The notes beneath the pieces were generated by a model. The model did no database searches. It was not told the origin of the DNA and was given only the letters and a program-made list of their open reading frames with translations. Of a stretch of 64,000 nucleotides of DNA, positions 1 through 64,000 are shown in pieces. The stretch is from Niabella aurantiaca DSM 17617 (GTDB lineage Bacteria > Bacteroidota > Bacteroidia > Chitinophagales > Chitinophagaceae), in the NCBI RefSeq assembly GCF_000374125.1, contig NZ_KB893637.1:248001-312000 (forward strand), in the 5' to 3' direction. Made by a program: the position numbers and the translations under genes. Position 1 is the stretch's first letter; every line of letters begins with the position of its first letter.

Positions 1-2
1 TG

Positions 3-404
3 AACCTTATCGGGGGCAATGAAACCACGATGTTTGTAAAGAACGCCGGTTATAACAATACAGGATTAATGAACCGTCCGAACAACGGTACTGCTCCTTA
101 TGCGAATGGAGAGGGGATCTTTGGTGTTTCTTCGGCGCCGGAGGATAACGCGGTAGCTGCCTTTGCGCCGGCAAACCGGCTGGTGCGGTTAGCAGTGGGC
201 GATACCTTTACCCCTGTTTTTTACGGAATGAATCAATACGGCCTGATCGTGAACACAGCCCTTACGTCCGTAACGGCTGCTCTGGATAACAGTGCCATCG
301 GCACTTTTTCCGGGGGGATGTTCACCGCCGCTGCAAAAGGGACCGGAACGATTACGGCCACTTATGGCGGCGTTACAAAAAGTATTAAGATAATTGTACA
401 GTAA
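3..404 (+). CDS. C-terminal part of a secreted protein with a bacterial Ig-like (Big_2-type) domain
   Basis: The reading frame is open to the left edge, so the true start lies outside the window; an internal ATG at 30 is probably not the start. The last 65-70 residues have the Big_2 look: a short hydrophobic strand (VRLAVGDTF), alternating strands, a GTFSGGMFTAAAKGTGTIT core and a terminal strand ending in IIVQ. Big_2 domains usually act as structural or cell-surface modules, often at the C-terminus of extracellular glycan-binding or degrading proteins. The catalytic or binding part is not visible. It is followed after 44 bp by a sialidase-fold lipoprotein in the same direction, so it probably belongs to the same gene group. 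Confidence 0.7.
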   Translation, partial: NLIGGNETTMFVKNAGYNNTGLMNRPNNGTAPYANGEGIFGVSSAPEDNAVAAFAPANRLVRLAVGDTFTPVFYGMNQYGLIVNTALTSVTAALDNSAIGTFSGGMFTAAAKGTGTITATYGGVTKSIKIIVQ

Positions 405-448
405 GTATGCCTGTAAACGGTTATTGTTATCGTAAATAATCTAACACT

Positions 449-1546
449 ATGATCCGTAATATATTTCTTGTGTTTTTGGGAGCAAGTATGATTACGGGCA
501 TGAGCTGCGGAAAAGATAAAGTAGTTAAGAAAGAGAAAGACCAGCCGGAACGACCGGCTCCCCCCGGGGAGGAAAAGGTCTATACAGCCCGGTTTGGCAA
601 GATATGGGATCTGGCGCCGCATAGTGCCTTTACCGATCTTGTCCGGTTTAATAATGCCTTTTATTGTGTGTTCCGGGAGTCTGCTTCACATACTTCCCAT
701 GATGGAAGGATAAGGATCCTGAGATCTGTGGATGGAAATACCTGGACCTCCGTCCGGTGGTTTCAGAAGGCTCCCGAAGGGCCTTATTCGATTGATCTCA
801 GGGATCCCAAGATTTCGGTGACGCCGGACAACAGGTTAATGGTTCTCGTAGATGTGGAGTATTGGTTAAATAATAACGGAACGTATACCCGGCAAAATTT
901 CCGTCCCTGTGTTTCCTATTCCGATGCACAGGGAACGGTGTTTGACGATCTGCAAAGCTGTTCGGTTTATAACCCGGGGTTAAGTACCGCTTCCTACTGG
1001 ATCTGGCGCGTTAGCTGGAACAGGAACGGTGAAGGGTATGGCTTCGATTATATCAACAGCCCGCTTACCCTGCTCAGAACGGCCGATGGTAAAGCTTATC
1101 ATGCAGTTACAAAACTTTCCTTGCCCAATAGCCCGAATGAGGCAACAGTAAGATTTGATAAGCAGGATAATATGTATGTACTGGTGCGCTGCGAATCGGG
1201 AGGCCGGAACGGGATATTGATGGTAGCGCCGCCCCCGTATTACCTGTTTACCCAATACCCGCTGAAAATGCGGCTGGGCGGACCCGATTTTGAATTTTTA
1301 TCGGATACAACATTGTGTATGGGTACGCGTTTTTATACATCAGGCAAACCGGACTCAACGGCCATTTACATTACCGATTTAAAAGGTAATGTAAAAAAAC
1401 GGTTTCCCCTGCCCAGTGGTGGGGATTGCAGCTATCCGGGAATGGTATTGTATAACGATACCTTATGGACCTCTTACTACTCGTCGCATACGGGTAAAGC
1501 TTCTATCCATTTTACTAAAATACCGGTAGTCCTGCTGGAAAAATAA
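449..1546 (+). CDS. Sialidase-fold (BNR) lipoprotein
   Basis: A 365-residue protein with a lipoprotein signal (lipobox ending MSC at residue 20), so it is probably anchored in the outer membrane or periplasm. The fold is suggested by an Asp-box-like element (SVDGNTW), preceded by FRES...HDG, which lines up with the GH33 segment holding the acid/base Asp. Next comes NEATVRF...LVRCE, which matches the GH33 Glu plus second-Arg segment, and a late Tyr-rich strand (CSYPGMVLY). The FRIP arginine is not present; the corresponding text is HSAFTDLV. It is the shortest of the sialidase-fold set here and has only one clear Asp box. The fold is well supported. The substrate is not; calling it a true sialidase would be over-interpretation. 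Confidence 0.75.
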   Translation: MIRNIFLVFLGASMITGMSCGKDKVVKKEKDQPERPAPPGEEKVYTARFGKIWDLAPHSAFTDLVRFNNAFYCVFRESASHTSHDGRIRILRSVDGNTWTSVRWFQKAPEGPYSIDLRDPKISVTPDNRLMVLVDVEYWLNNNGTYTRQNFRPCVSYSDAQGTVFDDLQSCSVYNPGLSTASYWIWRVSWNRNGEGYGFDYINSPLTLLRTADGKAYHAVTKLSLPNSPNEATVRFDKQDNMYVLVRCESGGRNGILMVAPPPYYLFTQYPLKMRLGGPDFEFLSDTTLCMGTRFYTSGKPDSTAIYITDLKGNVKKRFPLPSGGDCSYPGMVLYNDTLWTSYYSSHTGKASIHFTKIPVVLLEK

Positions 1547-1576
1547 GTTTAAACAGCTTCAATCAAAAATATAAAC

Positions 1577-3316
1577 ATGATGATCCGCAACATCCGCCCC
1601 TTAAGCCGCTTCTTAAAATTAATGATAGGTTTGCTCCTGACCGTTAGTATGTGGGCACAAACCGGAAAGCCCCGGGGAACCTTTAGTTACAGCCCCGTGC
1701 CGGCAAAGCCGTTGAGGATCTATTTTGATTATTTCCATCATTCATTGCCCAATACCAAAGTAGGGAATCACCTGGTTACCGGCAGCTGGATCGCAGGGGC
1801 GGGGCGGTACGCCTGGGATGATTTTGTACATTCCAACACGTTTGATCCTGTATTTACGGCCCTGGGCCATGAGCACTTTATAACCATCGGGCGTGCGCCC
1901 TTTACAAAAGAGACCTTGAAAGACCAGGATGCCGTATTGATCCTGAATCCTGATAACCCGAAAGTGGTGCCGGAAGTGCCGGCGCTTGCAGATGTTGAGA
2001 TCAGGAACCTGATCGAATATGTACAGAAGGGCGGAAGTCTGATGATCATGATCAACGCAACGACTCCCGATCGGGCTGCCGAGGATTTTGAAAGCGTACA
2101 GTTAAAAAAGCTGGTGAATGCTTTCGGGTTGGCATGGAATTATGATGATACCCACTATTCGGATGTTCCCATCGGCAATGGGCATGCCCATTTTTATGAT
2201 GTACCGGTTTTTCACTACGGAGCCGGTTGTACGCTGAAGATATTGCCCGGTGCAGTGAAGCCGGAAGTGCTGATGGAAGTAGCTTCTGATGCCGGCTACC
2301 CGGACCGCCATGTGCGCGGACCCGGCATCATACAGGTACGGCCGGGCAAAGGCAAAGTGATCCTTGTAGGAGATATCGGGTCCTGGACCGGAAATATGGC
2401 ACGGCCCTGGGCAGAGAATGAACGCATATTGAAGCAGTTGTTCCGGTATTTGAAACCGGATCAGCACGTGGTGCCGGCGCAATACCCGAAGGGAAAAAAG
2501 CTGGAGTATAAGGTAACGGTTGCCGGTTTGCAGGCGATACCGGTTGCCAACTCCCTGTCTGCTTTGCCCAAACCGGTTTACCGACTGTTTAAACCCAGGG
2601 AAAAAACGGGGATGCCCTATCTGGAGGGGACGGCTGCGCTTACTTTACAGAGCCGGGGCATCAATGAGCAAAAAGCAGCGTCGCTGGAGGCACGCATCCG
2701 CAACTTCAGCTGGTTTGACAGCAGCATTCATGCGGAGGGACAAACGGTCCGGTTTGCTGCCAGCCGTCAGGGTAAGGTTACGGATGTAAGCACGAGCGGG
2801 ACGGCTGCGGCCTGGCTGGCGCCGGACATCGCTTCACTGGTAGCCTTAATGCCTGTTGATGGCCTGAAGCCGGGCGATGCGTGGGAAAGCCTGGAGCCTT
2901 TGCGCATCCCGGCGCTTCAGGGTACTGATCTGCCCCCGGTACGTACACTCGAAATGCCGGTCACTTATGTTCACGACGAAATGGTCAACGGCGTCCGGTG
3001 CCGGTTGTTGCGCACGGCGCAGGAGACCTGGCTGAAGGACCTGGGAATCGGTGTAACCGACCTGTTAACGTCTACTGCAGTGAACAAGGCAGACCTCGTG
3101 CACTATAGATATTTTAATGACCGTGGTGGCAAGCTTTTGTTCAAAAGAGAGCAGTGGGTAAATGCGGAGACCGGTGTAGTGGTAAAGGCCCGTACGCAAA
3201 GCCGGGTGCTGGCCTGGGTACAGGATACACGTAAAACGGTAGACAAAAGCAATGCCGACAAGGATAACAATATGATCCTTTCGCTGGCGCAAACCATTAC
3301 AATGGAATTACAATAG
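1577..3316 (+). CDS. Secreted protein with GATase-like N-terminal domain, unknown function
   Basis: A 579-residue protein with a Sec signal (about residues 1-28, ending MWAQ). Residues about 45-300 look like a class I glutamine-amidotransferase/ThuA-like Rossmannoid domain: an IYFDYFHH opening, VLILNPDNP, then LIEYVQKGGSLMIMIN and a GKGKVILVGDIG strand. Such domains in secreted Bacteroidota proteins usually lack glutaminase chemistry; I see no obvious catalytic Cys-His-Glu set. The C-terminal 270 residues are mostly beta and resemble no family I recognise. It sits between two sialidase-fold genes (30 and 23 bp gaps), so it is probably co-transcribed with them. A role in handling or sensing the same glycan is only inferred. 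Confidence 0.6.
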   Translation: MMIRNIRPLSRFLKLMIGLLLTVSMWAQTGKPRGTFSYSPVPAKPLRIYFDYFHHSLPNTKVGNHLVTGSWIAGAGRYAWDDFVHSNTFDPVFTALGHEHFITIGRAPFTKETLKDQDAVLILNPDNPKVVPEVPALADVEIRNLIEYVQKGGSLMIMINATTPDRAAEDFESVQLKKLVNAFGLAWNYDDTHYSDVPIGNGHAHFYDVPVFHYGAGCTLKILPGAVKPEVLMEVASDAGYPDRHVRGPGIIQVRPGKGKVILVGDIGSWTGNMARPWAENERILKQLFRYLKPDQHVVPAQYPKGKKLEYKVTVAGLQAIPVANSLSALPKPVYRLFKPREKTGMPYLEGTAALTLQSRGINEQKAASLEARIRNFSWFDSSIHAEGQTVRFAASRQGKVTDVSTSGTAAAWLAPDIASLVALMPVDGLKPGDAWESLEPLRIPALQGTDLPPVRTLEMPVTYVHDEMVNGVRCRLLRTAQETWLKDLGIGVTDLLTSTAVNKADLVHYRYFNDRGGKLLFKREQWVNAETGVVVKARTQSRVLAWVQDTRKTVDKSNADKDNNMILSLAQTITMELQ

Positions 3317-3339
3317 TCCTGAATTTTAAAACATACAAA

Positions 3340-4701
3340 ATGCGTATTTCTTTGATGCTTTTTTTATTTTTTGCAGCCGGTGTATGCGGGGCGCAGCCGT
3401 CTTCAAAGAGTGCAGTGGTTGTGGATGACCGGTCACCCGGGGAAGGCAGGGGCCTTAAGGATGGGATAGCGGCCTATGGAGCTACCACCGTTCAATACAA
3501 ACAACGGGGGAAAAAGGCGTTTGATATCCGGTTTAAAGACCCGGTGGTGATCGCCGTGGCCGCCAGGCCGGAGAAGTGGGGCTTTTTTCAGTTTCCCAAT
3601 ATTGACCGTACTGCCAACGGTAATATTGTTGCTAAATGGAATCTCACCCGTGATGCCATTGAGGCTTACGGAACCGACACGCGTGGCAGCGCTGTCTCCA
3701 CCGATGTGGGAAAAAGCTGGCGGGAGGAGCCTTCCGAAGATCCGGGCAATGCCGTACTGTTGCCCAATGGAGACCGCCTGGCCATTTATACGCCCAAACC
3801 CATTCCTGAAAAAGAGTTGCAATTGCCGGCGCCGGTTGGGGTGGGACTTGAAAACTACCGGAAGTCAAATTTTAATTTTTACCGCCTGAGCGAGCTGCCG
3901 GAAAGCAGGCAGGGCGTCTATTTTAAAAGATTGAAAAAAGGCGCTTCAAAATGGGAGCTGGAGAAGGCGGTGCTGGAAGACCCGCAGGCAGCGCGGTACA
4001 GCCTTGCAGGACTGGTACCGATCGTGTGGTGGGGTGATATTCACGTAGCGAAGGACGGCTCCCTGATCGCTGGCATTTACCCGGGATACCTGGTCGATAA
4101 GGACGGAAAAACGGATCCGCGATCCGGCGCCTTCTTCTATCGCTCCACAGATAACGGGCATCATTGGAGCGTCCAGGGCCGGATCCCTTTTCAATTGGAT
4201 CCAGCCGGAGATACCTTGTCTGCCAGGCGGATGGGATACACAGAGCCGGCCTTTGAAATATTAAAGGATGGTACATTTCTTTGTGTGCTCCGGACCACCG
4301 ATGGTGCGGGCATCGGACCGATGTATGGCAGTTATTCCACTGATCAGGGCAAGACCTGGTCGGTGCCGCAGGTGATCACCCCGGCAGGAGTATTGCCCCG
4401 TTTGCTGCAATTATCCAATGGCGTGTTGGTAATGTCATCAGGGCGCCCCGGCGTGCAGCTGCGTTTTTCAACGGATCCCAGGGGCATGCAGTGGTCCCGG
4501 GCATTTGAAATGTTGCCGCATGATGATGTTAAAAAAGAGCTCAGCGGCGGCTCAGCACAGGTGTCGTGTGGATATACAGGATTGCTTCCAACCGGTTCCA
4601 ATAAATTTCTGATCATCTATTCCGATTTTCATTATCAGACGTCCGAAGGAACCATTCGCAAGGCAATTAAAGTGCGTGAAGTAGTGGTTAAGAAAAAATA
4701 A
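3340..4701 (+). CDS. Secreted sialidase-fold (BNR) glycan hydrolase candidate
   Basis: A 453-residue protein with a Sec signal peptide (MRISLMLFLFFAAGVCGAQ). Four Asp-box-like repeats are visible (STDVGKSW, STDNGHHW, STDQGKTW, STDPRGMQW), the mark of a six-bladed sialidase-type propeller. Active-site-like segments are FQFP in the place of FRIP (Arg replaced by Gln), YTEPAFEILKDG...LRTT for the Glu/Arg pair, GRPGVQLRF for the third Arg and CGYTGLLP for the Tyr. The missing first Arg argues against ordinary N-acetylneuraminic acid specificity. The gene lies 23 bp after the GATase-like gene and 38 bp before another sialidase-fold gene. General class is well supported; substrate unknown. Confidence 0.75.
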   Translation: MRISLMLFLFFAAGVCGAQPSSKSAVVVDDRSPGEGRGLKDGIAAYGATTVQYKQRGKKAFDIRFKDPVVIAVAARPEKWGFFQFPNIDRTANGNIVAKWNLTRDAIEAYGTDTRGSAVSTDVGKSWREEPSEDPGNAVLLPNGDRLAIYTPKPIPEKELQLPAPVGVGLENYRKSNFNFYRLSELPESRQGVYFKRLKKGASKWELEKAVLEDPQAARYSLAGLVPIVWWGDIHVAKDGSLIAGIYPGYLVDKDGKTDPRSGAFFYRSTDNGHHWSVQGRIPFQLDPAGDTLSARRMGYTEPAFEILKDGTFLCVLRTTDGAGIGPMYGSYSTDQGKTWSVPQVITPAGVLPRLLQLSNGVLVMSSGRPGVQLRFSTDPRGMQWSRAFEMLPHDDVKKELSGGSAQVSCGYTGLLPTGSNKFLIIYSDFHYQTSEGTIRKAIKVREVVVKKK

Positions 4702-4739
4702 GTGATCATCGAAATAAAAAAACAGATCCATCAAAAATT

Positions 4740-5990
4740 ATGAGTAAAGCGTATAACCGAAGAAATTTCCTGGGACTGATCGGCATATCGCCGTTGATTG
4801 CCCGGGTCGCAGATGTAAACAATACCCTCGTTGCGGAGCAGACACCACGTCCGGTTCCGGATGCGGTCAAAAATACAATAGCAGACATACTGGAAACGAA
4901 AACGATCAGCATCGAACCCGGCAGGTTCCCGGCCGGATGCGGCGGAATTGATAAGAACGGTCATCCCGTTCAGACAAATAATGGTATAGAGCCCAACCGC
5001 TACCTCGGATGGCCGACGGTTGTGCTGACAAAAGACAATGAGCTGCTTGTTGCTTACTCGGGCGACCGGGATAGCCACGTGTGCCCCTTTGGAAAGACAC
5101 AGCTTTTGCGGTCGTTGGACAATGGCAAAACCTGGTCTGCTCCTACAACGATCACCAATTCGCCGCTGGACGACCGGGACGCAGGAATTATTCAGACAAA
5201 GAAGGGGACCCTTGTGGTGAGTTGGTTCACCTCGCTTGCGTTTGAAAATCCGGCATGGAAGGGGGCATATAATAAATATGCCCGCATCGGGGAGAAAATA
5301 AGCGGGGAGACAAAAAAAGAATGGTTGGGTAACTGGACGAAACGGTCGCTGGATGGCGGTAAAACCTGGCAGGTTCCCTCGCGCACAGCAGGAACGGCAC
5401 CCCATGGCCCGGTGAATCTGAAAAGCGGGGATCTTTTATATGCGGGAACGGGAAAATACAAATCGATGGGACCTGTGCTGATCGAAAAGTCGACCGATGA
5501 CGGGAGAACCTGGAAAGTGATCGGAAGCATCCCCTTGCCTGAAAATGCCAAAAGTATTTCAGAACCGCATGTGATCGAATGTTCTTCGGGAAAGCTGCTG
5601 GCCATGATCCGCAATGAATCGAAAGCGTTTCACAGCGGCCACCTGCTGCAATCCGAAAGCCATGATGGGGGAAAAACATGGACCCTGGCAAAAGAAACGG
5701 GTATTTGGGGGTATCCTCCCCATCTAACCCGTTTAAAAAACAATGTATTATTGCTTACTTACGGCCACCGGAAGCCTTCCTACAGCCAGCGTGCCTGCCT
5801 TTCTTATGATGAGGGCAAAACCTGGGATATAGAAAATGAAGTAATCTTAACCGGTTCGCCCAATGGCGATATGGGGTATCCATCCACTGTTCAGTTAATG
5901 GACGGCTCTTTACTGACCGTGTATTACCAGTCGCCGGGCAATGGCCAGCCGACCAATATTCTGTCCACCCACTGGCGCCTAAAAGGATGA
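4740..5990 (+). CDS. Sialidase-fold (BNR) protein with Tat-like leader
   Basis: A 416-residue protein whose N-terminus (RRNFLGLIG) resembles a twin-arginine or Bacteroidota 'RRxFL' leader. It carries five Asp boxes (SLDNGKTW, SLDGGKTW, STDDGRTW, SHDGGKTW, SYDEGKTW). Before the first box it has SGDRDSHVCPFGK, a pattern I know from a distinct subgroup of sialidase-like proteins; the usual acid/base Asp is not obvious there. SEPHVIE...MIRNE, QRACLS and MGYPSTVQL fit the Glu, Arg and Tyr positions. LGWP stands where FRIP would be. The start ATG is the first in frame and follows the previous gene by 38 bp. It is likely periplasmic and acts on the same substrate class as its neighbours. Confidence 0.75.
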   Translation: MSKAYNRRNFLGLIGISPLIARVADVNNTLVAEQTPRPVPDAVKNTIADILETKTISIEPGRFPAGCGGIDKNGHPVQTNNGIEPNRYLGWPTVVLTKDNELLVAYSGDRDSHVCPFGKTQLLRSLDNGKTWSAPTTITNSPLDDRDAGIIQTKKGTLVVSWFTSLAFENPAWKGAYNKYARIGEKISGETKKEWLGNWTKRSLDGGKTWQVPSRTAGTAPHGPVNLKSGDLLYAGTGKYKSMGPVLIEKSTDDGRTWKVIGSIPLPENAKSISEPHVIECSSGKLLAMIRNESKAFHSGHLLQSESHDGGKTWTLAKETGIWGYPPHLTRLKNNVLLLTYGHRKPSYSQRACLSYDEGKTWDIENEVILTGSPNGDMGYPSTVQLMDGSLLTVYYQSPGNGQPTNILSTHWRLKG

Positions 5991-6075
5991 TCCGCGGTTA
6001 ACGGGGATCTTTTTATCCGAATGCAGCCGGTCAGTACAGGTATCGTATTTTTTAACGGAGGTTTAAATCAGCAAC

Positions 6076-7482
6076 ATGACCCGATTACAGGCTCGCCGGA
6101 ATTATTTATTTTTTTGCGCATTGCTGCTTGTCATTGCGCAGGAAGGATTCTGCCAGGACCGCCCTCCCAATGTCGTCTTTTTTCTGGTAGATGATATGGG
6201 TTGGAAGGATTTGCACTGTTACGGATCTTCTTTTTATGATACACCCCATATCGATGCCCTGGCTGCACAATCGGTAAGGTTCACCAGCGCCTATGCATCT
6301 GCGCCGGTTTGTTCCCCGGCAAGATCCGGCATCATGACGGGCAAATATCCGGTGGCCATGCAAACCACCGATTGGTTTGGTGCGGTGCAGCCGGAAGATG
6401 CGGCAAAAGAAACCCGGAAGGAAAAGATCACCCGGTTGTTACCGGCATCTTACAGGAACTACCTGCCGCAACAGGAAGTAACGTTGGCCGAAGCCTTTAA
6501 AAAAGCCGGTTATGCCACTTTTCTGGCTGGAAAATGGCACCTGGGGTCTGTGCCTCAAAACGGTCCGCTGACACAGGGCTTTGATCACTATTTCGAGGGG
6601 AAGGCAAAAAGTCCGTCAAAAGGCAGCTTTGGAATTGTGGCGGAAGCCAACCGGTTTATAGAACAAAATAGAGCGCATCCGTTTTTAGCCTTTGTTTCTT
6701 TTTATGCGGTGCATATTCCCGTTCTTGCCGGCGAAAAGAATATTGCGCGCTATACGGCAAAAAAAGATCGGCTGAAGCTACTTCGGCCAGTGGTGGCAAG
6801 TCCCTGGGGCAGGGAGCGGGTGAAGCAGGATCATGAACGGTATGCGGCCATGGTGTTTGAAACGGATTCCGCAGTAGGGTTGGTGCTTAGTAAGCTGAAA
6901 GAGCTGCAGCTGGATCGCAATACGATCGTTGTATTCCTTTCGGATAATGGCGGGCTTTCTACCGCAGAGGGAATGCCCACGGCCAACAGGCCGTTGCGTG
7001 GCGGCAAGGGATGGTTGTATGAAGGTGGCATCCGCGTGCCGCTCCTCCTGAAATGGCCGGCAATGACGCAGCCTGGCACGGTGGTTGATGCCCCGGTGGT
7101 GAACACGGATCTGTATCCTACGTTGCTGGCATTGGCCGGCCTGCCGCAGAACCACACACAACATAAAGATGGGGTGAACCTGCTTCCCCGGTTGGCAAAA
7201 AAAGAGGTGCCGGAGCGCTCGCTGTACTGGCATTATCCGCATTACGGCAATCAAAAAGGAAGCCCGGCATCCGCCATCCGTTCGGGTAACTGGAAACTGA
7301 TTTACTGGTATGAAGACCAGCATTGTGAATTATACAACCTGAAAGAGGACCAGTCGGAGGCACATGACCTGGCCCCGGTCAAGAAAGCGCTTACGAAAAA
7401 GCTGAAAGCCGATCTGCAGGCCTGGCTGAAAAAGGAAGGCGCGATATACCCGGTTGTAAACCCGGCCTACAACCCAATGTAG
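6076..7482 (+). CDS. Secreted sulfatase (formylglycine type, S1 family)
   Basis: A 468-residue enzyme that hydrolyses sulfate esters on glycans. It has a Sec signal (to about residue 27) and then the family layout: VDDMGW metal-binding Asp pair, CSPAR with Cys79 as the residue converted to formylglycine by an anaerobic or FGE-type maturase, GKWHLG and SDNGG. A Cys-type motif needs a maturation enzyme that is not encoded in this window. Length is normal for S1 exo-sulfatases. It follows a sialidase-fold gene by 85 bp on the same strand. The sulfated substrate and subfamily cannot be read by eye. Confidence 0.93.
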   Translation: MTRLQARRNYLFFCALLLVIAQEGFCQDRPPNVVFFLVDDMGWKDLHCYGSSFYDTPHIDALAAQSVRFTSAYASAPVCSPARSGIMTGKYPVAMQTTDWFGAVQPEDAAKETRKEKITRLLPASYRNYLPQQEVTLAEAFKKAGYATFLAGKWHLGSVPQNGPLTQGFDHYFEGKAKSPSKGSFGIVAEANRFIEQNRAHPFLAFVSFYAVHIPVLAGEKNIARYTAKKDRLKLLRPVVASPWGRERVKQDHERYAAMVFETDSAVGLVLSKLKELQLDRNTIVVFLSDNGGLSTAEGMPTANRPLRGGKGWLYEGGIRVPLLLKWPAMTQPGTVVDAPVVNTDLYPTLLALAGLPQNHTQHKDGVNLLPRLAKKEVPERSLYWHYPHYGNQKGSPASAIRSGNWKLIYWYEDQHCELYNLKEDQSEAHDLAPVKKALTKKLKADLQAWLKKEGAIYPVVNPAYNPM

Positions 7483-7543
7483 CCTTCCCCCCGATGTCTC
7501 CCGCAGGGGATGTAGCGGAGGATGATCTGCGGAACGGGGGTAT

Positions 7544-7575
7544 TTTTCAGGGCCCCTTCCAGGAGACCCTGAAAA
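7544..7575. other. Inverted repeat between sulfatase and next gene
   Basis: A perfect 9-bp inverted repeat, TTTTCAGGG and CCCTGAAAA, is separated by a 14-nt loop in the 155-bp gap after the sulfatase. It could be a transcript-end hairpin or an mRNA stabiliser. There is no U-run directly after it on the plus strand, so I do not call it an intrinsic terminator. Confidence 0.5.
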
Positions 7576-7637
7576 GAAAAGGGCGTTGCGGAGAATAAAA
7601 TAAAAGCATCATTTTTACAAAATAAAAAATCTACGAT

Positions 7638-8807
7638 ATGCGTTGGATCAGGATAAGAGAGATACTACTGTTGCTTTTTGTATTACCGGCTATTACGGTG
7701 CCTGCACAGCAGCAAAATGCAGGGGTAAAAAAAATAAAAGATATCGTGCTGTATGAAGATGCCCGTTTTTACAGCTCGTTCCCTTCCATCATCCGGCGGC
7801 CGAACGGGGAGTTCCTCCTGGCGTTCAGGAGAGCACCGGAACGGAAGCGGCTGGGGGAGAAGGGTACCAATCATGTGGATCCCAACAGCTACCTGGTGAT
7901 GATGCGCTCCAAAGACGGGATCAACTGGCCCCGGCAACCGGAACTCTTATACGCCTATCCTTTTGGTGGCTCACAGGATCCCTGTTTGCTGCAGCTGCGT
8001 GATGGATCCATCCTCTGCGCCAGCTATTCCTGGGTGTTTCCCCGGGCGGATGCTAAAATAAAAGCACCTTACTTCGGGCACTATACATTGAGCTCGGTCT
8101 TTAATGGCGGATATCTGGTGAAGTCCTTAGATGGCGGTAAGACCTGGCAGGGGCCCTATGAGCCGTTGCATATACCATCGGAAAAGCATAATGATGCGTT
8201 TGGCAACCCACTGCCGGCTTATAACAGGGGAGCGATGTATGAAGGTAAAAAGGGGCAGCTCTACTGGGTGGCAGCAAGCGTTGAAAAAACAAAACCATTG
8301 ATCAACGCCACGCACCTGCTGGTTTCCTACGATAAAGGAATGACCTGGAAGTATTCAGCGCCTGTGGCCAAAAATGATAGCATTTCCTTCAGCGAAACAT
8401 CCGTGTATGAAACGCCAAAGGGCGATATTGTGGCGTTTATGCGGACAGAGTTTTATGATGACCAGGCCTGTATTGCCCGCTCCACGGATGGTGGTAAAAC
8501 ATTTAGCTGGGAAAAGATGGGCTTCCAGGGACATCCGCTCAACGCGCTGCGTTTGCCGGATAACCGGGTATTGCTTACCTATGGGTACCGCCACGCGCCT
8601 TTTGGTATCCGGGCGCGTATCCTGAATGCAGAGTGTACCGATTATGCAACGGCGCCCGAGATCGTATTGCGGGATGATGGAGGCACCCGGGACCTGGGTT
8701 ATTCCTGGCCGGTGCAGCTGACAAACAACCGGGTACTGGTGGTTTATTATTTCAATAAACAGGACGGCATACGGCATATTGCGGGTACCATTCTTGAAAT
8801 AAAATAA
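7638..8807 (+). CDS. Secreted sialidase-fold (BNR) protein
   Basis: A 389-residue protein with a Sec signal (about residues 1-24, ending VPAQ). Asp-box-like elements are SKDGINW, SLDGGKTW, SYDKGMTW and STDGGKTF. SSFPSII replaces FRIP; AFRR...NHVDPNSYL aligns with the acid/base Asp segment; FSETSVYE...FMRTE supplies the Glu/Arg pair; FGIRARIL the third Arg; LGYSWPVQL the Tyr strand. It is separated from the upstream sulfatase by 155 bp with an inverted repeat, so it may have its own transcript. It closes the first plus-strand block; what follows on the plus strand is degraded sequence. Family well supported, substrate unknown. Confidence 0.75.
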   Translation: MRWIRIREILLLLFVLPAITVPAQQQNAGVKKIKDIVLYEDARFYSSFPSIIRRPNGEFLLAFRRAPERKRLGEKGTNHVDPNSYLVMMRSKDGINWPRQPELLYAYPFGGSQDPCLLQLRDGSILCASYSWVFPRADAKIKAPYFGHYTLSSVFNGGYLVKSLDGGKTWQGPYEPLHIPSEKHNDAFGNPLPAYNRGAMYEGKKGQLYWVAASVEKTKPLINATHLLVSYDKGMTWKYSAPVAKNDSISFSETSVYETPKGDIVAFMRTEFYDDQACIARSTDGGKTFSWEKMGFQGHPLNALRLPDNRVLLTYGYRHAPFGIRARILNAECTDYATAPEIVLRDDGGTRDLGYSWPVQLTNNRVLVVYYFNKQDGIRHIAGTILEIK

Positions 8808-9279
8808 ACGGAGCGGATCGCCGGATCATAATGGGCCGGTATCAAAGCAATCTTTATAACATTTTAATGATGCCGGTTGGATATCCGTAATCGACCAATT
8901 CCATTGGCCTGAACGGCTATCAGGAGCATTATACGGGAAGTATCGGCCTGAATTATCATCCACTTTCGTATAAAATGAATACCGGTTCCACTATCAGTCA
9001 TGGACCCGATGATCGTACGCCGCATTTTTGACGCCCCGATCCGGGGGCTTATAAAATTTGTTAGTACAGGACTTAGCAGGTATATCGCCCTGGTAAGGGC
9101 ACTCAGGATCGCCGGTGTCATCGATGGGAAACACGGACTCTGCAGCTGCGGTCTGTTATAAAGATCCAATCGGCAAATTGGCTGCAACCGGCGGTAGCCT
9201 CAAGTGGACGTCCGGAAAAAAGCTCATTTAAGGCCATAAGATCTTTCCGGAAATAGATCCTTCTTGTTTTTAAGAATAC
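8808..9279. other. Gene-free stretch with coding-like but broken sequence
   Basis: No intact gene is visible in these 472 bp. Short plus-strand stretches read like protein (for example NGYQEHYTGSIGLNYHPLSY, and near 9130-9225 VCYKDPIGKLAATGGSLKW) but lie in different frames broken by stops. This suggests a decayed gene. I could not assign it to a family. It lies at the convergent junction of the plus-strand block and the minus-strand aldolase operon. Confidence 0.4.
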
Positions 9280-10086
9280 CTATTTATAGGCCTCATTCCC
9301 TTTTTGCTCCTCTGTTGCAGATGAGTGGATCCTGCTAACAAGGGTTTTAAAATAAGCGGAGAGCCCCACTACATCGGCGCCCACACTTACAAACTGATAA
9401 CCCATCTGTTTAAAAGAATCCAGGTGGTCGATGCCGCCGGTAGTGCCGGCGAATTTTCCGTATTTTCTTGCCAGCGCGGCAACCCGCTCCCTTGTTTCCA
9501 ATAGCTTCGGGTGGCTGAAATCCCCGGGCGCCCCGATGCCCTGGCTAAAATCGCCCGGGCCAAAAAAGAGCATGTCATAACCTTCCAGCGCTGCGATGGC
9601 TTCCAGCTCTTCCAGTGGTTCGGGGTCCTCGATCTGCAGCACTACAAACCGCTCTTTATTGGCGGTGGCCAGGTATTCCTGAAAATCCATATTGGTATAG
9701 GCCCCGTCTGCGTTACCGCCATCGATCGGCCTTCTGCCGATGGGATGGAAGCGGGTATCCTGTACCACTTTTTTCGCATCATTCAGGCTCATAATATGCG
9801 GTACCATAATGCCCGTGGCATCCATTTCCAGCGGCTTGGCCAGATCGCTGTAGCTGCCCCGGGGTACCCGCACCATCAGGTCGGTATTGTATGCCTTGGT
9901 TGCCCATACCTGGCTGTTGAGCACATCCCAATCGGGAGTACAATGTTCCTGGTCTACCCAAACACAGTCAAAACCGCAAAGGGCGGCGATCTCGGCTACC
10001 TGTGCGTTCGAAATATTTATTTTGATGCAGCTGGCAAAGCCACCGCTTCTCAATTTTTGTAATACGCGACTTGTTCTCATTTTCAT
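9280..10086 (-). CDS. HpcH/HpaI-type class II aldolase (2-keto-3-deoxy acid aldolase family)
   Basis: About 268 residues from the ATG at 10086; an upstream GTG at 10101 is less likely. The family cleaves 2-keto-3-deoxy sugar acids to pyruvate or a related keto acid plus an aldehyde in the cytoplasm, using a divalent metal. Visible marks are VWVDQEH, VRVPRG, MVPHI, HPIGRR, QIEDPE (metal-ligand Glu) and FGPGDFS (metal-ligand Asp). No signal peptide. It is the last gene of a minus-strand group, 16 bp after the HEAT-type lipoprotein gene and downstream of an MFS transporter, which fits import and cleavage of an acid sugar. Which keto acid is used (for example a rhamnonate, fuconate or galactonate derivative) is not visible. 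Confidence 0.85.
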   Translation of the reverse strand: MKMRTSRVLQKLRSGGFASCIKINISNAQVAEIAALCGFDCVWVDQEHCTPDWDVLNSQVWATKAYNTDLMVRVPRGSYSDLAKPLEMDATGIMVPHIMSLNDAKKVVQDTRFHPIGRRPIDGGNADGAYTNMDFQEYLATANKERFVVLQIEDPEPLEELEAIAALEGYDMLFFGPGDFSQGIGAPGDFSHPKLLETRERVAALARKYGKFAGTTGGIDHLDSFKQMGYQFVSVGADVVGLSAYFKTLVSRIHSSATEEQKGNEAYK

Positions 10087-10102
10087 AGTTGAAAAATACA
10101 CA

Positions 10103-11062
10103 TTATTTAGATGTCCGCTCCGCTATTTTCAGGATGGCATAAGCGGCTGCAGCCCGCACATCAGCGCCGGTTGCGCTTTGTGCCTCATAGAGGCCATTGT
10201 TTTCATTATTGTTTAAGAAGGCCGACAAAACCGTTGCATCGTCGCAATCGCCTTGTTCCGCCAGTGCCTGTGCCAGCTCAATACGCTGGGAGGCGGTGAA
10301 CTGCTTCCAGTCCCGGGTCATCTCTGTTTTTATTTTTTGGAAAGTGGTCTCATCATCACCAAGGTAAGTTACAAAAGCCGCATGAAGCAGGTTGTTGCGC
10401 AGCTCACTGCCTGCCGGCTCATTCAAAGCCTTTGTTGCAAACGAGCTCCATTCCCGGGGTGTCAGGTCTTTTGATTTCAGCAATACATAGGCGCTGATCT
10501 TCCGGATGATGGGGTCCGGGTCTTCAAAGGATCTGCGGATGAATTCCTGTTTGTTCTTTTCTTCGGTCTCTGCAGAAGTATAGGAGGTAGCCCACAACGT
10601 ATAGGTCTGCAGGATGCGACTGGTATCGCCCAGCGCAGCATGGGTGGCCTCCGGGTATAATGGCTGCGGGGATGTTTTCAGCTTGGCCAGGGTTTCGGCG
10701 GCATGGATCCGGTCGGGAGAAGTGGTATCGCCAAAAACGGCAAGTACCTTGTCCACCCAGGCTTTCTTCTTTGCAGGGTCGCTTTCGGTCTGGTATAAAA
10801 CACGCGAGATGCCGATGCGGTATTTCGGTTCATTCTGATATTTCCCGTATTCATCCAGGTAAGCTTTTTGCACTTCGCTGTTGTCCTCGTGCAGCCATAG
10901 CAGGTATTCAGCCGCATGAACTTTTACCCAGACGGTATTGTTTTTTAATACTGTGCGCAATTCAGTCAGCGCCTGGTCTTTTAAAGAGGTTTCTATTTTG
11001 CACGGATGCATACAGGAATAGTTTAGGAATGAAAGTGTACAGATGATAAAAAGAAATTTCAT
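10103..11062 (-). CDS. Lipoprotein with HEAT-like helical repeats, unknown function
   Basis: A 319-residue protein with a lipoprotein signal (lipobox ending NYSC at residue 17). The rest is helical, with repeated units of the form VKVHAAEYLLWL, IHAAETLAKL, IRKISAYVLL and VRAAAAYAILKI, typical of HEAT or PBS-lyase HEAT repeats, which form protein-binding solenoids. It sits tightly inside the MFS-aldolase operon (5 bp after the MFS gene, 16 bp before the aldolase), so its placement is not random. An enzyme activity is not expected. Its partner and role are unknown. Confidence 0.7.
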   Translation of the reverse strand: MKFLFIICTLSFLNYSCMHPCKIETSLKDQALTELRTVLKNNTVWVKVHAAEYLLWLHEDNSEVQKAYLDEYGKYQNEPKYRIGISRVLYQTESDPAKKKAWVDKVLAVFGDTTSPDRIHAAETLAKLKTSPQPLYPEATHAALGDTSRILQTYTLWATSYTSAETEEKNKQEFIRRSFEDPDPIIRKISAYVLLKSKDLTPREWSSFATKALNEPAGSELRNNLLHAAFVTYLGDDETTFQKIKTEMTRDWKQFTASQRIELAQALAEQGDCDDATVLSAFLNNNENNGLYEAQSATGADVRAAAAYAILKIAERTSK

Positions 11063-11067
11063 TGGAT

Positions 11068-12342
11068 TTATTTTGATGAGCCCGTGGTCCGGGCGTATAT
11101 GGACTTGATGGCAAAAAGCAGGAGCGCGCAGACGACCATCGTGATTGCAGCCGTTTTGAAGAGCACCTGTGTGTTTACCGAAGCGTCCCTCAGCACGCCG
11201 CCGGCGTAAATGCTCAGCCCGCCTACAATGCAGGCAAACATATTTAAGACCCCGTATCCTGTTGCACGGTACTTTTCATCAGCGATCATGCAGAGGATGG
11301 GCATCAGGTTGGTATCGGTAAACGTACGGGTGAATGCGTAGACCATAAATCCGCCGATGGCCAGTAACAATACATCGGTAGCACCGGCCATATAAGCTGC
11401 AGGGGCAGCGATCAGCAGGCCGATAGCCGGCAGCAGGATGCGCGCATAGCGGTTGGACCGGTGCCAGCGGTCGGCCAGAAACCCGCCTAAAATGACCCCG
11501 GCAAAACTGAGCGGATAAACATACCAGGTGGCATATACGCCCGCCATGGTTTGTGAAAGCTGGTAATGTTCTTTATAGTAGGTTGGCAGCCATCCAACGA
11601 TCATCCATCCCACCAGACCCAGCAGGCCCCAGAAGATCACCAGCAAAATAAAGCTGCGCCGTTTGAAAAGGGTCTTGATCCCGTTCAGGAAGGTGATCTT
11701 CTCATCGCTGTTTCCCTGTTCGGCCGGAAGGGGAAGGGAAGCCCTGCCACCCGGTACATCTTTCAGGAAGAAGAACATGACTACGGCATACGCCACTCCG
11801 AATATGCCAAATACGGTGAAGGCATCCGACCAATGATGATTTTCGGCGATCCATCCGCCCAGGAATCCCATAGACTGACCGATCATGATACCCCCGTTGT
11901 GAATGCCGATGGCCAATGATCGGGTGGAGCCGCGATGATAGTCGGCGATCAACGCCAGTGCAGCCGGAATGTAGCAGGCTTCACTGATGCCCATCAGCGC
12001 CCTTGTGGCCAGCAGTTGTTCAAAGTTTTGAGCATGGGCAGTTAACCAGGTAACGGCAGACCATACAAAAAGACTTACAATAATGACCTTGCTGCGGCTG
12101 AACCGGTCTGCAAGAAAGCCCGCATAAGGGCTGAGCAGTCCGTATACCCACAGGAACACGGAGGTCAGCAGCCCGAATTGTGCGTCCGTCATAGGAATGG
12201 CGTCCACGATCGACGTGCGCATCGTGGTCAGCATGATCCGGTCCAGATAGTTCAGGAAACCGACAACAAACAACAGGAAGACAGTAAGCCAGGCGCCGCG
12301 TATGGCTTTTTGATAGCGCTCAGAATCGTTATACGTAATCAT
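11068..12342 (-). CDS. MFS transporter, ACS/hexuronate-type
   Basis: A 424-residue inner-membrane protein with about 12 hydrophobic segments. The N-terminal NYLDRIMLTT, AGFLADRFSRSKVI and later GGFLADRWHRS are MFS loop motifs. The N-terminal pattern resembles the anion:cation symporter group that includes hexuronate and sugar-acid transporters. The upstream SGNH hydrolase gene and the downstream aldolase support import of a de-acylated sugar acid. This is inference from context. It is probably transcribed as MFS, HEAT lipoprotein, aldolase. Confidence 0.82.
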   Translation of the reverse strand: MITYNDSERYQKAIRGAWLTVFLLFVVGFLNYLDRIMLTTMRTSIVDAIPMTDAQFGLLTSVFLWVYGLLSPYAGFLADRFSRSKVIIVSLFVWSAVTWLTAHAQNFEQLLATRALMGISEACYIPAALALIADYHRGSTRSLAIGIHNGGIMIGQSMGFLGGWIAENHHWSDAFTVFGIFGVAYAVVMFFFLKDVPGGRASLPLPAEQGNSDEKITFLNGIKTLFKRRSFILLVIFWGLLGLVGWMIVGWLPTYYKEHYQLSQTMAGVYATWYVYPLSFAGVILGGFLADRWHRSNRYARILLPAIGLLIAAPAAYMAGATDVLLLAIGGFMVYAFTRTFTDTNLMPILCMIADEKYRATGYGVLNMFACIVGGLSIYAGGVLRDASVNTQVLFKTAAITMVVCALLLFAIKSIYARTTGSSK

Positions 12343-12478
12343 CAGGCCGAAGATAGTAGTTCTGCAAATACCGGTCCTCTTACTTTTTCTGGGATTGTGA
12401 TACTATATTTCAGGATGTAAGTGTTGGAGGATCCGTTATTCTCTTTTGGTATCGGGTTACCGGTATTGAGCAATGGAT

Positions 12479-13177
12479 CTAAAACCACTTCATGATCTCG
12501 CGGGCCACCACCGCATGCCCTTCCTTATTGGGATGATTCACCTGCGACATGTATTCGGTAACGCTGTGCCCTTCTTTCAATTTTTGCTCAAAGGCAGCAT
12601 AGCTGTCGGCAAGGCCGGTGTTGTATTTTTTTGCGAGCTCGCGGATGCCGGCTGCAAAAGGGGCATAGGCGCTGGCGGAGCCCGTCATCGGGAACTGCTG
12701 ATGGGGTGTGGGCGTGAGCAGAATGACCGGGATCAGCTGCTCCTGCGCGGCTTTGATCATTTTTTCCCAGGCGATCCGGGAACGTCCGGTCCCCATCATC
12801 CGGTCATTCAATGCATAGTCGATGAACAATATATCCGGGCGATGGCTGAGTACATCCCTGCGGAACCTTTTTTCACCGGATTCGGAATTTTCCCCGCCGA
12901 TGGCTGTTACGATCACGTTGACCACTGCGTTGGGATACCGTTCCTTTAACTGCTTCAGTACCTGGTAAGGATAGGAATCGAAGGTGTTGACAAACGGCGT
13001 TTTGAAATAACCGGAGGGCACAGAGTGTCCATGAAAGACCAGGTTGATGGTACGGTTCTTTGGCCACTCCTTCTGCAGTTCGGCTTTGATGCTGCTGAGA
13101 TAAGTGGCGGTGTCTGCCTGGCCATAGCCGCCCGTGCCTTTGAGCAGTAAGATCAGGAAAAGAATGGAATAACGCAT
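12479..13177 (-). CDS. Secreted SGNH/GDSL hydrolase
   Basis: About 232 residues from the ATG at 13177, which gives a clean signal peptide (MRYSILFLILLL...GYGQ). The frame stays open further up to 13294, but that extension is basic and unlike a leader. SGNH marks are FHGHSVPSG (Ser nucleophile block), AIGGEN (Gly block), DYALNDR (Asn block) and HPNKEGH (Asp/Asn-x-x-His-type block near the C-terminus). The family includes acetyl- and other acyl-esterases of glycans, so the likely job is removal of ester groups outside the cytoplasm. It is the first gene of the minus-strand group, 136 bp before the MFS gene. Confidence 0.82.
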   Translation of the reverse strand: MRYSILFLILLLKGTGGYGQADTATYLSSIKAELQKEWPKNRTINLVFHGHSVPSGYFKTPFVNTFDSYPYQVLKQLKERYPNAVVNVIVTAIGGENSESGEKRFRRDVLSHRPDILFIDYALNDRMMGTGRSRIAWEKMIKAAQEQLIPVILLTPTPHQQFPMTGSASAYAPFAAGIRELAKKYNTGLADSYAAFEQKLKEGHSVTEYMSQVNHPNKEGHAVVAREIMKWF

Positions 13178-13504
13178 AATGGCAAATGATGTTAAAATGA
13201 TCCTTAAAAATAAGAAAGGTACCGGTAGTTTGCGTAGTCTCAGAAATTGTTTAAAAAAAGACCTTTCAAAAATCCTGCATCTATTAAGCAGCATTCGTTA
13301 CTTACCGTTCTGAACCAAGCTTACTGCTTCACGGTCTTTTATATCCATGTAAATTCAAGATACACATTTATGAAAGCTTAAAAATCGGTTTTCCGGCAGG
13401 AAACGAAAAGCGGCTGATATAATAGTACCTGATTTATGGATGAATTGCCCGGTTGTTCTTTTTCAATAAAATTAAGTTTGCACGAGATAAAACAAACGGT
13501 TGTG
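13178..13504. other. Divergent intergenic region
   Basis: This 327-bp gap separates the minus-strand SGNH gene from the plus-strand GH99-like pseudogene, so it must hold promoters for both directions. On the plus strand a TAAGTTTG box at 13473-13480 matches the Bacteroidota -7 consensus TAnnTTTG; a weak GTTG lies 17 bp upstream. No box of comparable quality was seen for the minus strand. No gene is apparent. Confidence 0.45.
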
Positions 13505-14368
13505 ATGCGTCACACATTCCTTTCATTGAGTTTGCTCTTTTTTGCTAACGCAATTACTGCGCAGCGGGGCAGCAATGCGCCAAAAGATGATTATCAGGTA
13601 GCGGCCTATTATTTCCCAAACTACCACGTAGATGCTCGGAATGAACGGTATTTTGGAAAGGGGTGGACGGAATGGCAGCTGCTGCAAAACGCGAAGCCCC
13701 GGTTTAAGGGACACCAGCAGCCCAAAACTCCTCTTTGGGATTATAAAGATGAGGCGGATCCCGGGGTTATGGCGCAAAAGATCGATGGAGCACCGTATTT
13801 TTCGGTATATGATATCGGTATGTTCGTCCGATCCTTTGATTCACTGGCGGGGGCAGTAAAGGCGATCCGTTATTTCCGGGAGAAAACAAAAGCCGCCCGT
13901 TTTATTCGGGTCCTGCCCTTTAATTCCTGTACCTCGTATGTTTGGTACCACTACGGGGGCTTCAACGCGTTTCCGGGCGCTGCATACGAGAGCGTGAAGA
14001 AGGCGTATATTGCATTTACAGATGCCGCCGTGGATCAATTGCCGGTGCCATACTATCCGAATATCACCATGGGGTGGGACCCCTCGCCCCGGACCGATCA
14101 GCACACGTCCTTTGTAAATTCCGGCTACCCGCATACCCCCGTCATTATTGATAATACGCCTGCAGCTTTCAGAAAGGCGTTGCTGTGGGTGCGCGGGTAG
14201 CTGGATGTGCATGCGCAGGCAAATAAGATCGTAACCGTTGATGCCTGGAATGAGTGGACCGAGGGAAGCTACCTGGCGCCGGATACAAAAAACAAAATGA
14301 AATACCTGGATCCCCTGCGGGATGTTTTCGGCCGCGATCGCCCGGGGACATCTGCTAAGAGAAAATGA
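13505..14368 (+). pseudogene. Broken GH99-like (WbsX-type) protein gene
   Basis: From the ATG at 13505 there is a signal peptide (MRHTFLSLSLLFF...TAQ) followed by the WbsX/GH99-like opening (AAYYFPNYH, GWTEWQLL, VMAQKID). The next residues jump straight to APYFSVYDI, so the usual segment with the DAFIFDWY-type strand is missing, an apparent in-frame deletion. A TAG at 14198-14200 then stops the frame; without it the same frame runs on through VDAWNEWTEGSYLAPD, the conserved end of this family, to a TGA at 14366-14368. So two independent lesions are present. The intact family is a TIM-barrel associated with polysaccharide turnover or synthesis. The product, if made, would be inactive. Confidence 0.85.
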
Positions 14369-14407
14369 ATGATCTGCAATCTGGCAAAAAAACAAAACAT
14401 AAATCAT

Positions 14408-15544
14408 ATGAGGAATTGCCTTTTTTTATTATGCGTCTTATGGTCGCATGCAGCCTGGTCGCAGGAGCTTTATCGTATTCCCGAAGGGGAGGAGACCCGC
14501 TGGATCAGCTTTGAAAACCCGACCGGCGCAAAAGGAAGCGGCGGGCTGGAGAACAAACAGGCCAAGGGCCATGCCTGGGACATCATCAGGAGCAAAAGTA
14601 AAAAAGTGATCTTTGATGTCAAAGGCAGCGCGGTGATCAACCGTATATGGATGACCTTGTCGGACCGGACGCCGGAGGCGTTAAAGAACATCTATATCGA
14701 AATGTATTGGGAAGATAACCGGGAGCCATCGGTATCGGTGCCTGTCAGCGATTTCTTTGGATTTTCGCTCGGAAAAATGGTGCCTTTTCAAAATGCGCTG
14801 TTTTCAAGTCCCGAGGGACGTTCATTCAACGCGACTGTAAAAATGCCTTTCCGGAAGGCCGGAAGGATCGTGATGGTCAACCGGGGCGAAAAGGATATTA
14901 CCCTGTTTTATGATGTGAACTATACCCAAACGAAGCTGCCCGCCGGTATTTTATATTTTCATGCGTATCACGCCACCAATCAAAACACGAAAGTGGGAGA
15001 TGATTTTGTGGTCCTGCCTGCGGTAAAGGGCAGGGGCCGGTTCATTGGCGCTAACTTTGGACTTGTTACAGACAGCTCTTATAAGAACAGCTGGTGGGGA
15101 GAGGGAGAAATAAAGATGTACATAGACGGAGACAATGCAGCACCTACCCTGATCAATTCCGGTACGGAAGATTATGTGGGAACCGCTTATCGCCAGGGCG
15201 CCTTCGACCACTTATACCAGGGATCGCCGGTTGCCGATGTAAAAACGGGAACCTGGTGTTTTTACCGTTATCATATTCCGGATGCGGTTGTTTTTTATAA
15301 GAATATAAAAGTAGCCATTCAGCAAATGGGCGGCGACCAGCTGGACAATGTGCGGAGCTATCTTGCAAATGGGGCAAAACTGATCCCTGTTTCAGTAACG
15401 GGCGCCAGTTATTTATACAAGCACAACCTGATGGAAGAAAAGCTGCCGGAGATATCCGATGAAAAGTTTCCAAAAGGATGGGTGAATTTTTACCGCAAGG
15501 ATTATTATGTAGCTACCAGCTATTATTACCTGGACCGGCCATAA
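14408..15544 (+). CDS. GH172 (DUF2961) secreted glycosidase
   Basis: 378 residues from the ATG at 14408, which gives a good Sec signal (MRNCLFLLCVLWSHAAWSQ). The protein has the DUF2961 layout: GAKGSGG near the N-terminus, IWMTLSD, the variable beta-sandwich core, WWGEGEIKMYIDGD and SGTEDYVG, where the paired acidic residues of the GH172 site are expected. Known GH172 enzymes act on difructose dianhydride I and on D-arabinofuranosyl linkages, so furanoside cleavage is a fair guess. It starts 39 bp after the end of the GH99-like remnant. A second member lies at 38277. Confidence 0.85.
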   Translation: MRNCLFLLCVLWSHAAWSQELYRIPEGEETRWISFENPTGAKGSGGLENKQAKGHAWDIIRSKSKKVIFDVKGSAVINRIWMTLSDRTPEALKNIYIEMYWEDNREPSVSVPVSDFFGFSLGKMVPFQNALFSSPEGRSFNATVKMPFRKAGRIVMVNRGEKDITLFYDVNYTQTKLPAGILYFHAYHATNQNTKVGDDFVVLPAVKGRGRFIGANFGLVTDSSYKNSWWGEGEIKMYIDGDNAAPTLINSGTEDYVGTAYRQGAFDHLYQGSPVADVKTGTWCFYRYHIPDAVVFYKNIKVAIQQMGGDQLDNVRSYLANGAKLIPVSVTGASYLYKHNLMEEKLPEISDEKFPKGWVNFYRKDYYVATSYYYLDRP

Positions 15545-15617
15545 AGGATAGAACGGCAGGGGTATAAAAATACTAATAGTACACAAAATAGTACTGCTTC
15601 TAAAGGATTTCAGAAAC

Positions 15618-15625
15618 TAAATTTG
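15618..15625 (+). promoter_or_regulatory. Candidate Bacteroidota -7 box
   Basis: TAAATTTG matches the Bacteroidota -7 consensus TAnnTTTG and lies 28 bp before the PhyH-type dioxygenase start, in the 109-bp gap after the GH172 gene. A clear -33 TTTG at the usual spacing is not seen. It would start a new transcript here. Confidence 0.4.
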
Positions 15626-15653
15626 ATGTTGCCTTATATCAAAATTATACATT

Positions 15654-16412
15654 ATGATTTCAAACGATTTTTCCGCCGTTAAAACGGATTATAACCGGGA
15701 TGGATATGCCTATCTTCCGGGCTTTTTAAGCAATGAAGAAATAGCAGGGATTAAAGAAGAGCTGCGGAGGTTTGTGGAACAAAAAGTTCCTGAAATGCCT
15801 GCGGGCTACGTATTCTATGAAGATAAGAATGACCCGGGTACGCTGAAGCAGCTCCAGGACATTCAAAACTACAGTCCCTTTTTCGGCGACGTGTTGGTTG
15901 GCAGCAGGTTTGAAGAGCTGGCCGGTGTGTTGCTGGATGATGCGCCCGTTGCCCGGAACCTGGAATATTTTAATAAACCGCCCCGTATTGGCAAGGCCAC
16001 ACCTGCGCACCAGGACGGGTACTATTTTATGCTGAAGCCCTGCAAGGCCATCACCATGTGGCTGGCGCTGGAAGAAGCGGATGAGACCAATGGATGTGTA
16101 CGCTATATCAAAGGCTCGCATCAGAAAGGAATGCGTCCGCATGGCCGTACCCAGACACTGGGTTTTTCACAGGGCATTACCGATTACTCCGACGCCGATC
16201 ATTCCAATGAAATCTTTTTTCGTGCAAAGGCGGGGGATCTGCTGGTACATGATGCCATGACCATTCACCGTACAGATGCCAATAAGAGCGACCGCTCCCG
16301 GGAGGCACTGGGCTTTATCTACTTTGGAGCATCTGCAAAAGAAGACCTGGAAGCAAAGGCAGCCTATCAGCAGAAATTAAATGAAGAGCGTTTTGAAAAA
16401 AATGAAAAATAG
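15654..16412 (+). CDS. PhyH-type (phytanoyl-CoA dioxygenase family) Fe(II)/2-oxoglutarate oxygenase
   Basis: A 252-residue cytoplasmic protein with no leader. The iron-binding facial triad is visible as HQD (in PAHQDGYYF) and the distal His in VHDAMTIHR; the Arg that binds 2-oxoglutarate is probably in SREALGF. PhyH-family members hydroxylate small molecules as well as acyl-CoA. In glycan loci they may act on methylated or otherwise modified sugars, but this is inference. Its end overlaps the start of the GH127 gene, which suggests translational coupling. Confidence 0.85.
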   Translation: MISNDFSAVKTDYNRDGYAYLPGFLSNEEIAGIKEELRRFVEQKVPEMPAGYVFYEDKNDPGTLKQLQDIQNYSPFFGDVLVGSRFEELAGVLLDDAPVARNLEYFNKPPRIGKATPAHQDGYYFMLKPCKAITMWLALEEADETNGCVRYIKGSHQKGMRPHGRTQTLGFSQGITDYSDADHSNEIFFRAKAGDLLVHDAMTIHRTDANKSDRSREALGFIYFGASAKEDLEAKAAYQQKLNEERFEKNEK

Positions 16413-18507
16413 ATTGCGCCGGTGTGGGACCCTGCACGGTATGCAGCGGCAATTTGGCCCGGGCGGCCGCAGCAGGATCCGTTCCGGCTGTGCTGCGCTT
16501 GTTTTTGGAATGGCGGGGCTGGCCGCCGGTGCACAGTCGAACAGGGTAGTTGCTGTCAGGGACCGGCTGCAGCCTTTGGCTGCGGGCGCAGTAACCATCG
16601 GCGGATACCTGGGCAATAAGATGGACCTTTGTATCAATAATCGCATTGTCCTGCAGCCGGCAGCGCCTTTTCTCCGGATCTTCAAAACAAAAAACCTGGA
16701 TCCGGGGGGATATTGGGGTGAGTTTATCGGGAAATGGGCAACTGCCGCGGCGCTGGCCTGCCGGTATCAGTCCAACCCGGCGCTGACAGGCAAGGCGAAT
16801 ACGGCCATGCAGGAACTGATCCACGCGCCTGCTGAAAACGGTTATATCTCTACATACAATGCTTCAGATGCGTTTAAAGTATGGGATATCTGGATACAGA
16901 AATATGTGCTGCTGGGCCTCATTGCCCAATATGATGAAGCCGGCGATCTGCAATACCTGCGGGCTGCGCAAAGAAGCGCAGACTACTTGTTGAGCAAAAC
17001 GGGCCCGGGAAAAATGAGCCTGGAGGAATACGGTCCGCCTTTTCATAAAGGGGGTGTTAATTTTTCCATCCTGGAGCCGATCGTATTGTTGTATCAGCGT
17101 ACGGGTGATAAACGATATTTAAAATACGCTGAGTACATTGTGGCAAGTTGGAGCAAGCCGGGCAAATACGCGCCTAAAGGGGTACGGCTGATTGAAAATG
17201 CGGAAGCCGGGCTGCCATTGGTGCAGTATGAAGTGCATCATGCTTATGCCCTGATGTCCAATTTTGAAGGGTTGTGCGAGCTGTACCGGGCCACGGGCAA
17301 TAAACGTTATCTGGATGCCTGCATTAAGTTTGCGGAAGCGGTGGAAAAGTATGAGCTCATGATCACCGGAACGGTCTGCAACCACGAAATGTGGTATAAC
17401 GGGGCGCTGGCCCAAACCGGCGTGCTGGAGCAGCCCAACGAAACCTGCGCTACCGTTACCTGGATGAAATTGTGCTATCAGCTGCTGCGCCTTACCGGCA
17501 ACCCGCGCTGGGCCGATGCAATGGAGCGGTCGTTGTATAACGGTTTGCTGGGCGCCATGATGCCGAGGGGTGAGTGGTGGGCCTATCATTCGCAGCTGAA
17601 CGGGCAGCGCATGCCCAGCCGTGTACAGGGATGCGATATCAGTTGCTGCGTATCCAGCGGGCCGCGGGGATTGCTGATCACACCGGAGTGGATGGCCATG
17701 AAAATGCCCAATGATGCGCTGGCAGTCAACCTTTATTCAGCGGGAAAGATCACCCATCAATTAAAAAATGGAGCTTCGGTACAACTGACGGAAGCGACCA
17801 CCTACCCGGCCGGTGGAAATATACGCTTTACTGTACAGACGCAACGGCCGGTTACATTTCCATTGCAATTGCGCATTCCGGACTGGAGCAAAAAAACAAA
17901 ACTGACCGTGAACGGGAAACCCGTTACAGCAGCACCCGGCGGCTATGTGACGCTGCACCGTGTGTGGGAGCAGGGTGACCGGATCGAGCTGGAGCTGGAC
18001 ATGCGGGGTCGTATTGTGCATGCCCCTTCGGGAACCGATCAGGCGGTGGTACGCGGCCCTGTTGTGCTGGCGATGGACAGCCGGCTGGTGCCGGAACAGG
18101 ACACGGCCATATGGCTCATTGGAGGTGCCCGTAAATTTGAACCGTTTCCGGGCAATCCCAAATACCGGTCGTTGGATCCTGCCCATGATTTCGACAGTCA
18201 AAAAGAGGACGTATATATCGATCTGAGACCGGTGGACGTTCCGGATAAGAATATCTGGATGGCTTTTGAAGTGCCGTTTACCGATCGTCCTATTTTCCAC
18301 ATCCACCGGGAAAAAAGGATCCTGATGTGCGACTATGCATCGGCGGGTAACCAATGGAGCGAAACCAATCTTTACCGGGTATGGCTGCCGCAACCCATGT
18401 ATATGGGGAATATGTATGCACGCAATACCTGGAAGCTGCTGGGCTATGGGATGAAGGCGCCCATGAAAGTACCGGCCTATATTACGGAAGCACTAAAAGA
18501 TAAATAG
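16402..18507 (+). CDS. GH127-type (DUF1680) secreted glycosidase
   Basis: About 701 residues from the ATG at 16402, or 708 from 16381; both overlap the end of the dioxygenase gene. An arginine-rich stretch precedes a hydrophobic leader ending AAGAQ. The GH127 site is intact: PNETCAT gives a Glu and a Cys (354 and 356 counted from 16381) and ISCCVSSGPRG gives the adjacent Cys pair (422-423). In the reference beta-L-arabinofuranosidase HypBA1, the matching residues bind zinc and the first of the Cys pair is the nucleophile. The centre is an (alpha/alpha)6 barrel and the end a beta domain. Likely removes an arabinofuranose-like residue. Seven bp before the Gfo/Idh gene. Confidence 0.92.
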   Translation: MKNRLRRCGTLHGMQRQFGPGGRSRIRSGCAALVFGMAGLAAGAQSNRVVAVRDRLQPLAAGAVTIGGYLGNKMDLCINNRIVLQPAAPFLRIFKTKNLDPGGYWGEFIGKWATAAALACRYQSNPALTGKANTAMQELIHAPAENGYISTYNASDAFKVWDIWIQKYVLLGLIAQYDEAGDLQYLRAAQRSADYLLSKTGPGKMSLEEYGPPFHKGGVNFSILEPIVLLYQRTGDKRYLKYAEYIVASWSKPGKYAPKGVRLIENAEAGLPLVQYEVHHAYALMSNFEGLCELYRATGNKRYLDACIKFAEAVEKYELMITGTVCNHEMWYNGALAQTGVLEQPNETCATVTWMKLCYQLLRLTGNPRWADAMERSLYNGLLGAMMPRGEWWAYHSQLNGQRMPSRVQGCDISCCVSSGPRGLLITPEWMAMKMPNDALAVNLYSAGKITHQLKNGASVQLTEATTYPAGGNIRFTVQTQRPVTFPLQLRIPDWSKKTKLTVNGKPVTAAPGGYVTLHRVWEQGDRIELELDMRGRIVHAPSGTDQAVVRGPVVLAMDSRLVPEQDTAIWLIGGARKFEPFPGNPKYRSLDPAHDFDSQKEDVYIDLRPVDVPDKNIWMAFEVPFTDRPIFHIHREKRILMCDYASAGNQWSETNLYRVWLPQPMYMGNMYARNTWKLLGYGMKAPMKVPAYITEALKDK

Positions 18508-18514
18508 AAACAAG

Positions 18515-19735
18515 ATGCTGAACCGGAGATCTTTTCTTACCATGGCGGGTGGAACAACGGCATCGCTGTTGCTTGCATCCGGCCGGTCTTTTGCTACGGG
18601 CCCTTCCGGGAGCCAAAATAAAATAAGGATCGGGATCGTAGGCGGGCGTTTTGGTGCTTCCTTTCATTTTCATGAGCACCCGGATTGCATCGTTGAAGCG
18701 GTGAGTGATCTTAAGGCAGACCTGCGGCAGCGGTTGATGCAGACCTACAAATGCTCTAAAAGTTATCCCTCTCTTGCAGAGCTTTTAAAAGATAAAAAGA
18801 TTGCCGCCGTATTTATAGCAACCCCCGCGCCCGATCATGCAACGCATGTGATCCAGTCATTAAAAGCGGGCAAGCATGTGCTTTGCGCCGTGCCGGTGGC
18901 GTTAACATTGGAAGATTGCCGCCGGGTGCTGGAAACCGTAAAGCAAACGGGGCTTACCTATATGATGGCGGAAACCAGTTATTACCGTCAGCAAACGATC
19001 TCTGTACGCAAGATGTACCGGAACGGCGATTTTGGAACCATCTTCCGCTCCGCCGGGGAGTACCATCACCCCGGACTGGAAGTGCTGTATTTTGATGAGC
19101 ACAAAAAGCCCACCTGGAGGCATGGCCTGCCCCCCATGCTTTATCCCACGCATTGTACGGCTTTCCTGGTTTCGGTAACGGGGGAGCGACTGACCCGTGT
19201 AAGCTGCATGGGCTGGGGCGATGACAGCCCGATACTGAAAAACAATGCATACCGGAACCCCTTCTGGAACGAAACAGCAATGTTTGAAACGGATAAAGGA
19301 CATCCGTTTAAGGTGGAAGTGGACTGGCGGGCAGCTGTCCGAAATGCGGAGCGTGCCGAATGGGAAGGCAATAAAATGAGCTTTTACATGGCGCACCGGG
19401 AGGCCGATCCCCAGGACAATATTGTTGTGCGTTATGCAGAGCAGATTGGATATGATGATGCAGGGTTCAAACATAAGGCCCCGGTTACAGAGCCTTACAA
19501 GCAGGAGCTTTGGTGGCAAACTGATCTGCTGCCGGCGCCGTTGCGGCACAACAGCGGGCATGGCGGCTCCCACACCTTTCTGACGCATGAGTTTATCGAC
19601 GCCCTTGTGCATAACCGGAAACCTGCTGTAGATATATATGAGTCGCTGGCCTATACCGTACCCGGTATTGTGGCGCACCAATCTGCTTTAAAGGGCGGGG
19701 AAAGCATGAAGGTACCCGTTTTTGATCCCCGGTGA
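18515..19735 (+). CDS. Secreted Gfo/Idh/MocA-family protein, GH109-like, lacking the EKP lysine
   Basis: A 406-residue protein with a Tat-like leader (NRRSFLTMAGG). A Rossmann fold follows (IRIGIVGGRFGASF), then KHVLCAVPVALT. In ordinary Gfo/Idh dehydrogenases this segment reads EKP with a catalytic Lys; here residues 125-127 are AVP. GH109 enzymes, which use tightly bound NAD to cleave N-acetylgalactosaminides, are exported and also show a non-EKP segment (EVP-like). The end, HGGSHTFLTHEF...PGIVAHQSALKGGE, is typical of exported Bacteroidota members. A glycosidase-type redox mechanism is plausible but not shown. Likely co-transcribed with GH127 (7-bp gap). Confidence 0.8.
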   Translation: MLNRRSFLTMAGGTTASLLLASGRSFATGPSGSQNKIRIGIVGGRFGASFHFHEHPDCIVEAVSDLKADLRQRLMQTYKCSKSYPSLAELLKDKKIAAVFIATPAPDHATHVIQSLKAGKHVLCAVPVALTLEDCRRVLETVKQTGLTYMMAETSYYRQQTISVRKMYRNGDFGTIFRSAGEYHHPGLEVLYFDEHKKPTWRHGLPPMLYPTHCTAFLVSVTGERLTRVSCMGWGDDSPILKNNAYRNPFWNETAMFETDKGHPFKVEVDWRAAVRNAERAEWEGNKMSFYMAHREADPQDNIVVRYAEQIGYDDAGFKHKAPVTEPYKQELWWQTDLLPAPLRHNSGHGGSHTFLTHEFIDALVHNRKPAVDIYESLAYTVPGIVAHQSALKGGESMKVPVFDPR

Positions 19736-19839
19736 TGTACTTTACGTTCTGCCGGCTTTTTTATTAGATCCTGCACATGACCCGTTGGTGAGTGAGGCCG
19801 TGCTGATCCGTGTGCCGCGCGGGCACAACTGTGTTCCAC

Positions 19840-20589
19840 CCGCCGGACAGCATTGATGCATTCTGGAAAAAAACATGTGCCCGCCTCGCTGCAATACCCA
19901 TCGACGGCAAAACAGAGCCGGTGGCCGAAACACTGTCCTATAAAAAATATTTTATCACGGTAAAAAGCCTCAACAATGTTACGGTGGCCGGTTATTTTTC
20001 GATCCCGGTTCAGGGAGAAGCCAGGGCGTGCAATTGGGCGAATGCCAGCGGGGTTATGCCGTACTACAGGTATATCCCAGGGGCCAGGGTATTTCGTCAA
20101 ACTATTTCTCGATTAACAGCGACAAACTGAGCACCAAACTGGCTTTGCCCGAAGGCGATTATTATCAGGGAGGATATATGGATATTATCCGCATGATCGG
20201 TTATATAGTTACACGACCGGATATTGATTCCAGCCGCATTGCCATGGTGGGCACCAGCCAGGCCGGAGGGATCTCGCTCGCAGTTACGGTCTTGGACAGC
20301 CGCATTAAGGCGGTAGTGGCTCATGTGCCTTATCTCTGCAATGCGGGATTGACGGTTACTTTGCCCTCTTCATCTTAAAATATTACTGAACCGGGCAGGC
20401 AACAATATTGCAGCGGCCTTTCGAACACTTGATTATTTTGATCCTTATGTACTATCCGGCGGGATTGGGGTACCGGCATCCATGGATGAATACCGGTTTT
20501 ACCCCGATGTGCCGCATACGAGCTGTATGGATTTTTATACGCGTACGTGGGTGTTCCCGGACCGTTATTTTAAAAACGTAAAACAATAA
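19840..20589 (+). pseudogene. Decayed AXE1-type acetyl esterase, copy of the gene at 23465
   Basis: Translated pieces in different frames match the intact esterase at 23465-24433 closely: SIDAFWKK, VKSLNNVT, ECQRGYAV, DKLSTKLA, QGGYMDIIRMI and HTSCMD. The signal peptide is missing. About 20 codons are lost with a frame change near 20025, another break lies near 20375, and about 26 codons that should hold the GGKDVLCP segment (including the acidic catalytic residue) are gone. The nucleophile region survives as GTSQAGG. It is clearly non-functional and comes from a duplication that also involves the two catabolic genes between the copies. Confidence 0.92.
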
Positions 20590-21037
20590 GCGCAATGATG
20601 CCTGTCGCCCTGGTTCGCGCCCACGCAAATCGGGGATCACCGCCGCACTGCGGCTGAAACATTCGATTCTTGCTCGGGGTACAAAGATTGCCGGCGTGCA
20701 GCGTCATTGTCTGTTCTTTGCTTTTACAGTATACGGCATAACGTGTACGATTTCTGAGTCGCATCGGGGAAAGACCTTAAGACAAATACCTGGATTGGAT
20801 TATATCCCGGCGATCCCCGGTTCATCTTCGGCTGGCCGTTAACGGATGCGGAAGAAGCTTCTTCGCATTTTTATGGGATAGCACAGCGGAAGGGCCGGAA
20901 AAAGTGGCCGGTATCACCCGCCAGAGCCGCTAAAAGAAAATACTACTACAATATCAAAAAGTATCAGCATGCTGAAGCCGGTTAAAGTATTTTTGAGTGA
21001 TGACGATAATGCCGTTTTAACGAGATCAAGCAGTTAC
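20590..21037. other. Gene-free stretch with a possible unassigned remnant
   Basis: No intact gene is seen between the decayed esterase and the dehydratase start. A short open stretch at about 20780-20933 reads SPVHLRLAVNGCGRSFFAFL and ends at a TAA, which looks like the end of a beta-rich protein, but I could not assign it. The dehydratase frame is open up to 20969, though the family start is at 21038. Confidence 0.35.
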
Positions 21038-22279
21038 ATGAAAATTAAAGAGGTTACCACTATATTACTTACAGGGCCCTGTACCCTGGATCCCTATTTG
21101 TCTGAGGCACGCAAGCTACGGAGCGCCGCATTTGTAAAAATTGAAACCGAGGAGGGGTTGACGGGCATTGGTGAAACATACGGGGGTTATTTCTTCCCGG
21201 AATCGATACCGGCCATTGTGGATTTTTTTAAACCCATCTTGATCGGCGCAGATGCCGGGGATATCCGCACCCTCTGGCAGCGCATGTACCATTGCGGCAA
21301 TTTCTGGTGCCGGGTGGGCCTGGGCGCCATTGCGCTTACAGGTATTGAGGCCGCGCTTTGGGATCTGAAAGGAAAAGCTGCAGGCATGCCGGTGTACCGG
21401 TTATTGCAGGAGGAATACGGAAAGGACTTTAAAATGGTACAGCAGCACGAAAAACTGCCCTGTTATGCAACCGGTGGTCCCAGCAATTATCCGTTGGACA
21501 AGCTGGCCGGTAAAATAGAATACTACTGCTCCCTGGGGTTTAAAGGGGTAAAGGTAGGCGCCGGGGCGTATTATAAAGATAAAGGTTCCCAAATCTCGAA
21601 CGAGCCGGAGGCCGCGGCCGCTTTTGAAGTAGAAAAGCTCCGCTTTATAAGAGAACGTTTTGGCAGGGACCTGTGGCTGATGCTGGATGCGCATATGGGC
21701 AATCACGCCACCGCCACCTGGAATCTGGATACCGCCCTGGCAGTGGCTAAAGCGGTAGAGACCGAAGACCTGTTCTTCCTGGAAGAACCGCTGCATTATA
21801 CACGGCCCGACTGGTATGCCGAGCTTTGCCGGAATACCAGAACACGCATAGCCGGAGGCGAATGTCTGACCGCAGTGAGCGAATGGCAGACCTTTATTGA
21901 GAAAGAATGTTTTCATATTGGTCAGCCGGATGCGGCTTTTGTTTCCGGACTGGGGCCGTTTATGGAAATTGCGGCGAGCCTGGCACAGAAAAACAGTAGT
22001 ATTGCGCCGCATGCCTGGGGCGCCGGTGCTGCGCAGATGCAGAATATACATGCCGGTTTTGCCTGCTCCAATACCGTGATGCTGGAAGTGGCGCCGGCTT
22101 ACGGCCCGCTGCACAGTGAGCTGATCGGCGACGGCCTGCAGATAAAAGACGGATACGTATTGCCTCCGGAAAAACCGGGACTGGGGATCGAACTTACCGA
22201 TGCGACCATAAAACGTTTTCCTTTTGTACCCGGAAGCGGAGAGTTTAACAGTGTGCCGGGAAAAATATTAACAACCTGA
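21038..22279 (+). CDS. Enolase-superfamily (mandelate racemase/muconate lactonizing type) sugar-acid dehydratase
   Basis: 413 residues from the ATG at 21038 (MKIKEVTT), the usual start of the family; the frame continues to 20969. Cytoplasmic. Visible marks: GIGETYGG in the capping domain, KGVKVG where the catalytic Lys pair sits, LDAHMG and LEEP and AGGE for the three metal ligands, and PHAWG for the catalytic His. This layout is typical of aldonate or related acid-sugar dehydratases giving 2-keto-3-deoxy products, which could feed the aldolases at 9280 and 44901. The gene is 4 bp before the hydroxyacid dehydrogenase. Confidence 0.9.
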   Translation: MKIKEVTTILLTGPCTLDPYLSEARKLRSAAFVKIETEEGLTGIGETYGGYFFPESIPAIVDFFKPILIGADAGDIRTLWQRMYHCGNFWCRVGLGAIALTGIEAALWDLKGKAAGMPVYRLLQEEYGKDFKMVQQHEKLPCYATGGPSNYPLDKLAGKIEYYCSLGFKGVKVGAGAYYKDKGSQISNEPEAAAAFEVEKLRFIRERFGRDLWLMLDAHMGNHATATWNLDTALAVAKAVETEDLFFLEEPLHYTRPDWYAELCRNTRTRIAGGECLTAVSEWQTFIEKECFHIGQPDAAFVSGLGPFMEIAASLAQKNSSIAPHAWGAGAAQMQNIHAGFACSNTVMLEVAPAYGPLHSELIGDGLQIKDGYVLPPEKPGLGIELTDATIKRFPFVPGSGEFNSVPGKILTT

Positions 22280-22283
22280 TTGG

Positions 22284-23297
22284 ATGATGGAACTGATTAT
22301 CGACCTGCCGGTATATGCGCCTGTTCTGAAAAAATTACAGGCATTGGATGGAATAACGGTCCGCGTGCTTGCGGAGCCGGCAGACAACGCGCGTGAACGG
22401 CCGGTATCTGAAATTGAAAATGGAGCCCTCTTACTGTGCACGATTCCTCCTGTGAACCATACGGCCATGAAAAAGCTGGAGCTGGTACAGATCGCTTCTG
22501 CGGGATATACCCAACTCATCGGCCAGGGATTTGCCGAAAGAAATGTCCGCTGTTGTAATGCCTTAGGAGTATTTGATGTACCCATCGCAGAATGGAACAT
22601 TGCCATGATGATCAACCTGGCCCGCGACTTCAGGGGTATGCTGCACAATCAGCAGCAAAAGATCTGGGATCGTTCTGCACGCTTCCAGGACGAAATAAGA
22701 GGGAGAGTGGTAGGCATCTGGGGTTATGGAGGCATTGGCCGGGAAACGGCGCGGCTGGCTAAAACACTTGGAATGACGGTGCATGTATTGAGCCGGTCGG
22801 GTGTAAAGCCGCGGAAAAGTGCTTATTGTGTTCCGGGAACCGGCGACCCGGAGGGACTGCTGCCGGACCGGGTGTTTGGGATGCATGAAAAAGAAGCGTT
22901 TTTAAGATCTGCCGATTTTTTAATTATGGCCATTCCGCAAACGGGGGCTACAGTGGGGATCGTGGGAGAAGAAGAATTGAGGTCATTAAAACCCACGGCA
23001 TTTTTATTAAACCCCGCGCGTGGTCCGCTGGTCAAAGAAGCAGCCCTGATCCGGGCATTGAAAGAGCACTGGTTTGCCGGCGCGGCGCTGGATACGCATT
23101 ATCACTATCCCATGCCGCCGGAGCATCCGTTATGGGAAATGGAAAATGTGATCCTTACACCCCATATTTCCGGATCCAGTGCCAGTCCGTATTTCCTGGA
23201 GCGGGTATGGGATATTTTCTTTGAAAATGTACAGCGCTTCCGGGATCGGCAGCCATTGCTAAACGAATTGTCTGCCGCTGCACTTACGGGCAGTTGA
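22284..23297 (+). CDS. D-2-hydroxyacid dehydrogenase family protein
   Basis: A 337-residue cytoplasmic NAD(P)-dependent oxidoreductase. The dinucleotide fold shows GYGGIGRETA followed by an ...VLSRSG strand. The catalytic set is present: Arg in NPARG, a downstream Glu/Asp region, and His in PHISG. The family reduces 2-keto acids or oxidises D-2-hydroxy acids. Placed 4 bp after the enolase-type dehydratase, it may act on the keto acid made by that enzyme or on glycerate/tartronate-type products. Start may be either of two adjacent ATGs (22284 or 22287). Confidence 0.88.
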   Translation: MMELIIDLPVYAPVLKKLQALDGITVRVLAEPADNARERPVSEIENGALLLCTIPPVNHTAMKKLELVQIASAGYTQLIGQGFAERNVRCCNALGVFDVPIAEWNIAMMINLARDFRGMLHNQQQKIWDRSARFQDEIRGRVVGIWGYGGIGRETARLAKTLGMTVHVLSRSGVKPRKSAYCVPGTGDPEGLLPDRVFGMHEKEAFLRSADFLIMAIPQTGATVGIVGEEELRSLKPTAFLLNPARGPLVKEAALIRALKEHWFAGAALDTHYHYPMPPEHPLWEMENVILTPHISGSSASPYFLERVWDIFFENVQRFRDRQPLLNELSAAALTGS

Positions 23298-23363
23298 TGT
23301 TGGCCGGGCATATAGAACGTATTGTTGTGTTATAGCAAAATAGAGAGGTGAGGTCACTCCGTT

Positions 23364-23413
23364 CCGGCAGCTGCCGGGATTGACAGGGAGTGAGCCTGCC
23401 ACAACCGGCAGGC
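23364..23413. repeat. Cluster of palindromes upstream of the AXE1 gene
   Basis: The 167-bp gap before the esterase holds a perfect 14-bp palindrome CCGGCAGCTGCCGG at 23364-23377 and a 7-bp perfect hairpin GCCTGCC/GGCAGGC with a 6-nt loop at 23394-23413, followed by more GC-rich self-complementary text to about 23451. It resembles dispersed GGCAGGC-type palindromes seen in Bacteroidota genomes. A role as terminator for the upstream pair is possible, but there is no T-run. Confidence 0.6.
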
Positions 23414-23464
23414 GGGCTGGCCGAGGCCTGCCTGTCCGGTCCGGCGGGCCGTTATTTAAAATAA

Positions 23465-24433
23465 ATGTATAAAATGAAATATATTTTCACAATAACGACG
23501 GTTGTGTTGCTGGCCTTGTATGGTCATGCGGCGGTGCGGGCAAAGGGAACGCCTCCGCGGGACAGTATTGATGCATTCTGGAAAAAAACAAGGGAGAGGC
23601 TGGCGGCGGTGCCGATGGATGCAAAAGCCGTACCGGTGGTTGAAGCGCTGCCTTTTAAAAAATATGTAGTTACGGTAAAGAGCCTCAATAATGTTACGGT
23701 ACTGGGTTATCTTTCCATTCCGGTGCAGGGCGAGGCACCGGCAAAACCATGGCCGCTGCTGGTAACGACCACCGGGTACAGTGGCAACGGGCTGGGCCTG
23801 CAGCCCGGCGAATGTCAGCGGGGGTATGCTGTATTGCATGTATATCCGCGGGGACAGGGCCCTTCGTCTGATTATTTTAATATTACCAGCGATAAGCTGA
23901 GCACCAAACTGGCTTCGCCGGAAGGCTATTATTACCAGGGAGGGTATATGGACATTATCCGTATGATCGACTATGCGGTAACGCGTCCTGATATTGATAC
24001 CAGCCGTATTGCCATGGTGGGCACCAGCCAGGGAGGTGGCATTGCGCTGGCCATTACCGCATTGGATAGCCGCGTTAAGGCCGTGGTGGCGCACGTGCCT
24101 TTTCTCTGCAATTTAAGGCTGGCAGCAACCATGCCATCCCTTGCCAGGTCATTGCTGGACCGGGCTGGCAACAATAATGAAATGGCGTTCCGGACACTTG
24201 ATTATTTTGACCCTTATATGCTGGCGTACCGGATCAGCGTACCGGCATTCATGGACGCCGGCGGCAAAGACGTATTGTGCCCTGCGCCTACCATTAAGGC
24301 GGTGTATGATAAAATAAAAAGCAAAAAAAAGGAATACCAGTTTTATCCTGGTCTGCCGCATACCAGCTGTATGGATTCGTATGCACGTACCTGGGTATTC
24401 CTGGACCGCTATTTTAAAAACGCGAAAAAATAA
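23465..24433 (+). CDS. Secreted AXE1-type acetyl esterase (acetylxylan esterase/cephalosporin deacetylase family)
   Basis: 322 residues with a Sec leader; the ATG at 23474 is an alternative start. It is an alpha/beta-hydrolase. The nucleophile elbow is GTSQGGG with Ser188 (from 23465), the acid is in DAGGKDVLCP and the His in LPHTSC. The ECQRGYAV...PRGQG region is typical of AXE1 proteins. Likely removes acetyl groups from glycan fragments in the periplasm. A decayed copy lies at 19840-20589. The next gene starts 5 bp later, so it probably leads an operon running through the tandem sialidase-fold pair. Confidence 0.88.
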   Translation: MYKMKYIFTITTVVLLALYGHAAVRAKGTPPRDSIDAFWKKTRERLAAVPMDAKAVPVVEALPFKKYVVTVKSLNNVTVLGYLSIPVQGEAPAKPWPLLVTTTGYSGNGLGLQPGECQRGYAVLHVYPRGQGPSSDYFNITSDKLSTKLASPEGYYYQGGYMDIIRMIDYAVTRPDIDTSRIAMVGTSQGGGIALAITALDSRVKAVVAHVPFLCNLRLAATMPSLARSLLDRAGNNNEMAFRTLDYFDPYMLAYRISVPAFMDAGGKDVLCPAPTIKAVYDKIKSKKKEYQFYPGLPHTSCMDSYARTWVFLDRYFKNAKK

Positions 24434-24438
24434 AAGAG

Positions 24439-26301
24439 ATGATGCTGAAGCATACAAAGACATTGCCCGGGAGCAAACGAAAGCTTCTCCTTTTTGTTAC
24501 CGCTTTTTTAGGTGGCGCGGCAATGGGCTTATCCGCACTGGTTGGCCAGGGCATTCAGAGGATAGAAGGTTACGATACCGTGCTGTTTCATTACAACGGG
24601 AATCGTACGCTGGCTACAACAGACTACCGGGGCACCAAAAAGGGGTATATGACCGCTGCCTGGTGGGCGCCGGAGCAAATGAAAAAAAATATATTGCGCT
24701 GGCGGACCGCAACCGTACCGGAAAAAAAGAATACCGTGTTTGTTTTTGTTGGCGCTTCTGCTCCGTTGCCAGCGGAATTTTCCCGGGGCCCCGCAGTAAA
24801 GCTTACGGTGAACGGGCAGTATGCGCTCACTTTCAAAACAGGGGTCTTGCGGGACTTTACCTGGACGGAGGGAGATTGTAAGTTGAGATACAGCTCCAAG
24901 CGGGTGGAGTATCCTTACTTTGGCACGCACCGGCAGTTTCAGCTGCATGGCAACAGCGGGCTGTACGAGCTTACCATTCCTGCTTCAATGCTGGAACCGG
25001 GCAAGCCCGCGGTGATCGAAGCCGAAATGCTTCCGTTTCCCCAGTGGCCCAACGGCTGGTTTATGGTAAAAGCATACCGGGATGTATTGAAGCAGGAAAC
25101 GATCGCAGACCTGCAGGGACAGGTAAATACATTGAGAAAAGATGTGGCTACTTTGAATGAGCTTACACATGTGCTGGGCACACAGCTGTACAGCAGCCTG
25201 CTGGGCACCGATCGTTTCCAGCATCAGGTGATCTATGCCGATGGCTTCCGGCACCTGCACCCGGCCGATCTGGTAACGCTGCAGAATGGCGAATGGCTGC
25301 TGTTCAGCAGGGAGGGTACTGAACATCTTTCCGATGATGGCGACGTCTTTTTATTGCGTTCAAAAGACCAGGGGAAAACCTGGGGCGGGAAACAATGGGT
25401 TGCCAGCATCCCGGAAGTAGATGAACGGGAAGCCTGCGGCCTTCAGCTAAAGGATGGTACCATTGTAATGGCCGTTTTTTATAACAAGCTCTATTTTAAG
25501 GATGGTAGCTATTTTTTGTGGAAACCCGGATCGGTGCTTCCCAAAGACCCGGTACACCCGCGGCTGGGCACTTATATCATTACCTCGAACGATAACGGGC
25601 GCTCCTGGTCGGAGCCCCGGTATATTGACATAAAAGGCATGCCGGTAAACGGGCTGGAAGGCCCCACAGACGCGCCCATTGAGCTTCCAGACGGTTCCAT
25701 CGGTATGGCAGTGATCGGCTATTCGCTGCAGGGCGATTCAAAAAACACCGGTTCTGTCTTTTTGCGGTCAACGGACAAAGGCAAGAGCTGGGGCTATGTG
25801 GCTACCATTGCCAGCGACCCGGGCGGCAGGCTGGGCGGCTTTGTGGAACCGGGCATTGTGCGTACAAAAACGGGTCGCATCATAGCCGGGTTGCGCAATC
25901 ATGCCGACGAAAATGCAATCTGGATGACCTATTCTGATGACAACGGAAAAACCTGGGTGCCTGTTTTTAAAACGGCAATGATCGGCCATCCGGTGGATCT
26001 GATCCAGTTAACGGATGGGCGGATCATGGCTACCTATGGCATCCGGGAGGCGCATGCGAAGCCGGGCGGAATCCGGGCATGCTTCAGCAACGACAATGGC
26101 AACACCTGGGACATCCGCACAGAAGTCCAGTTGCGAAACGATTTTATCAATATGGATATCGGGTATCCGGAATCCGTTGAGCTGAAAGGCGGGAAGGTGT
26201 TTACCGCATATTATTTTAATCTCTTTGGAAAATATTTTTTGGGCAGCACCATCTGGAACCTGAAAGATGCGGCGGTGCCGCGTTCCGCTACCCGGCACTA
26301 A
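24439..26301 (+). CDS. Sialidase-fold protein with a new N-terminal domain (tandem copy 1)
   Basis: A 620-residue secreted protein. After the leader (about residues 1-36) there is an approximately 190-residue beta-rich domain that I do not recognise, with landmarks KGYMTAAWWAPEQMKKNIL, VKLTVNGQYALTF and HRQFQLHGNSG. A short heptad-like helix follows (TIADLQGQVNTLRKDVATLN), then a propeller with five Asp boxes (SKDQGKTW, SNDNGRSW, STDKGKSW, SDDNGKTW, SNDNGNTW). Cleft residues: REGTEHLSDDG for the acid/base Asp region, FVEPGIV...GLRN for Glu/Arg, GIRACFS for Arg, IGYPESVEL for Tyr. RHLHP occupies the FRIP place. Its twin starts 30 bp downstream. Confidence 0.8.
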   Translation: MMLKHTKTLPGSKRKLLLFVTAFLGGAAMGLSALVGQGIQRIEGYDTVLFHYNGNRTLATTDYRGTKKGYMTAAWWAPEQMKKNILRWRTATVPEKKNTVFVFVGASAPLPAEFSRGPAVKLTVNGQYALTFKTGVLRDFTWTEGDCKLRYSSKRVEYPYFGTHRQFQLHGNSGLYELTIPASMLEPGKPAVIEAEMLPFPQWPNGWFMVKAYRDVLKQETIADLQGQVNTLRKDVATLNELTHVLGTQLYSSLLGTDRFQHQVIYADGFRHLHPADLVTLQNGEWLLFSREGTEHLSDDGDVFLLRSKDQGKTWGGKQWVASIPEVDEREACGLQLKDGTIVMAVFYNKLYFKDGSYFLWKPGSVLPKDPVHPRLGTYIITSNDNGRSWSEPRYIDIKGMPVNGLEGPTDAPIELPDGSIGMAVIGYSLQGDSKNTGSVFLRSTDKGKSWGYVATIASDPGGRLGGFVEPGIVRTKTGRIIAGLRNHADENAIWMTYSDDNGKTWVPVFKTAMIGHPVDLIQLTDGRIMATYGIREAHAKPGGIRACFSNDNGNTWDIRTEVQLRNDFINMDIGYPESVELKGGKVFTAYYFNLFGKYFLGSTIWNLKDAAVPRSATRH

Positions 26302-26331
26302 AAACAGATCTTTATTATTTAAACAAGAAGT

Positions 26332-28128
26332 ATGAGACAATCAAAACAAATCTTTTACCTGTTCCTGTTATTTTTTATCGCGCGATCGGCTTCGGCCCAG
26401 GAGCGGCAGCAGATAGAAGGGTTCGACACGGTCGCTTTTCATTACAACGCCAACAGAGGCGCGGCCGTCCGTGATTTCCGGGGGCAAACAAAAGGATATA
26501 TGACCGCGGGCTGGTGGGCAAAGGGGCAGATGAAGAAAAATATCTTATCGTGGAAGACGGCGGTTGTTCCGGAGAAGATGACCACTACGTTCAGCTTTAT
26601 TGGTTCCGGCGCCGTTTTGCCGGCGGCCTTCCTTATCGGGCCGGAGCTGCGCTTAAGTGTAAATGGTAAATATGCACTTACGTTCAACATCGGGAGAACG
26701 CATGATTTTATCTGGAAGCAAGGAGCATTTGAGCTTAAATATATTTCGAAGAGGGTTGAGTTTCCCTATACCGGCGAGCACCGGCAGTTTGGGCTGAACG
26801 GGAACAGCGGTATTTATCAGCTGACGGTTCCGGCCTCGGTCCTGGAAGCAGGTAAGGCGGCCACCATACAGGTAGAGCTGCTTCCGTTTGAAGGCTGGGA
26901 CCATGGCTGGTTCATGGTAAAAGCCTATAAAGATGTTCTGCAGACACCCACTGTACAAAAACTGGAAAAACGGATCGAAGGAATGCAGAAGGACATCAAT
27001 CTTTTGATGGAGCATACGGACATCCTGGCAACGAAGCTATACAATAAAGAGCTTGGAAATAACCAGTTCGAGCACCAGATCATTTATACGAACGGTTATC
27101 GCCACCTGCATCCCGCAGACATTATCAAATTGAAGAACGGCGATATCCTGCTCTTTACACGGGAGGCTACGGAACATTTTGCCAATGACGGGGATATTGT
27201 CATGCTGCGGTCGAAAGATAACGGCAAGACCTGGGGCGGACGAAAAGTTGTAAGCGCCATAAAGGACCTGGATGAGCGGGAAGGATGCGGCATCCAGTTA
27301 AAGGACGGTACCATCATTGTGGGTATTTTTTATAATGACCTGTACATCCCGGATGGTACCTACAACTGGGGAGGAACGGTAAAATTAAAGCCGCTGAACC
27401 GTGCCCGGCTCGGCGCGCATTTCATCACCTCAAAGGATAACGGGGAAACATGGGAGCAGGGTGCTTTTATCGATATGAAAGATAAACCGTTCACCGGTGT
27501 GGAAGGCCCCACCGATGCGCCGGTTGAAATGCCGGACGGCAGCATTGTTATGGGCGTGATCGGTTATGGGATCAATGGCGATTCCAAGAACATCGGATCC
27601 GTTCTGCTGAAATCGACGGATAAGGCAAAGACCTGGAAATATGTGTCCACCATTGCGGGAGATCCCGGTGGAAAGCAAAAAGGATTCCTGGAACCGGGCC
27701 TGGTCCGCACAAAAAGCGGAAGGCTGATCGCGGGTTTGCGGAATCATGCGGATGAGAATGCCATCTACATCAGTTATTCTGACGATGACGGCAAAACCTG
27801 GGTACCACCATTTAAAACAAAAATGATCGGGCATCCTGTGGACCTGATCCAGCTCAGGGATGGGAGGGTGATGGCTACTTATGGCATCCGCGAAGGGGTT
27901 GGCCGGCATACCGAGCCGGGAGGCATCCGCGCCTGTTTCAGCTATGACAACGGCAAGACCTGGGATTTAAAAAATGAGGTAGTACTGCGCAGCGACTTTA
28001 TCAACTGGGACATCGGGTATCCGGAGTCGATTGAAATGGAGGACGGGCGGATCATGACCGTGTATTATTTCAATCTTTTTGGAAAATATTATATCGGCGC
28101 CACTTACTGGAAGCCGGAGCAGAAATAA
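26332..28128 (+). CDS. Sialidase-fold protein with a new N-terminal domain (tandem copy 2)
   Basis: A 598-residue secreted protein (leader ends SASAQ) closely similar to its upstream neighbour along the whole length. It shows the same N-terminal domain landmarks (KGYMTAGWWAKGQMKKNIL, LRLSVNGKYALTF, HRQFGLNGNSG), the same heptad-like linker (VQKLEKRIEGMQKDINLLME) and five Asp-box-like repeats. Cleft segments are REATEHFANDG, FLEPGLV...GLRN, GIRACFS and IGYPESIEM. The two are a clear tandem duplication that has diverged enough to suggest different linkages or oligomer partners. A sulfatase follows after 26 bp. Confidence 0.8.
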   Translation: MRQSKQIFYLFLLFFIARSASAQERQQIEGFDTVAFHYNANRGAAVRDFRGQTKGYMTAGWWAKGQMKKNILSWKTAVVPEKMTTTFSFIGSGAVLPAAFLIGPELRLSVNGKYALTFNIGRTHDFIWKQGAFELKYISKRVEFPYTGEHRQFGLNGNSGIYQLTVPASVLEAGKAATIQVELLPFEGWDHGWFMVKAYKDVLQTPTVQKLEKRIEGMQKDINLLMEHTDILATKLYNKELGNNQFEHQIIYTNGYRHLHPADIIKLKNGDILLFTREATEHFANDGDIVMLRSKDNGKTWGGRKVVSAIKDLDEREGCGIQLKDGTIIVGIFYNDLYIPDGTYNWGGTVKLKPLNRARLGAHFITSKDNGETWEQGAFIDMKDKPFTGVEGPTDAPVEMPDGSIVMGVIGYGINGDSKNIGSVLLKSTDKAKTWKYVSTIAGDPGGKQKGFLEPGLVRTKSGRLIAGLRNHADENAIYISYSDDDGKTWVPPFKTKMIGHPVDLIQLRDGRVMATYGIREGVGRHTEPGGIRACFSYDNGKTWDLKNEVVLRSDFINWDIGYPESIEMEDGRIMTVYYFNLFGKYYIGATYWKPEQK

Positions 28129-28154
28129 CCGGAACTCTGTAAATAGCATGGATC

Positions 28155-29645
28155 ATGAAAGTAAAGGGTCTTATATATTTTGCGTTATTTTGTGCAGCCA
28201 TCGGACCACTATACATTAACGGGCAGGCAAAAACGAAGCCCAATGTGCTGCTGATCGTTTCCGAAGATCATGGTCCGCACCTGTCCTGCTACGGCGATAC
28301 GAATGTACAAACGCCCAACCTCGACCAGCTGGCGGGGCAGGGCATCCTGTTCAGAAACGCCTATGTGACGGAGTCCGTCTGCAGCCCCTCCCGGAGCAGC
28401 ATTCTTACCGGGCTGTACCCGCATCAAAGTGGCCACCTGGGGCTGACGACGCATGGTTTCCATTACGTGGGGCAGGTTCCGACCATTTATGCCCTGTTAA
28501 AAAAGGCGGGCTATAGAACGGGGATGATCGGTAAGCTGCATCTGAAGCCGGAAGCGCTTTTCCCGATCGATGAGCACCCGATCAAAAGTCCCAATTATGA
28601 AAAGAAAGGACTGGAGCGTTATGCGGCCTATGCCGGTAAGTTTATGCGGGCCTCAGATGAACCATTCTTCCTGATGGTGAACTTCCCCGATACACACTGG
28701 CCCTTCCAGGACCAGGTAGAAGGGCGACCGTCAAAAACGGTGACCCCCGCGCAGGTGACCTCGTTTCCGTATATCGGGTTCGATAACGAACGGATCCGCA
28801 GCTATACCAGCAGTATTTACAATTGCATGCTGCGGCTGGACGGGTGTATCGGAGAACTGATGCAACAGCTGGAACAGTCAGGGAAATTGCGCAATACACT
28901 CGTGATCTTTTTGTCGGATCATGGCGATGAGATGGCCCGGGGAAAATTTGATATCTACGAAGCTTCCAATAAAGTGCCGTTCATCGCATCCTGGCCCGGA
29001 GTGATCGGGAAGGGAATGCAGTCGCAGGCCCTGGTGTCTTCGGTCGATATAGTGCCTACGGTGCTGGAGCTGGCGGGCATTGCAAAGCCCCGGAACCTCA
29101 CCGGAAAAAGCCTGATGCCGCTGTTCGCAAAACCCGGTCTGCAGTTCAGGGAGTATCTTTTTACCGAAAAGAATGCCGATCAGATCGGGATGTATTACCC
29201 CCGGAGGGCGGTGAGGGACGGCCGTTATAAGATCATCTATTCCTTGCTGGATGATGGCCGTAAAAATGAGGTGGCGGTAAGCTATACCCGGAACAGCCTG
29301 AAGCCCCGCACCGACGCGGTGGCCGGTTCTCCTACGCTGGAGGAACTGAAGAGCGCTCCGGCCTTTATACAAAAAGCCTATAACGACTGGATACTGCCGG
29401 CAAAAGTACAATTGTACGACCTGGAAAAGGATCCGTATGAATTTTATGACCTGTCTGCTGATCCGCATTATGCCGCCGTCAAAGGCCGGTTACTGAAGGC
29501 GCTGTTCCGGTGGCAGAAAGAAACCGGTGATCCCCTTCGCTTTCCGGATAAGCTGAAAAGATTGACACAGGAAAATGATACCATGAAGGTTTCGAAGAAT
29601 ATGCAATGGCACTACCCGGAATATTTATACGGTCATAAACGATAA
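28155..29645 (+). CDS. Secreted sulfatase (formylglycine type, S1 family), second copy
   Basis: A 496-residue enzyme with a Sec leader (ending YINGQ). Motifs: SEDHGPHLSCYG in the metal site, CSPSR with Cys76 for formylglycine, GKLHLK (the usual GKWH variant), and LSDHGDE. It belongs to a different S1 subgroup from the sulfatase at 6076, as the SEDHG opening and SDHGDE end differ from VDDMG and SDNGG. It lies between the tandem sialidase-fold pair and a GH36-like gene with gaps of 26 and 18 bp, so desulfation is built into this operon. Confidence 0.92.
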   Translation: MKVKGLIYFALFCAAIGPLYINGQAKTKPNVLLIVSEDHGPHLSCYGDTNVQTPNLDQLAGQGILFRNAYVTESVCSPSRSSILTGLYPHQSGHLGLTTHGFHYVGQVPTIYALLKKAGYRTGMIGKLHLKPEALFPIDEHPIKSPNYEKKGLERYAAYAGKFMRASDEPFFLMVNFPDTHWPFQDQVEGRPSKTVTPAQVTSFPYIGFDNERIRSYTSSIYNCMLRLDGCIGELMQQLEQSGKLRNTLVIFLSDHGDEMARGKFDIYEASNKVPFIASWPGVIGKGMQSQALVSSVDIVPTVLELAGIAKPRNLTGKSLMPLFAKPGLQFREYLFTEKNADQIGMYYPRRAVRDGRYKIIYSLLDDGRKNEVAVSYTRNSLKPRTDAVAGSPTLEELKSAPAFIQKAYNDWILPAKVQLYDLEKDPYEFYDLSADPHYAAVKGRLLKALFRWQKETGDPLRFPDKLKRLTQENDTMKVSKNMQWHYPEYLYGHKR

Positions 29646-29663
29646 AGAATAACCTTTTTGGCA

Positions 29664-31973
29664 ATGAACAACGAGTCCCGAAGAAAATTTATAAAAACAG
29701 CAACCGTATTCGGCGGTGTCCTGCCGCTGGTGGGTTTGCCGTCAGGCGACGCACAGGCGCAGTATCAAACAACATCCTCCCGGTCACGGCAAAAGGAAGC
29801 TTGCAGCATTTCGATACAGGATCAGCAGGTAACCATTCGCGCCGGCATCCTTACAAGGGTGTTGGACATCCGCAGCCACCAGGTCATTACGCGGAACCTG
29901 TCTATAAGCGGAAAAGCATTGATGACGGAGCCGGCGGCAGAATTCAGCTTATCCTTCTCCCGTGCCGTACCGGATCGGCAGCCCGCAGGCATCCGGCTGC
30001 AGGCCGATGGTTCGATGAAGTGGGCCGATGGCTCAGCCGTAAATAATAAAGGCGACAATCAGCCGGTGAGCTGGGACCCGGTGGCAATGGTGAACGGCCG
30101 GGAGCTGTCGGCGCGATTTCAGCTGGTGACCACGGAGATCACGCATCCCCGTGAAGGACATACCCGGCTGCAGCTGAGGGCTGCTGCATTGAACGATCCG
30201 GCATTACAGGGGGTAACCCTGAGCTTCTTTTACGAGGTATACGAGGGGTATCCGGTCATCCGAAAATGGATCGAAGTGATCAACAATGGCGCGCACTGGC
30301 TGAAGATTGACCGGTTTACCATCGATGCGGTGACCATCGCGCCGGATTTCCGCACTGTAACGCCGCTGACCCCGGCTGAGCAGGGCGCGGAGAGCAGTAT
30401 TGTGGCTTTTAGCGATACAAAATATACGCACGGCGTGATCGTGACCAGTGAAGTACCGTCTGCAGTGCGTACCATCGGTACATCGGGCAGCACGGGTTAT
30501 TCGGCGGATTATTTTGAATGGGTACTTGGGCCTTCGGAACATTTTGCAACCGAGCCCGTATTTCATTTTGGTTTTTCCGGAGCGGCCATTTCAACGGTAA
30601 GTGGAGTTTCAACCCCCCTGGACCGCGCGGTGGAAACGCCGTTCAAAGATTTCCTGAGAGGATGCGTAGGGCTGCGTGCAGCCGCCGCAGACGTGCCCGC
30701 GCCCATCTGGTGCTCTTATACGAATTTTCTTGATAAACTGAACGACGCCGATATGCGGCAGCAGGCGGATATCGCCGCTGCCATTGGTTTTGAAACCTTT
30801 CAGCTGGATGAAGGATGGGCCGCAACGCCGGCTCCGGGCGGATCCGAACCGGGCAGCACTTTTCCGGATTTTGTGGCAACCTGTAACTACATCCGGTCAA
30901 AGGGGCTGCAGGTGGGGTTATGGATCTCCTGTTTCCGGGGCAGCGAGGCAAAAGACCTGAAGGCCTTGCCCGACGGACGGTCGCTGCCGCTTTTTCAAAA
31001 CACGAAGCGCGGATATGGGATGAGCTTCTCCGGTCCCTGGCGCGACTATTTTGCCAATGACCTGCTGTACATGCGGGATAAATACGGGATGACCTATGTG
31101 AAAGTAGATCTGACCAATATCAGCAAAGGGGACATCGCTGAGGCACATGAAAGCCGCACCCGGAAAGAATCGCTGCTGCGCGGATTGAGGGGCTTGCTGC
31201 ATATGTCTGAACGTGTGGGCGCCCTGGCTCCGGATATCTGGACACAGCTCACGCATGAGCTTTACTGGCGCACGCCGGGCCCTCCGGCTGATATAGCGGT
31301 GCTGAAATATGCCTGTGCGTTCCATACCACTCCTAATACTTACAAGGGCGCGGGCAACGGCAGTAAACGGGTAAGCCAGGATTGGCCCTATGACCCGTTG
31401 AAGATGCGTGCGCAGCTGATCGATAGCTGCTGGGAAGCCCGGCAGCGCTACTTTGGTCATCGCGGCCTGCCGCTGTACTCTGTAGAGTTTTACGCGGCGC
31501 ATACTGTAAACATTAAAGGCAGTATGACCCCGCAGGTCCAGGACCGCCAGGTATGCAGCTGGCTGATGGGCGCGCCTACGGTCTTTGCGGGCGATCTTTC
31601 TTCGCTGACAAAGGAGCAGATCGGGCACTACCGCAAGCGCTTTAACCTGCTCAAATACTTGCAGCAGGCATACAATATCTATCAGCACTTTCAATACAGT
31701 GGGGTTCCGCAACCTACCGAGACCGACTGGCACTGGTGGGGCAAGCTGAACGGGCAGGGCGCCGGAGTGGTAGTGGTCATCAGGGGTTCGGAGGGGGCTG
31801 CTGCACGAGCCGTCAATGTTCCCTGGGCACATGCAAAAAGCTACCGGGTAACGGCGTTATTCACCGGTAAAAAAATGGGCCGTTATACCGGCATGCAGCT
31901 CCGGAACGGAGCGCTGAACCTGGCGCTGCCGGCCTATGGGCAGGAGCTCCTTGAGCTGGAGGTCGTAAACTAA
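29664..31973 (+). CDS. GH36-like (clan GH-D) secreted protein, atypical active site
   Basis: 769 residues from the ATG at 29664 (a TTG at 29658 is in frame). The leader NESRRKFIKTATVFGG is Tat-like. A long N-terminal beta domain is followed by a barrel with FQLDEGWA, GLQVGLWISCF and YVKVDLTN. In GH36 alpha-galactosidases the nucleophile sits in KWD; here it reads KVD. The usual SDN acid/base segment is not evident; the corresponding stretch reads DIWTQLTHELYWRTPG. So the fold is likely GH-D but specificity and perhaps mechanism differ from the two GH36 enzymes at 39445 and 41702. It is 18 bp after the sulfatase and 25 bp before another sialidase-fold gene. Confidence 0.72.
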   Translation: MNNESRRKFIKTATVFGGVLPLVGLPSGDAQAQYQTTSSRSRQKEACSISIQDQQVTIRAGILTRVLDIRSHQVITRNLSISGKALMTEPAAEFSLSFSRAVPDRQPAGIRLQADGSMKWADGSAVNNKGDNQPVSWDPVAMVNGRELSARFQLVTTEITHPREGHTRLQLRAAALNDPALQGVTLSFFYEVYEGYPVIRKWIEVINNGAHWLKIDRFTIDAVTIAPDFRTVTPLTPAEQGAESSIVAFSDTKYTHGVIVTSEVPSAVRTIGTSGSTGYSADYFEWVLGPSEHFATEPVFHFGFSGAAISTVSGVSTPLDRAVETPFKDFLRGCVGLRAAAADVPAPIWCSYTNFLDKLNDADMRQQADIAAAIGFETFQLDEGWAATPAPGGSEPGSTFPDFVATCNYIRSKGLQVGLWISCFRGSEAKDLKALPDGRSLPLFQNTKRGYGMSFSGPWRDYFANDLLYMRDKYGMTYVKVDLTNISKGDIAEAHESRTRKESLLRGLRGLLHMSERVGALAPDIWTQLTHELYWRTPGPPADIAVLKYACAFHTTPNTYKGAGNGSKRVSQDWPYDPLKMRAQLIDSCWEARQRYFGHRGLPLYSVEFYAAHTVNIKGSMTPQVQDRQVCSWLMGAPTVFAGDLSSLTKEQIGHYRKRFNLLKYLQQAYNIYQHFQYSGVPQPTETDWHWWGKLNGQGAGVVVVIRGSEGAAARAVNVPWAHAKSYRVTALFTGKKMGRYTGMQLRNGALNLALPAYGQELLELEVVN

Positions 31974-31998
31974 TCAATATACCAATCAATTTTATGAT

Positions 31999-33375
31999 AT
32001 GAACAATCATCCATCATCACGAAGAACATTCTTAAAGCGCACGGGCATTGTAATGGCCGGTATCCCTTTTGTAAATACAAGCCTGTTTCCCGGTAAACAA
32101 TCAATAGCAGAGGGACATTGGGTGGTGGCGCACAATGAGCCGGTTACGGTGCTTACCGATAACCGGTTAAAATTTGACTATGGAGAGGAGCGTATGATAT
32201 GGGAGGACGGCTTACAGCCTTCCATGCTCATCACCCGTAATAACACCATTGTGGTGCAGGCGCAAAATCACAACAAACCCCTGCCCCAGGAGCGGATCTA
32301 TTACCCTTTTGCGGTAGATACGGTGGTGTCCCGGGATAAGGGAACCACCTGGAAGAAAATACCCCTTCTGCCGGGTAAGAACGATATCAACATTGAGGGC
32401 GGCATCATCCAGCTGAAAGACGGCACCATCCTGGGACTGGAAACCTATGTGACGCCCGGCAGCAAACCCGATACCGGCGAAACGCTGATGTTCTATTCGG
32501 CAGACGATATGAAAACGGTCAAAGGACCGGTTACGGCTACATTTGACATTCCGGATTCAAACTTTTATGCTTCCTCTGATGACGGCGGCCGCCCACATGT
32601 GGCCATGCGCCTGCACCGCAGGATCATCGAAATGCCCAATGGCGACCTTATGACAACCATCTACGGATGGCAGAAAGGGGATAAGAGCCCATCGGACTAT
32701 GAAGTGCGCATGATCAAGACAAGGGTCATGATATTCCGCTCTTCCAATAAGGGGCGTCATTGGAAATTTGTATCGAGTATTACGACAATGCCACAGGCAC
32801 AGACGGAAGGCTTTGGGGAACCGGTGCTGAACCGGGTGAATAAGGGAAAGCATGCCGGCCGGCTCATTTGTTTCATGCGTACCGGCAGGGAGCTGTTCAA
32901 AGCGTATTCCGATAACGAAGGGAAGACCTGGAGCAAGCCGGAGCCCATCCAGTTTGCAGACCGCGATGTATATGCCACGGAAAAATGGCGGGAGATGTTT
33001 AAAGATGTGAAACGGAAAGGTCAATTAGTGACCGAGAGCTCGGTTGAGATCATCGGGGCCGTGGTGGACCCGGATCTTTGCGTATTGCGCAGCGGCCTTC
33101 TGGTGGCGGCCTTTGGCATCCGCATACCGGCAAAAGCCTGCTGGCAAAAATTCAACCATCCCTGGAACGGCAATTACATTGCTGTAAGCAGCGATGGTGG
33201 CGATACCTGGGGCAACGTGCAGCAGCTGACCTCCGGCATTCCGACCACACACTATATGGCTATAGAGGAAATGAAAGAGGACAATACCGTATTTGTTGTA
33301 TATGACTGGGGCTGGTGGGGATACAAAGGCGGGCGTTATACCTACGGCCGGCCGGTAACCATCCGGAAAAAATAA
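31999..33375 (+). CDS. Sialidase-fold (BNR) protein with Tat-like leader
   Basis: A 458-residue protein with the leader SRRTFLKRTGIVMAG. Asp-box-like elements are SRDKGTTW, SSNKGRHW, SDNEGKTW and SSDGGDTW. GFGEPVLNRV...CFMRTG fits the Glu/Arg pair. The third Arg and the Tyr are harder to place than in the other members, and QPSMLI stands in place of FRIP with QNHN before the first box. It is therefore the most divergent of the set. It closes the operon that began with the esterase at 23465; the next gene starts 162 bp later. Confidence 0.7.
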   Translation: MNNHPSSRRTFLKRTGIVMAGIPFVNTSLFPGKQSIAEGHWVVAHNEPVTVLTDNRLKFDYGEERMIWEDGLQPSMLITRNNTIVVQAQNHNKPLPQERIYYPFAVDTVVSRDKGTTWKKIPLLPGKNDINIEGGIIQLKDGTILGLETYVTPGSKPDTGETLMFYSADDMKTVKGPVTATFDIPDSNFYASSDDGGRPHVAMRLHRRIIEMPNGDLMTTIYGWQKGDKSPSDYEVRMIKTRVMIFRSSNKGRHWKFVSSITTMPQAQTEGFGEPVLNRVNKGKHAGRLICFMRTGRELFKAYSDNEGKTWSKPEPIQFADRDVYATEKWREMFKDVKRKGQLVTESSVEIIGAVVDPDLCVLRSGLLVAAFGIRIPAKACWQKFNHPWNGNYIAVSSDGGDTWGNVQQLTSGIPTTHYMAIEEMKEDNTVFVVYDWGWWGYKGGRYTYGRPVTIRKK

Positions 33376-33537
33376 GAACGGGGCTGATCAGGAAGTTTTT
33401 TTTGCCGGTAAGGCGGCGGGATTGAAAGTCCTGAAACGATTAGCGGGTAATGCCCTTCCGGATTCCCGGCTGATCTTTAGTCCGCGCTTTTGGGTCGGCC
33501 CCTCAATAAAAGTTCAATTTTTAAAACAGACCGAACC

Positions 33538-36471
33538 ATGCGATCGATCATTATTGGAATACTCCTGCTGATAAGTTGCGGGGCGGCCGCCCAAAGCACC
33601 GCGGAGAACGTATCTTTTCGCATCGTCTTTGGCCTGAAGGATAAAGCACCCAGGGCCTGGGACGGGGCAGTGATTCCTGCTGCCGGTCAGCAATTAGCGG
33701 TACAGGCCGACTGGTTTCGCGATCATCAGTACGAGGCCAAGGGCTGGTTAAAGGGGATCATCAGCATTAAGCTGCCGGATCCGCCTTTTCCCAATGACTA
33801 CCTTCCGGACAGCACTTCCTGGATTTGCAGCACACGTCCTTCTCCCTTACACGGGCCTACTACGGAATGGCACGATCATGGCCAGCTGGACAGCCTTTAC
33901 GGGGAAGCTGTTCTCAAGCCGGTAATTGTTTGCCCCAGCATCATCCTGCGTCTTCAAAGCTCCTCGCTGGCAACGCCGCTGTCGGTGAAGACCGCGGGCG
34001 GCGATTTTCGGTTTGTACCGGCCGAAGTGATGCGTGACCGGGTTGCGTATTTCCTGGACAGCAGCATCCGGATGGAGGCCGCGCCGGTCACCGAGCCCGT
34101 AACGGCTTCGATCAAAGACCAGGAAGACTATCCGTCGCTGCTCATTGCAAAGAACGGAACAACCTGGCTGGCACGGCAGGCTTTTGACGGAAAGACCGAT
34201 AAGCTGGTGGTACAATACAAAAGGGATGCGGTGTGGTACCCGGCAGTGACACTGACCAGGCAGGCAGATATTTTTTCCACGGCCCTGGCGGAGGATGCCG
34301 GGGGAAATATCTGGGTGGTGTGGTCCATGCAGGTAAAAGGGCGTTTTGACCTCTATGCAAAACATTTTAATGGCAGTAGCTGGTCTGCGACTCAATGCCT
34401 TACAAAAGGGGGAGCCGTACGGAATATTTATCACCGGATAACAAGCGATGCACAGGGGAATCTATGGCTGGTATGGCAGCAAACAGGAAAAGGAAACAGT
34501 CAGATCTGCGCAAGACAACTGGAAAAGGGCGTGTGGAAGCAGGCCGTGCAAGTGAGCAACGGTGCGTCCGCAGCGGGCAATAACTGGTGGCCGGCGGTCG
34601 CTGCAGCACCCGATGGCAGTATAGCCATTGCCTGGGATGGATATGCAAAAGGAAGCTATGATATTTACCTGAGGCGGTATATAAAAGGCAAATGGCAGGC
34701 GGAGCAGGCCGTGATCGCTACGGAAAAGTTCGAAGCGCATCCTTCCATTGCCTATGATCAAAAAAACCGCCTTTGGATCGCCTGGGACGAGTCCGGCGCA
34801 AACTGGGGTAAAGACGTGGGCTTCCTGCTGGATCAGCAGCAAACCCGTCTGCATGAATCGCGCGCCGTAAAATTGATCTGTATGGATGGCGACCGGATCA
34901 TGACCACCAAACAGGCGTTGTCAGCGGTATTGCCCCCGAAAGATTTTTGGGAGCTGCCGCAATTGCAGATGGATGCACAGGGCAATCCCTGGTTGCTGGT
35001 GCGGCACCTGGTAATGCGGGAACCGGATACGCCTTTGGAAGGACCGATCGATCTGGCGCTGTTTGAGATACAGGCCCTGCAATACAGGGAAGACCGCTGG
35101 AGCCCGCCCATCTGCATTCCGCAAAGCGCCGGCCGGAACGATATGCTGCCGGCAACGGCGATGGATGCCGCAGGAAATATCTGGGCGGCCTGGGCCACGG
35201 ACCTGCGCAACCGGAAAACCTACCAGCACAACCAGCTGCAGGTGGAGCTGGGAAAAATCGGGAAATGGACAGCGGGTAAAATGCCGGAACTGGTATCTTA
35301 TGACGGCGCAACCCGCGCGTACCAGCCTTTTGATCCGTCGGAAAAAGCAGCGGTAGAGCGGATCCGCGACTATCGTATAAAAAAAGGGACCAAACAATAC
35401 GCCATCTACCGGGGTGACCTGCACCGGCACACCGATATTTCTGTAGATGGCAGTAACGATGGGTCCATACTGGATGCCTACCGCTATGCGCGGGATGCGG
35501 CGGCCCTGGATTTTGTGGGCGTCTCCAATCATACGGATGCGGTATGGGATGAATACAACTGGTGGAACACCCAAAAGCTGCAGGATCTTTACCAGATCCA
35601 CGATGCCTTTGTTTCCTTTTACGGATACGAACGCTCTGTAGAATATCCCAACGGGCACCGCAATATCTTTTTCACCAAAAGGGGTACTCCTTATATTTAT
35701 CCCATCGGCGCTTTTGAGGCCCGCGGGGGCTATGTAGGCAGCGGGGCCTTATACTGGTATCTGCGCCGTCATGGAGGATTCAGCATTCCGCATACCACCG
35801 GGCGCACCAGCGGCACGGACTGGCGGGATAATGATCCATTGGTAGAACCGCTGATGGAAATTTACCAGGGTATGCGCGACAGCTATGAATACCCGGGCAG
35901 TCCAAGGCCCTACAAACTGTTTGCCTTGCCGGACAGCACGCACCCTGTAGGCCGGGCCTCTTCGGCGCCGGAAAGCCCGTCCTTTAAACCCCTGGGCTTT
36001 GCCTGGAATGCGCTGGCCAAAGGATACAAGCTGGGTTTTATTGCATCTTCGGATCATATTTCCACGCATATCAGCTATGCCTGTCTGATTGCAGAGACCC
36101 TGACGCCGGAAGGATTGCGGGAGGCGATCGATCACCGGCGCACCTATGCTGCCACGGATAACATCATCCTGGATGTAAAGCATACCGGGTCTGCCGGAAC
36201 CTACCTGATGGGGGCATCATTTGTGAGTGCCACACCGGTTCAGGTCCATGCCACCATCATCGGCACGGCCGCCATTCAGCAGGTAGACATTATAAAGAAC
36301 AATGCCATTGTGCAAACCTACAAGCCGGGTACCGGAACGTTTAAATTTACGTTTACCGATGACCGCTACCGGGATAAAAAACAAGGAGAAAGTTATTATT
36401 ATGTACGGGTGATCCAGCAGGATGGCGCCATGGCCTGGGGATCGCCGGTGTGGGTAACATATAAAAAATAA
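33538..36471 (+). CDS. Secreted propeller / PHP-type metallohydrolase fusion (CehA/McbA-like)
   Basis: 977 residues from the ATG at 33538, which gives a Sec leader (ISCGAAAQ); the frame extends up to a TTG at 33490. Residues about 190-590 contain repeated blades of the form GNIWVVW, GNLWLVW, SIAIAWDG, RLWIAWDE, GNPWLLV and GNIWAAW, a WD40/NHL-like beta-propeller. From about residue 620 there is a PHP-type domain: GDLHRHT (His629, His631), VSNHTDAVWD, a YGYERS Glu, IPHTTG and SSDHISTH, typical of CehA/McbA-type metal-dependent hydrolases. The domain order is unusual. It may cleave an ester or phosphoester on a propeller-bound glycan. Confidence 0.75.
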   Translation: MRSIIIGILLLISCGAAAQSTAENVSFRIVFGLKDKAPRAWDGAVIPAAGQQLAVQADWFRDHQYEAKGWLKGIISIKLPDPPFPNDYLPDSTSWICSTRPSPLHGPTTEWHDHGQLDSLYGEAVLKPVIVCPSIILRLQSSSLATPLSVKTAGGDFRFVPAEVMRDRVAYFLDSSIRMEAAPVTEPVTASIKDQEDYPSLLIAKNGTTWLARQAFDGKTDKLVVQYKRDAVWYPAVTLTRQADIFSTALAEDAGGNIWVVWSMQVKGRFDLYAKHFNGSSWSATQCLTKGGAVRNIYHRITSDAQGNLWLVWQQTGKGNSQICARQLEKGVWKQAVQVSNGASAAGNNWWPAVAAAPDGSIAIAWDGYAKGSYDIYLRRYIKGKWQAEQAVIATEKFEAHPSIAYDQKNRLWIAWDESGANWGKDVGFLLDQQQTRLHESRAVKLICMDGDRIMTTKQALSAVLPPKDFWELPQLQMDAQGNPWLLVRHLVMREPDTPLEGPIDLALFEIQALQYREDRWSPPICIPQSAGRNDMLPATAMDAAGNIWAAWATDLRNRKTYQHNQLQVELGKIGKWTAGKMPELVSYDGATRAYQPFDPSEKAAVERIRDYRIKKGTKQYAIYRGDLHRHTDISVDGSNDGSILDAYRYARDAAALDFVGVSNHTDAVWDEYNWWNTQKLQDLYQIHDAFVSFYGYERSVEYPNGHRNIFFTKRGTPYIYPIGAFEARGGYVGSGALYWYLRRHGGFSIPHTTGRTSGTDWRDNDPLVEPLMEIYQGMRDSYEYPGSPRPYKLFALPDSTHPVGRASSAPESPSFKPLGFAWNALAKGYKLGFIASSDHISTHISYACLIAETLTPEGLREAIDHRRTYAATDNIILDVKHTGSAGTYLMGASFVSATPVQVHATIIGTAAIQQVDIIKNNAIVQTYKPGTGTFKFTFTDDRYRDKKQGESYYYVRVIQQDGAMAWGSPVWVTYKK

Positions 36472-36484
36472 AAACCGTGTAAAT

Positions 36485-38125
36485 GTGAAGCGGATCCAAC
36501 AATTATTGTGGTGTTTAATGGCAACATCCACTTTAGTGAGCGCGCAGCCGGCAGCTAAAGGAGAAGGGGCGCTGCAGCCCGTACATGCGGGAAAGCCCGG
36601 CAGCAGCGCCTTCTGGAACAGTTATGCCGGCCGGTTCATTTATCCGCCTGCTTTTGAAATTTCCGAAACAAAGGGAGCCGCTTTTTACAGGTTTACCGTT
36701 ACAGGAAGTGATGGCCGGCAGCACCGGTTTAAAGAGTGGAAGCCCTGGAATGCGCTCACTCCCGTTTGGGAAGCGGTGCCTGAAGGCGTTACGGAGCTTG
36801 AAGTAACCGCAATGGACCGTGCAGGAAAAGCGGTAGCAGCGCCCGTAAAAAGGACATTCTACCGGTCGCCGGCTTTTCCTGGTGTTGCCATAAAGCCCGC
36901 ATCCGTTTATTTTAATGCCGGCCGTCAGGGCCTCGAAGCATTGTTTAAAACACCTGCTGTTCAGTACTGGCTGCAGCACAAAAAACCAGACCCCGCTTAT
37001 GCCCGTTACTGTTTTCCAAATAAAGTGATCGGAGGCTTATTGCGGGGAATGATCGCTTATGTGCAGCTTGCCGCAACAAAAAGAGAACGGACGGACGCAT
37101 TGCAGATGGCGCGTAACATGGGAGACTACCTGCTCTCTGTAAGGCAGCCTGCCACGGCACATTATGCGTTCATTCCGCCTACCTATCTCAATAATGTAGA
37201 AACACCAGCAGGCCCGGCATTAAAGCGCTGGCAGGAAGGCTGGTTTATGGTGCCTTCTGCTATTGATGCGGCATTGGGTTTTCTGGATCTTTTTGATGCA
37301 ACGGGGGATTCCGTTTATTTTCAGGCAACGCAAAGGATCGCTCAAACATTGGCCGCTACACAGGAGCCGGATGGCACCTGGCCGTTGATGGTGAAAGGAA
37401 CGGAGAGCAGACCCGTTACACCACAGCGGCTCATTCCAACGCCGGTCATTTTATTTTTCGACAGGATGGAGCAGCAATACGCCATCCACAGTTACCGCCT
37501 GGCAAAGGAACGTGCATGGTCCTGGATCCTGAAAAATCCGCTGGAGACCTACCAGTGGGACGGCCAGTTTGAGGACGTAGCCCTCCATGGTGCGTATAAG
37601 AACCTGGCACGGGAACAGGCCTGCGACGTAGCTTCTTTATTGCTGGACCAGGCCACAGGGAACCCCGCCGGGATGGCGCAGGCGGAAGAGCTGCTCCGGT
37701 TTGCAGAAGATCAGTTTGTAGTGTGGGCGCCGGTAAAGGATCCGGAGGGCTGGAACCACACAATAGGCGGCAGAAAACGGGCACCGGAAACCTGGTTTGC
37801 CCCCACCGTACTGGAACAGTATGTATGCTACGAGCCGGTGGCCCGCAGCAGCGCTGTATTGATCCATGTCTATTTAAAAGCACATACCGTTACAAAAAAA
37901 CAGGTGTATTTGGAAAAAGCTGCCGCCCTGGCAAACGGCCTGCTGGCCGGCCAGTCATGGATATCGGAAACCTACGGCGGCATTGCAGAAATACCGACCT
38001 GGGTAAAAAAAGTGAAACCATCCAACTGGATGAATAATTCTTTTTATGCGGCGGAAGCAGTGCTCCGGCTGGCTACCGTCCTTAATAAAATACAGGAAAG
38101 GACCCGGGCCGGTGGATCATCATAG
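36485..38125 (+). CDS. Secreted (alpha/alpha)-toroid protein, unknown glycan-active candidate
   Basis: 546 residues starting at a GTG at 36485; the only close ATG runs straight into a stop, and a later one (36518) would leave a poor leader. After a short signal (ending VSAQ) comes an Fn3-like segment (about residues 40-130), then a helical region with repeating pairs such as IAYVQLAATKRERTDALQMA, FLDLFDATGDSVYFQ and TQEPDGTWPLM. This layout matches six-hairpin toroids found in pectate lyases, GH88/105 and GH127 enzymes. No family catalytic motif could be fixed. It is 13 bp after the propeller/PHP fusion, so the two are likely translated from one message. Confidence 0.6.
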   Translation: MKRIQQLLWCLMATSTLVSAQPAAKGEGALQPVHAGKPGSSAFWNSYAGRFIYPPAFEISETKGAAFYRFTVTGSDGRQHRFKEWKPWNALTPVWEAVPEGVTELEVTAMDRAGKAVAAPVKRTFYRSPAFPGVAIKPASVYFNAGRQGLEALFKTPAVQYWLQHKKPDPAYARYCFPNKVIGGLLRGMIAYVQLAATKRERTDALQMARNMGDYLLSVRQPATAHYAFIPPTYLNNVETPAGPALKRWQEGWFMVPSAIDAALGFLDLFDATGDSVYFQATQRIAQTLAATQEPDGTWPLMVKGTESRPVTPQRLIPTPVILFFDRMEQQYAIHSYRLAKERAWSWILKNPLETYQWDGQFEDVALHGAYKNLAREQACDVASLLLDQATGNPAGMAQAEELLRFAEDQFVVWAPVKDPEGWNHTIGGRKRAPETWFAPTVLEQYVCYEPVARSSAVLIHVYLKAHTVTKKQVYLEKAAALANGLLAGQSWISETYGGIAEIPTWVKKVKPSNWMNNSFYAAEAVLRLATVLNKIQERTRAGGSS

Positions 38126-38240
38126 ACGGGAAGACAGCGATCTGTATTGGATAATAACTGAAATAAGAGGCAGTATAATATTGTTAAACTTGGCATCTAT
38201 GGTTTTTTTATTTAAGAGCAAACTACTGCGTGACGGCACT

Positions 38241-38266
38241 GATCTTCTGCCGGCCGGCGGAAGATC
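38241..38266. promoter_or_regulatory. 26-bp inverted repeat just before the second GH172 gene
   Basis: GATCTTCTGCCGG is followed directly by CCGGCGGAAGATC, an almost perfect self-complement with one G-T type pair. It ends 10 bp before the ATG at 38277, where the ribosome would load. It may be an operator, or in RNA a hairpin that hides or presents the start. A TAAACTTG element at 38185-38192, one mismatch from the -7 consensus, lies upstream. Confidence 0.55.
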
Positions 38267-38276
38267 ACACCGGTAT

Positions 38277-39419
38277 ATGAAAATCCCCTTTATCTGGCTG
38301 GGCCTCTTTCTGCTGCTGGGCACGGGTGTGGCGGCACAGGATCCGGATCATTCAGCCAGCGCATTATATACGATCCGGCCCGGGCTGAAGAACAAACGCA
38401 TCAGCAGCGCCGATACCACCGGGGCCAACAGGGATTTTATCGTGGATATCAAAAACGGAGAAAAGCGGGTACTGGCCGATATCAGCGGCGCCGGTATCAT
38501 TGATCATATATGGCTGACCATTTTTCCAAAGGACATCAACAGGAATGACATCATTATCCGCATGTACTGGGACGGGAACCCATATCCTTCGGTCGAATCT
38601 CCTTTGGGACCCTTCTTCGGACAGGGTTGGGATGAATATTATAATTATACTTCCTATGCATTGGCCGCTGCTCCCCACGATGGAAAAGCCGTGACGTCTT
38701 ATTTTCAAATGCCGTTTTCAAAAGGAGCACGCATTGAGATCGAAAATCAGACCGGCAAAACGCTGAATTACTTTTATTACTATATCGATTATGTGGAAAC
38801 AAAGACGCTGCCTAAAAATGCGGGCAGGTTTCATGCCTGGTACAACCGGAAGGTAATGGGAGCGGTTAATGGAATGCCCCATAACCGGCAGGGAACCGAT
38901 AATTACGTGTTTGCGGATATAAAGGGAGCCGGGCACTTTGTTGGGATCAATTATTATGTACAGAGTCCCAGTACAGTCTGGTATGGTGAAGGCGATGATA
39001 TGTGGTATATAGATGGGGCAAAAACGCCCTCTTTAGGTGGAACGGGTACGGAAGACTTTTTCAATACCGCCTGGTGTCCCAAGGAAGTGTTCTGTTATCC
39101 TTATTTTGGTTACCCCAGGGTAAACAATAACATCGGCTGGCTGGGTCGCACCCATTGTTATCGCTATTTTATACAGGACCCTGTTTACTTTTCCCGGTCG
39201 TTAAAAGGCACCATTGAGCATGGAGCGGGTAATAATATGACCCTGGATATTGCCACGGTAGCTTACTGGTACCAGGATAAAGCGGCCCCTCTGCCCAAAG
39301 CGCTTTCCAAAGACGAACGGAAGCTGCAGCCGCTTATAGGCGCAAATGAGATCATGAATTGGAGAAAGGCCTGGGAAAAAGGAAAAGACAGTACAAAAGT
39401 GATTTGGGGAAACGAATGA
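38277..39419 (+). CDS. GH172 (DUF2961) secreted glycosidase, second copy
   Basis: 380 residues from the ATG at 38277, chosen because it gives a clean Sec leader (MKIPFIWLGLFLLLGTGVAAQ); the frame stays open to 38046 through text overlapping the previous gene. DUF2961 features: IWLTIFPKD, NDIIIRMYWDG, WYGEGDDMWYIDG and GTGTEDFFNTAW with the paired acidic residues. It differs from the copy at 14408 (for example GTEDFF against GTEDYV), so the two probably handle different furanosides. It is preceded by a 151-bp gap with a strong inverted repeat and followed after 25 bp by the GH36 pair. Confidence 0.83.
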   Translation: MKIPFIWLGLFLLLGTGVAAQDPDHSASALYTIRPGLKNKRISSADTTGANRDFIVDIKNGEKRVLADISGAGIIDHIWLTIFPKDINRNDIIIRMYWDGNPYPSVESPLGPFFGQGWDEYYNYTSYALAAAPHDGKAVTSYFQMPFSKGARIEIENQTGKTLNYFYYYIDYVETKTLPKNAGRFHAWYNRKVMGAVNGMPHNRQGTDNYVFADIKGAGHFVGINYYVQSPSTVWYGEGDDMWYIDGAKTPSLGGTGTEDFFNTAWCPKEVFCYPYFGYPRVNNNIGWLGRTHCYRYFIQDPVYFSRSLKGTIEHGAGNNMTLDIATVAYWYQDKAAPLPKALSKDERKLQPLIGANEIMNWRKAWEKGKDSTKVIWGNE

Positions 39420-39444
39420 TCTGCTCAGGGCAGATCCGGTAAAA

Positions 39445-41694
39445 ATGGGGTATATAAAAATGAAGGAATGTATTTTGTGTTTTTTAATGGGCATTGCAAC
39501 GGCGTTGTGTGCCCAGTCCGGCACCACTCCGATCAGCCGGGTAAAAGGCCCGAATGGCGGGTGGCTGATCCAAACAAGATCTTCTGCGTACCGGCTACTG
39601 GTTACAACAGATAAAAGAGTGTATCCGGTTTTTTACGGTCCGGTTGCCCGGGCGGCAGATCCTGAAAAGACCAGCGTGGGGATGAAGCGTATAGAAGAGG
39701 TTCCGGTACGTGGCGGATCTTCCAATAAAACAGCTGTTCTGGAGGTCGTTTTTGCAGATCATGTGCGGGCCGTGGACCTGGAATATGTGGAGGGCGCTGT
39801 TGTGACTGTTAACGGCCGGCCGGCTTTAAAGATCACACAAAAAGACCGGAAGTATCCGCTGGAGGTTATTACCTACATACGGATACTGGAAGAACTGGAT
39901 ATCCTCGAAAAGTGGATCGAGGTGAAGCATACCGGGTCTAAAGGGACCATGCGCATTCAAAATCTCATGTCGGGAAGTATAGCGCTCCCCACCGATCAGT
40001 ATGTGCTAACACAGTTGTCCGGAAATGAATTGGGGGAGTTTCAGCCTTACCGGTCGGTGCTCACTCCGGGGTTGAAAGTGATCGAGAACCGGATGTTCCG
40101 GTCCAATAACAATATGCCCTGGTTTTTGGTACGTCCCAAACGGACAGCTACGGATGAGAACGGGCCTGCCTGGTGGGGCTGCATTCATTACAGCGGTAAC
40201 TGGAAAATAGTTTTTGATCAGGCCTATGAACGGTCATCCAACTATACGCTGCAAGTATCGGCCGGTATCAATTTCTGGGATACCGAGCTGGTTTTAAAGC
40301 CCGGCGGTCAGTTTAAGACTCCGGTATTTTCCGTAGGCTATACTAATGGGGGAGCGGAAGGCGCAGCAAGAAGTAATGCGGCTTATGTACGCAATGCTGT
40401 TTTGCCGGCTGCATTTCGCAATGTGCTCCGGCCGGTGCTTTTTAACGGCTGGGTAACCACCACATTTCACATTAATGATTCAATAGAGCTGGCCATGGCA
40501 AAAGAAGCGGCAAAGCTGGGGGTAGAGCTTTTTGCCATTGATGACGGCTGGTTCAAAGGCAGGAACAGCGGCGGCGAAGGGCTTGGCGACTGGGAGGTGG
40601 ATAAAAATAAATTCCCCAGGGGGTTAGGACCGCTCATAGACAGTGTGCACCGGCTGGGTATGAAATTTGGCTTGTGGGTAGAGCCGGAAAGCGCCGTACG
40701 GAATAGTGATGTGTATCGAAAACATCCTGACTGGGTGCTGGAGTTCCCGGGAAGAAGCGCAACGCCGGGCCGTTTTTTTCTGAACCTGGCGAAAGAAGAA
40801 GTGTATCGGTACCTGTATCATTCGTTAGACCGGTTATTGACTGAAAATAAAATTGATTTTATCAAATGGGATCAGAATACGGCGATCGGTGATGCCGGGT
40901 GGGCAGATGCTCCGCCGGAGATCCAAATGGAAGTACGCGTGCGGTTTATCAATAATGTGTACCGTTTGGTAGACGCGCTGCGGAAAAAGCATCCCCATGT
41001 TTTATTTGAAAGCTGCGCCAGCGGAGGTGGCCGTGTTGACCTGGGAATGCTTGCCCGGATGGACCAGGTCTGGACAAGTGACAATACGACCGCCATCGAT
41101 CGGGTGTTCATTCAGTACGGCTATTTAGGCGCCATGCCTGCCAACACGATGGAATCCTGGGTAATTGGCGATTATATCAACCAGGGCAATGGCCTGCCCT
41201 CGCTTTCTTATAAATTTGACGTGGCAATGAGCGGCCTTTTAGGTATCGGGGAGAATATACTGAAGTGGACACCCGAAGAAAAAGCGCTGGCAAAGCACAA
41301 AGTGGAAATATATAAGCTCATCCGGCCGGCAGTGCAGAACGGTACCTTATACCGGCTCGTGTCTCCGTTTGAAAATAACCGGAGCGCACTGCAATATGCC
41401 AAAGGAGATACCAGCGTGCTGTTCTGTTATAACCTTGCGTTGTATGTGACCGCAAATTATGACAGATCCGTAGACCTTACAGGAGGGGCGCAACAGCTTG
41501 ATCAGGGATCGACCCAGTTAAAGTTAAAGGGCCTGGACCCCGCGGGGCAATACCGCATCAGTGTTGCGGGAAATGCCGCGGCAAAGGTCCCGGTTTATAA
41601 CGGAGACTACCTTATGAACGTCGGTATCAGCTGGCCCCTGAAACGGCCGTTCGAAAGCCAGATCTTTTTAATTCATAAAATCAGTAATAAATAA
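39445..41694 (+). CDS. GH36 secreted alpha-galactosidase (tandem copy 1)
   Basis: 749 residues (an ATG at 39460 is an alternative start) with a Sec leader ending ALCAQ. It shows the full GH36 architecture: an N-terminal supersandwich, the barrel with FAIDDGWF and KFGLWVEPE, the nucleophile in IKWDQN (Asp476), CASGGGRVDLG, and the acid/base in SDNTTAIDR (Asp546), then a C-terminal beta domain. Being exported, it would act outside the cytoplasm on galactosyl side chains. The next gene is a diverged tandem copy 7 bp away. Confidence 0.93.
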   Translation: MGYIKMKECILCFLMGIATALCAQSGTTPISRVKGPNGGWLIQTRSSAYRLLVTTDKRVYPVFYGPVARAADPEKTSVGMKRIEEVPVRGGSSNKTAVLEVVFADHVRAVDLEYVEGAVVTVNGRPALKITQKDRKYPLEVITYIRILEELDILEKWIEVKHTGSKGTMRIQNLMSGSIALPTDQYVLTQLSGNELGEFQPYRSVLTPGLKVIENRMFRSNNNMPWFLVRPKRTATDENGPAWWGCIHYSGNWKIVFDQAYERSSNYTLQVSAGINFWDTELVLKPGGQFKTPVFSVGYTNGGAEGAARSNAAYVRNAVLPAAFRNVLRPVLFNGWVTTTFHINDSIELAMAKEAAKLGVELFAIDDGWFKGRNSGGEGLGDWEVDKNKFPRGLGPLIDSVHRLGMKFGLWVEPESAVRNSDVYRKHPDWVLEFPGRSATPGRFFLNLAKEEVYRYLYHSLDRLLTENKIDFIKWDQNTAIGDAGWADAPPEIQMEVRVRFINNVYRLVDALRKKHPHVLFESCASGGGRVDLGMLARMDQVWTSDNTTAIDRVFIQYGYLGAMPANTMESWVIGDYINQGNGLPSLSYKFDVAMSGLLGIGENILKWTPEEKALAKHKVEIYKLIRPAVQNGTLYRLVSPFENNRSALQYAKGDTSVLFCYNLALYVTANYDRSVDLTGGAQQLDQGSTQLKLKGLDPAGQYRISVAGNAAAKVPVYNGDYLMNVGISWPLKRPFESQIFLIHKISNK

Positions 41695-41701
41695 AACGGA
41701 C

Positions 41702-43933
41702 ATGGTAAAGCAAGTTTGGATGGTTGTTTTTAGTTTTTTTGCGCTCAGCTCGCAGGCTCAGCATCATGCGTCAATTATTCAGGTACCGGGTCCCGACGGG
41801 GGATGGGTGATCCAAACAAGATCTTCTGCTTACCGGTTGCTGGTTTCACCGGACAAAAGAGTCTACCCTGTTTTTTACGGATCTGCGGCCGAGGCTGCAT
41901 TTCAAAAAAGATCCGCCGTTTGGACACAGGGGGTGGAGGAGCTTCCCGTGCGTGGCGGGTACCCTACCAAGTCGCCGCTGCTGGAAGTGATCTTTAATGA
42001 TCATGTAAGGGATGCGGACCTGGAATACGTATCGGGGGAAGTAGTGACCATCGACGGGAGGCCTGCTTTAAAGATCGTTGAGAAAGACCGGAAATATCCT
42101 TTGCAGGTTACAGAATACATCCGCGTGCTGGAGGAATTTGATATCCTTGAAAAATGGGTGGAGGTAACCAATACGGGTAAAAAAGGAAACATAAGGATAC
42201 AGAACCTTTTATCCGGCAGTTTATTTCTTCCTTCCGATGAATATGCGTTAACACAATTGTCGGGGATGGAGCTGGCCGAATTCAAGCCGTTTCGCTCCAT
42301 ACTTACCCCGGGTGTAAAAACGATTGAAAACAAATTGTTCAAATCAAATAAAAATATGCCCTGGTTTATGGTGCGTCCAAAAAACGCCACCAGCCCGGAT
42401 CAGGGTCCCGCATGGTTCGGCTCCGTGCATTACAGCGGAAACTGGAAGCTCATTTTCGATACTCAGGTAGAACGTGGCTATGCTTCGGCGCTGCAGATTT
42501 TGGGCGGGATCAATTTCTGGGATACCGAGTGGACATTGAAGCCGGGCGCTTCCTTTACCACGCCGAAATTATCAACCGGGTTTACCTTAAAGGGGGAGGA
42601 AGGAGCGGCGCTCCTGAACGCCGCTTACGTGCGTAAAACGATATTGCCGGAAAAACATCGTAACGTGTTGCGCCCGGTGCTGTTCAATAGCTGGTATGCC
42701 ACTACCTATCATCTGAACGAGGATCAGCAGGTAGCTATGGCAAAGATAGCCGCAGAAATGGGGGTGGAACTGTTTTGCATGGATGATGGCTGGTTTAAGA
42801 ACCGCAATAAAAGCGATGCGGGGCTTGGCGATTGGGAGGTGGACAGGCAAAAGTTCCCCAATGGCCTGCAGCCGATGATCGACCGGGTGCACGCGCTCGG
42901 TATGAAATTCGGAATATGGGTGGAACCCGAAAGTGTGGTGCTGAAATCCGATGTTTACCGGAAGCATCCCGACTGGATCCTGGAGTTCCCCGGCCGGCGG
43001 AAAATTCCGGGACGTGTATTCCTGAACCTGGCCCGGGAAGATGTGTACCAGTATCTGCACCGGTCGTTAAGCAAGCTGCTGCGGGAAAATAAAATTGATT
43101 TTATTAAATGGGATGAGAATACCTATCTTTCCGATCCGGGCTGGGCTTCGGCCTCGCCTGAAATGCAGCTGGAAGTGCGCATCCGGTTTATCAATAATGT
43201 GTACCGGCTGGTGGACGCGCTGCGGAAAGAGTTTCCCAACGTATTGTTTGAAAGCTGCGCCAGCGGCGGCGGGCGGGTAGACCTTGGAATGCTTTCGCGG
43301 ATGGACCAGGCCTGGACCAGTGATAACAGTACGGCTGTGGATCGCCTGTTCATTCAATATGGGTATCTTGGAGCGCTGCCGGCCAATACCATGGTGTCCT
43401 GGGTCATAGAGGGCATTGCCAACCAGGTGCAGCTGAATCCGCCGCTGCCCTATAAATTTGATGTGGCTATGAGCGGTGTATTGGGCATCGGGTACGATAT
43501 CCGCAAATGGTCGGAAGCTGAACGTGCGCTGGCGAAGCAGAAGATAGCGCTTTATAAGAAGGTGCGTCCCATGGTACAGCAGGGAGATCTTTACCGCCTG
43601 GTATCGCCTTACGAGCACAACCGCTGTGCCTTGCAGTACAACAGTGAAGACAAAAGGACCGCGGCCGTTTTTTGCTATAACCTGGCTGCCTATGTTTCCG
43701 GGGGGTATTCAAAAACGGCTGATCTGAAAGGTGCACAGTATATGGATAATGGGTCCACGGTATTAAAACTGAAGGGCCTGGATCCGGCGGGGCGCTACCG
43801 CGTAAAAAAAGCAGAAGCAGCTGATGAGACCGGTGTGGTTTATCCCGGATCGTTTCTGATGGAGGCCGGGATCCAGTGGCCTGTGAAAAATTCTTTTGAG
43901 AGCCAGCTCCTGCTGGTAGAAATGATTCGATAA
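41702..43933 (+). CDS. GH36 secreted alpha-galactosidase (tandem copy 2)
   Basis: 743 residues with a Sec leader (ending SSQAQ). It is similar to its upstream twin over its entire length and keeps both catalytic Asp residues: IKWDEN (Asp471) and SDNSTAVDR (Asp541), along with CASGGGRVDLG. It differs in the linker regions around the active site (for example SWVIEGIANQ against SWVIGDYINQ), consistent with different substrate branches. The NHL-protein gene begins only 2 bp after its stop. Confidence 0.93.
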   Translation: MVKQVWMVVFSFFALSSQAQHHASIIQVPGPDGGWVIQTRSSAYRLLVSPDKRVYPVFYGSAAEAAFQKRSAVWTQGVEELPVRGGYPTKSPLLEVIFNDHVRDADLEYVSGEVVTIDGRPALKIVEKDRKYPLQVTEYIRVLEEFDILEKWVEVTNTGKKGNIRIQNLLSGSLFLPSDEYALTQLSGMELAEFKPFRSILTPGVKTIENKLFKSNKNMPWFMVRPKNATSPDQGPAWFGSVHYSGNWKLIFDTQVERGYASALQILGGINFWDTEWTLKPGASFTTPKLSTGFTLKGEEGAALLNAAYVRKTILPEKHRNVLRPVLFNSWYATTYHLNEDQQVAMAKIAAEMGVELFCMDDGWFKNRNKSDAGLGDWEVDRQKFPNGLQPMIDRVHALGMKFGIWVEPESVVLKSDVYRKHPDWILEFPGRRKIPGRVFLNLAREDVYQYLHRSLSKLLRENKIDFIKWDENTYLSDPGWASASPEMQLEVRIRFINNVYRLVDALRKEFPNVLFESCASGGGRVDLGMLSRMDQAWTSDNSTAVDRLFIQYGYLGALPANTMVSWVIEGIANQVQLNPPLPYKFDVAMSGVLGIGYDIRKWSEAERALAKQKIALYKKVRPMVQQGDLYRLVSPYEHNRCALQYNSEDKRTAAVFCYNLAAYVSGGYSKTADLKGAQYMDNGSTVLKLKGLDPAGRYRVKKAEAADETGVVYPGSFLMEAGIQWPVKNSFESQLLLVEMIR

Positions 43934-43935
43934 AT

Positions 43936-44886
43936 ATGAAAAAAGCAATGATCATAGGACATAACCGTCATCGGTATCGGGTGCACAGCGATTGGGGCTT
44001 TCCCGGGGAGGGCCGGTACCCTGTAAATGATTGCCATGAAATGGTGATGGACCAGCAGGGACGCATCCTGATGCTGACCAATGAAACACGCAATAACGTG
44101 TTGGTGTATAATAAAGACGGTACGATAGTGGACGCCTGGGGCCATGAATTTCCCGGTGGCCACGGTCTCAGCATCCATGATGAAAATGGTGTACAGATGC
44201 TTTATATCTGTGATACGGAGCGGCATGAGATCATAAAAACCGACCTCAATGGCCGGGTGATCATGACGATCGGGTTTCCCCGGGAAGCCGGAATATATCC
44301 GTCTGCAGACCAGTTTCTTCCTACAGAATCCGTAGTGGCGCCCAATGGGGATATCTATATTACCGATGGCTACGGACTGCAGTATGTGATCCGGTATGAC
44401 AGCAGGGGCAATTATATCGGGCATTGGGGCGGCAAGGGAGAGGGGCAGGAACAGTTTGATTGTGCCCATGGAATTGCCGTTGATACGAGGGACGGAGGCA
44501 CGAGCCTGCTGATCACCTCCAGGAACCACAATGCCTTCAAGCGTTTTACGCTGGACGGTGTGTACCGGGAAACCATAACTTTGCCGGGGTCATTTGTGTG
44601 CCGGCCGGTGATCAGGGGAGCGCTGCTGTACGCCGCTGTTTTCCGTTCGGAGCAAAATACCAATGTTGGCTCCGGATACGTAACTGTGCTGGATGAGCAT
44701 AACAAGGTGGTTGCCACGCCGGGCGGCACAGCACCCGTTTATCAGGATGGCCGGCTGTTGCCGCAGAAAAAAGAGGGTGCCGTTTTTGTGCACCCGCACG
44801 ACGTTTGTGTCGATGAAGATGAAAATATTTATGTATGCCAGTGGAACTCGGGAAAAACGTATCCGATCCTGCTGGAGCGGGTATAA
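43936..44886 (+). CDS. NHL/SMP30-like beta-propeller protein without signal peptide
   Basis: 316 residues without a leader, so likely cytoplasmic. Repeated blade signatures such as GRILMLTNE, GLSIHDENG, NGDIYITDGYG, HGIAVDTRDG and EDENIYVCQW indicate a six-bladed NHL-type propeller. Such folds include lactonases and peptidyl-hydroxyglycine lyases. It lies between the GH36 pair (2 bp) and a DapA-family aldolase (14 bp), so opening of a lactone before aldol cleavage is one possible role. That is inference only; metal-site residues could not be fixed. Confidence 0.7.
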   Translation: MKKAMIIGHNRHRYRVHSDWGFPGEGRYPVNDCHEMVMDQQGRILMLTNETRNNVLVYNKDGTIVDAWGHEFPGGHGLSIHDENGVQMLYICDTERHEIIKTDLNGRVIMTIGFPREAGIYPSADQFLPTESVVAPNGDIYITDGYGLQYVIRYDSRGNYIGHWGGKGEGQEQFDCAHGIAVDTRDGGTSLLITSRNHNAFKRFTLDGVYRETITLPGSFVCRPVIRGALLYAAVFRSEQNTNVGSGYVTVLDEHNKVVATPGGTAPVYQDGRLLPQKKEGAVFVHPHDVCVDEDENIYVCQWNSGKTYPILLERV

Positions 44887-44900
44887 AATAAAACAAACAG

Positions 44901-45845
44901 ATGGAACCGTTAAAAGCAAAGGAAATATATGGGACCTGGGGCACACTGCTGCTGCCCATACAGGAAGATGAAAGCATCCTATACGAGGCATTATCGCAGC
45001 AAATAAAGACATTGATCGGCACTGGTGTCAATGGGATCTATTCCAATGGTACTGCCGGTGAATTTTATAATCAGACCGAGGAAGAATTTGACACGATCAG
45101 TGGTATGCTTGCAGACGAATGCAATGCCGCCGGCATGCCCTTTCAGATCGGGTGCAGCAATACCAATCCCAAATGCACCCTGGAACGGGTAAAAAGAGTC
45201 CGGTCGCTGAAGCCGGGCGCTATACAGGTTATTTTGCCGGATTGGTGCCCCCCTTCGCCGGATGAGCTGCTGCGCTTCCTGGAAGGCATTTGCAATGCGG
45301 CGGAAGGGATCGGGATCGTATTGTATAACCCGCCGCATGCCAAGCGCGTATTGGCACCGGAGGATTATGCTGCCATCATGCGTCGCGGGATTCCGCTGGT
45401 GGGCTGTAAAACAGCAGGGGGCGATGAAAGCTGGTATGCACAAATGAGCGCCATCCCGGGCCTGTCGCTGTTTGTGCCCGGGCATTGGCTGGCAACGGGT
45501 GTTCGATCCGGCGCGCATGGTGCTTATTCAAATGTAGCCTGTCTGCACCCCATTACCGCACAGCGCTGGTATCAGGATATGATGACCGATATGGAAAAGG
45601 CCTTGCAGTTTGAGGCGCGCATCGGCGCTTTCTTTAAACAATACATTGTTCCGCTGATGACGGAACGAAAATACTCGGGTCAGGCCATGGATAAGATGAT
45701 GGCCTGGATCACCGGCTGGGGCAACGCAACGCTCCGGTTGCGCTGGCCTTACAAGGGGGTTACAGAGCAGGAGGCATTGCTGGTACGTGAGGCCTGCCGG
45801 GCTCAGTTGCCTGAGTTTTTTGAGGCCGGCATAAGCGCCCGGTGA
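44901..45845 (+). CDS. DapA/NanA-family pyruvate-dependent aldolase or lyase
   Basis: 314-residue cytoplasmic TIM-barrel protein. YSNGTAGEF stands where the family's GTTGE loop binds the pyruvate carboxylate. IVLYNPPH holds the catalytic Tyr, and GCKTAGG the Schiff-base Lys (Lys170). The family includes dihydrodipicolinate synthase, N-acetylneuraminate lyase and keto-deoxy sugar acid aldolases. The setting, together with sialidase-fold enzymes and an SSS transporter, points to lysis of an ulosonic or keto-deoxy acid rather than lysine synthesis. True substrate unknown. Confidence 0.88.
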   Translation: MEPLKAKEIYGTWGTLLLPIQEDESILYEALSQQIKTLIGTGVNGIYSNGTAGEFYNQTEEEFDTISGMLADECNAAGMPFQIGCSNTNPKCTLERVKRVRSLKPGAIQVILPDWCPPSPDELLRFLEGICNAAEGIGIVLYNPPHAKRVLAPEDYAAIMRRGIPLVGCKTAGGDESWYAQMSAIPGLSLFVPGHWLATGVRSGAHGAYSNVACLHPITAQRWYQDMMTDMEKALQFEARIGAFFKQYIVPLMTERKYSGQAMDKMMAWITGWGNATLRLRWPYKGVTEQEALLVREACRAQLPEFFEAGISAR

Positions 45846-46005
45846 TCGTTGTTCGCCACATCGCCCTGAAGTGAATGGAGAATGATATCCTGTTCTTTTA
45901 TAAATGATTGCCCTGCGCTTGTCGGTCCGTAGGGATGCAGGCCATGGTTTGCGTCTGCCCAGGCCATTTTAGCAGGTGTTTTAATAAAATTGATATCGAT
46001 CTGTT

Positions 46006-47226
46006 ATGACACAAAGTATGTTCGATTTTTTTTATAAAGAACGGAATGGAATGGATGCGCAAAAAGACAGGAATAAAAAAAAGCATTCTGTTGAAGTAAG
46101 AGGCATCCGTGTCCTGATGGCTATAATGATAATCGTGCAAATGAACTGTACCATACACAAGCAGGTTGCGGCTCCCGGAAAAGATACATCGATGTCCGTT
46201 TCTTTTAACGACGCCCGCATCCAGTACGAAGGCCGGATCGATTACAGCGACCCGGCAGCGGCAACCCTTTGCTGGTCCGGAACAACGGTCCGGTTCCGCT
46301 TCTCCGGAACGGGGGCACGCGTTCTGCTGAAGGACTACAGCGGGCAGAATTATTTTAATGTGATCATTGATGGCGATACGGCTGCCATAAAGAAAATGCG
46401 GATCGATACGGCAAAGAAGTGGTATGTACTGGCCGAAGGGCTTCATCCGGGAAAGCATACGGTGGAATTGTTTAAGCGCACGCAGATCAATAAAGAGTAC
46501 AACAGGGGGTATACAAAATTCTATGAAATAGGACTGTCTTCCGGTGCGCGGTTATTGTCCCCGCCTTCTCTACAGAAAAGAAAGATGGAGTTTTACGGGA
46601 ATTCCATTACCTGCGGGCACGCCATTGAAGACAGCAGCGGCGGCGATTCGGGTGCAGCGCAATTTGAAAATAATTATCGTTCCTACGCGGCCCTGACGGC
46701 GCGGCATTTCAGCGCAAGATACCGCTGTATTTCGGAAAGCGGTATCGGGTTGCTGGCCGGCTATAGAAAAGAGCTGATGCCGGAGATCTATGACCGCATC
46801 AATCCTTTTGACCGCCAACCATTGTGGGATTTTTCTTCCTATCAGCCGGATATCGTTGTGGTGAACCTGTTGCAGAACGATGAAGGTGTGATCGGCAATC
46901 CGCAAAGCGAAGCGTTCAAAAAGTACTTCGGAACAAAAGCCCCGGCTGCCGGCCAGATCATTGCTGCCTACCGTCATTTTATTCAACGTTTGCGCGGCCA
47001 CTATCCAAAGGCGCATATCATTTGTGTATTGGGCAGCATGGGCATTACCCGTACCGGATCTCCCTGGCCCGGCTATGTGCAGCAGGCCGTGGCATCGCTG
47101 GCCGATAAAAAAGTGTACACCCATTTCTTTCCTTATAAAGGCACCCCGGGCCACCCGCTGATACAGGATCATGCGGCAATGGCGCAAAGTCTGACCCGCT
47201 TTATTCATGACCAAATCGGATGGTAA
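46006..47226 (+). CDS. CE2-like SGNH esterase, probable lipoprotein
   Basis: 406 residues from 46006. The leader is late: a basic stretch, then MAIMIIVQMNC, a lipobox-like end. So translation may really start at a downstream ATG near 46051 or 46117. The first part (about residues 65-180) is a jelly-roll as in CE2 esterases, and the second an SGNH domain with YGNSITCG (Ser200), NLLQND and a closing HPLIQDH. CE2 proteins are acetyl esterases of plant-type glycans. It is isolated by 160 and 180 bp gaps and precedes SusC. Confidence 0.82.
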   Translation: MTQSMFDFFYKERNGMDAQKDRNKKKHSVEVRGIRVLMAIMIIVQMNCTIHKQVAAPGKDTSMSVSFNDARIQYEGRIDYSDPAAATLCWSGTTVRFRFSGTGARVLLKDYSGQNYFNVIIDGDTAAIKKMRIDTAKKWYVLAEGLHPGKHTVELFKRTQINKEYNRGYTKFYEIGLSSGARLLSPPSLQKRKMEFYGNSITCGHAIEDSSGGDSGAAQFENNYRSYAALTARHFSARYRCISESGIGLLAGYRKELMPEIYDRINPFDRQPLWDFSSYQPDIVVVNLLQNDEGVIGNPQSEAFKKYFGTKAPAAGQIIAAYRHFIQRLRGHYPKAHIICVLGSMGITRTGSPWPGYVQQAVASLADKKVYTHFFPYKGTPGHPLIQDHAAMAQSLTRFIHDQIGW

Positions 47227-47406
47227 GCCGGCCTTTGCCGGACGGGCGATTGCACGGAAAAAGAAAATACAACAATGCGGCAGAATAATACCAGCTTTCT
47301 TCGTTTCGTCGTCGTACTATTGTTATGAAGAAAACGGTGCATGCTGACTGGAATCGTACACCGGGAACAGGCCCCATTTAACTTTTTATAATTAAAGGAA
47401 TTATCT

Positions 47407-50400
47407 ATGAGGGAATTCAGCCGTCTAAAATGTATCCTGAGACGTAGTTATTCAAATTGTTTATTGCTGTTGCTCCTGCTTTGCTCCGTGTCTGCGTCCC
47501 GGGCGCAAACAACGATACGGGGCACGGTAAAAGATGCCGCAGGAAAGCCCCTGGAGGGCGTAACGGTGCATCTGAAAGAGAGCAACGTAGCCTCCATTAC
47601 CTCGGCGGAGGGTCAGTACAGTGTTGCTGTTACGGGCAGCGACCCGGTGCTGGTGTTCAGCAGCGCCGGGTATACCACCCTGGAAGAACCGGTGGGGCAA
47701 CGTTCGGTTGTGGATGTTATACTGGAAGAGCAGGTGTCCAAACTTGAGGAGGTGGTCGTCATCGGGTATGGTTCCCAATCGCGGCAGAAGCTGACGACAG
47801 CGGTTTCAAAGCTGGATAATAAAGTATTGCAGAATACGACCTATACAAACCTGGGAAGCGCCCTGCAGGGAAATATACCGGGGTTGCAGGTAATGTCCAC
47901 GGGAGGTGGGCAGCCCGGTGCTGCCCCCCGGATCATCCTGCGCGGGGGCACATCGATCTTAAATCCCAATGGCGCGGCGCCCCTTTATATTGTAGACGGT
48001 GTGATCCGGCCGAACGGGCTCAATGATGTGAACGCTTTTTCGATCGAATCGATGCAGGTACTGAAGGATGCGGCTTCCACCGCTATTTATGGTACCCGGG
48101 GCTCCAACGGGGTGGTGATCGTTACCACCAAATCGGGTAAACCCAACAGGACACAGATCTCTTACAGTCTCAACAGCTCTGTGGGGCAGCCTACCCGGCT
48201 GGTCGATTATGCCAATGCGCATGACTATATATACTATAACCGCCTGGGTGTAAAAGCGGCGGCAGAATACCGGCCAGAGCTGATCTCCCGTCTTGGAACA
48301 TCGAATGCATCGGGCACCGGGAATGATCTTTCGAACAATACCGCATATACCGTTATGTACCTGACCCCGGAGAACGAACACAAGCTGCAGGAAGGGTGGA
48401 AGAGCATGCCGGATCCGATCGATCCTACGAAAACCCTTATTTATGCAGAAACCGATTACCAGGATCTGATCTACCGGAATGCGTATACATTTGATCATTA
48501 CCTGGATGCGTCGGGCGGCAACGACAAAGCGTCTTTTTATGCAGGGCTGGGCTATACAAAATCGCAGGGTACGGCAACCATTACCGATTACAACCGGTTA
48601 AGCCTGAACCTCAATGCCAGCTATAAGATCCTGGACAACCTTCAGATCCTCGGAGGGCTTCAATATACCAACCGCAATACCCGGACCGTATCCAGCCTGG
48701 CCAACCTGTTCTACCGGTCGGCCTCCCTGCCCGGTACCGCAAAATACAAATTTGAAGATGGCACGATCGCCCCGGGGCAGAACCAGTCCATCGGGAACCC
48801 TGACTACTATTTTAAAGGACCGTATGCCCCCCAGGGAAATACAGAATTTGAAACATCTACTTACTCCCTAAGGGCAAAGTGGGATATTTCTAAAAAACTG
48901 GTATTTGAACCCCTGCTTTCACTTAACAGGGATCTTGTTCCTACCTACAGTTTTCAGCCGGCGTCCATGCTGAACGGTATCGGGCCTGTGGTAACAAGGC
49001 GTAGCACTTCTGCCAGCAGCACCCGCAATACACAGTACCAGGCGGATGCCGTTCTGACCTATACCAATCTGTTTGCAGGTAAGCACAGTCTGGAGGCAAA
49101 AGGCGGATTTTCGCATTACTCCAGGAGGAATACGACTTTGTCCGCCAATGGTCAAAATGCCGCCACGGACCTGATCCCCACCCTGAACAGTGCCGCAACG
49201 CCTACCGGGGTAAGCAGCACGATATCGGACCTTGCCATTCAAAGCCTGTTTTCCCGGATCAATTATGATTACGAAGGAAAATACCTGTTGTCGATCAATG
49301 CCCGTTACGATGGTTCTTCCAATCTGGGTGAAAATAATAAATTCGGCTTTTTCCCGGGGGTATCCGCGGGCTGGAATGTAGACCGGGAAAAATTCTTCCA
49401 GTCCATTGCCGATGTATTGCAGCTGAAGCTGCGTGCCAGCTATGGGGTCAATGGGAATATATCCGGCCTGACTGATTTTCAGCCGGATGGCAGCTACATC
49501 ACCACAGGCGGGCTATATGGCGGACAGTCCATCATCCGTGCGGATGTTCTGCCCAACCAGGACCTGCGCTGGGAGCGCTCCAAAACAATTGACATCGGTG
49601 CTGATATCGGGTTTTTCAACGGAAGGGCCAGCATCATCTTTGATGTGTACAACCGCACCACCGACGATCTGCTGACTACGGTAAGTCTTCCGGCTTCTTC
49701 CGGCTTCTCCAGCGTATTCACGAATCTGGGAAGCCTGCAGAACAAAGGTTTTGAAATAGAGTTGAACGGGCATATATTTCCGGCTGCTTCGGCTTTTAAA
49801 TGGAATGTATCCCTGAATGCGGCCTATACAAAGCACAAGATCCTGAAGCTGCCGGATAACGGGATTCCAAAGAACCGGATCGGGGGCATATATGTCTGGG
49901 ATCCTGCCATCGGCGATTATGCCTACATGGGCGGGTTGCAGGAAGGTGGGCGCATCGGCGATATGTTTGCCTACAAGCAGATCGGGATCTATGCCACCGA
50001 CGAGGAGGCTGCCAATGCGTTGCCCGATAAAGTACCCTCGGCCACCCAGAAATTCAAACGCGGCGGAGATGTGATCTGGGCCGACCTGGATGGGAACGGT
50101 TACATCGACGACCGCGACCGGACCTATATGGGGAATCCTTATCCCGACTGGACGGGGGGCTTTAATAATTATTTCACCTATAAAGGGTTCAGCCTGACCA
50201 TTCGTACCGATTTTACAATGGGCAATACCATTTATAATTACCCGGCGGCGCTTGCCAACGCCCAGGCGCAGGGAGATGCGTTGCCCTTTCAGAGCTATAT
50301 CGATAAAATGTGGAAGCAGCAGGGAGATATCACCAATACGCCCCGCTATACCTGGCAGGATCAACCGCTGAATATCTTCAGGGGGAATAACAACTATTAT

Positions 50401-50622
50401 GAAAAAGGTGATTTCTTCGCCATCCGGCAGGTAGCGATCAGCTATGTATTTCCCGATTATATCCGAAGGATTTATCTGAAGAACCTGAGGGTATTCCTGT
50501 CGGGCAATAACCTGCACCATTTTACAAAATACACGGGGATCAATCCGGAAGATGGCGGACAGGACAACGGACATTATCCCCTTACAAGAACCTTTACTTT
50601 GGGCATTAGCGCAACTTTTTAA
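47407..50622 (+). CDS. SusC/RagA-type TonB-dependent glycan transporter
   Basis: 1071 residues. It has a leader (ends SRAQ), then a carboxypeptidase-regulatory-like domain (about 36-110, GTVKDAAGKPLEGVTV), then EEVVVIGYG and the plug domain (LQGNIPGLQV, IRNV-type repeats, IYGTRGSNGVV), and a 22-strand-type barrel ending in a short aromatic C-terminus (LGISATF). It is the outer-membrane gate that takes up oligosaccharides with energy from TonB. It pairs with the SusD gene 8 bp downstream. Unusually, it sits at the 3' end of a large enzyme run. The upstream gap contains a weak TACTATTG (47315-47322) as a possible -7 box. Confidence 0.96.
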   Translation: MREFSRLKCILRRSYSNCLLLLLLLCSVSASRAQTTIRGTVKDAAGKPLEGVTVHLKESNVASITSAEGQYSVAVTGSDPVLVFSSAGYTTLEEPVGQRSVVDVILEEQVSKLEEVVVIGYGSQSRQKLTTAVSKLDNKVLQNTTYTNLGSALQGNIPGLQVMSTGGGQPGAAPRIILRGGTSILNPNGAAPLYIVDGVIRPNGLNDVNAFSIESMQVLKDAASTAIYGTRGSNGVVIVTTKSGKPNRTQISYSLNSSVGQPTRLVDYANAHDYIYYNRLGVKAAAEYRPELISRLGTSNASGTGNDLSNNTAYTVMYLTPENEHKLQEGWKSMPDPIDPTKTLIYAETDYQDLIYRNAYTFDHYLDASGGNDKASFYAGLGYTKSQGTATITDYNRLSLNLNASYKILDNLQILGGLQYTNRNTRTVSSLANLFYRSASLPGTAKYKFEDGTIAPGQNQSIGNPDYYFKGPYAPQGNTEFETSTYSLRAKWDISKKLVFEPLLSLNRDLVPTYSFQPASMLNGIGPVVTRRSTSASSTRNTQYQADAVLTYTNLFAGKHSLEAKGGFSHYSRRNTTLSANGQNAATDLIPTLNSAATPTGVSSTISDLAIQSLFSRINYDYEGKYLLSINARYDGSSNLGENNKFGFFPGVSAGWNVDREKFFQSIADVLQLKLRASYGVNGNISGLTDFQPDGSYITTGGLYGGQSIIRADVLPNQDLRWERSKTIDIGADIGFFNGRASIIFDVYNRTTDDLLTTVSLPASSGFSSVFTNLGSLQNKGFEIELNGHIFPAASAFKWNVSLNAAYTKHKILKLPDNGIPKNRIGGIYVWDPAIGDYAYMGGLQEGGRIGDMFAYKQIGIYATDEEAANALPDKVPSATQKFKRGGDVIWADLDGNGYIDDRDRTYMGNPYPDWTGGFNNYFTYKGFSLTIRTDFTMGNTIYNYPAALANAQAQGDALPFQSYIDKMWKQQGDITNTPRYTWQDQPLNIFRGNNNYYEKGDFFAIRQVAISYVFPDYIRRIYLKNLRVFLSGNNLHHFTKYTGINPEDGGQDNGHYPLTRTFTLGISATF

Positions 50623-50630
50623 TCAGCATA

Positions 50631-52097
50631 ATGATGATAAAGAATAAATTTTTCCTATCGGCTGCAGTAGTTTTTGTTTTGATCACCGGATGTAAAAAAG
50701 GCATAGAAACAGATCCGGTAAGCATCATCACTTCGGCAACATTTTTTAAAACGCAGGATGACGTGGCGGGTGCCCTGCGGGGGATGTATTTCCAGCTGCG
50801 GATCCCGGCCTCCAGCGATCTGTATTTTATGAGTGAAGGGCGGAGCGATATATTGAGGGGGGCGGCTGCGGGAACCCTGGGTTTTGACCGGTATTACAAC
50901 AATACCCTTAATGTAACCAACCCCGGGCCCAACTGGCTGAGCCTGTACACTGTGATCAATACCGCCAACCTGATCCTGAAATATGCTCCGGGCATATCGT
51001 TTACATCAGAGAATGTGAAGAACAATATACTCGCCCAGGCCTATACAATGCGTGCCTTTGTTTATTTTTCGCTGGTCAGAACATGGGGCGGCGTTCCCAT
51101 CCGTACCGAACCGACCGAAAAATATGATCCGGCAACCATCCAGGTGCCCCGTTCCAGCGCGGAGGATGTATTCAAACTGATCAGGCAGGACCTGGACCAG
51201 GCGCTCTCGCTTTATCCGGATAATGCGATTGACGGTACCCGGTCTTACTGGAACAAACCGGCCGCAAACGCGTTGAAAGGCGAAGTGTTCCTTTGGACCG
51301 GCAAATTGATGAATGGCGGTGAAGCCGATTTTACAACGGCGCTGGCGGCGCTCAATGATGCAAAAGGGGCAGATGTGCAGCTGCTGCCGGACTATGCGGA
51401 TATTTTCAGCTATACCAATAAGAACAACAAGGAGATCCTGATGTCGGTACGGTTTCAATTGCTGGACCAGGCGCCGAATAATTACTATACCAATATGTAC
51501 ATCATCAACTTCGGCGGATTGCCCCCGGCCGTACAGGCAGTGGTAGGCGTGCAGGGAGGGAACGGCAGTGTGATGCAGATCCGGGATGAGATAAGGAGTC
51601 AGTTTACCGATGATGACCAGCGCCGGGATGCAACATTTTATGAGGTATATGATAAGGATAATAAATATTATGCAGCCATAACCACGAAGGGGAACGGGGT
51701 TGTGGATGGCGGTGCCAGGAGCTTTTATACCGATGTTATTTTATACCGCCTGGCGGATGTGCTGTTGCTGATCGCGGAGGCAAAGAATGCGCTGGGGCAG
51801 GATCCATCACCGGAAATAAACAGTGTGCGGCAGCGGGCATATGGTACGAACTATCCTTTGCATATATTTGTCAATGGCTCAAAAGAAAGTAACGACGCTG
51901 CCATCCTTAAAGAGCGGTTGCTGGAGCTTTGTACCGAGGGCAAACGCTGGTGGGATCTGGTACGCTTCGACCAGGCATTCAACATGGTGCCCACGCTGAA
52001 GGGGAAGGAAGCGGACCACTATCTCCTGTTGTTCCCTATTGGACAAACCATCCGGAGCCTGGAACCACTGGTGACTGAAAACCCCGGATGGGAATAG
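50631..52097 (+). CDS. SusD/RagB-type glycan-binding lipoprotein
   Basis: 488 residues with a lipoprotein leader (lipobox LITGC). The protein has the family's N-terminal helical TPR-like region (for example AQAYTMRAFVYFSLVRTWGGVP), the SYWNKPAANALKGEVFLWTG region and the end with AILKERLLELCTEGKRWWDLVRF and the closing helix. It caps the SusC channel and binds the glycan at the cell surface. Start may be 50631 or 50634. Length and order relative to SusC are standard. Confidence 0.96.
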   Translation: MMIKNKFFLSAAVVFVLITGCKKGIETDPVSIITSATFFKTQDDVAGALRGMYFQLRIPASSDLYFMSEGRSDILRGAAAGTLGFDRYYNNTLNVTNPGPNWLSLYTVINTANLILKYAPGISFTSENVKNNILAQAYTMRAFVYFSLVRTWGGVPIRTEPTEKYDPATIQVPRSSAEDVFKLIRQDLDQALSLYPDNAIDGTRSYWNKPAANALKGEVFLWTGKLMNGGEADFTTALAALNDAKGADVQLLPDYADIFSYTNKNNKEILMSVRFQLLDQAPNNYYTNMYIINFGGLPPAVQAVVGVQGGNGSVMQIRDEIRSQFTDDDQRRDATFYEVYDKDNKYYAAITTKGNGVVDGGARSFYTDVILYRLADVLLLIAEAKNALGQDPSPEINSVRQRAYGTNYPLHIFVNGSKESNDAAILKERLLELCTEGKRWWDLVRFDQAFNMVPTLKGKEADHYLLLFPIGQTIRSLEPLVTENPGWE

Positions 52098-52394
52098 CTA
52101 AGTTTTCTTCGCGGGGCCTTTTAAAGCTAGTGGCGAAATGTGCATTACAAAATACGGTGGTGCCGGAAGTTATGCAGGACGCCGTGCCTCATATGCCACT
52201 AATAGGTAGGTTCGCGGCAGTTCCGGTGCCATGGCATGTTTCCACCATAGCCGTCCATTTAAGTTAAAAGTGAAGCTGCTGCCGGACCGATTGTTGATCT
52301 CGATAGCATTGCACGGAGCGGGCTCCGGAGCGGCCTTTTTTTGACTAACCGGTATCTTGCTTTACATTTGCAGTACCCTCTAAAGATACTGCAC
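52098..52394. other. Intergenic region after SusCD
   Basis: No gene is seen in this 297-bp region. A short GC-rich hairpin (GGAG/CTCC, 52315-52326) followed after 7 nt by T-rich text to 52341 could end the SusCD message. A good promoter for the small gene lies at its end. The rest shows nothing recognisable. Confidence 0.4.
52339..52370 (+). promoter_or_regulatory. Bacteroidota-type promoter for the small gene at 52395
   Basis: A TTTG box at 52339-52342 and TACATTTG at 52363-52370 (matching TAnnTTTG exactly) are separated by 20 bp, the typical spacing for Bacteroidota -33 and -7 boxes. The ATG at 52395 is 24 bp downstream, consistent with a short leader. This is the best-formed promoter I see in the window. 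Confidence 0.6.
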
Positions 52395-52640
52395 ATGAAA
52401 ATCAGATTTCTGAACCGGAACACGGTTCTTATGAACGCGCGTACAAATGCCGATATTGTGAAGTGGATGATGAAACATGACTATGATTCCACTTATTTGC
52501 AAAACATGAACCTGTTTATGAAAAGCTATTCGGAACGGAAGGCCCTGTACGAGAATAAAAGCATCCGCTTCGACTCTGTAGACCTTTTTGTAGCAGACCT
52601 TGTTTCCAACAGCATTATAGAACTGGTAGACAACGGGTAA
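52395..52640 (+). CDS. Small protein of unknown function
   Basis: 81 residues from the ATG at 52395 (MKIRFLNRNT), preceded by a well-formed promoter; the frame continues to a TTG at 52341, which is less likely. It is charged, mostly helical, and ends in EEL-like text (NSIIELVDNG). There is no signal peptide and no motif I recognise. It sits between the SusCD operon and the symporter and does not overlap either. Confidence 0.55.
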   Translation: MKIRFLNRNTVLMNARTNADIVKWMMKHDYDSTYLQNMNLFMKSYSERKALYENKSIRFDSVDLFVADLVSNSIIELVDNG

Positions 52641-52799
52641 ATCTCCGTCCGGCCCATTCTGCTGCCTGCCGTTGCGCGGGCCGCCATGTTGGGTAGGATC
52701 GTATAAAAAATGGGCAAATATTTAAATTGCCGGATGCGCTTACAGTGATATTTTTACATTCTGAACGAAGAAGCTTCCAATGATCGCTAAATTGTACAG

Positions 52800-54356
52800 A
52801 TGAAGAAATTGCCTTTTATTGATTTAAGTGTGATCCTGCTTTACCTGGTTGCCATGGTGCTGGTGGGATATTTATTCTCGAAAAAGAATAAGAATGCGAA
52901 CCAGTTCACGACCGCTTCCGGCCGTATCCCGGGGTGGGCGGTCGGACTTTCCATTTATGCCACGTTTTTGAGCAGCAATACATTTTTGGGGGTGCCGGGA
53001 AAAGCGTTTGGCAGCAACTGGAATGCTTTTGCCTTCAGCCTTTCGATGCCCCTGGCTGCATGGGTAGGCGCAAAATATTTCGTTCCGTTTTACAGGAGTG
53101 TGGGGGAAGTATCGGCTTATACCAATCTGGAAAAGCGGTTTGGCCCCTGGGCACGTACCTATGCCGTAATTTGTTTTTTGCTGACGCAGATCGCCCGCAT
53201 GGGGTCCATATTTTTTGGTTTGTCGCTCACCCTGCAGGCCCTTACCGGGTTCAATATGCAAACGATCATGTTGATCACCGGAGCCTGTATCATCCTGTAC
53301 ACCGTAATGGGAGGTATTGAAGCGGTGATCTGGACAGAGGTGGTACAGGGTATCCTGAAAACCCTTGGGGCCATACTGATCCTGTATCTGATTATTTCCA
53401 ATGTAGACGGCGGAGCAGCTGCCATCATGGATATCGGAAAGGCGGATCATAAATTCAGCCTGGGTAGTCTGGACCTTGATTTTACCAGCTCTGGCTTTTT
53501 GGTGGTGCTGTTATATGGATTCTTTATCAATCTGAACAATTTTGGAATGGACCAGAACTATGTGCAGCGCTACCATACAGCAGCCTCAAAGAAAGAGGCA
53601 GCGCGGTCGGTATGGCTTTGTGTATGGATCTATATTCCGGCATCGCTGCTCTTTTTTATCATTGGTACCTGCTTATATGCATATTACCAGCTGAACCCGG
53701 AACTGCTGGATCCGGTGAAATTGCAGGTGGCGGCAGAGCGGCTGGGGCAGGGTGCGTCGCCGGCGCAGATCACCGCTATGGCTGCCCAGCTGCTGCCCGG
53801 TGATTATGGAGATAAGGTAATGCCGCATTTTATGGTGACCATGATCCCCACGGGGCTTGTGGGGCTGATCATTTCGGCAATCTTATCGGCCGGCATGAGC
53901 ACGATCAGCTCGGGCATGAACGCCTCAGCCACCGTCTTTGCAGAAGATATTTACAAACGTTACATCCGGAAGGACGTGAGCGATAAACAGGGATTGAGGC
54001 TGCTGCACATTGCCACCGTGATATTCGGGCTCCTGGGCATGGTTGCCGGGGTGCTGATGATCGGAATAACGAGCGTGCTGGACATCTGGTGGCAGCTTTC
54101 GGGCATTTTTGCAGGGGGCATGCTGGGTCTGTTCCTTTTAGGCATCATCAGTAAACGAACGGGCAATACGGCGGCGCTCCTCGCGACCATTACCGGCATC
54201 ATCGTGATCCTTTGGATGACCTTCTCTGCCTGGATACCGGAGGAATATCATTATCTGCGAAGCGGGCTGCACGCAAATATGATCATAGTAGTGGGCACGC
54301 TGGTCATCTTCCTGGCAGGTCTGTTGTTTACGAAATTCCAAAAGAAAGGGATCTGA
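52800..54356 (+). CDS. Sodium:solute symporter (SSS family)
   Basis: 518 residues with about 13 transmembrane segments, no leader. The LeuT-like fold is indicated by GRIPGWAVGLSIYATFLSSNTFLGVPG near the N-terminus, the conserved TM1/TM2 region of the family. Typical cargo includes sugars, sialic acids and carboxylates. In this setting, with sialidase-fold proteins and a NanA-type lyase at 44901, it could import the released acid sugar into the cytoplasm. Cargo is not visible in the sequence. The next gene piece starts 8 bp later. Confidence 0.9.
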   Translation: MKKLPFIDLSVILLYLVAMVLVGYLFSKKNKNANQFTTASGRIPGWAVGLSIYATFLSSNTFLGVPGKAFGSNWNAFAFSLSMPLAAWVGAKYFVPFYRSVGEVSAYTNLEKRFGPWARTYAVICFLLTQIARMGSIFFGLSLTLQALTGFNMQTIMLITGACIILYTVMGGIEAVIWTEVVQGILKTLGAILILYLIISNVDGGAAAIMDIGKADHKFSLGSLDLDFTSSGFLVVLLYGFFINLNNFGMDQNYVQRYHTAASKKEAARSVWLCVWIYIPASLLFFIIGTCLYAYYQLNPELLDPVKLQVAAERLGQGASPAQITAMAAQLLPGDYGDKVMPHFMVTMIPTGLVGLIISAILSAGMSTISSGMNASATVFAEDIYKRYIRKDVSDKQGLRLLHIATVIFGLLGMVAGVLMIGITSVLDIWWQLSGIFAGGMLGLFLLGIISKRTGNTAALLATITGIIVILWMTFSAWIPEEYHYLRSGLHANMIIVVGTLVIFLAGLLFTKFQKKGI

Positions 54357-54363
54357 ACCTGAT

Positions 54364-54537
54364 ATGACGGGAACAGTTATTGGGATATTGCTTTTCAGCG
54401 CAGCGGTACTCACCGGCAGCAGCAATGTCCGGGCACAGGAGTGGGGAACTGTTCCGGGAACAGTGGTTACTCACAGTAGCGGAAAAGTGGAGATGATTAC
54501 CTGGCCCGTGAATAATCGGGGGCCACGACATCGTTGA
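54364..54537 (+). pseudogene. Truncated N-terminus of another sialidase-fold gene
   Basis: Only 57 codons remain: a leader (ending NVRAQ) followed by EWGTVPGTVVTHSSGK, a typical opening of Bacteroidota sialidase-like proteins, which should continue with a VLPDG strand. A few residues later the reading turns to unrelated text and stops at 54535-54537. It lies 8 bp after the symporter gene, so a sialidase-fold gene was probably co-transcribed with the symporter before it was cut. The other side of the break meets the decayed Rpn-type fragment. Confidence 0.7.
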
Positions 54538-54580
54538 TCGTTACCCGGAAATACCGGCATGTTTTTGAGGATGGTTCAGG

Positions 54581-54900
54581 TTACTTTTTTTTAAGCGCGT
54601 TGCGTACCGCGTGTACAAAATCCTGGAAAACACCGGCAAAAGTTGGCAATCTCAATAGCGGTGAATTGGTTTACGCCAGTAAGTTACCGACAACTTTCGT
54701 TTTGCCTTCGGCTTTTCCCTGTATTTTACCTTCATATCTTTCTTTTTGAAGGATCTCCTGTGGTTCTCTTTCCACAAATGCAAAAGGATTTCCGCTTTTT
54801 AACAGCGCTGCTCCTGCATCATGATCTTGTAATTGTTAAAAGAATAATGAATCGCTGTTCCCGGGAATTCGGAATGGGATGCCTTTCCACAGGGAATCGT
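54581..54900 (-). pseudogene. Decayed Rpn-type (PD-(D/E)XK nuclease-like) gene fragment
   Basis: On the minus strand, pieces in at least two frames read FNNYKI, then DHDAGAALLKSGNPFAFV, then EGKIQGKAEGKTKVV, NQFTAIEIAN and finally FAGVFQDFVHAVRNALKKK before a stop at 54581. These match the end of Rpn-type recombination-promoting nuclease-like proteins of Bacteroidota, including the EGKxEGK repeat and the closing helix-turn-helix-like element. The nuclease core is missing and frame shifts are present, so the gene is dead. Identification is by eye from family memory. Confidence 0.65.
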
Positions 54901-55068
54901 CAAAGCGCATAGGTTATGTGTTTGGTCAGGTGCACTTTAAAATCAAGACAATAAAATGAATATGGATAAGATCGTATAATGGGATGCAAAGAAATTAAAA
55001 AGGAAATAGGAACGGGGGAAGTATTTTTGAATACGGTGGGGCTGTTAGGATCAATTCTTTGCCAATGA

Positions 55069-56427
55069 ATGATTACTACGATGCTAAAAAGTAAAATAAT
55101 TTTCGCATGCTCAATAATAGGAATGTTTATGACAATGAATAGTTGTGTATCAGAAAAGAAAGGAAGCAGGATCGTGCAGTTAACACATTCCGCGGCGGGG
55201 CACACCTTGCATCACAACGGGGTATTTTCAAAAGATGGACAATGGATCGTATTTGACGGAAGGAATGACGATACAAAGATCGGAGAGACGTCCGTGATCG
55301 GGATCGTAGAGGTCGGTACCCGGGAGGAAAGGGTCATTTACCGGACAGAGAATGCAACGCAATATGGGCCGGGGGTGGGTGCAGCCTCGTTTAGCCCGGT
55401 AACGGACCGGGTGTTGTTCATTCATGGGCCGACCGGTGCAGACAAAGAAAAACCTTACCATATATCCAGGCGGACCGGCGTGGCCATTGACCTGGAACAC
55501 CCGTTTCAGCCGGTATGGATGGACGCGCGGGATGTTACGGCTCCTTACACACCCGGCTCCCTGAGGGGTGGCACGCATGCGCACTGCTGGAGTAATGACG
55601 GAAAGCTGATCAGCTTTACTTACAATGATGCGTTGGTGGAGCCCGACCTTCGAACGGTAGGGGTGATGTTTGATGCGGGGCATCCTGTTTTGGTAGATGC
55701 TGCGGAAGAAAATAACAGCGGTCAGTTCTATGCCACTGTCATTGCTGATACTGTTCCCCTGCCGCGGCCGGGTTCTGATGAGATCAGTAAGGCGTTTGAT
55801 GAATGCTGGGTGGGAAGAGCGGGCTATACAAACGCTGCAGGCCAGCAGATCCCTTATGCCGTTGCTTTTCAGGGAAATACCCGGAATGAGAGAGGCGAGC
55901 CCGTTACCGAGATTTTTATTGCGGCGATCGACCCTGCTGCGATGCGGGACGATACGGCAGCAGTCGGGCCTGCAGGAACGCGGCCGCAGGTTCCAAAAGG
56001 AGTGCGGGTACAAAGGATCAGCAGAACCGAAAAAGGCCTTTCTCATGTAAGGCATTGGCTCCGCTCTTCTCCGGATGGCCGGTTTATTTATGCGCTGGCC
56101 CCGGATGAAAAAGGCATCGGGCAAATTGTAAGCTGTGCGGTCGGCAGTGGCCGGATCAGCTATCTGACACACAACCCGACTCCGGTTGATTATTCCTTTA
56201 ATTTGGACAGGAAGGGAAACAGGATCGCCTATGTGACCAATAATAATGTTTTCATATGGGATCTTGCAGCAAATAAAAACAGCCAGGTGACCTTCAACGA
56301 ACCCGGCGCTCCTGAAATTGTGGGTGCACCGTTGTTTTCCCCCGGTGGCCGCCTGTTGGTCTTTAACCAGTATCAGCCACAGCATGGGCAATTGTTCCTG
56401 CAGATCATGGCGGTGGTCTTGCAATAA
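55069..56427 (+). CDS. DUF3748-family lipoprotein (TolB-like propeller)
   Basis: About 452 residues; an ATG at 55081 is an alternative start. The leader ends in a lipobox (MTMNSC). The protein resembles DUF3748 proteins such as E. coli YidR, with HTLHHNGVFSKDGQWIVFDGR, YGPGVGAASFSP, RGGTHAHCWSNDGKLISFT and late GRLLVFNQYQP, which form a beta-propeller of the TolB/WD40-like type. The biochemical role of this family is not established. It lies after two gene scars and before the AraC regulator, and may be a separate transcription unit with a TATTTTTG -7-type box at 55022-55029. Confidence 0.8.
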   Translation: MITTMLKSKIIFACSIIGMFMTMNSCVSEKKGSRIVQLTHSAAGHTLHHNGVFSKDGQWIVFDGRNDDTKIGETSVIGIVEVGTREERVIYRTENATQYGPGVGAASFSPVTDRVLFIHGPTGADKEKPYHISRRTGVAIDLEHPFQPVWMDARDVTAPYTPGSLRGGTHAHCWSNDGKLISFTYNDALVEPDLRTVGVMFDAGHPVLVDAAEENNSGQFYATVIADTVPLPRPGSDEISKAFDECWVGRAGYTNAAGQQIPYAVAFQGNTRNERGEPVTEIFIAAIDPAAMRDDTAAVGPAGTRPQVPKGVRVQRISRTEKGLSHVRHWLRSSPDGRFIYALAPDEKGIGQIVSCAVGSGRISYLTHNPTPVDYSFNLDRKGNRIAYVTNNNVFIWDLAANKNSQVTFNEPGAPEIVGAPLFSPGGRLLVFNQYQPQHGQLFLQIMAVVLQ

Positions 56428-56767
56428 CGGCACTGTGTTCCGTGCCAATTATAAATACCGGATAAAAGAGTCCTTGTTGCGCGTGGGAGACACCGTAAAG
56501 TGTGCGGGGAAAAAGGTTGTAAAGTTAGGACGAAGCGGGAAAGGATTTTCCCGGAAATTGCCGGTTTGTTGTACGATCTTATCCATCTGGAGGGGGAATC
56601 AGCCCCTGGAAAAACCTTGATTTTTTGTGACCGGAAAGTTCGTTTTTCAAGAAAAATAGACATAAATTCGTATGGATGCATGTGATGCTACGTGGCCGCC
56701 TGGCCGGATAATTTTGTATAAACGTCATCGTATGGGTTGCTTGTTTTAATTCTTAACGTTGCAGTAT
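56428..56767. other. Intergenic region before the AraC gene
   Basis: No gene is seen in 340 bp. A 5-bp hairpin GGCAC/GTGCC follows the DUF3748 stop but has no T-run. A TAATTTTG box at 56709-56716 matches the -7 consensus and lies 51 bp before the AraC start; a weak TGTG stands 24 bp upstream of it. Confidence 0.45.
56709..56716 (+). promoter_or_regulatory. Candidate -7 box for the AraC gene
   Basis: TAATTTTG fits TAnnTTTG and lies 51 bp before the regulator's ATG at 56768. No perfect -33 TTTG at normal spacing is found, so the assignment rests on the -7 match and position. Confidence 0.4.
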
Positions 56768-57649
56768 ATGAAGCTTCACTTTCACAAGGTGCCGGTTCCG
56801 CTACAGGATTCATTTTCGATCCGGCATGATCGTGTACCGAATTTTGGTAAACCCCTTCATTATCATCCCGAACTGGAATTACACTTTACGATAAAGGGAG
56901 AGGGGATCCGTTTGATTGGTGATCATGTAGCCCATTTTAAGGAAGGGGAAGTGATCCTGCTGGGAGAAAACCTGCCCCATGCCTGGCGTGGAAAAGAAAA
57001 TGAGGCAGGGGCGATCATGGATGATTCCTGGGTTGAGGCCATTGTCATACAGTTTTCAGCCGAATGCCTGGGCCGGGATTTTTTTCATTTGCCGGAGGCG
57101 TATCTGCTGCCGCGTATTTTTGAGCTGGCGAAAAAAGGACTGCTTTTTCACGGCGAATCCTCGGAGCTTATCAAGGACCTGATGTACCGGTCGGTAAAAG
57201 CCACGCGTTTTGAGCGGGTCCTCATCCTTTTGCAGATCTTGCAGGTGATCAGCGAGCGGGAAGAATTTACCACCATCGCTTCCGCGCATGCATTTTATAA
57301 ACCCAATGAGCATGAATCGGTGCGGTTGAACAACGTGCTGGTATTTACTCTTGCCAACTTTAAAAGGGAAATCTCCCTGGAAGAGGCTGCGGCGGTCAGC
57401 AACCTGAGTGTGACATCCTTTTGCCGCTACTTTAAAACGGTCACCAATAAGACCTATCTTGATTTTTTGACCGAGGTGCGCATCAGCCATACCTGCCGGA
57501 TGATCATCGAAGACCGGTATCCTATTGCCATGATCTGCTTCGAATGCGGGTTTAATAATGTATCGAATTTTTACCGCCACTTTAAAAAGTTTACAGGCAT
57601 GACGCCTTTTGAGTATAAAAAGCGGTATAATAAGGAAGTGTCTGCATAG
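56768..57649 (+). CDS. AraC-family transcription regulator with cupin sensor domain
   Basis: 293 residues from the ATG at 56768 (a TTG at 56759 is in frame). The N-terminal about 90 residues form a cupin (LHYHPELELHFTIKGEG and a late GEVILLGENLPHAW), the usual sugar-sensing arm. The C-terminal 100 residues hold two helix-turn-helix units (ISLEEAAAVSNLSVTSFCRYFK and MICFECGFNNVSNFYRHFK). It ends 186 bp from the stop of the convergent GH32 gene, and probably controls either that fructan module or the nearby locus. Cytoplasmic. Confidence 0.9.
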   Translation: MKLHFHKVPVPLQDSFSIRHDRVPNFGKPLHYHPELELHFTIKGEGIRLIGDHVAHFKEGEVILLGENLPHAWRGKENEAGAIMDDSWVEAIVIQFSAECLGRDFFHLPEAYLLPRIFELAKKGLLFHGESSELIKDLMYRSVKATRFERVLILLQILQVISEREEFTTIASAHAFYKPNEHESVRLNNVLVFTLANFKREISLEEAAAVSNLSVTSFCRYFKTVTNKTYLDFLTEVRISHTCRMIIEDRYPIAMICFECGFNNVSNFYRHFKKFTGMTPFEYKKRYNKEVSA

Positions 57650-57835
57650 TAATCGCGAACGCAAAGCATCTGCAACGATCGTTGGAGGAATACGGCTGCC
57701 GAATATATGTGTGAATTCCGCTGGATCTTTGCATATTCTTTACAGTTGAATTGAACCGAGGATATGCGAAGAAACGAAGGGGTATAAAGAGGACAGATTG
57801 GTTAGCGAATGGCTGGTACCTTGCATTTTAAATCC

Positions 57836-59524
57836 CTACTCCCATATACTCTTTAGTGCATATACCTTTAGTTCCGAAACCTTAACCGGGCCGCCTTTCA
57901 CTGTTAAGGACAGGGACCGGTTGCTGCTGTCGATATTGATATTGACGGGCATGAATACAAGCCCGTTGTTGGCAAAGATCTCCAGGCCGGTTCTGTCTGC
58001 ATATACCAGTAATGAAAGCCTGCCATTTTGCAGCGGTACGGGCGCCGTTACACCGTCTACAACCAGCTGCTGACGGCCGGTATTGTATATTAGGGGTACG
58101 CCCCGCACGTCCAGCCGGATCTCTTTTGCTTTGCCCGGCGTGAGCTCCAATCGTATTTCCGCCAGCTCGATCCGGATATCCTTTAACGGGTTCGTACCAT
58201 TTTCCCGGATGGTTTTATTTCCGGGGTTGTACATTTTTGTTCTCAGCTGTTCTACTTCTTTTACCGGCATACGGGTCAGCCGGATACCCTCGGGTGTGCC
58301 TACCAGTTTGTGCTCCATTGGCAAACTCATCGATTGATTGAAGGGTGTTTTCCCCTTGGCAGTGTTGGTGCGCCACCATCCCATTTCTATCCGGCGGCCG
58401 GTGGGCTCATTGCTGAAGGTCTGCGGTGCATAAAAGTCGCGTCCGTATTGGTTTTGCAATTTGCCTGCTTCCTCTGTGAAACGCGTCCCGTCGAAGCTTC
58501 CGATGGCATACTGTGTGTTAGCGCCGGTCAGCACCCATTTTTTTACTCCGTTCACGCCCTGCACGGGGAGTTCATAGAACTCGGGACACTCAAAAAGATA
58601 TCGGTCGTTGCCGGTGCCGCCATAGGTGATGCTGGCCGGCGTCCAGTTCTTCAGGTCGGGGGAGGTAAGGAACTGTATGCTGTGCTGCTCGTTATTGCCA
58701 CGCTCTACCCATAATACCATTACCCATTTTTTTGAAGGTGCATACCAGATTACTTTTGGATCGCGGTTATCTTTGTTGATGCGCGGTACCACGGCCTTAC
58801 CGTAGTTATGAAACCGGCGGCCATCCGTGCTCCAGCTCATATACTGGCCCCAGCCCCGTGCTCCTGTATGAAACAGTACCATTGCGGGTTTCCCGTTTTC
58901 TCCCAATCCGCTGGTATTGGTGTTATCCACTACGGCACCGCCGCTGAAAACGGGCCCGCCCTGGTCCGGATGCAGGGCATCGTCCAGCTCCTTCCAGTGG
59001 ATCAGGTCTTTGCTTACAGCATGGCCCCAGGTCATATTTCCCCAGTTGCGACCGTAAGGGTTGTGCTGAAAGAAGAGGTGATATTCCCCGTTGAAATAAA
59101 CCATCCCGTTGGGGTCATTCGTCCAGCCACGTTTGGGAGAAAAATGGAATTGAGGACGCAGTTTTTCGTGGTATTCATTTGTATTGGTGTCGATGTCACT
59201 CTGCCGTACGGGCTCAAATACCTTTGAAGCCGCTGCTACTTTATCCACCCGGAGTTCAATGGACTTTCCTTTCCATCCATCAATGCGCAGATAAGCATAC
59301 CAGTCCGGCTGTTCTTCTGCCAGTTCCATATCCCAGAACCTTGTGTTGATGCCGTCTACCCAAAGTTCCAGGTTCCGTTTGGGAGCTCCGTTCTTTACAG
59401 GCAAGACAAGGTATTTCTTTTCTGCCGTAAAATATGTGCTGATGCTTTTAGTGAGCGACTGCTCCTGTGCATATACCCGAAGGAAAGCAAAAAGAAAGAT
59501 GCAGATTTTTAGCAAGCGGTTCAT
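57836..59524 (-). CDS. GH32 fructan-hydrolase (levanase/inulinase/invertase family) with extra N-terminal domain
   Basis: 562 residues from the ATG at 59524, chosen because it gives a leader ending VYAQ; the frame runs up to 59572 through non-leader text. Residues about 30-115 form an additional beta domain. The five-bladed GH32 core then starts with WTNDPNG (nucleophile Asp about 137), NRDPKV (stabiliser Asp) and FECPEF (acid/base Glu), followed by a C-terminal beta-sandwich. It cleaves beta-fructosidic bonds in the periplasm or outside. It is 135 bp downstream of the MFS sugar porter, and together with the AraC gene forms a fructan module. Confidence 0.95.
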   Translation of the reverse strand: MNRLLKICIFLFAFLRVYAQEQSLTKSISTYFTAEKKYLVLPVKNGAPKRNLELWVDGINTRFWDMELAEEQPDWYAYLRIDGWKGKSIELRVDKVAAASKVFEPVRQSDIDTNTNEYHEKLRPQFHFSPKRGWTNDPNGMVYFNGEYHLFFQHNPYGRNWGNMTWGHAVSKDLIHWKELDDALHPDQGGPVFSGGAVVDNTNTSGLGENGKPAMVLFHTGARGWGQYMSWSTDGRRFHNYGKAVVPRINKDNRDPKVIWYAPSKKWVMVLWVERGNNEQHSIQFLTSPDLKNWTPASITYGGTGNDRYLFECPEFYELPVQGVNGVKKWVLTGANTQYAIGSFDGTRFTEEAGKLQNQYGRDFYAPQTFSNEPTGRRIEMGWWRTNTAKGKTPFNQSMSLPMEHKLVGTPEGIRLTRMPVKEVEQLRTKMYNPGNKTIRENGTNPLKDIRIELAEIRLELTPGKAKEIRLDVRGVPLIYNTGRQQLVVDGVTAPVPLQNGRLSLLVYADRTGLEIFANNGLVFMPVNINIDSSNRSLSLTVKGGPVKVSELKVYALKSIWE

Positions 59525-59659
59525 GCTGATATCGGTTTTGAGTTTTGCGATCTTTTTTAAGCGGATGTGCATGCATCCCCGCGATCATAAGGAAGCATTC
59601 AAAAAATATTTCCGGCGGGAGGGTAACCGGTCATCCTCCTGCCGGCTGCTCCCCGCTCC

Positions 59660-61003
59660 TTATTTCATCACACCCGTTCCCAGTTTCTCTTCCATCTCTT
59701 CCAGCGAAACGCCTTTGGTCTCGGGCATCTTAAACAGCACCCACAACAACTGCAATACCATCATAAGCATAAAGAAAAGAAAGATCTTTGCCGGTCCGAT
59801 GGCAGGGTCATTGGCAAAAAAGGGAAATACGCTCGTGATGATGGCGGCCATGACCCAATGTACAGAGCTGCCCAGCGATTGCCCATAGGAACGCACCTGG
59901 TTGGGAAAGATCTCGGAAATAAAAACCCAGATCACCGCACCCTGACCAATGGCGTGTGCCGCAATGAAAATGAAGACAAGCACCGGTACCGCCATGCCTC
60001 CCAGGAATTGAAAATAGAATGCTGCGGCAATAGCGCCCAGGGACAGGATATAACCCAGGGAGCCAATGAGCATGAGCTTTTTTCTTCCCAGGCGGTCGAT
60101 CAGGTAGAGTCCCAGCATGGTAAAAACGAGGTTCACCAGGCCCACACCGGCGCTTTGCAAAAAGGCGGTGCTTTTTCCCAGTCCTGCCAGCTCAAAGACC
60201 CTCGGGGCAAAATAAATGATAGCATTGATACCGGATAACTGATTGAACAAAGCTACCAGCACAGCCATAATGATGGGGCGGGTATAACGCCGGGAAAAGA
60301 AAACGGACAGTCCGGCCTTCTTCTTTTCGGCCTCAACATCTGCCTGTATGGACCGGAGCGCCTCTTCCACGCCGTCAGCATCGGATACCTCCAGGATCTT
60401 GCGGGCACCGGCATAATCATTTTGATGCACCATTAGCCAGCGGGGGCTTTCGGGCACAAAATACAGCAGCGCTACAAACAGGGCCGCAGGAAGGGCCAGG
60501 ACCCCCAGCATCCACCTCCAGGCGTCGGTACCCATACCGCTTAACAGGTAGTTGGACAGATAGGCCAGGAGGATCCCAAACACGATATTGAACTGGAATG
60601 TGGCAACCAGTTTTCCCCTGTTCTTTGCCGGGGCGATCTCGGAGATGAACATGGGGGCAACCACAGAAGAAGCGCCTACACCGAGGCCGCCCAGGAAACG
60701 GAAAAGCATAAAGGTGACCACATCGTGTGCCAGCGCTGACCCTACCGACGAAATAAAGAACAGGATGCCAATCCAGAACAGTACTTTCTTTCGCCCGTAT
60801 TTTTCTGCCGGAAGCCCTCCAAACAGAGCGCCGATGATCGTACCGTATAAGGCGGATGCCAGGGCCTGGCCGTGCAGTACATCACTCAGGTTCCATATAT
60901 GCTGTATTTGCTGTTCGGCACCGGAAATGACCGCAACGTCCATTCCGAATAACAACCCGCCAAGGGCGATCACAATGCTCCAGAATAAAAGCTTCCTTTT
61001 CAT
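59660..61003 (-). CDS. MFS sugar porter (SP family)
   Basis: 447 residues, about 12 transmembrane segments and no leader. Sugar-porter signatures are present: GRKKVLFW after TM2, PESPRWL at the end of TM6, the ...GRKKLML repeat in the second half, and PETKGVSLEEME at the C-terminus. It most likely imports fructose or another monosaccharide by H+ symport. It is the first gene of the minus-strand module with GH32 as the second. A weak TATCTTTA box lies upstream. Confidence 0.92.
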   Translation of the reverse strand: MKRKLLFWSIVIALGGLLFGMDVAVISGAEQQIQHIWNLSDVLHGQALASALYGTIIGALFGGLPAEKYGRKKVLFWIGILFFISSVGSALAHDVVTFMLFRFLGGLGVGASSVVAPMFISEIAPAKNRGKLVATFQFNIVFGILLAYLSNYLLSGMGTDAWRWMLGVLALPAALFVALLYFVPESPRWLMVHQNDYAGARKILEVSDADGVEEALRSIQADVEAEKKKAGLSVFFSRRYTRPIIMAVLVALFNQLSGINAIIYFAPRVFELAGLGKSTAFLQSAGVGLVNLVFTMLGLYLIDRLGRKKLMLIGSLGYILSLGAIAAAFYFQFLGGMAVPVLVFIFIAAHAIGQGAVIWVFISEIFPNQVRSYGQSLGSSVHWVMAAIITSVFPFFANDPAIGPAKIFLFFMLMMVLQLLWVLFKMPETKGVSLEEMEEKLGTGVMK

Positions 61004-61143
61004 ACGTCAATCAGGTGGTTTAAATGTCTGGTAAAGATAACCGCTCTTTTGTTTTGATGTCGGATTCTTTTCTTTTGAGTATAGAGACAGGCTTTTGGAC
61101 TACGGATTGTTTAGGGGAACGAAGGAATTGATACCCATCCGGT

Positions 61144-61465
61144 GTGATACGGTATAAGCTGCATACGCCTTTGTTTACCGATTATCCGGTAAAGGACCGT
61201 TTTGTTGTGTTGCCCCGCCAAAGCCAGGTGCATTGTGTTGTGAAAGGGCTGCTGCATTTCCCGGATTCAACGGGGATCATTAAAAACGTTGCCTACATCA
61301 ACGAGCAACACCAGAAGATCATGATCGAAACGCGGATGCTGGTAAAAAACTGCAGACCACGAGTGGAAAGCGATGAATTATTTATGGAATAAAGAACAGA
61401 CCGACGCCCTGAAACATTTTACCCGGGGTACGGAACGGCAATGCCCGGGCTGGCGCGTACCGTGA
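61144..61465 (+). pseudogene. Fragment of an SO2930-like (diheme cytochrome-associated) protein
   Basis: The plus-strand pieces HTPLFTDYPVKDRFVVLP, FPDSTGIIKNVAY, IETRMLVKN and, in a second frame, WNKEQTDAL match a conserved region of SO2930-type proteins, which usually run on for several hundred residues and may carry c-type heme sites. Neither the N-terminus nor the rest is present, and the frame shifts near 61390. No promoter or ribosome site is obvious. It is a remnant between the sugar porter and the metallophosphoesterase. Confidence 0.6.
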
Positions 61466-61530
61466 TCCATAAGGAATAGGTAAAGCGGATCATGGACCGG
61501 ATCAACGCATGCCACCCAAAAATAAATGCT

Positions 61531-62742
61531 TTATCGTTTGGTAACTTTGTAGCTGCCCACTTCTTTGCCCGAATCGTCCAGCATGCTTACATTGATATCC
61601 TTCTTAGTAGCAGTGATCCGGGTAATGGTACGCGTGCCTTCCCTGGGACCGCCACCAATAATGAGGGGATAGTGGTTCCCGTTCTTATCCGGCGCGTGCA
61701 CTTTGTACCGGTGTGTGTGGCCGCTCAGCACCAGGTCTACCTTTCCCTTATTCAGCAGCGGCTCAAAGACCTCCGTGCAATGTACAGCACCATGTGCATT
61801 GCCCGAGTAGCGGGGCGGGATGTGCATCATTACAATACGGAAAGGCGCTTTTTTAAAAGCCTTGCTGCTGATCTCCTGTTCCAGCCATTTTGCCTGTTCC
61901 AGGCGGTAGGCATCAAAATCCACAATGCCGGCATAAACGGGGTGGGTGTCTTCCTTGTCTTCGCCCGTGTCGAGGATCACAAAGCGCACCGGTCCTAATG
62001 TAAATGCCGTGTGCCCCACATGATGGAAGTAGGAAGAAAAATCACGGGCAAACTTTCCCCTTGTTTCGTGGTTGCCGCGTACATAAACAAAAGGAATGTT
62101 TTTGGCGAAGCTATCGGTACAGGGAATGAGCATATGATCGATGATCTGTTGTTCATTGGTCTGGTAGTCAAAAACGTCTCCGTTAAAAAAGACAAAGTCT
62201 CTTTTAGCGCCCTGATCCAGGCCCAGCAGGTGGGGAATAGATTTGGGCCGGTCGTGGATATCGTTCAGCATGACGAAGGAAACACTGTCTTTGGCCGTAT
62301 CCGTATTGGTGAACTGCTCAGTATTGCCCGATAGGGTTTCTCCGTAAGTGAGCTTATAAGGCTGGAAGTCTTTTATTTCCTTCGAAGCGATTTTGTAATG
62401 ATAAGTGGCTCCCGGTTTCAGGTTGTTCAGGGTAACGCAATTGATCCTGCCTGCGGGTTTTAATCCCAGCTCGCTTTGGCCAAATGCTTTTTGATCCAGC
62501 GCATCTGCCGAGGGGCCGTATTCGACCCAGCTGGAAGCGTTTTTATTGGTGATCCATAAAATGGAGATACTGTTACCGAAGTTTGTCTGTAAATAGGGCC
62601 CCGCAACGATCTTGAAATTTTCATCCTGCCGGTCGATCCCGGCGGCAAGTGCCTTTTGAGGATGTAGCAGCGCCATTCCTCCAATGGCCAGACCACCTTT
62701 TAAAAAGGAACGCCTGTTCGCTTTGAGTGCATGCTCTTTCAT
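61531..62742 (-). CDS. Exported metallophosphoesterase (calcineurin-like) with Fn3-type N-terminal domain
   Basis: 403 residues from the ATG at 62742, which gives a Tat-type leader (NRRSFLKGGLAIGG). Residues about 45-140 resemble a purple-acid-phosphatase N-terminal Fn3 domain (ISILWITNKNASSWVEYG). The metallophosphatase core follows with NDIHDR, NGDVFD, RGNHE, the HIPPRY His and SGHTHRY, giving the full two-metal ligand set. It likely hydrolyses a phosphoester in the periplasm. A CAATTTTG element, one mismatch from the -7 consensus, lies just upstream. Substrate unknown. Confidence 0.92.
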   Translation of the reverse strand: MKEHALKANRRSFLKGGLAIGGMALLHPQKALAAGIDRQDENFKIVAGPYLQTNFGNSISILWITNKNASSWVEYGPSADALDQKAFGQSELGLKPAGRINCVTLNNLKPGATYHYKIASKEIKDFQPYKLTYGETLSGNTEQFTNTDTAKDSVSFVMLNDIHDRPKSIPHLLGLDQGAKRDFVFFNGDVFDYQTNEQQIIDHMLIPCTDSFAKNIPFVYVRGNHETRGKFARDFSSYFHHVGHTAFTLGPVRFVILDTGEDKEDTHPVYAGIVDFDAYRLEQAKWLEQEISSKAFKKAPFRIVMMHIPPRYSGNAHGAVHCTEVFEPLLNKGKVDLVLSGHTHRYKVHAPDKNGNHYPLIIGGGPREGTRTITRITATKKDINVSMLDDSGKEVGSYKVTKR

Positions 62743-62970
62743 GACAATAGTTGAGTTGATGATTGTTGGCAAAATTGGGGGATTTATTTCTCTTTTCGTA
62801 AAGAATCTCTGCAATTAACTGCAAGGGAACCGCAAAGGAATCTGTAAGTGGCGGCTACGATGAAATAACGGCTCCTTAGAGTAAGGAGATCTTTGCGGGC
62901 TTCGCGTTAAGGAAAGGCCAGGTTGCGCCCGCTAAACCTTTGCGCCGTTGCGTGAAACAAAACCACCTTG

Positions 62971-63186
62971 TCAGATCTCCAGCATGGTTTGCTTCAATTC
63001 TTCGTAATCTTCTTCGGAAATGGCGATCAGGTATGCAAAGGATCCGTTAGAAAATCTGCTTTTGATGAGCTGTGAAAGATATTGTTCCGGTGTTTCCGGA
63101 ATGTTTTTTTCTGCGGCATGTAGAAACACATAGGAGAGACTATTGTTAATGTGATCAGGCTGAACTACAAGTTTGTAGTAGTACAT
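62971..63186 (-). CDS. Small protein of unknown function
   Basis: 71 residues with no leader: MYYYKLVVQPDH followed by a helical stretch with charged ends (SEEDYEELKQTMLEI). I do not recognise a family, but codon usage reads like a real gene and it has a -7 type box upstream. It lies between the metallophosphoesterase and tRNA-Arg on the same strand. Confidence 0.6.
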   Translation of the reverse strand: MYYYKLVVQPDHINNSLSYVFLHAAEKNIPETPEQYLSQLIKSRFSNGSFAYLIAISEEDYEELKQTMLEI

Positions 63187-63202
63187 AAGCAGAAATTTTT
63201 GG

Positions 63203-63210
63203 CAAAGATA
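63203..63210 (-). promoter_or_regulatory. Candidate -7 box of the small gene
   Basis: On the minus strand TATCTTTG matches TAnnTTTG exactly and ends 17 bp from the ATG at 63186. The -33 box is not clear. Confidence 0.4.
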
Positions 63211-63254
63211 ATGGAAATGGCGAATCTGTTTTCGAAGTTGAGACGGCCGGAAAA

Positions 63255-63284
63255 CAAAAAAGCACAGCGTAAAACTGTGCTTTT
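63255..63284 (-). terminator. Rho-independent terminator of tRNA-Arg
   Basis: Just beyond the tRNA 3' end, the minus strand shows GCACAG, a loop and CTGTGC followed by six T's. That is a standard intrinsic terminator, separating the tRNA from the small gene. Confidence 0.8.
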
Positions 63285-63285
63285 G

Positions 63286-63357
63286 TAGCCTCGACAGGAA
63301 TCGAACCTGTATCTGGAGCTTCGGAAACTCTTATACTATCCATTGTACTACGAGGCC
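63286..63357 (-). tRNA. tRNA-Arg (anticodon CCG)
   Basis: A complete cloverleaf on the minus strand. The 5' acceptor starts GGCCTCG and pairs with CGAGGCT at the 3' end, with discriminator A. The D-arm, a seven-nt anticodon loop TTCCGAA with CCG at 34-36 (reads CGG, Arg), and the T-arm GGTTCGATTCC are all present. CCA is not encoded. There is one A-C mismatch at the base of the anticodon stem. tRNA-Arg genes are frequent integration sites, but I see no integrase or direct repeat here. Confidence 0.93.
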
Positions 63358-63408
63358 ATCTTGTCTTTCAAAAATCTTCTTCCGGAGGAGGTTTTCTCAA
63401 CCGGCCGG

Positions 63409-63416
63409 CAAATATA
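63409..63416 (-). promoter_or_regulatory. Candidate -7 box of tRNA-Arg
   Basis: On the minus strand TATATTTG matches TAnnTTTG exactly and lies 51 bp before the tRNA 5' end, between the tRNA and the MarC-type gene. A -33 box is not evident. Confidence 0.45.
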
Positions 63417-63443
63417 AAGAACTTTATTACAATTCGGGCAGAT

Positions 63444-64000
63444 TTATTGCACATGCTGAAATAAACCCGCAGCATTTGATGCAAATATCTTAATGGCGAT
63501 GGCCAGCAGGATCACACCAAAAAATTTCCGGATCGCGATCAACCCGCTCGGACCTAATAGTTTTGCAAGCCGGGCAAGGGATTTCAGCACAATATAAATG
63601 ATCAGCAGGTTCAGGATGATAGCAATCAAAATGGTCACTTCCTTGTAATTCGCCTTTAAAGACATGATGGTGGTGAGCGTTCCGGAACCGGCAATAAGGG
63701 GAAACGCAAGGGGAACCAGCGTTGAAGCTTTCACATCGCCGTCTGATTTAAAAAATTCCACTCCAAGCACCATTTCCATGCCCAGGATGAAAATTACGAT
63801 CGACCCGGCGACCGCAAAGGACTTTACGTCCAGTCCCAGCACATTCAGGATGGGTTCTCCCAGGAAGAGGAACAGGATCATCAATGAGCCGGCAATAACG
63901 GTTACTTTAAACTCACAGATGCCGCCGATCTTATTCTTCATGGAAATAAGGATGGGGATGGATCCAATGATATCGATAATGGCGAAAAGTGTAAACGTAA
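63444..64000 (-). CDS. MarC-family integral membrane protein, 5' end outside the window
   Basis: The minus-strand frame remains open to the right edge; the ATG at 63941 is internal because the upstream text FTLFAIIDIIGSIPILISM is the family's usual first transmembrane region. About 185 residues are present with six hydrophobic segments; PLAFPLIAGSGTLTTIMSL is a MarC hallmark. MarC proteins are inner-membrane proteins once linked to multiple antibiotic resistance, but their real function is not settled. It is followed by tRNA-Arg on the same strand. Confidence 0.9.
   Translation of the reverse strand, partial: TFTLFAIIDIIGSIPILISMKNKIGGICEFKVTVIAGSLMILFLFLGEPILNVLGLDVKSFAVAGSIVIFILGMEMVLGVEFFKSDGDVKASTLVPLAFPLIAGSGTLTTIMSLKANYKEVTILIAIILNLLIIYIVLKSLARLAKLLGPSGLIAIRKFFGVILLAIAIKIFASNAAGLFQHVQ

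Follow-up and report, generated by a model that had tools for sequence, protein, structure and literature searches.

The 64,000-nucleotide stretch of Niabella aurantiaca DSM 17617 DNA analyzed here (the window) encodes seven sialidase-fold proteins that lack the Arg of the FRIP motif of GH33 sialidases while keeping other residues of the catalytic cleft. Their open frames start at 449, 3340, 4740, 7638, 24439, 26332, and 31999, all on the forward strand, and we name the proteins by these positions (Table 1). Our overall account, to which we give about an even chance of being right, is that the seven would be exported sialidase-fold enzymes from GH33-related lineages outside GH33, encoded in a large Bacteroidota glycan-use locus. 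Because the sialic-acid grip is partly missing, in relatives as well as here, they probably cut a sugar other than sialic acid. Similar proteins are usually annotated as "sialidase" by similarity. Should the pocket differ in the way that the sequences indicate, such annotations mislead, and a sizeable enzyme group awaits specificity tests, with one solved structure at hand.

Table 1. Sialidase-fold proteins and other locus genes in the window (positions count from its first nucleotide; "regions" are the ten aldolase regions compared in the text).
Feature	Position	Strand	FRIP place	Key residues	Details
Sialidase-fold protein 449	449..1546	+	623-634, SAFT (within HSAFT)	His81, Glu231, Arg247, Arg294 (GTR), Tyr329	365 aa; lipoprotein-like start by eye
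Sialidase-fold protein 3340	3340..4701	+	3586-3597, FQFP	Glu108 (at the offset that has His elsewhere), Glu302, Arg318, Tyr412	453 aa; BNR_2 33.6 bits
Sialidase-fold protein 4740	4740..5990	+	5004-5015, LGWP	His113, Glu275, Arg291, Arg344 (YGHR), Tyr380	416 aa; BNR_2 85.7 bits; twin-arginine-like start by eye
Sulfatase	6076..7482	+			PF00884 E 1.1e-53
Sialidase-fold protein 7638	7638..8807	+	7773-7784, SSFP	His79, Glu253, Arg269, Arg318 (YGYR), Tyr355	389 aa; close homologue of PDB 5HX0
HpcH/HpaI-type pyruvate aldolase	9280..10101	-			PF03328 E 2.3e-27; NCBIfam models below cut-offs
HEAT-repeat-like exported protein	10103..11062	-			Between aldolase and transporter; weak HEAT matches; 8/10 regions
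MFS transporter	11068..12342	-			Nearest NCBIfam model D-galactonate type, below cut-off; 10/10 regions
PhyH-type oxygenase	15654..16412	+			PF05721 E 1.9e-35; 7/10 regions
Enolase-superfamily sugar-acid dehydratase-like protein	20969..22279	+			Below NCBIfam cut-offs; 4/10 regions
Sialidase-fold protein 24439	24439..26301	+	25252-25263, HLHP; Arg271 two residues ahead of FRIP Arg position	His296, Glu470, Arg486, Arg536, Tyr576	620 aa; additional N-terminal region
Sialidase-fold protein 26332	26332..28128	+	27103-27114, HLHP; Arg257 two residues ahead of FRIP Arg position	His282, Glu454, Arg470, Arg520, Tyr563	598 aa; 60% identity to 24439
Sulfatase	28155..29645	+			PF00884 E 6e-53
Sialidase-fold protein 31999	31999..33375	+	32212-32223, LQPS	Glu274, Arg294, Arg375 (FGIR), Tyr419; family His absent	458 aa; BNR_2 45 bits; twin-arginine-like start by eye
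DHDPS/NanA-superfamily aldolase	44901..45845	+			PF00701 E 2.7e-13; 7/10 regions
SusC-type outer-membrane receptor	47407..50622	+			9/10 regions
SusD-type glycan-binding lipoprotein	50631..52097	+			10/10 regions

Profile comparison recovered sialidase kinship for all seven proteins. Six pass the curated cut-off of Pfam BNR_2 (PF13088), a model with 27 match rows in this genome; the exception is 449, for which there was no Pfam match. The family aligned to a 15-row GH33 profile with a profile-profile probability of 99.8%, and it matched 31999, 3340, and 449 at 99.7%, 99.9%, and 98.4%. Three reversed-profile controls against the family gave no more than 1.7%, and four against GH33 gave no more than 16%; for 449 in particular, the reversed control was 0.06% against the family, while its match to GH33 was 92% with a reversed control of 16%. 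When 31999 was aligned directly to GH33, the match spanned just 98 columns in the wrong register; its residue assignments rest on alignment through the family. Among 395 genomes of the phylum, own genome counted, 449 was found in five (E 1e-12) and 3340 and 31999 in two each (E 1e-15).

Residue counts were taken from a main alignment of 179 sequences, made up of the seven proteins, 61 relatives, 34 GH33-like proteins, and further rows. The relatives came from a scan of public genomes with search patterns that lay outside the FRIP place; it yielded 80 loci and, with 17 left out by hand, 63 proteins, two of which were dropped for length. Relatives turned up in records titled Planctomycetota, Verrucomicrobia, Acidobacteria, Bacteroidetes, and other groups. 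Since the relatives were collected for their resemblance to FRIP-less proteins, and the GH33-like proteins for theirs to a YRIP protein, the tallies characterize the two sets and say nothing of how often FRIP is lost. The GH33-like set was grouped by sequence, and sialidase activity of its members is presumed. A further set of 53 rows includes members of another BNR_2 lineage, with Gln in place of the Glu (18 of the 53), and this set was excluded from the family counts.

In this alignment, none of the seven has the FRIP Arg, as the original prediction had claimed, compared with 33 of the 34 GH33-like proteins, the remaining one having Cys. The letters read at the FRIP place were also borne out, as SAFT, FQFP, LGWP, SSFP, HLHP, HLHP, and LQPS. 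In known sialidases, a C-terminal Glu supports the FRIP Arg. Its column holds Glu in all 34 GH33-like rows and in none of the seven, which have Tyr (five), Ser (one), or Asp (one); the earlier observation was real and somewhat understated, and it mentioned neither this supporting Glu nor the acid/base Asp. Among the relatives, drawn from many phyla, the FRIP column is without Arg in 60 of 61 (Arg in one, L221; Lys in one), and the supporting-Glu column has Tyr in 55 of 61. To judge by these columns, FRIP loss is common to the relatives and not peculiar to the locus.

We consider it very unlikely that the seven are ordinary sialidases with a drifted motif in which another Arg fills the FRIP site. 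GH181 tolerates the loss of one triad Arg, and an FCIP protein of the same genome falls inside the GH33-like clade. Moreover, 24439 and 26332 carry an Arg two residues ahead of the FRIP Arg position, invariant in 9 of 9 aligned homologues, which, if on a strand, could face the direction of the FRIP Arg; for these two proteins only, the counter-case named in the original prediction, an Arg supplied from elsewhere, could apply. Such a rescue would nevertheless be needed separately in several lineages, 60 of 61 relatives lack the Arg, the supporting Glu is found in none of the seven, and the genome keeps separate YRIP proteins. The plain form of this reading, an ordinary GH33 enzyme with a drifted motif, was rejected because the supporting Glu is also lost.

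The phylogeny separates the seven proteins from GH33. A quick maximum-likelihood tree of 96 rows placed the 19 GH33-like rows in one clade (support 100) on a long stem, with all seven outside it, and this placement held with 87 rows, after identical copies and five long rows had been removed. Six label changes were needed for the seven in the 87-row tree, and 82 of 500 label shuffles gave a number as low. There are thus six lineages among the seven, namely 449, 3340, 31999, 4740, 7638, and 24439 with 26332. A deeper branch (98) joins 3340 to 31999; the program warns of possible long-branch attraction there. The clades of 4740 and 7638 also contain proteins that the scan found in other organisms. 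On this tree, the seven are not a local radiation, and they are best filed as uncharacterized lineages, GH33-related yet distinct from GH33. The suggestion in the original prediction of one enzyme per linkage is a conjecture that lacks support here, the tree giving six lineages with only 24439 and 26332 lying together.

The Glu, the second Arg, and the Tyr of the cleft are each present in all seven proteins and in 57, 60, and 59 of the 61 relatives. Spacing from Glu to second Arg is 16 residues in six of the seven and 20 in 31999; it is also 16 in the YRIP protein C1:942593 of the same genome. The loss of several GH33 features might suggest non-catalytic sugar-binding propellers, but conservation of these three residues makes that reading highly improbable, and a pseudoenzyme was rejected as a candidate on the same near-invariance. 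The earlier claim of Glu and Arg at GH33 positions was confirmed in every protein. Its companion claim, that six proteins keep the third Arg and Tyr, needs revision: Tyr is kept in seven, and the third Arg is uncertain. In the 179-row alignment, the third triad column holds Arg in five, Lys in 449, and Gln in 31999; by eye, however, the Arg of 4740, 7638, 24439, and 26332 lies four residues closer to the next Asp-box place than the GH33 Arg does, and only 3340 has it at the GH33 spacing. A YGxR-type Arg marks the family, being found in 58 of 61 relatives vs. 0 of 34 GH33-like rows. Among the seven it was seen in 4740, 7638, 24439, 26332, and 31999 in the 179-row alignment and in 449 by profile alignment, for a total of six, with 3340 lacking it.

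The acid/base Asp may be changed too. Its column in the 179-row alignment holds Asp in 34 of 34 GH33-like proteins, His in 56 of 61 relatives, and, among the seven, His in five, Glu in 31999, and a gap in 3340, which despite the gap has a Glu at the offset of the family His from the Asp-box. His and Asp coincided in two of four alignments, this one and a HMMER profile alignment to solved sialidases, where the family His lay on the Asp of 8feb and 8gn6 and on an Ala in the 8t26 chain. The remainder of the aligned stretch looks alike in 8t26 and 8feb, and we infer that the Ala is an inactivating variant made for crystallography. In the other two alignments, Asp and His were two columns apart (hhalign) and three columns apart (a 74-row alignment). 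Across these alignments, the family-wide His of five of the seven sits no more than three residues from the GH33 acid/base place. Of the 61 relatives, 56 have a recognized Asp-box, and in 51 of these the His precedes the first Asp-box Ser by 12 residues.

A solved structure anchors part of the family. Protein 7638 matches PDB 5HX0 (Dfer_1899) at E 3.4e-168 over nearly its full length, so the fold of the 7638 lineage is experimental. 5HX0 reads AAFP at the FRIP place and has the same His, Glu, Arg, YGxR, and Tyr as 7638, with no visible difference in key residues. It was deposited as uncharacterized, and we found no function for it, its entry code and locus tag being absent among the literature matches listed. 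The 5HX0-like set of His, Glu, Arg, YGxR, DxGYP, and a second Tyr is complete in 4740, 7638, 24439, and 26332, and 449 has it with DCSYP in place of DxGYP; it is incomplete in 31999 (no His) and in 3340 (no His, no YGxR). These two proteins without His, the two alignments that set Asp and His apart, and the Arg (L221) and Lys in the FRIP column of two relatives count against our overall account.

Compared with GH33 sialidases, the seven share the Asp-box propeller type and the Glu/Tyr pair and second Arg at matching places. They differ in lacking both the FRIP Arg and its supporting C-terminal Glu, in their separate place in the tree, and, for the most part, in having a probable His for the acid/base Asp together with the YGxR Arg (six of seven). 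The same genome encodes YRIP proteins at C1:942593 and C2:389081, which, like PDB 1eus, we take to be GH33; they are on C1 and C2, away from the locus. The C2 protein adjoins an MFS transporter, and some 2 kb away there is a gene resembling N-acylglucosamine 2-epimerase (364.8 bits, where the model cut-off is 600); this neighborhood might be what a sialic acid locus looks like. The FCIP protein inside the GH33-like clade is a further member of this genome's set.

The family profile also reaches 8axs, 8axi, and 8hls, presumably GH181, at about E 2e-7, and the exo-arabinanase 3a71, which we assign to GH93, at E 2e-8. As described in PMC10067855, the GH181 sialidase Amuc_1547 cleaves sialyl substrates even though Gln takes the place of one triad Arg, and in GH181 the Tyr nucleophile is replaced by Gln and the mechanism is inverting. 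On that description, GH181 is like the seven in being a BNR-type propeller outside GH33 with a lost triad Arg, and it differs in having Gln for the Tyr that all seven keep, which speaks against GH181 membership. Given that GH181 enzymes, as portrayed there, can be sialidases despite the loss of a triad Arg and even of the Tyr, a missing Arg alone leaves the substrate unsettled. The same paper reports a BNR protein, Amuc_0623, as inactive on the sialyl substrates tested; it is a candidate family member. No recorded activity of any family member was found among the literature matches listed or in the text consulted of PMC10067855, PMC2716378, and PMC11790493.

Under our overall account, the exported enzymes would bind a terminal glycan residue in the propeller cleft, where the Tyr, activated by the Glu, would attack as nucleophile and the His (perhaps the Glu in 3340) would donate a proton, as the conservation of these residues suggests. 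They would be exo-acting glycosidases on a terminal residue held otherwise than Neu5Ac; relative to GH33, the change would lie in the grip on the C1 carboxylate and probably in the proton donor as well.

The same residues admit a different chemistry. Beta-propeller lyases of families PL24 and PL25 have a Tyr, His, and Arg set in one cleft, and the seven might likewise be uronate lyases or other eliminating enzymes, with Tyr and His as the base/acid pair and the Args gripping a uronic carboxylate. Their conserved Tyr, His, and Args in one cleft form a lyase-like set, there are sulfatases in the locus, and GH181 offers a related propeller that has been rebuilt. We nonetheless regard this as unlikely: six of the seven have the Glu at GH33-like spacing, which a lyase would not need, and the sole GH88-type match in the scanned window ORFs is weak and lies inside a GH127 protein.

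We return to glycosidases and to their genomic setting. The locus is of the large Bacteroidota glycan-use type; in addition to the genes in Table 1, it contains GH127, two GH36 genes, one weakly GH36-like gene, carbohydrate esterases, an SSF transporter, and an AraC regulator. The DHDPS-type aldolase has the motifs VGCKTAG and YNPP, presumably the sites of its catalytic Lys and Tyr, and the HpcH protein keeps its expected catalytic residues. Weak HEAT matches recur in three homologues of the protein between aldolase and transporter. We looked for the HpcH/HpaI aldolase in eleven genomes, selected because they carry relatives of the seven; ten have it, and G006 does not. We compared ten aldolase regions, from nine genomes besides the window's own and at least four genera (two regions came from one genome, and some contigs were short). 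At least one of the seven sialidase-like families was present at 40% identity or more in nine of the ten, and one of the ten regional matches to the MFS transporter spanned 55% of its length. Given how genomes and regions were picked, this comparison speaks to the genes lying together and not to how specific the link is.

In G533, an aldo/keto reductase, a MocA-type protein, and short-chain and zinc dehydrogenases sit beside the aldolase, and a fused amidohydrolase/class III aminotransferase lies between it and the sialidase-like genes; in G045, the single neighbor scanned on that aldolase side is a short-chain dehydrogenase. Upstream of the window are a peptidase M60 (4-6 kb) and, at 22-36 kb, a DeoC-type aldolase, a class III aminotransferase, an amidohydrolase, an FGGY kinase, and an aldehyde dehydrogenase. 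This context agrees with a pathway that takes up a sugar acid and breaks it by aldol cleavage; the acid may come from an aminated glycan or glycoprotein, and the sialidase-like enzymes are a possible source of the sugar-acid product. The MFS transporter might import the released or derived acid for the HpcH/HpaI and DHDPS-type aldolases to cleave, steps that we propose more cautiously than the hydrolysis itself. In that case, the differences among the seven pockets would match different caps carried by a single complex sulfated glycan.

Outside this setting, we surveyed neighbors of the relatives at 70 of the 80 scanned loci, which gave 240 neighbors. From these we took the nearest 121 that were no longer than 900 aa, removed ten by hand, and scanned the remaining 111. 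Among the 25 of 174 families listed for these 111 proteins, no recurrent partner of relatives in other phyla was found: the commonest family occurred four times, sulfatase three times, and DHDPS twice. A simple sulfatase pattern matched 5 of the 240. With no shared partner in other phyla, function may differ across the family.

The original prediction proposed a different acid as substrate. The aldolases and the acid-type MFS transporter near relatives fit that idea; its derivation from Arg loss does not stand, with GH181 as the counterexample. If the acid/base Asp is changed too, the substrate need not be an acid. In its specific form, the proposal would be another nonulosonic or ulosonic acid, of the legionaminic, pseudaminic, Kdo, or DHA type, with rearranged remaining Args holding the carboxylate, and we think this possible while doubting it. 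The Tyr/Glu pair is kept in all seven, and in known enzymes a Tyr/Glu nucleophile goes with a carboxylate at the anomeric carbon. Two aldolase types and the acid-type transporter lie near relatives, while just 4 of 10 regions have the sugar-acid dehydratase; the same islands contain genes for an aminotransferase, an amidohydrolase, and reductases; and candidate Args are available in the FRIP minus 2 residue of 24439 and 26332 and the YGxR-type residue of six proteins. Conversely, all seven have neither the FRIP Arg nor the Glu that supports it, the acid/base Asp may have changed, the third Arg is uncertain, and DHDPS accounts for only 2 of the 111 scanned neighbors of relatives elsewhere.

Our overall account can be extended into a bolder proposal, which we offer tentatively and on whose holding in full we would put little weight. 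A cross-phylum group that keeps the Tyr/Glu and one Arg of GH33, with the acid/base Asp turned to His and the FRIP-Arg/Glu pair replaced, would represent a new catalytic layout, and the six FRIP-less lineages of the locus (four with His) would strip non-sialic acidic caps that then pass to dedicated aldolases. Among named records, the most alike copies of several locus genes were found in L233, a Chitinophagaceae bacterium.

Among the 61 relatives of the window proteins collected in the public genome scan, a single one carries Arg at the FRIP column, where it reads DRLP (2807-3727 of stretch L221), and this protein was itself retrieved through similarity to FRIP-less proteins. Elsewhere in the window's own genome (G000), a paralogue that the tree places in the GH33-like clade reads FCIP at the same place, with Cys replacing Arg. 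Two DHDPS/NanA-like genes, whose scores fall under the model cut-offs, lie no more than about 8 kb from it.

The genome's top BNR_2 matches (C1:764207-765034, C21:52482-53306 and C1:668461-669315) read HASTI near the FRIP place. In one lineage within a 53-row set of relatives, Gln replaces the nucleophile-activating Glu (18 of 53 rows), and this lineage may include the HASTI proteins.

A peptidase M60 gene is located close to the sialidase-like genes, and this proximity hints at a glycoprotein as the substrate. None of the ten compared regions had a match to the WbsX-like and DUF2961 ORFs at 13436-15544, as if these had been inserted or had decayed in the window genome. ORFs 36485 and 38046 were likewise without a match in all ten; for the former, the PDB search returned no match and the family match was only weak.

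Positions of the genes and ORFs considered
Feature	Position	Remark
Short WbsX-like ORF and DUF2961 ORF	window 13436-15544	
ORF 36485 and ORF 38046 (DUF2961)	window 36485-39419	overlapping, different frames
FCIP paralogue	G000:C1:162469-163290 (L161:7005-8360)	
Peptidase M60 gene	G000:C13:241691-243661 = L157:1692-3662	4-6 kb upstream of window start

The products of 24439-26301 and 26332-28128 have an additional N-terminal region, comprising their first about 230 residues, in which the Pfam scan found no match. The alignment with an Acidobacteria homologue (stretch L190) spans almost the whole protein of this type, including the extra region. The relative of 7638 in genome G013 (L185:2135-3297), kept in the form encountered, is broken across two frames.
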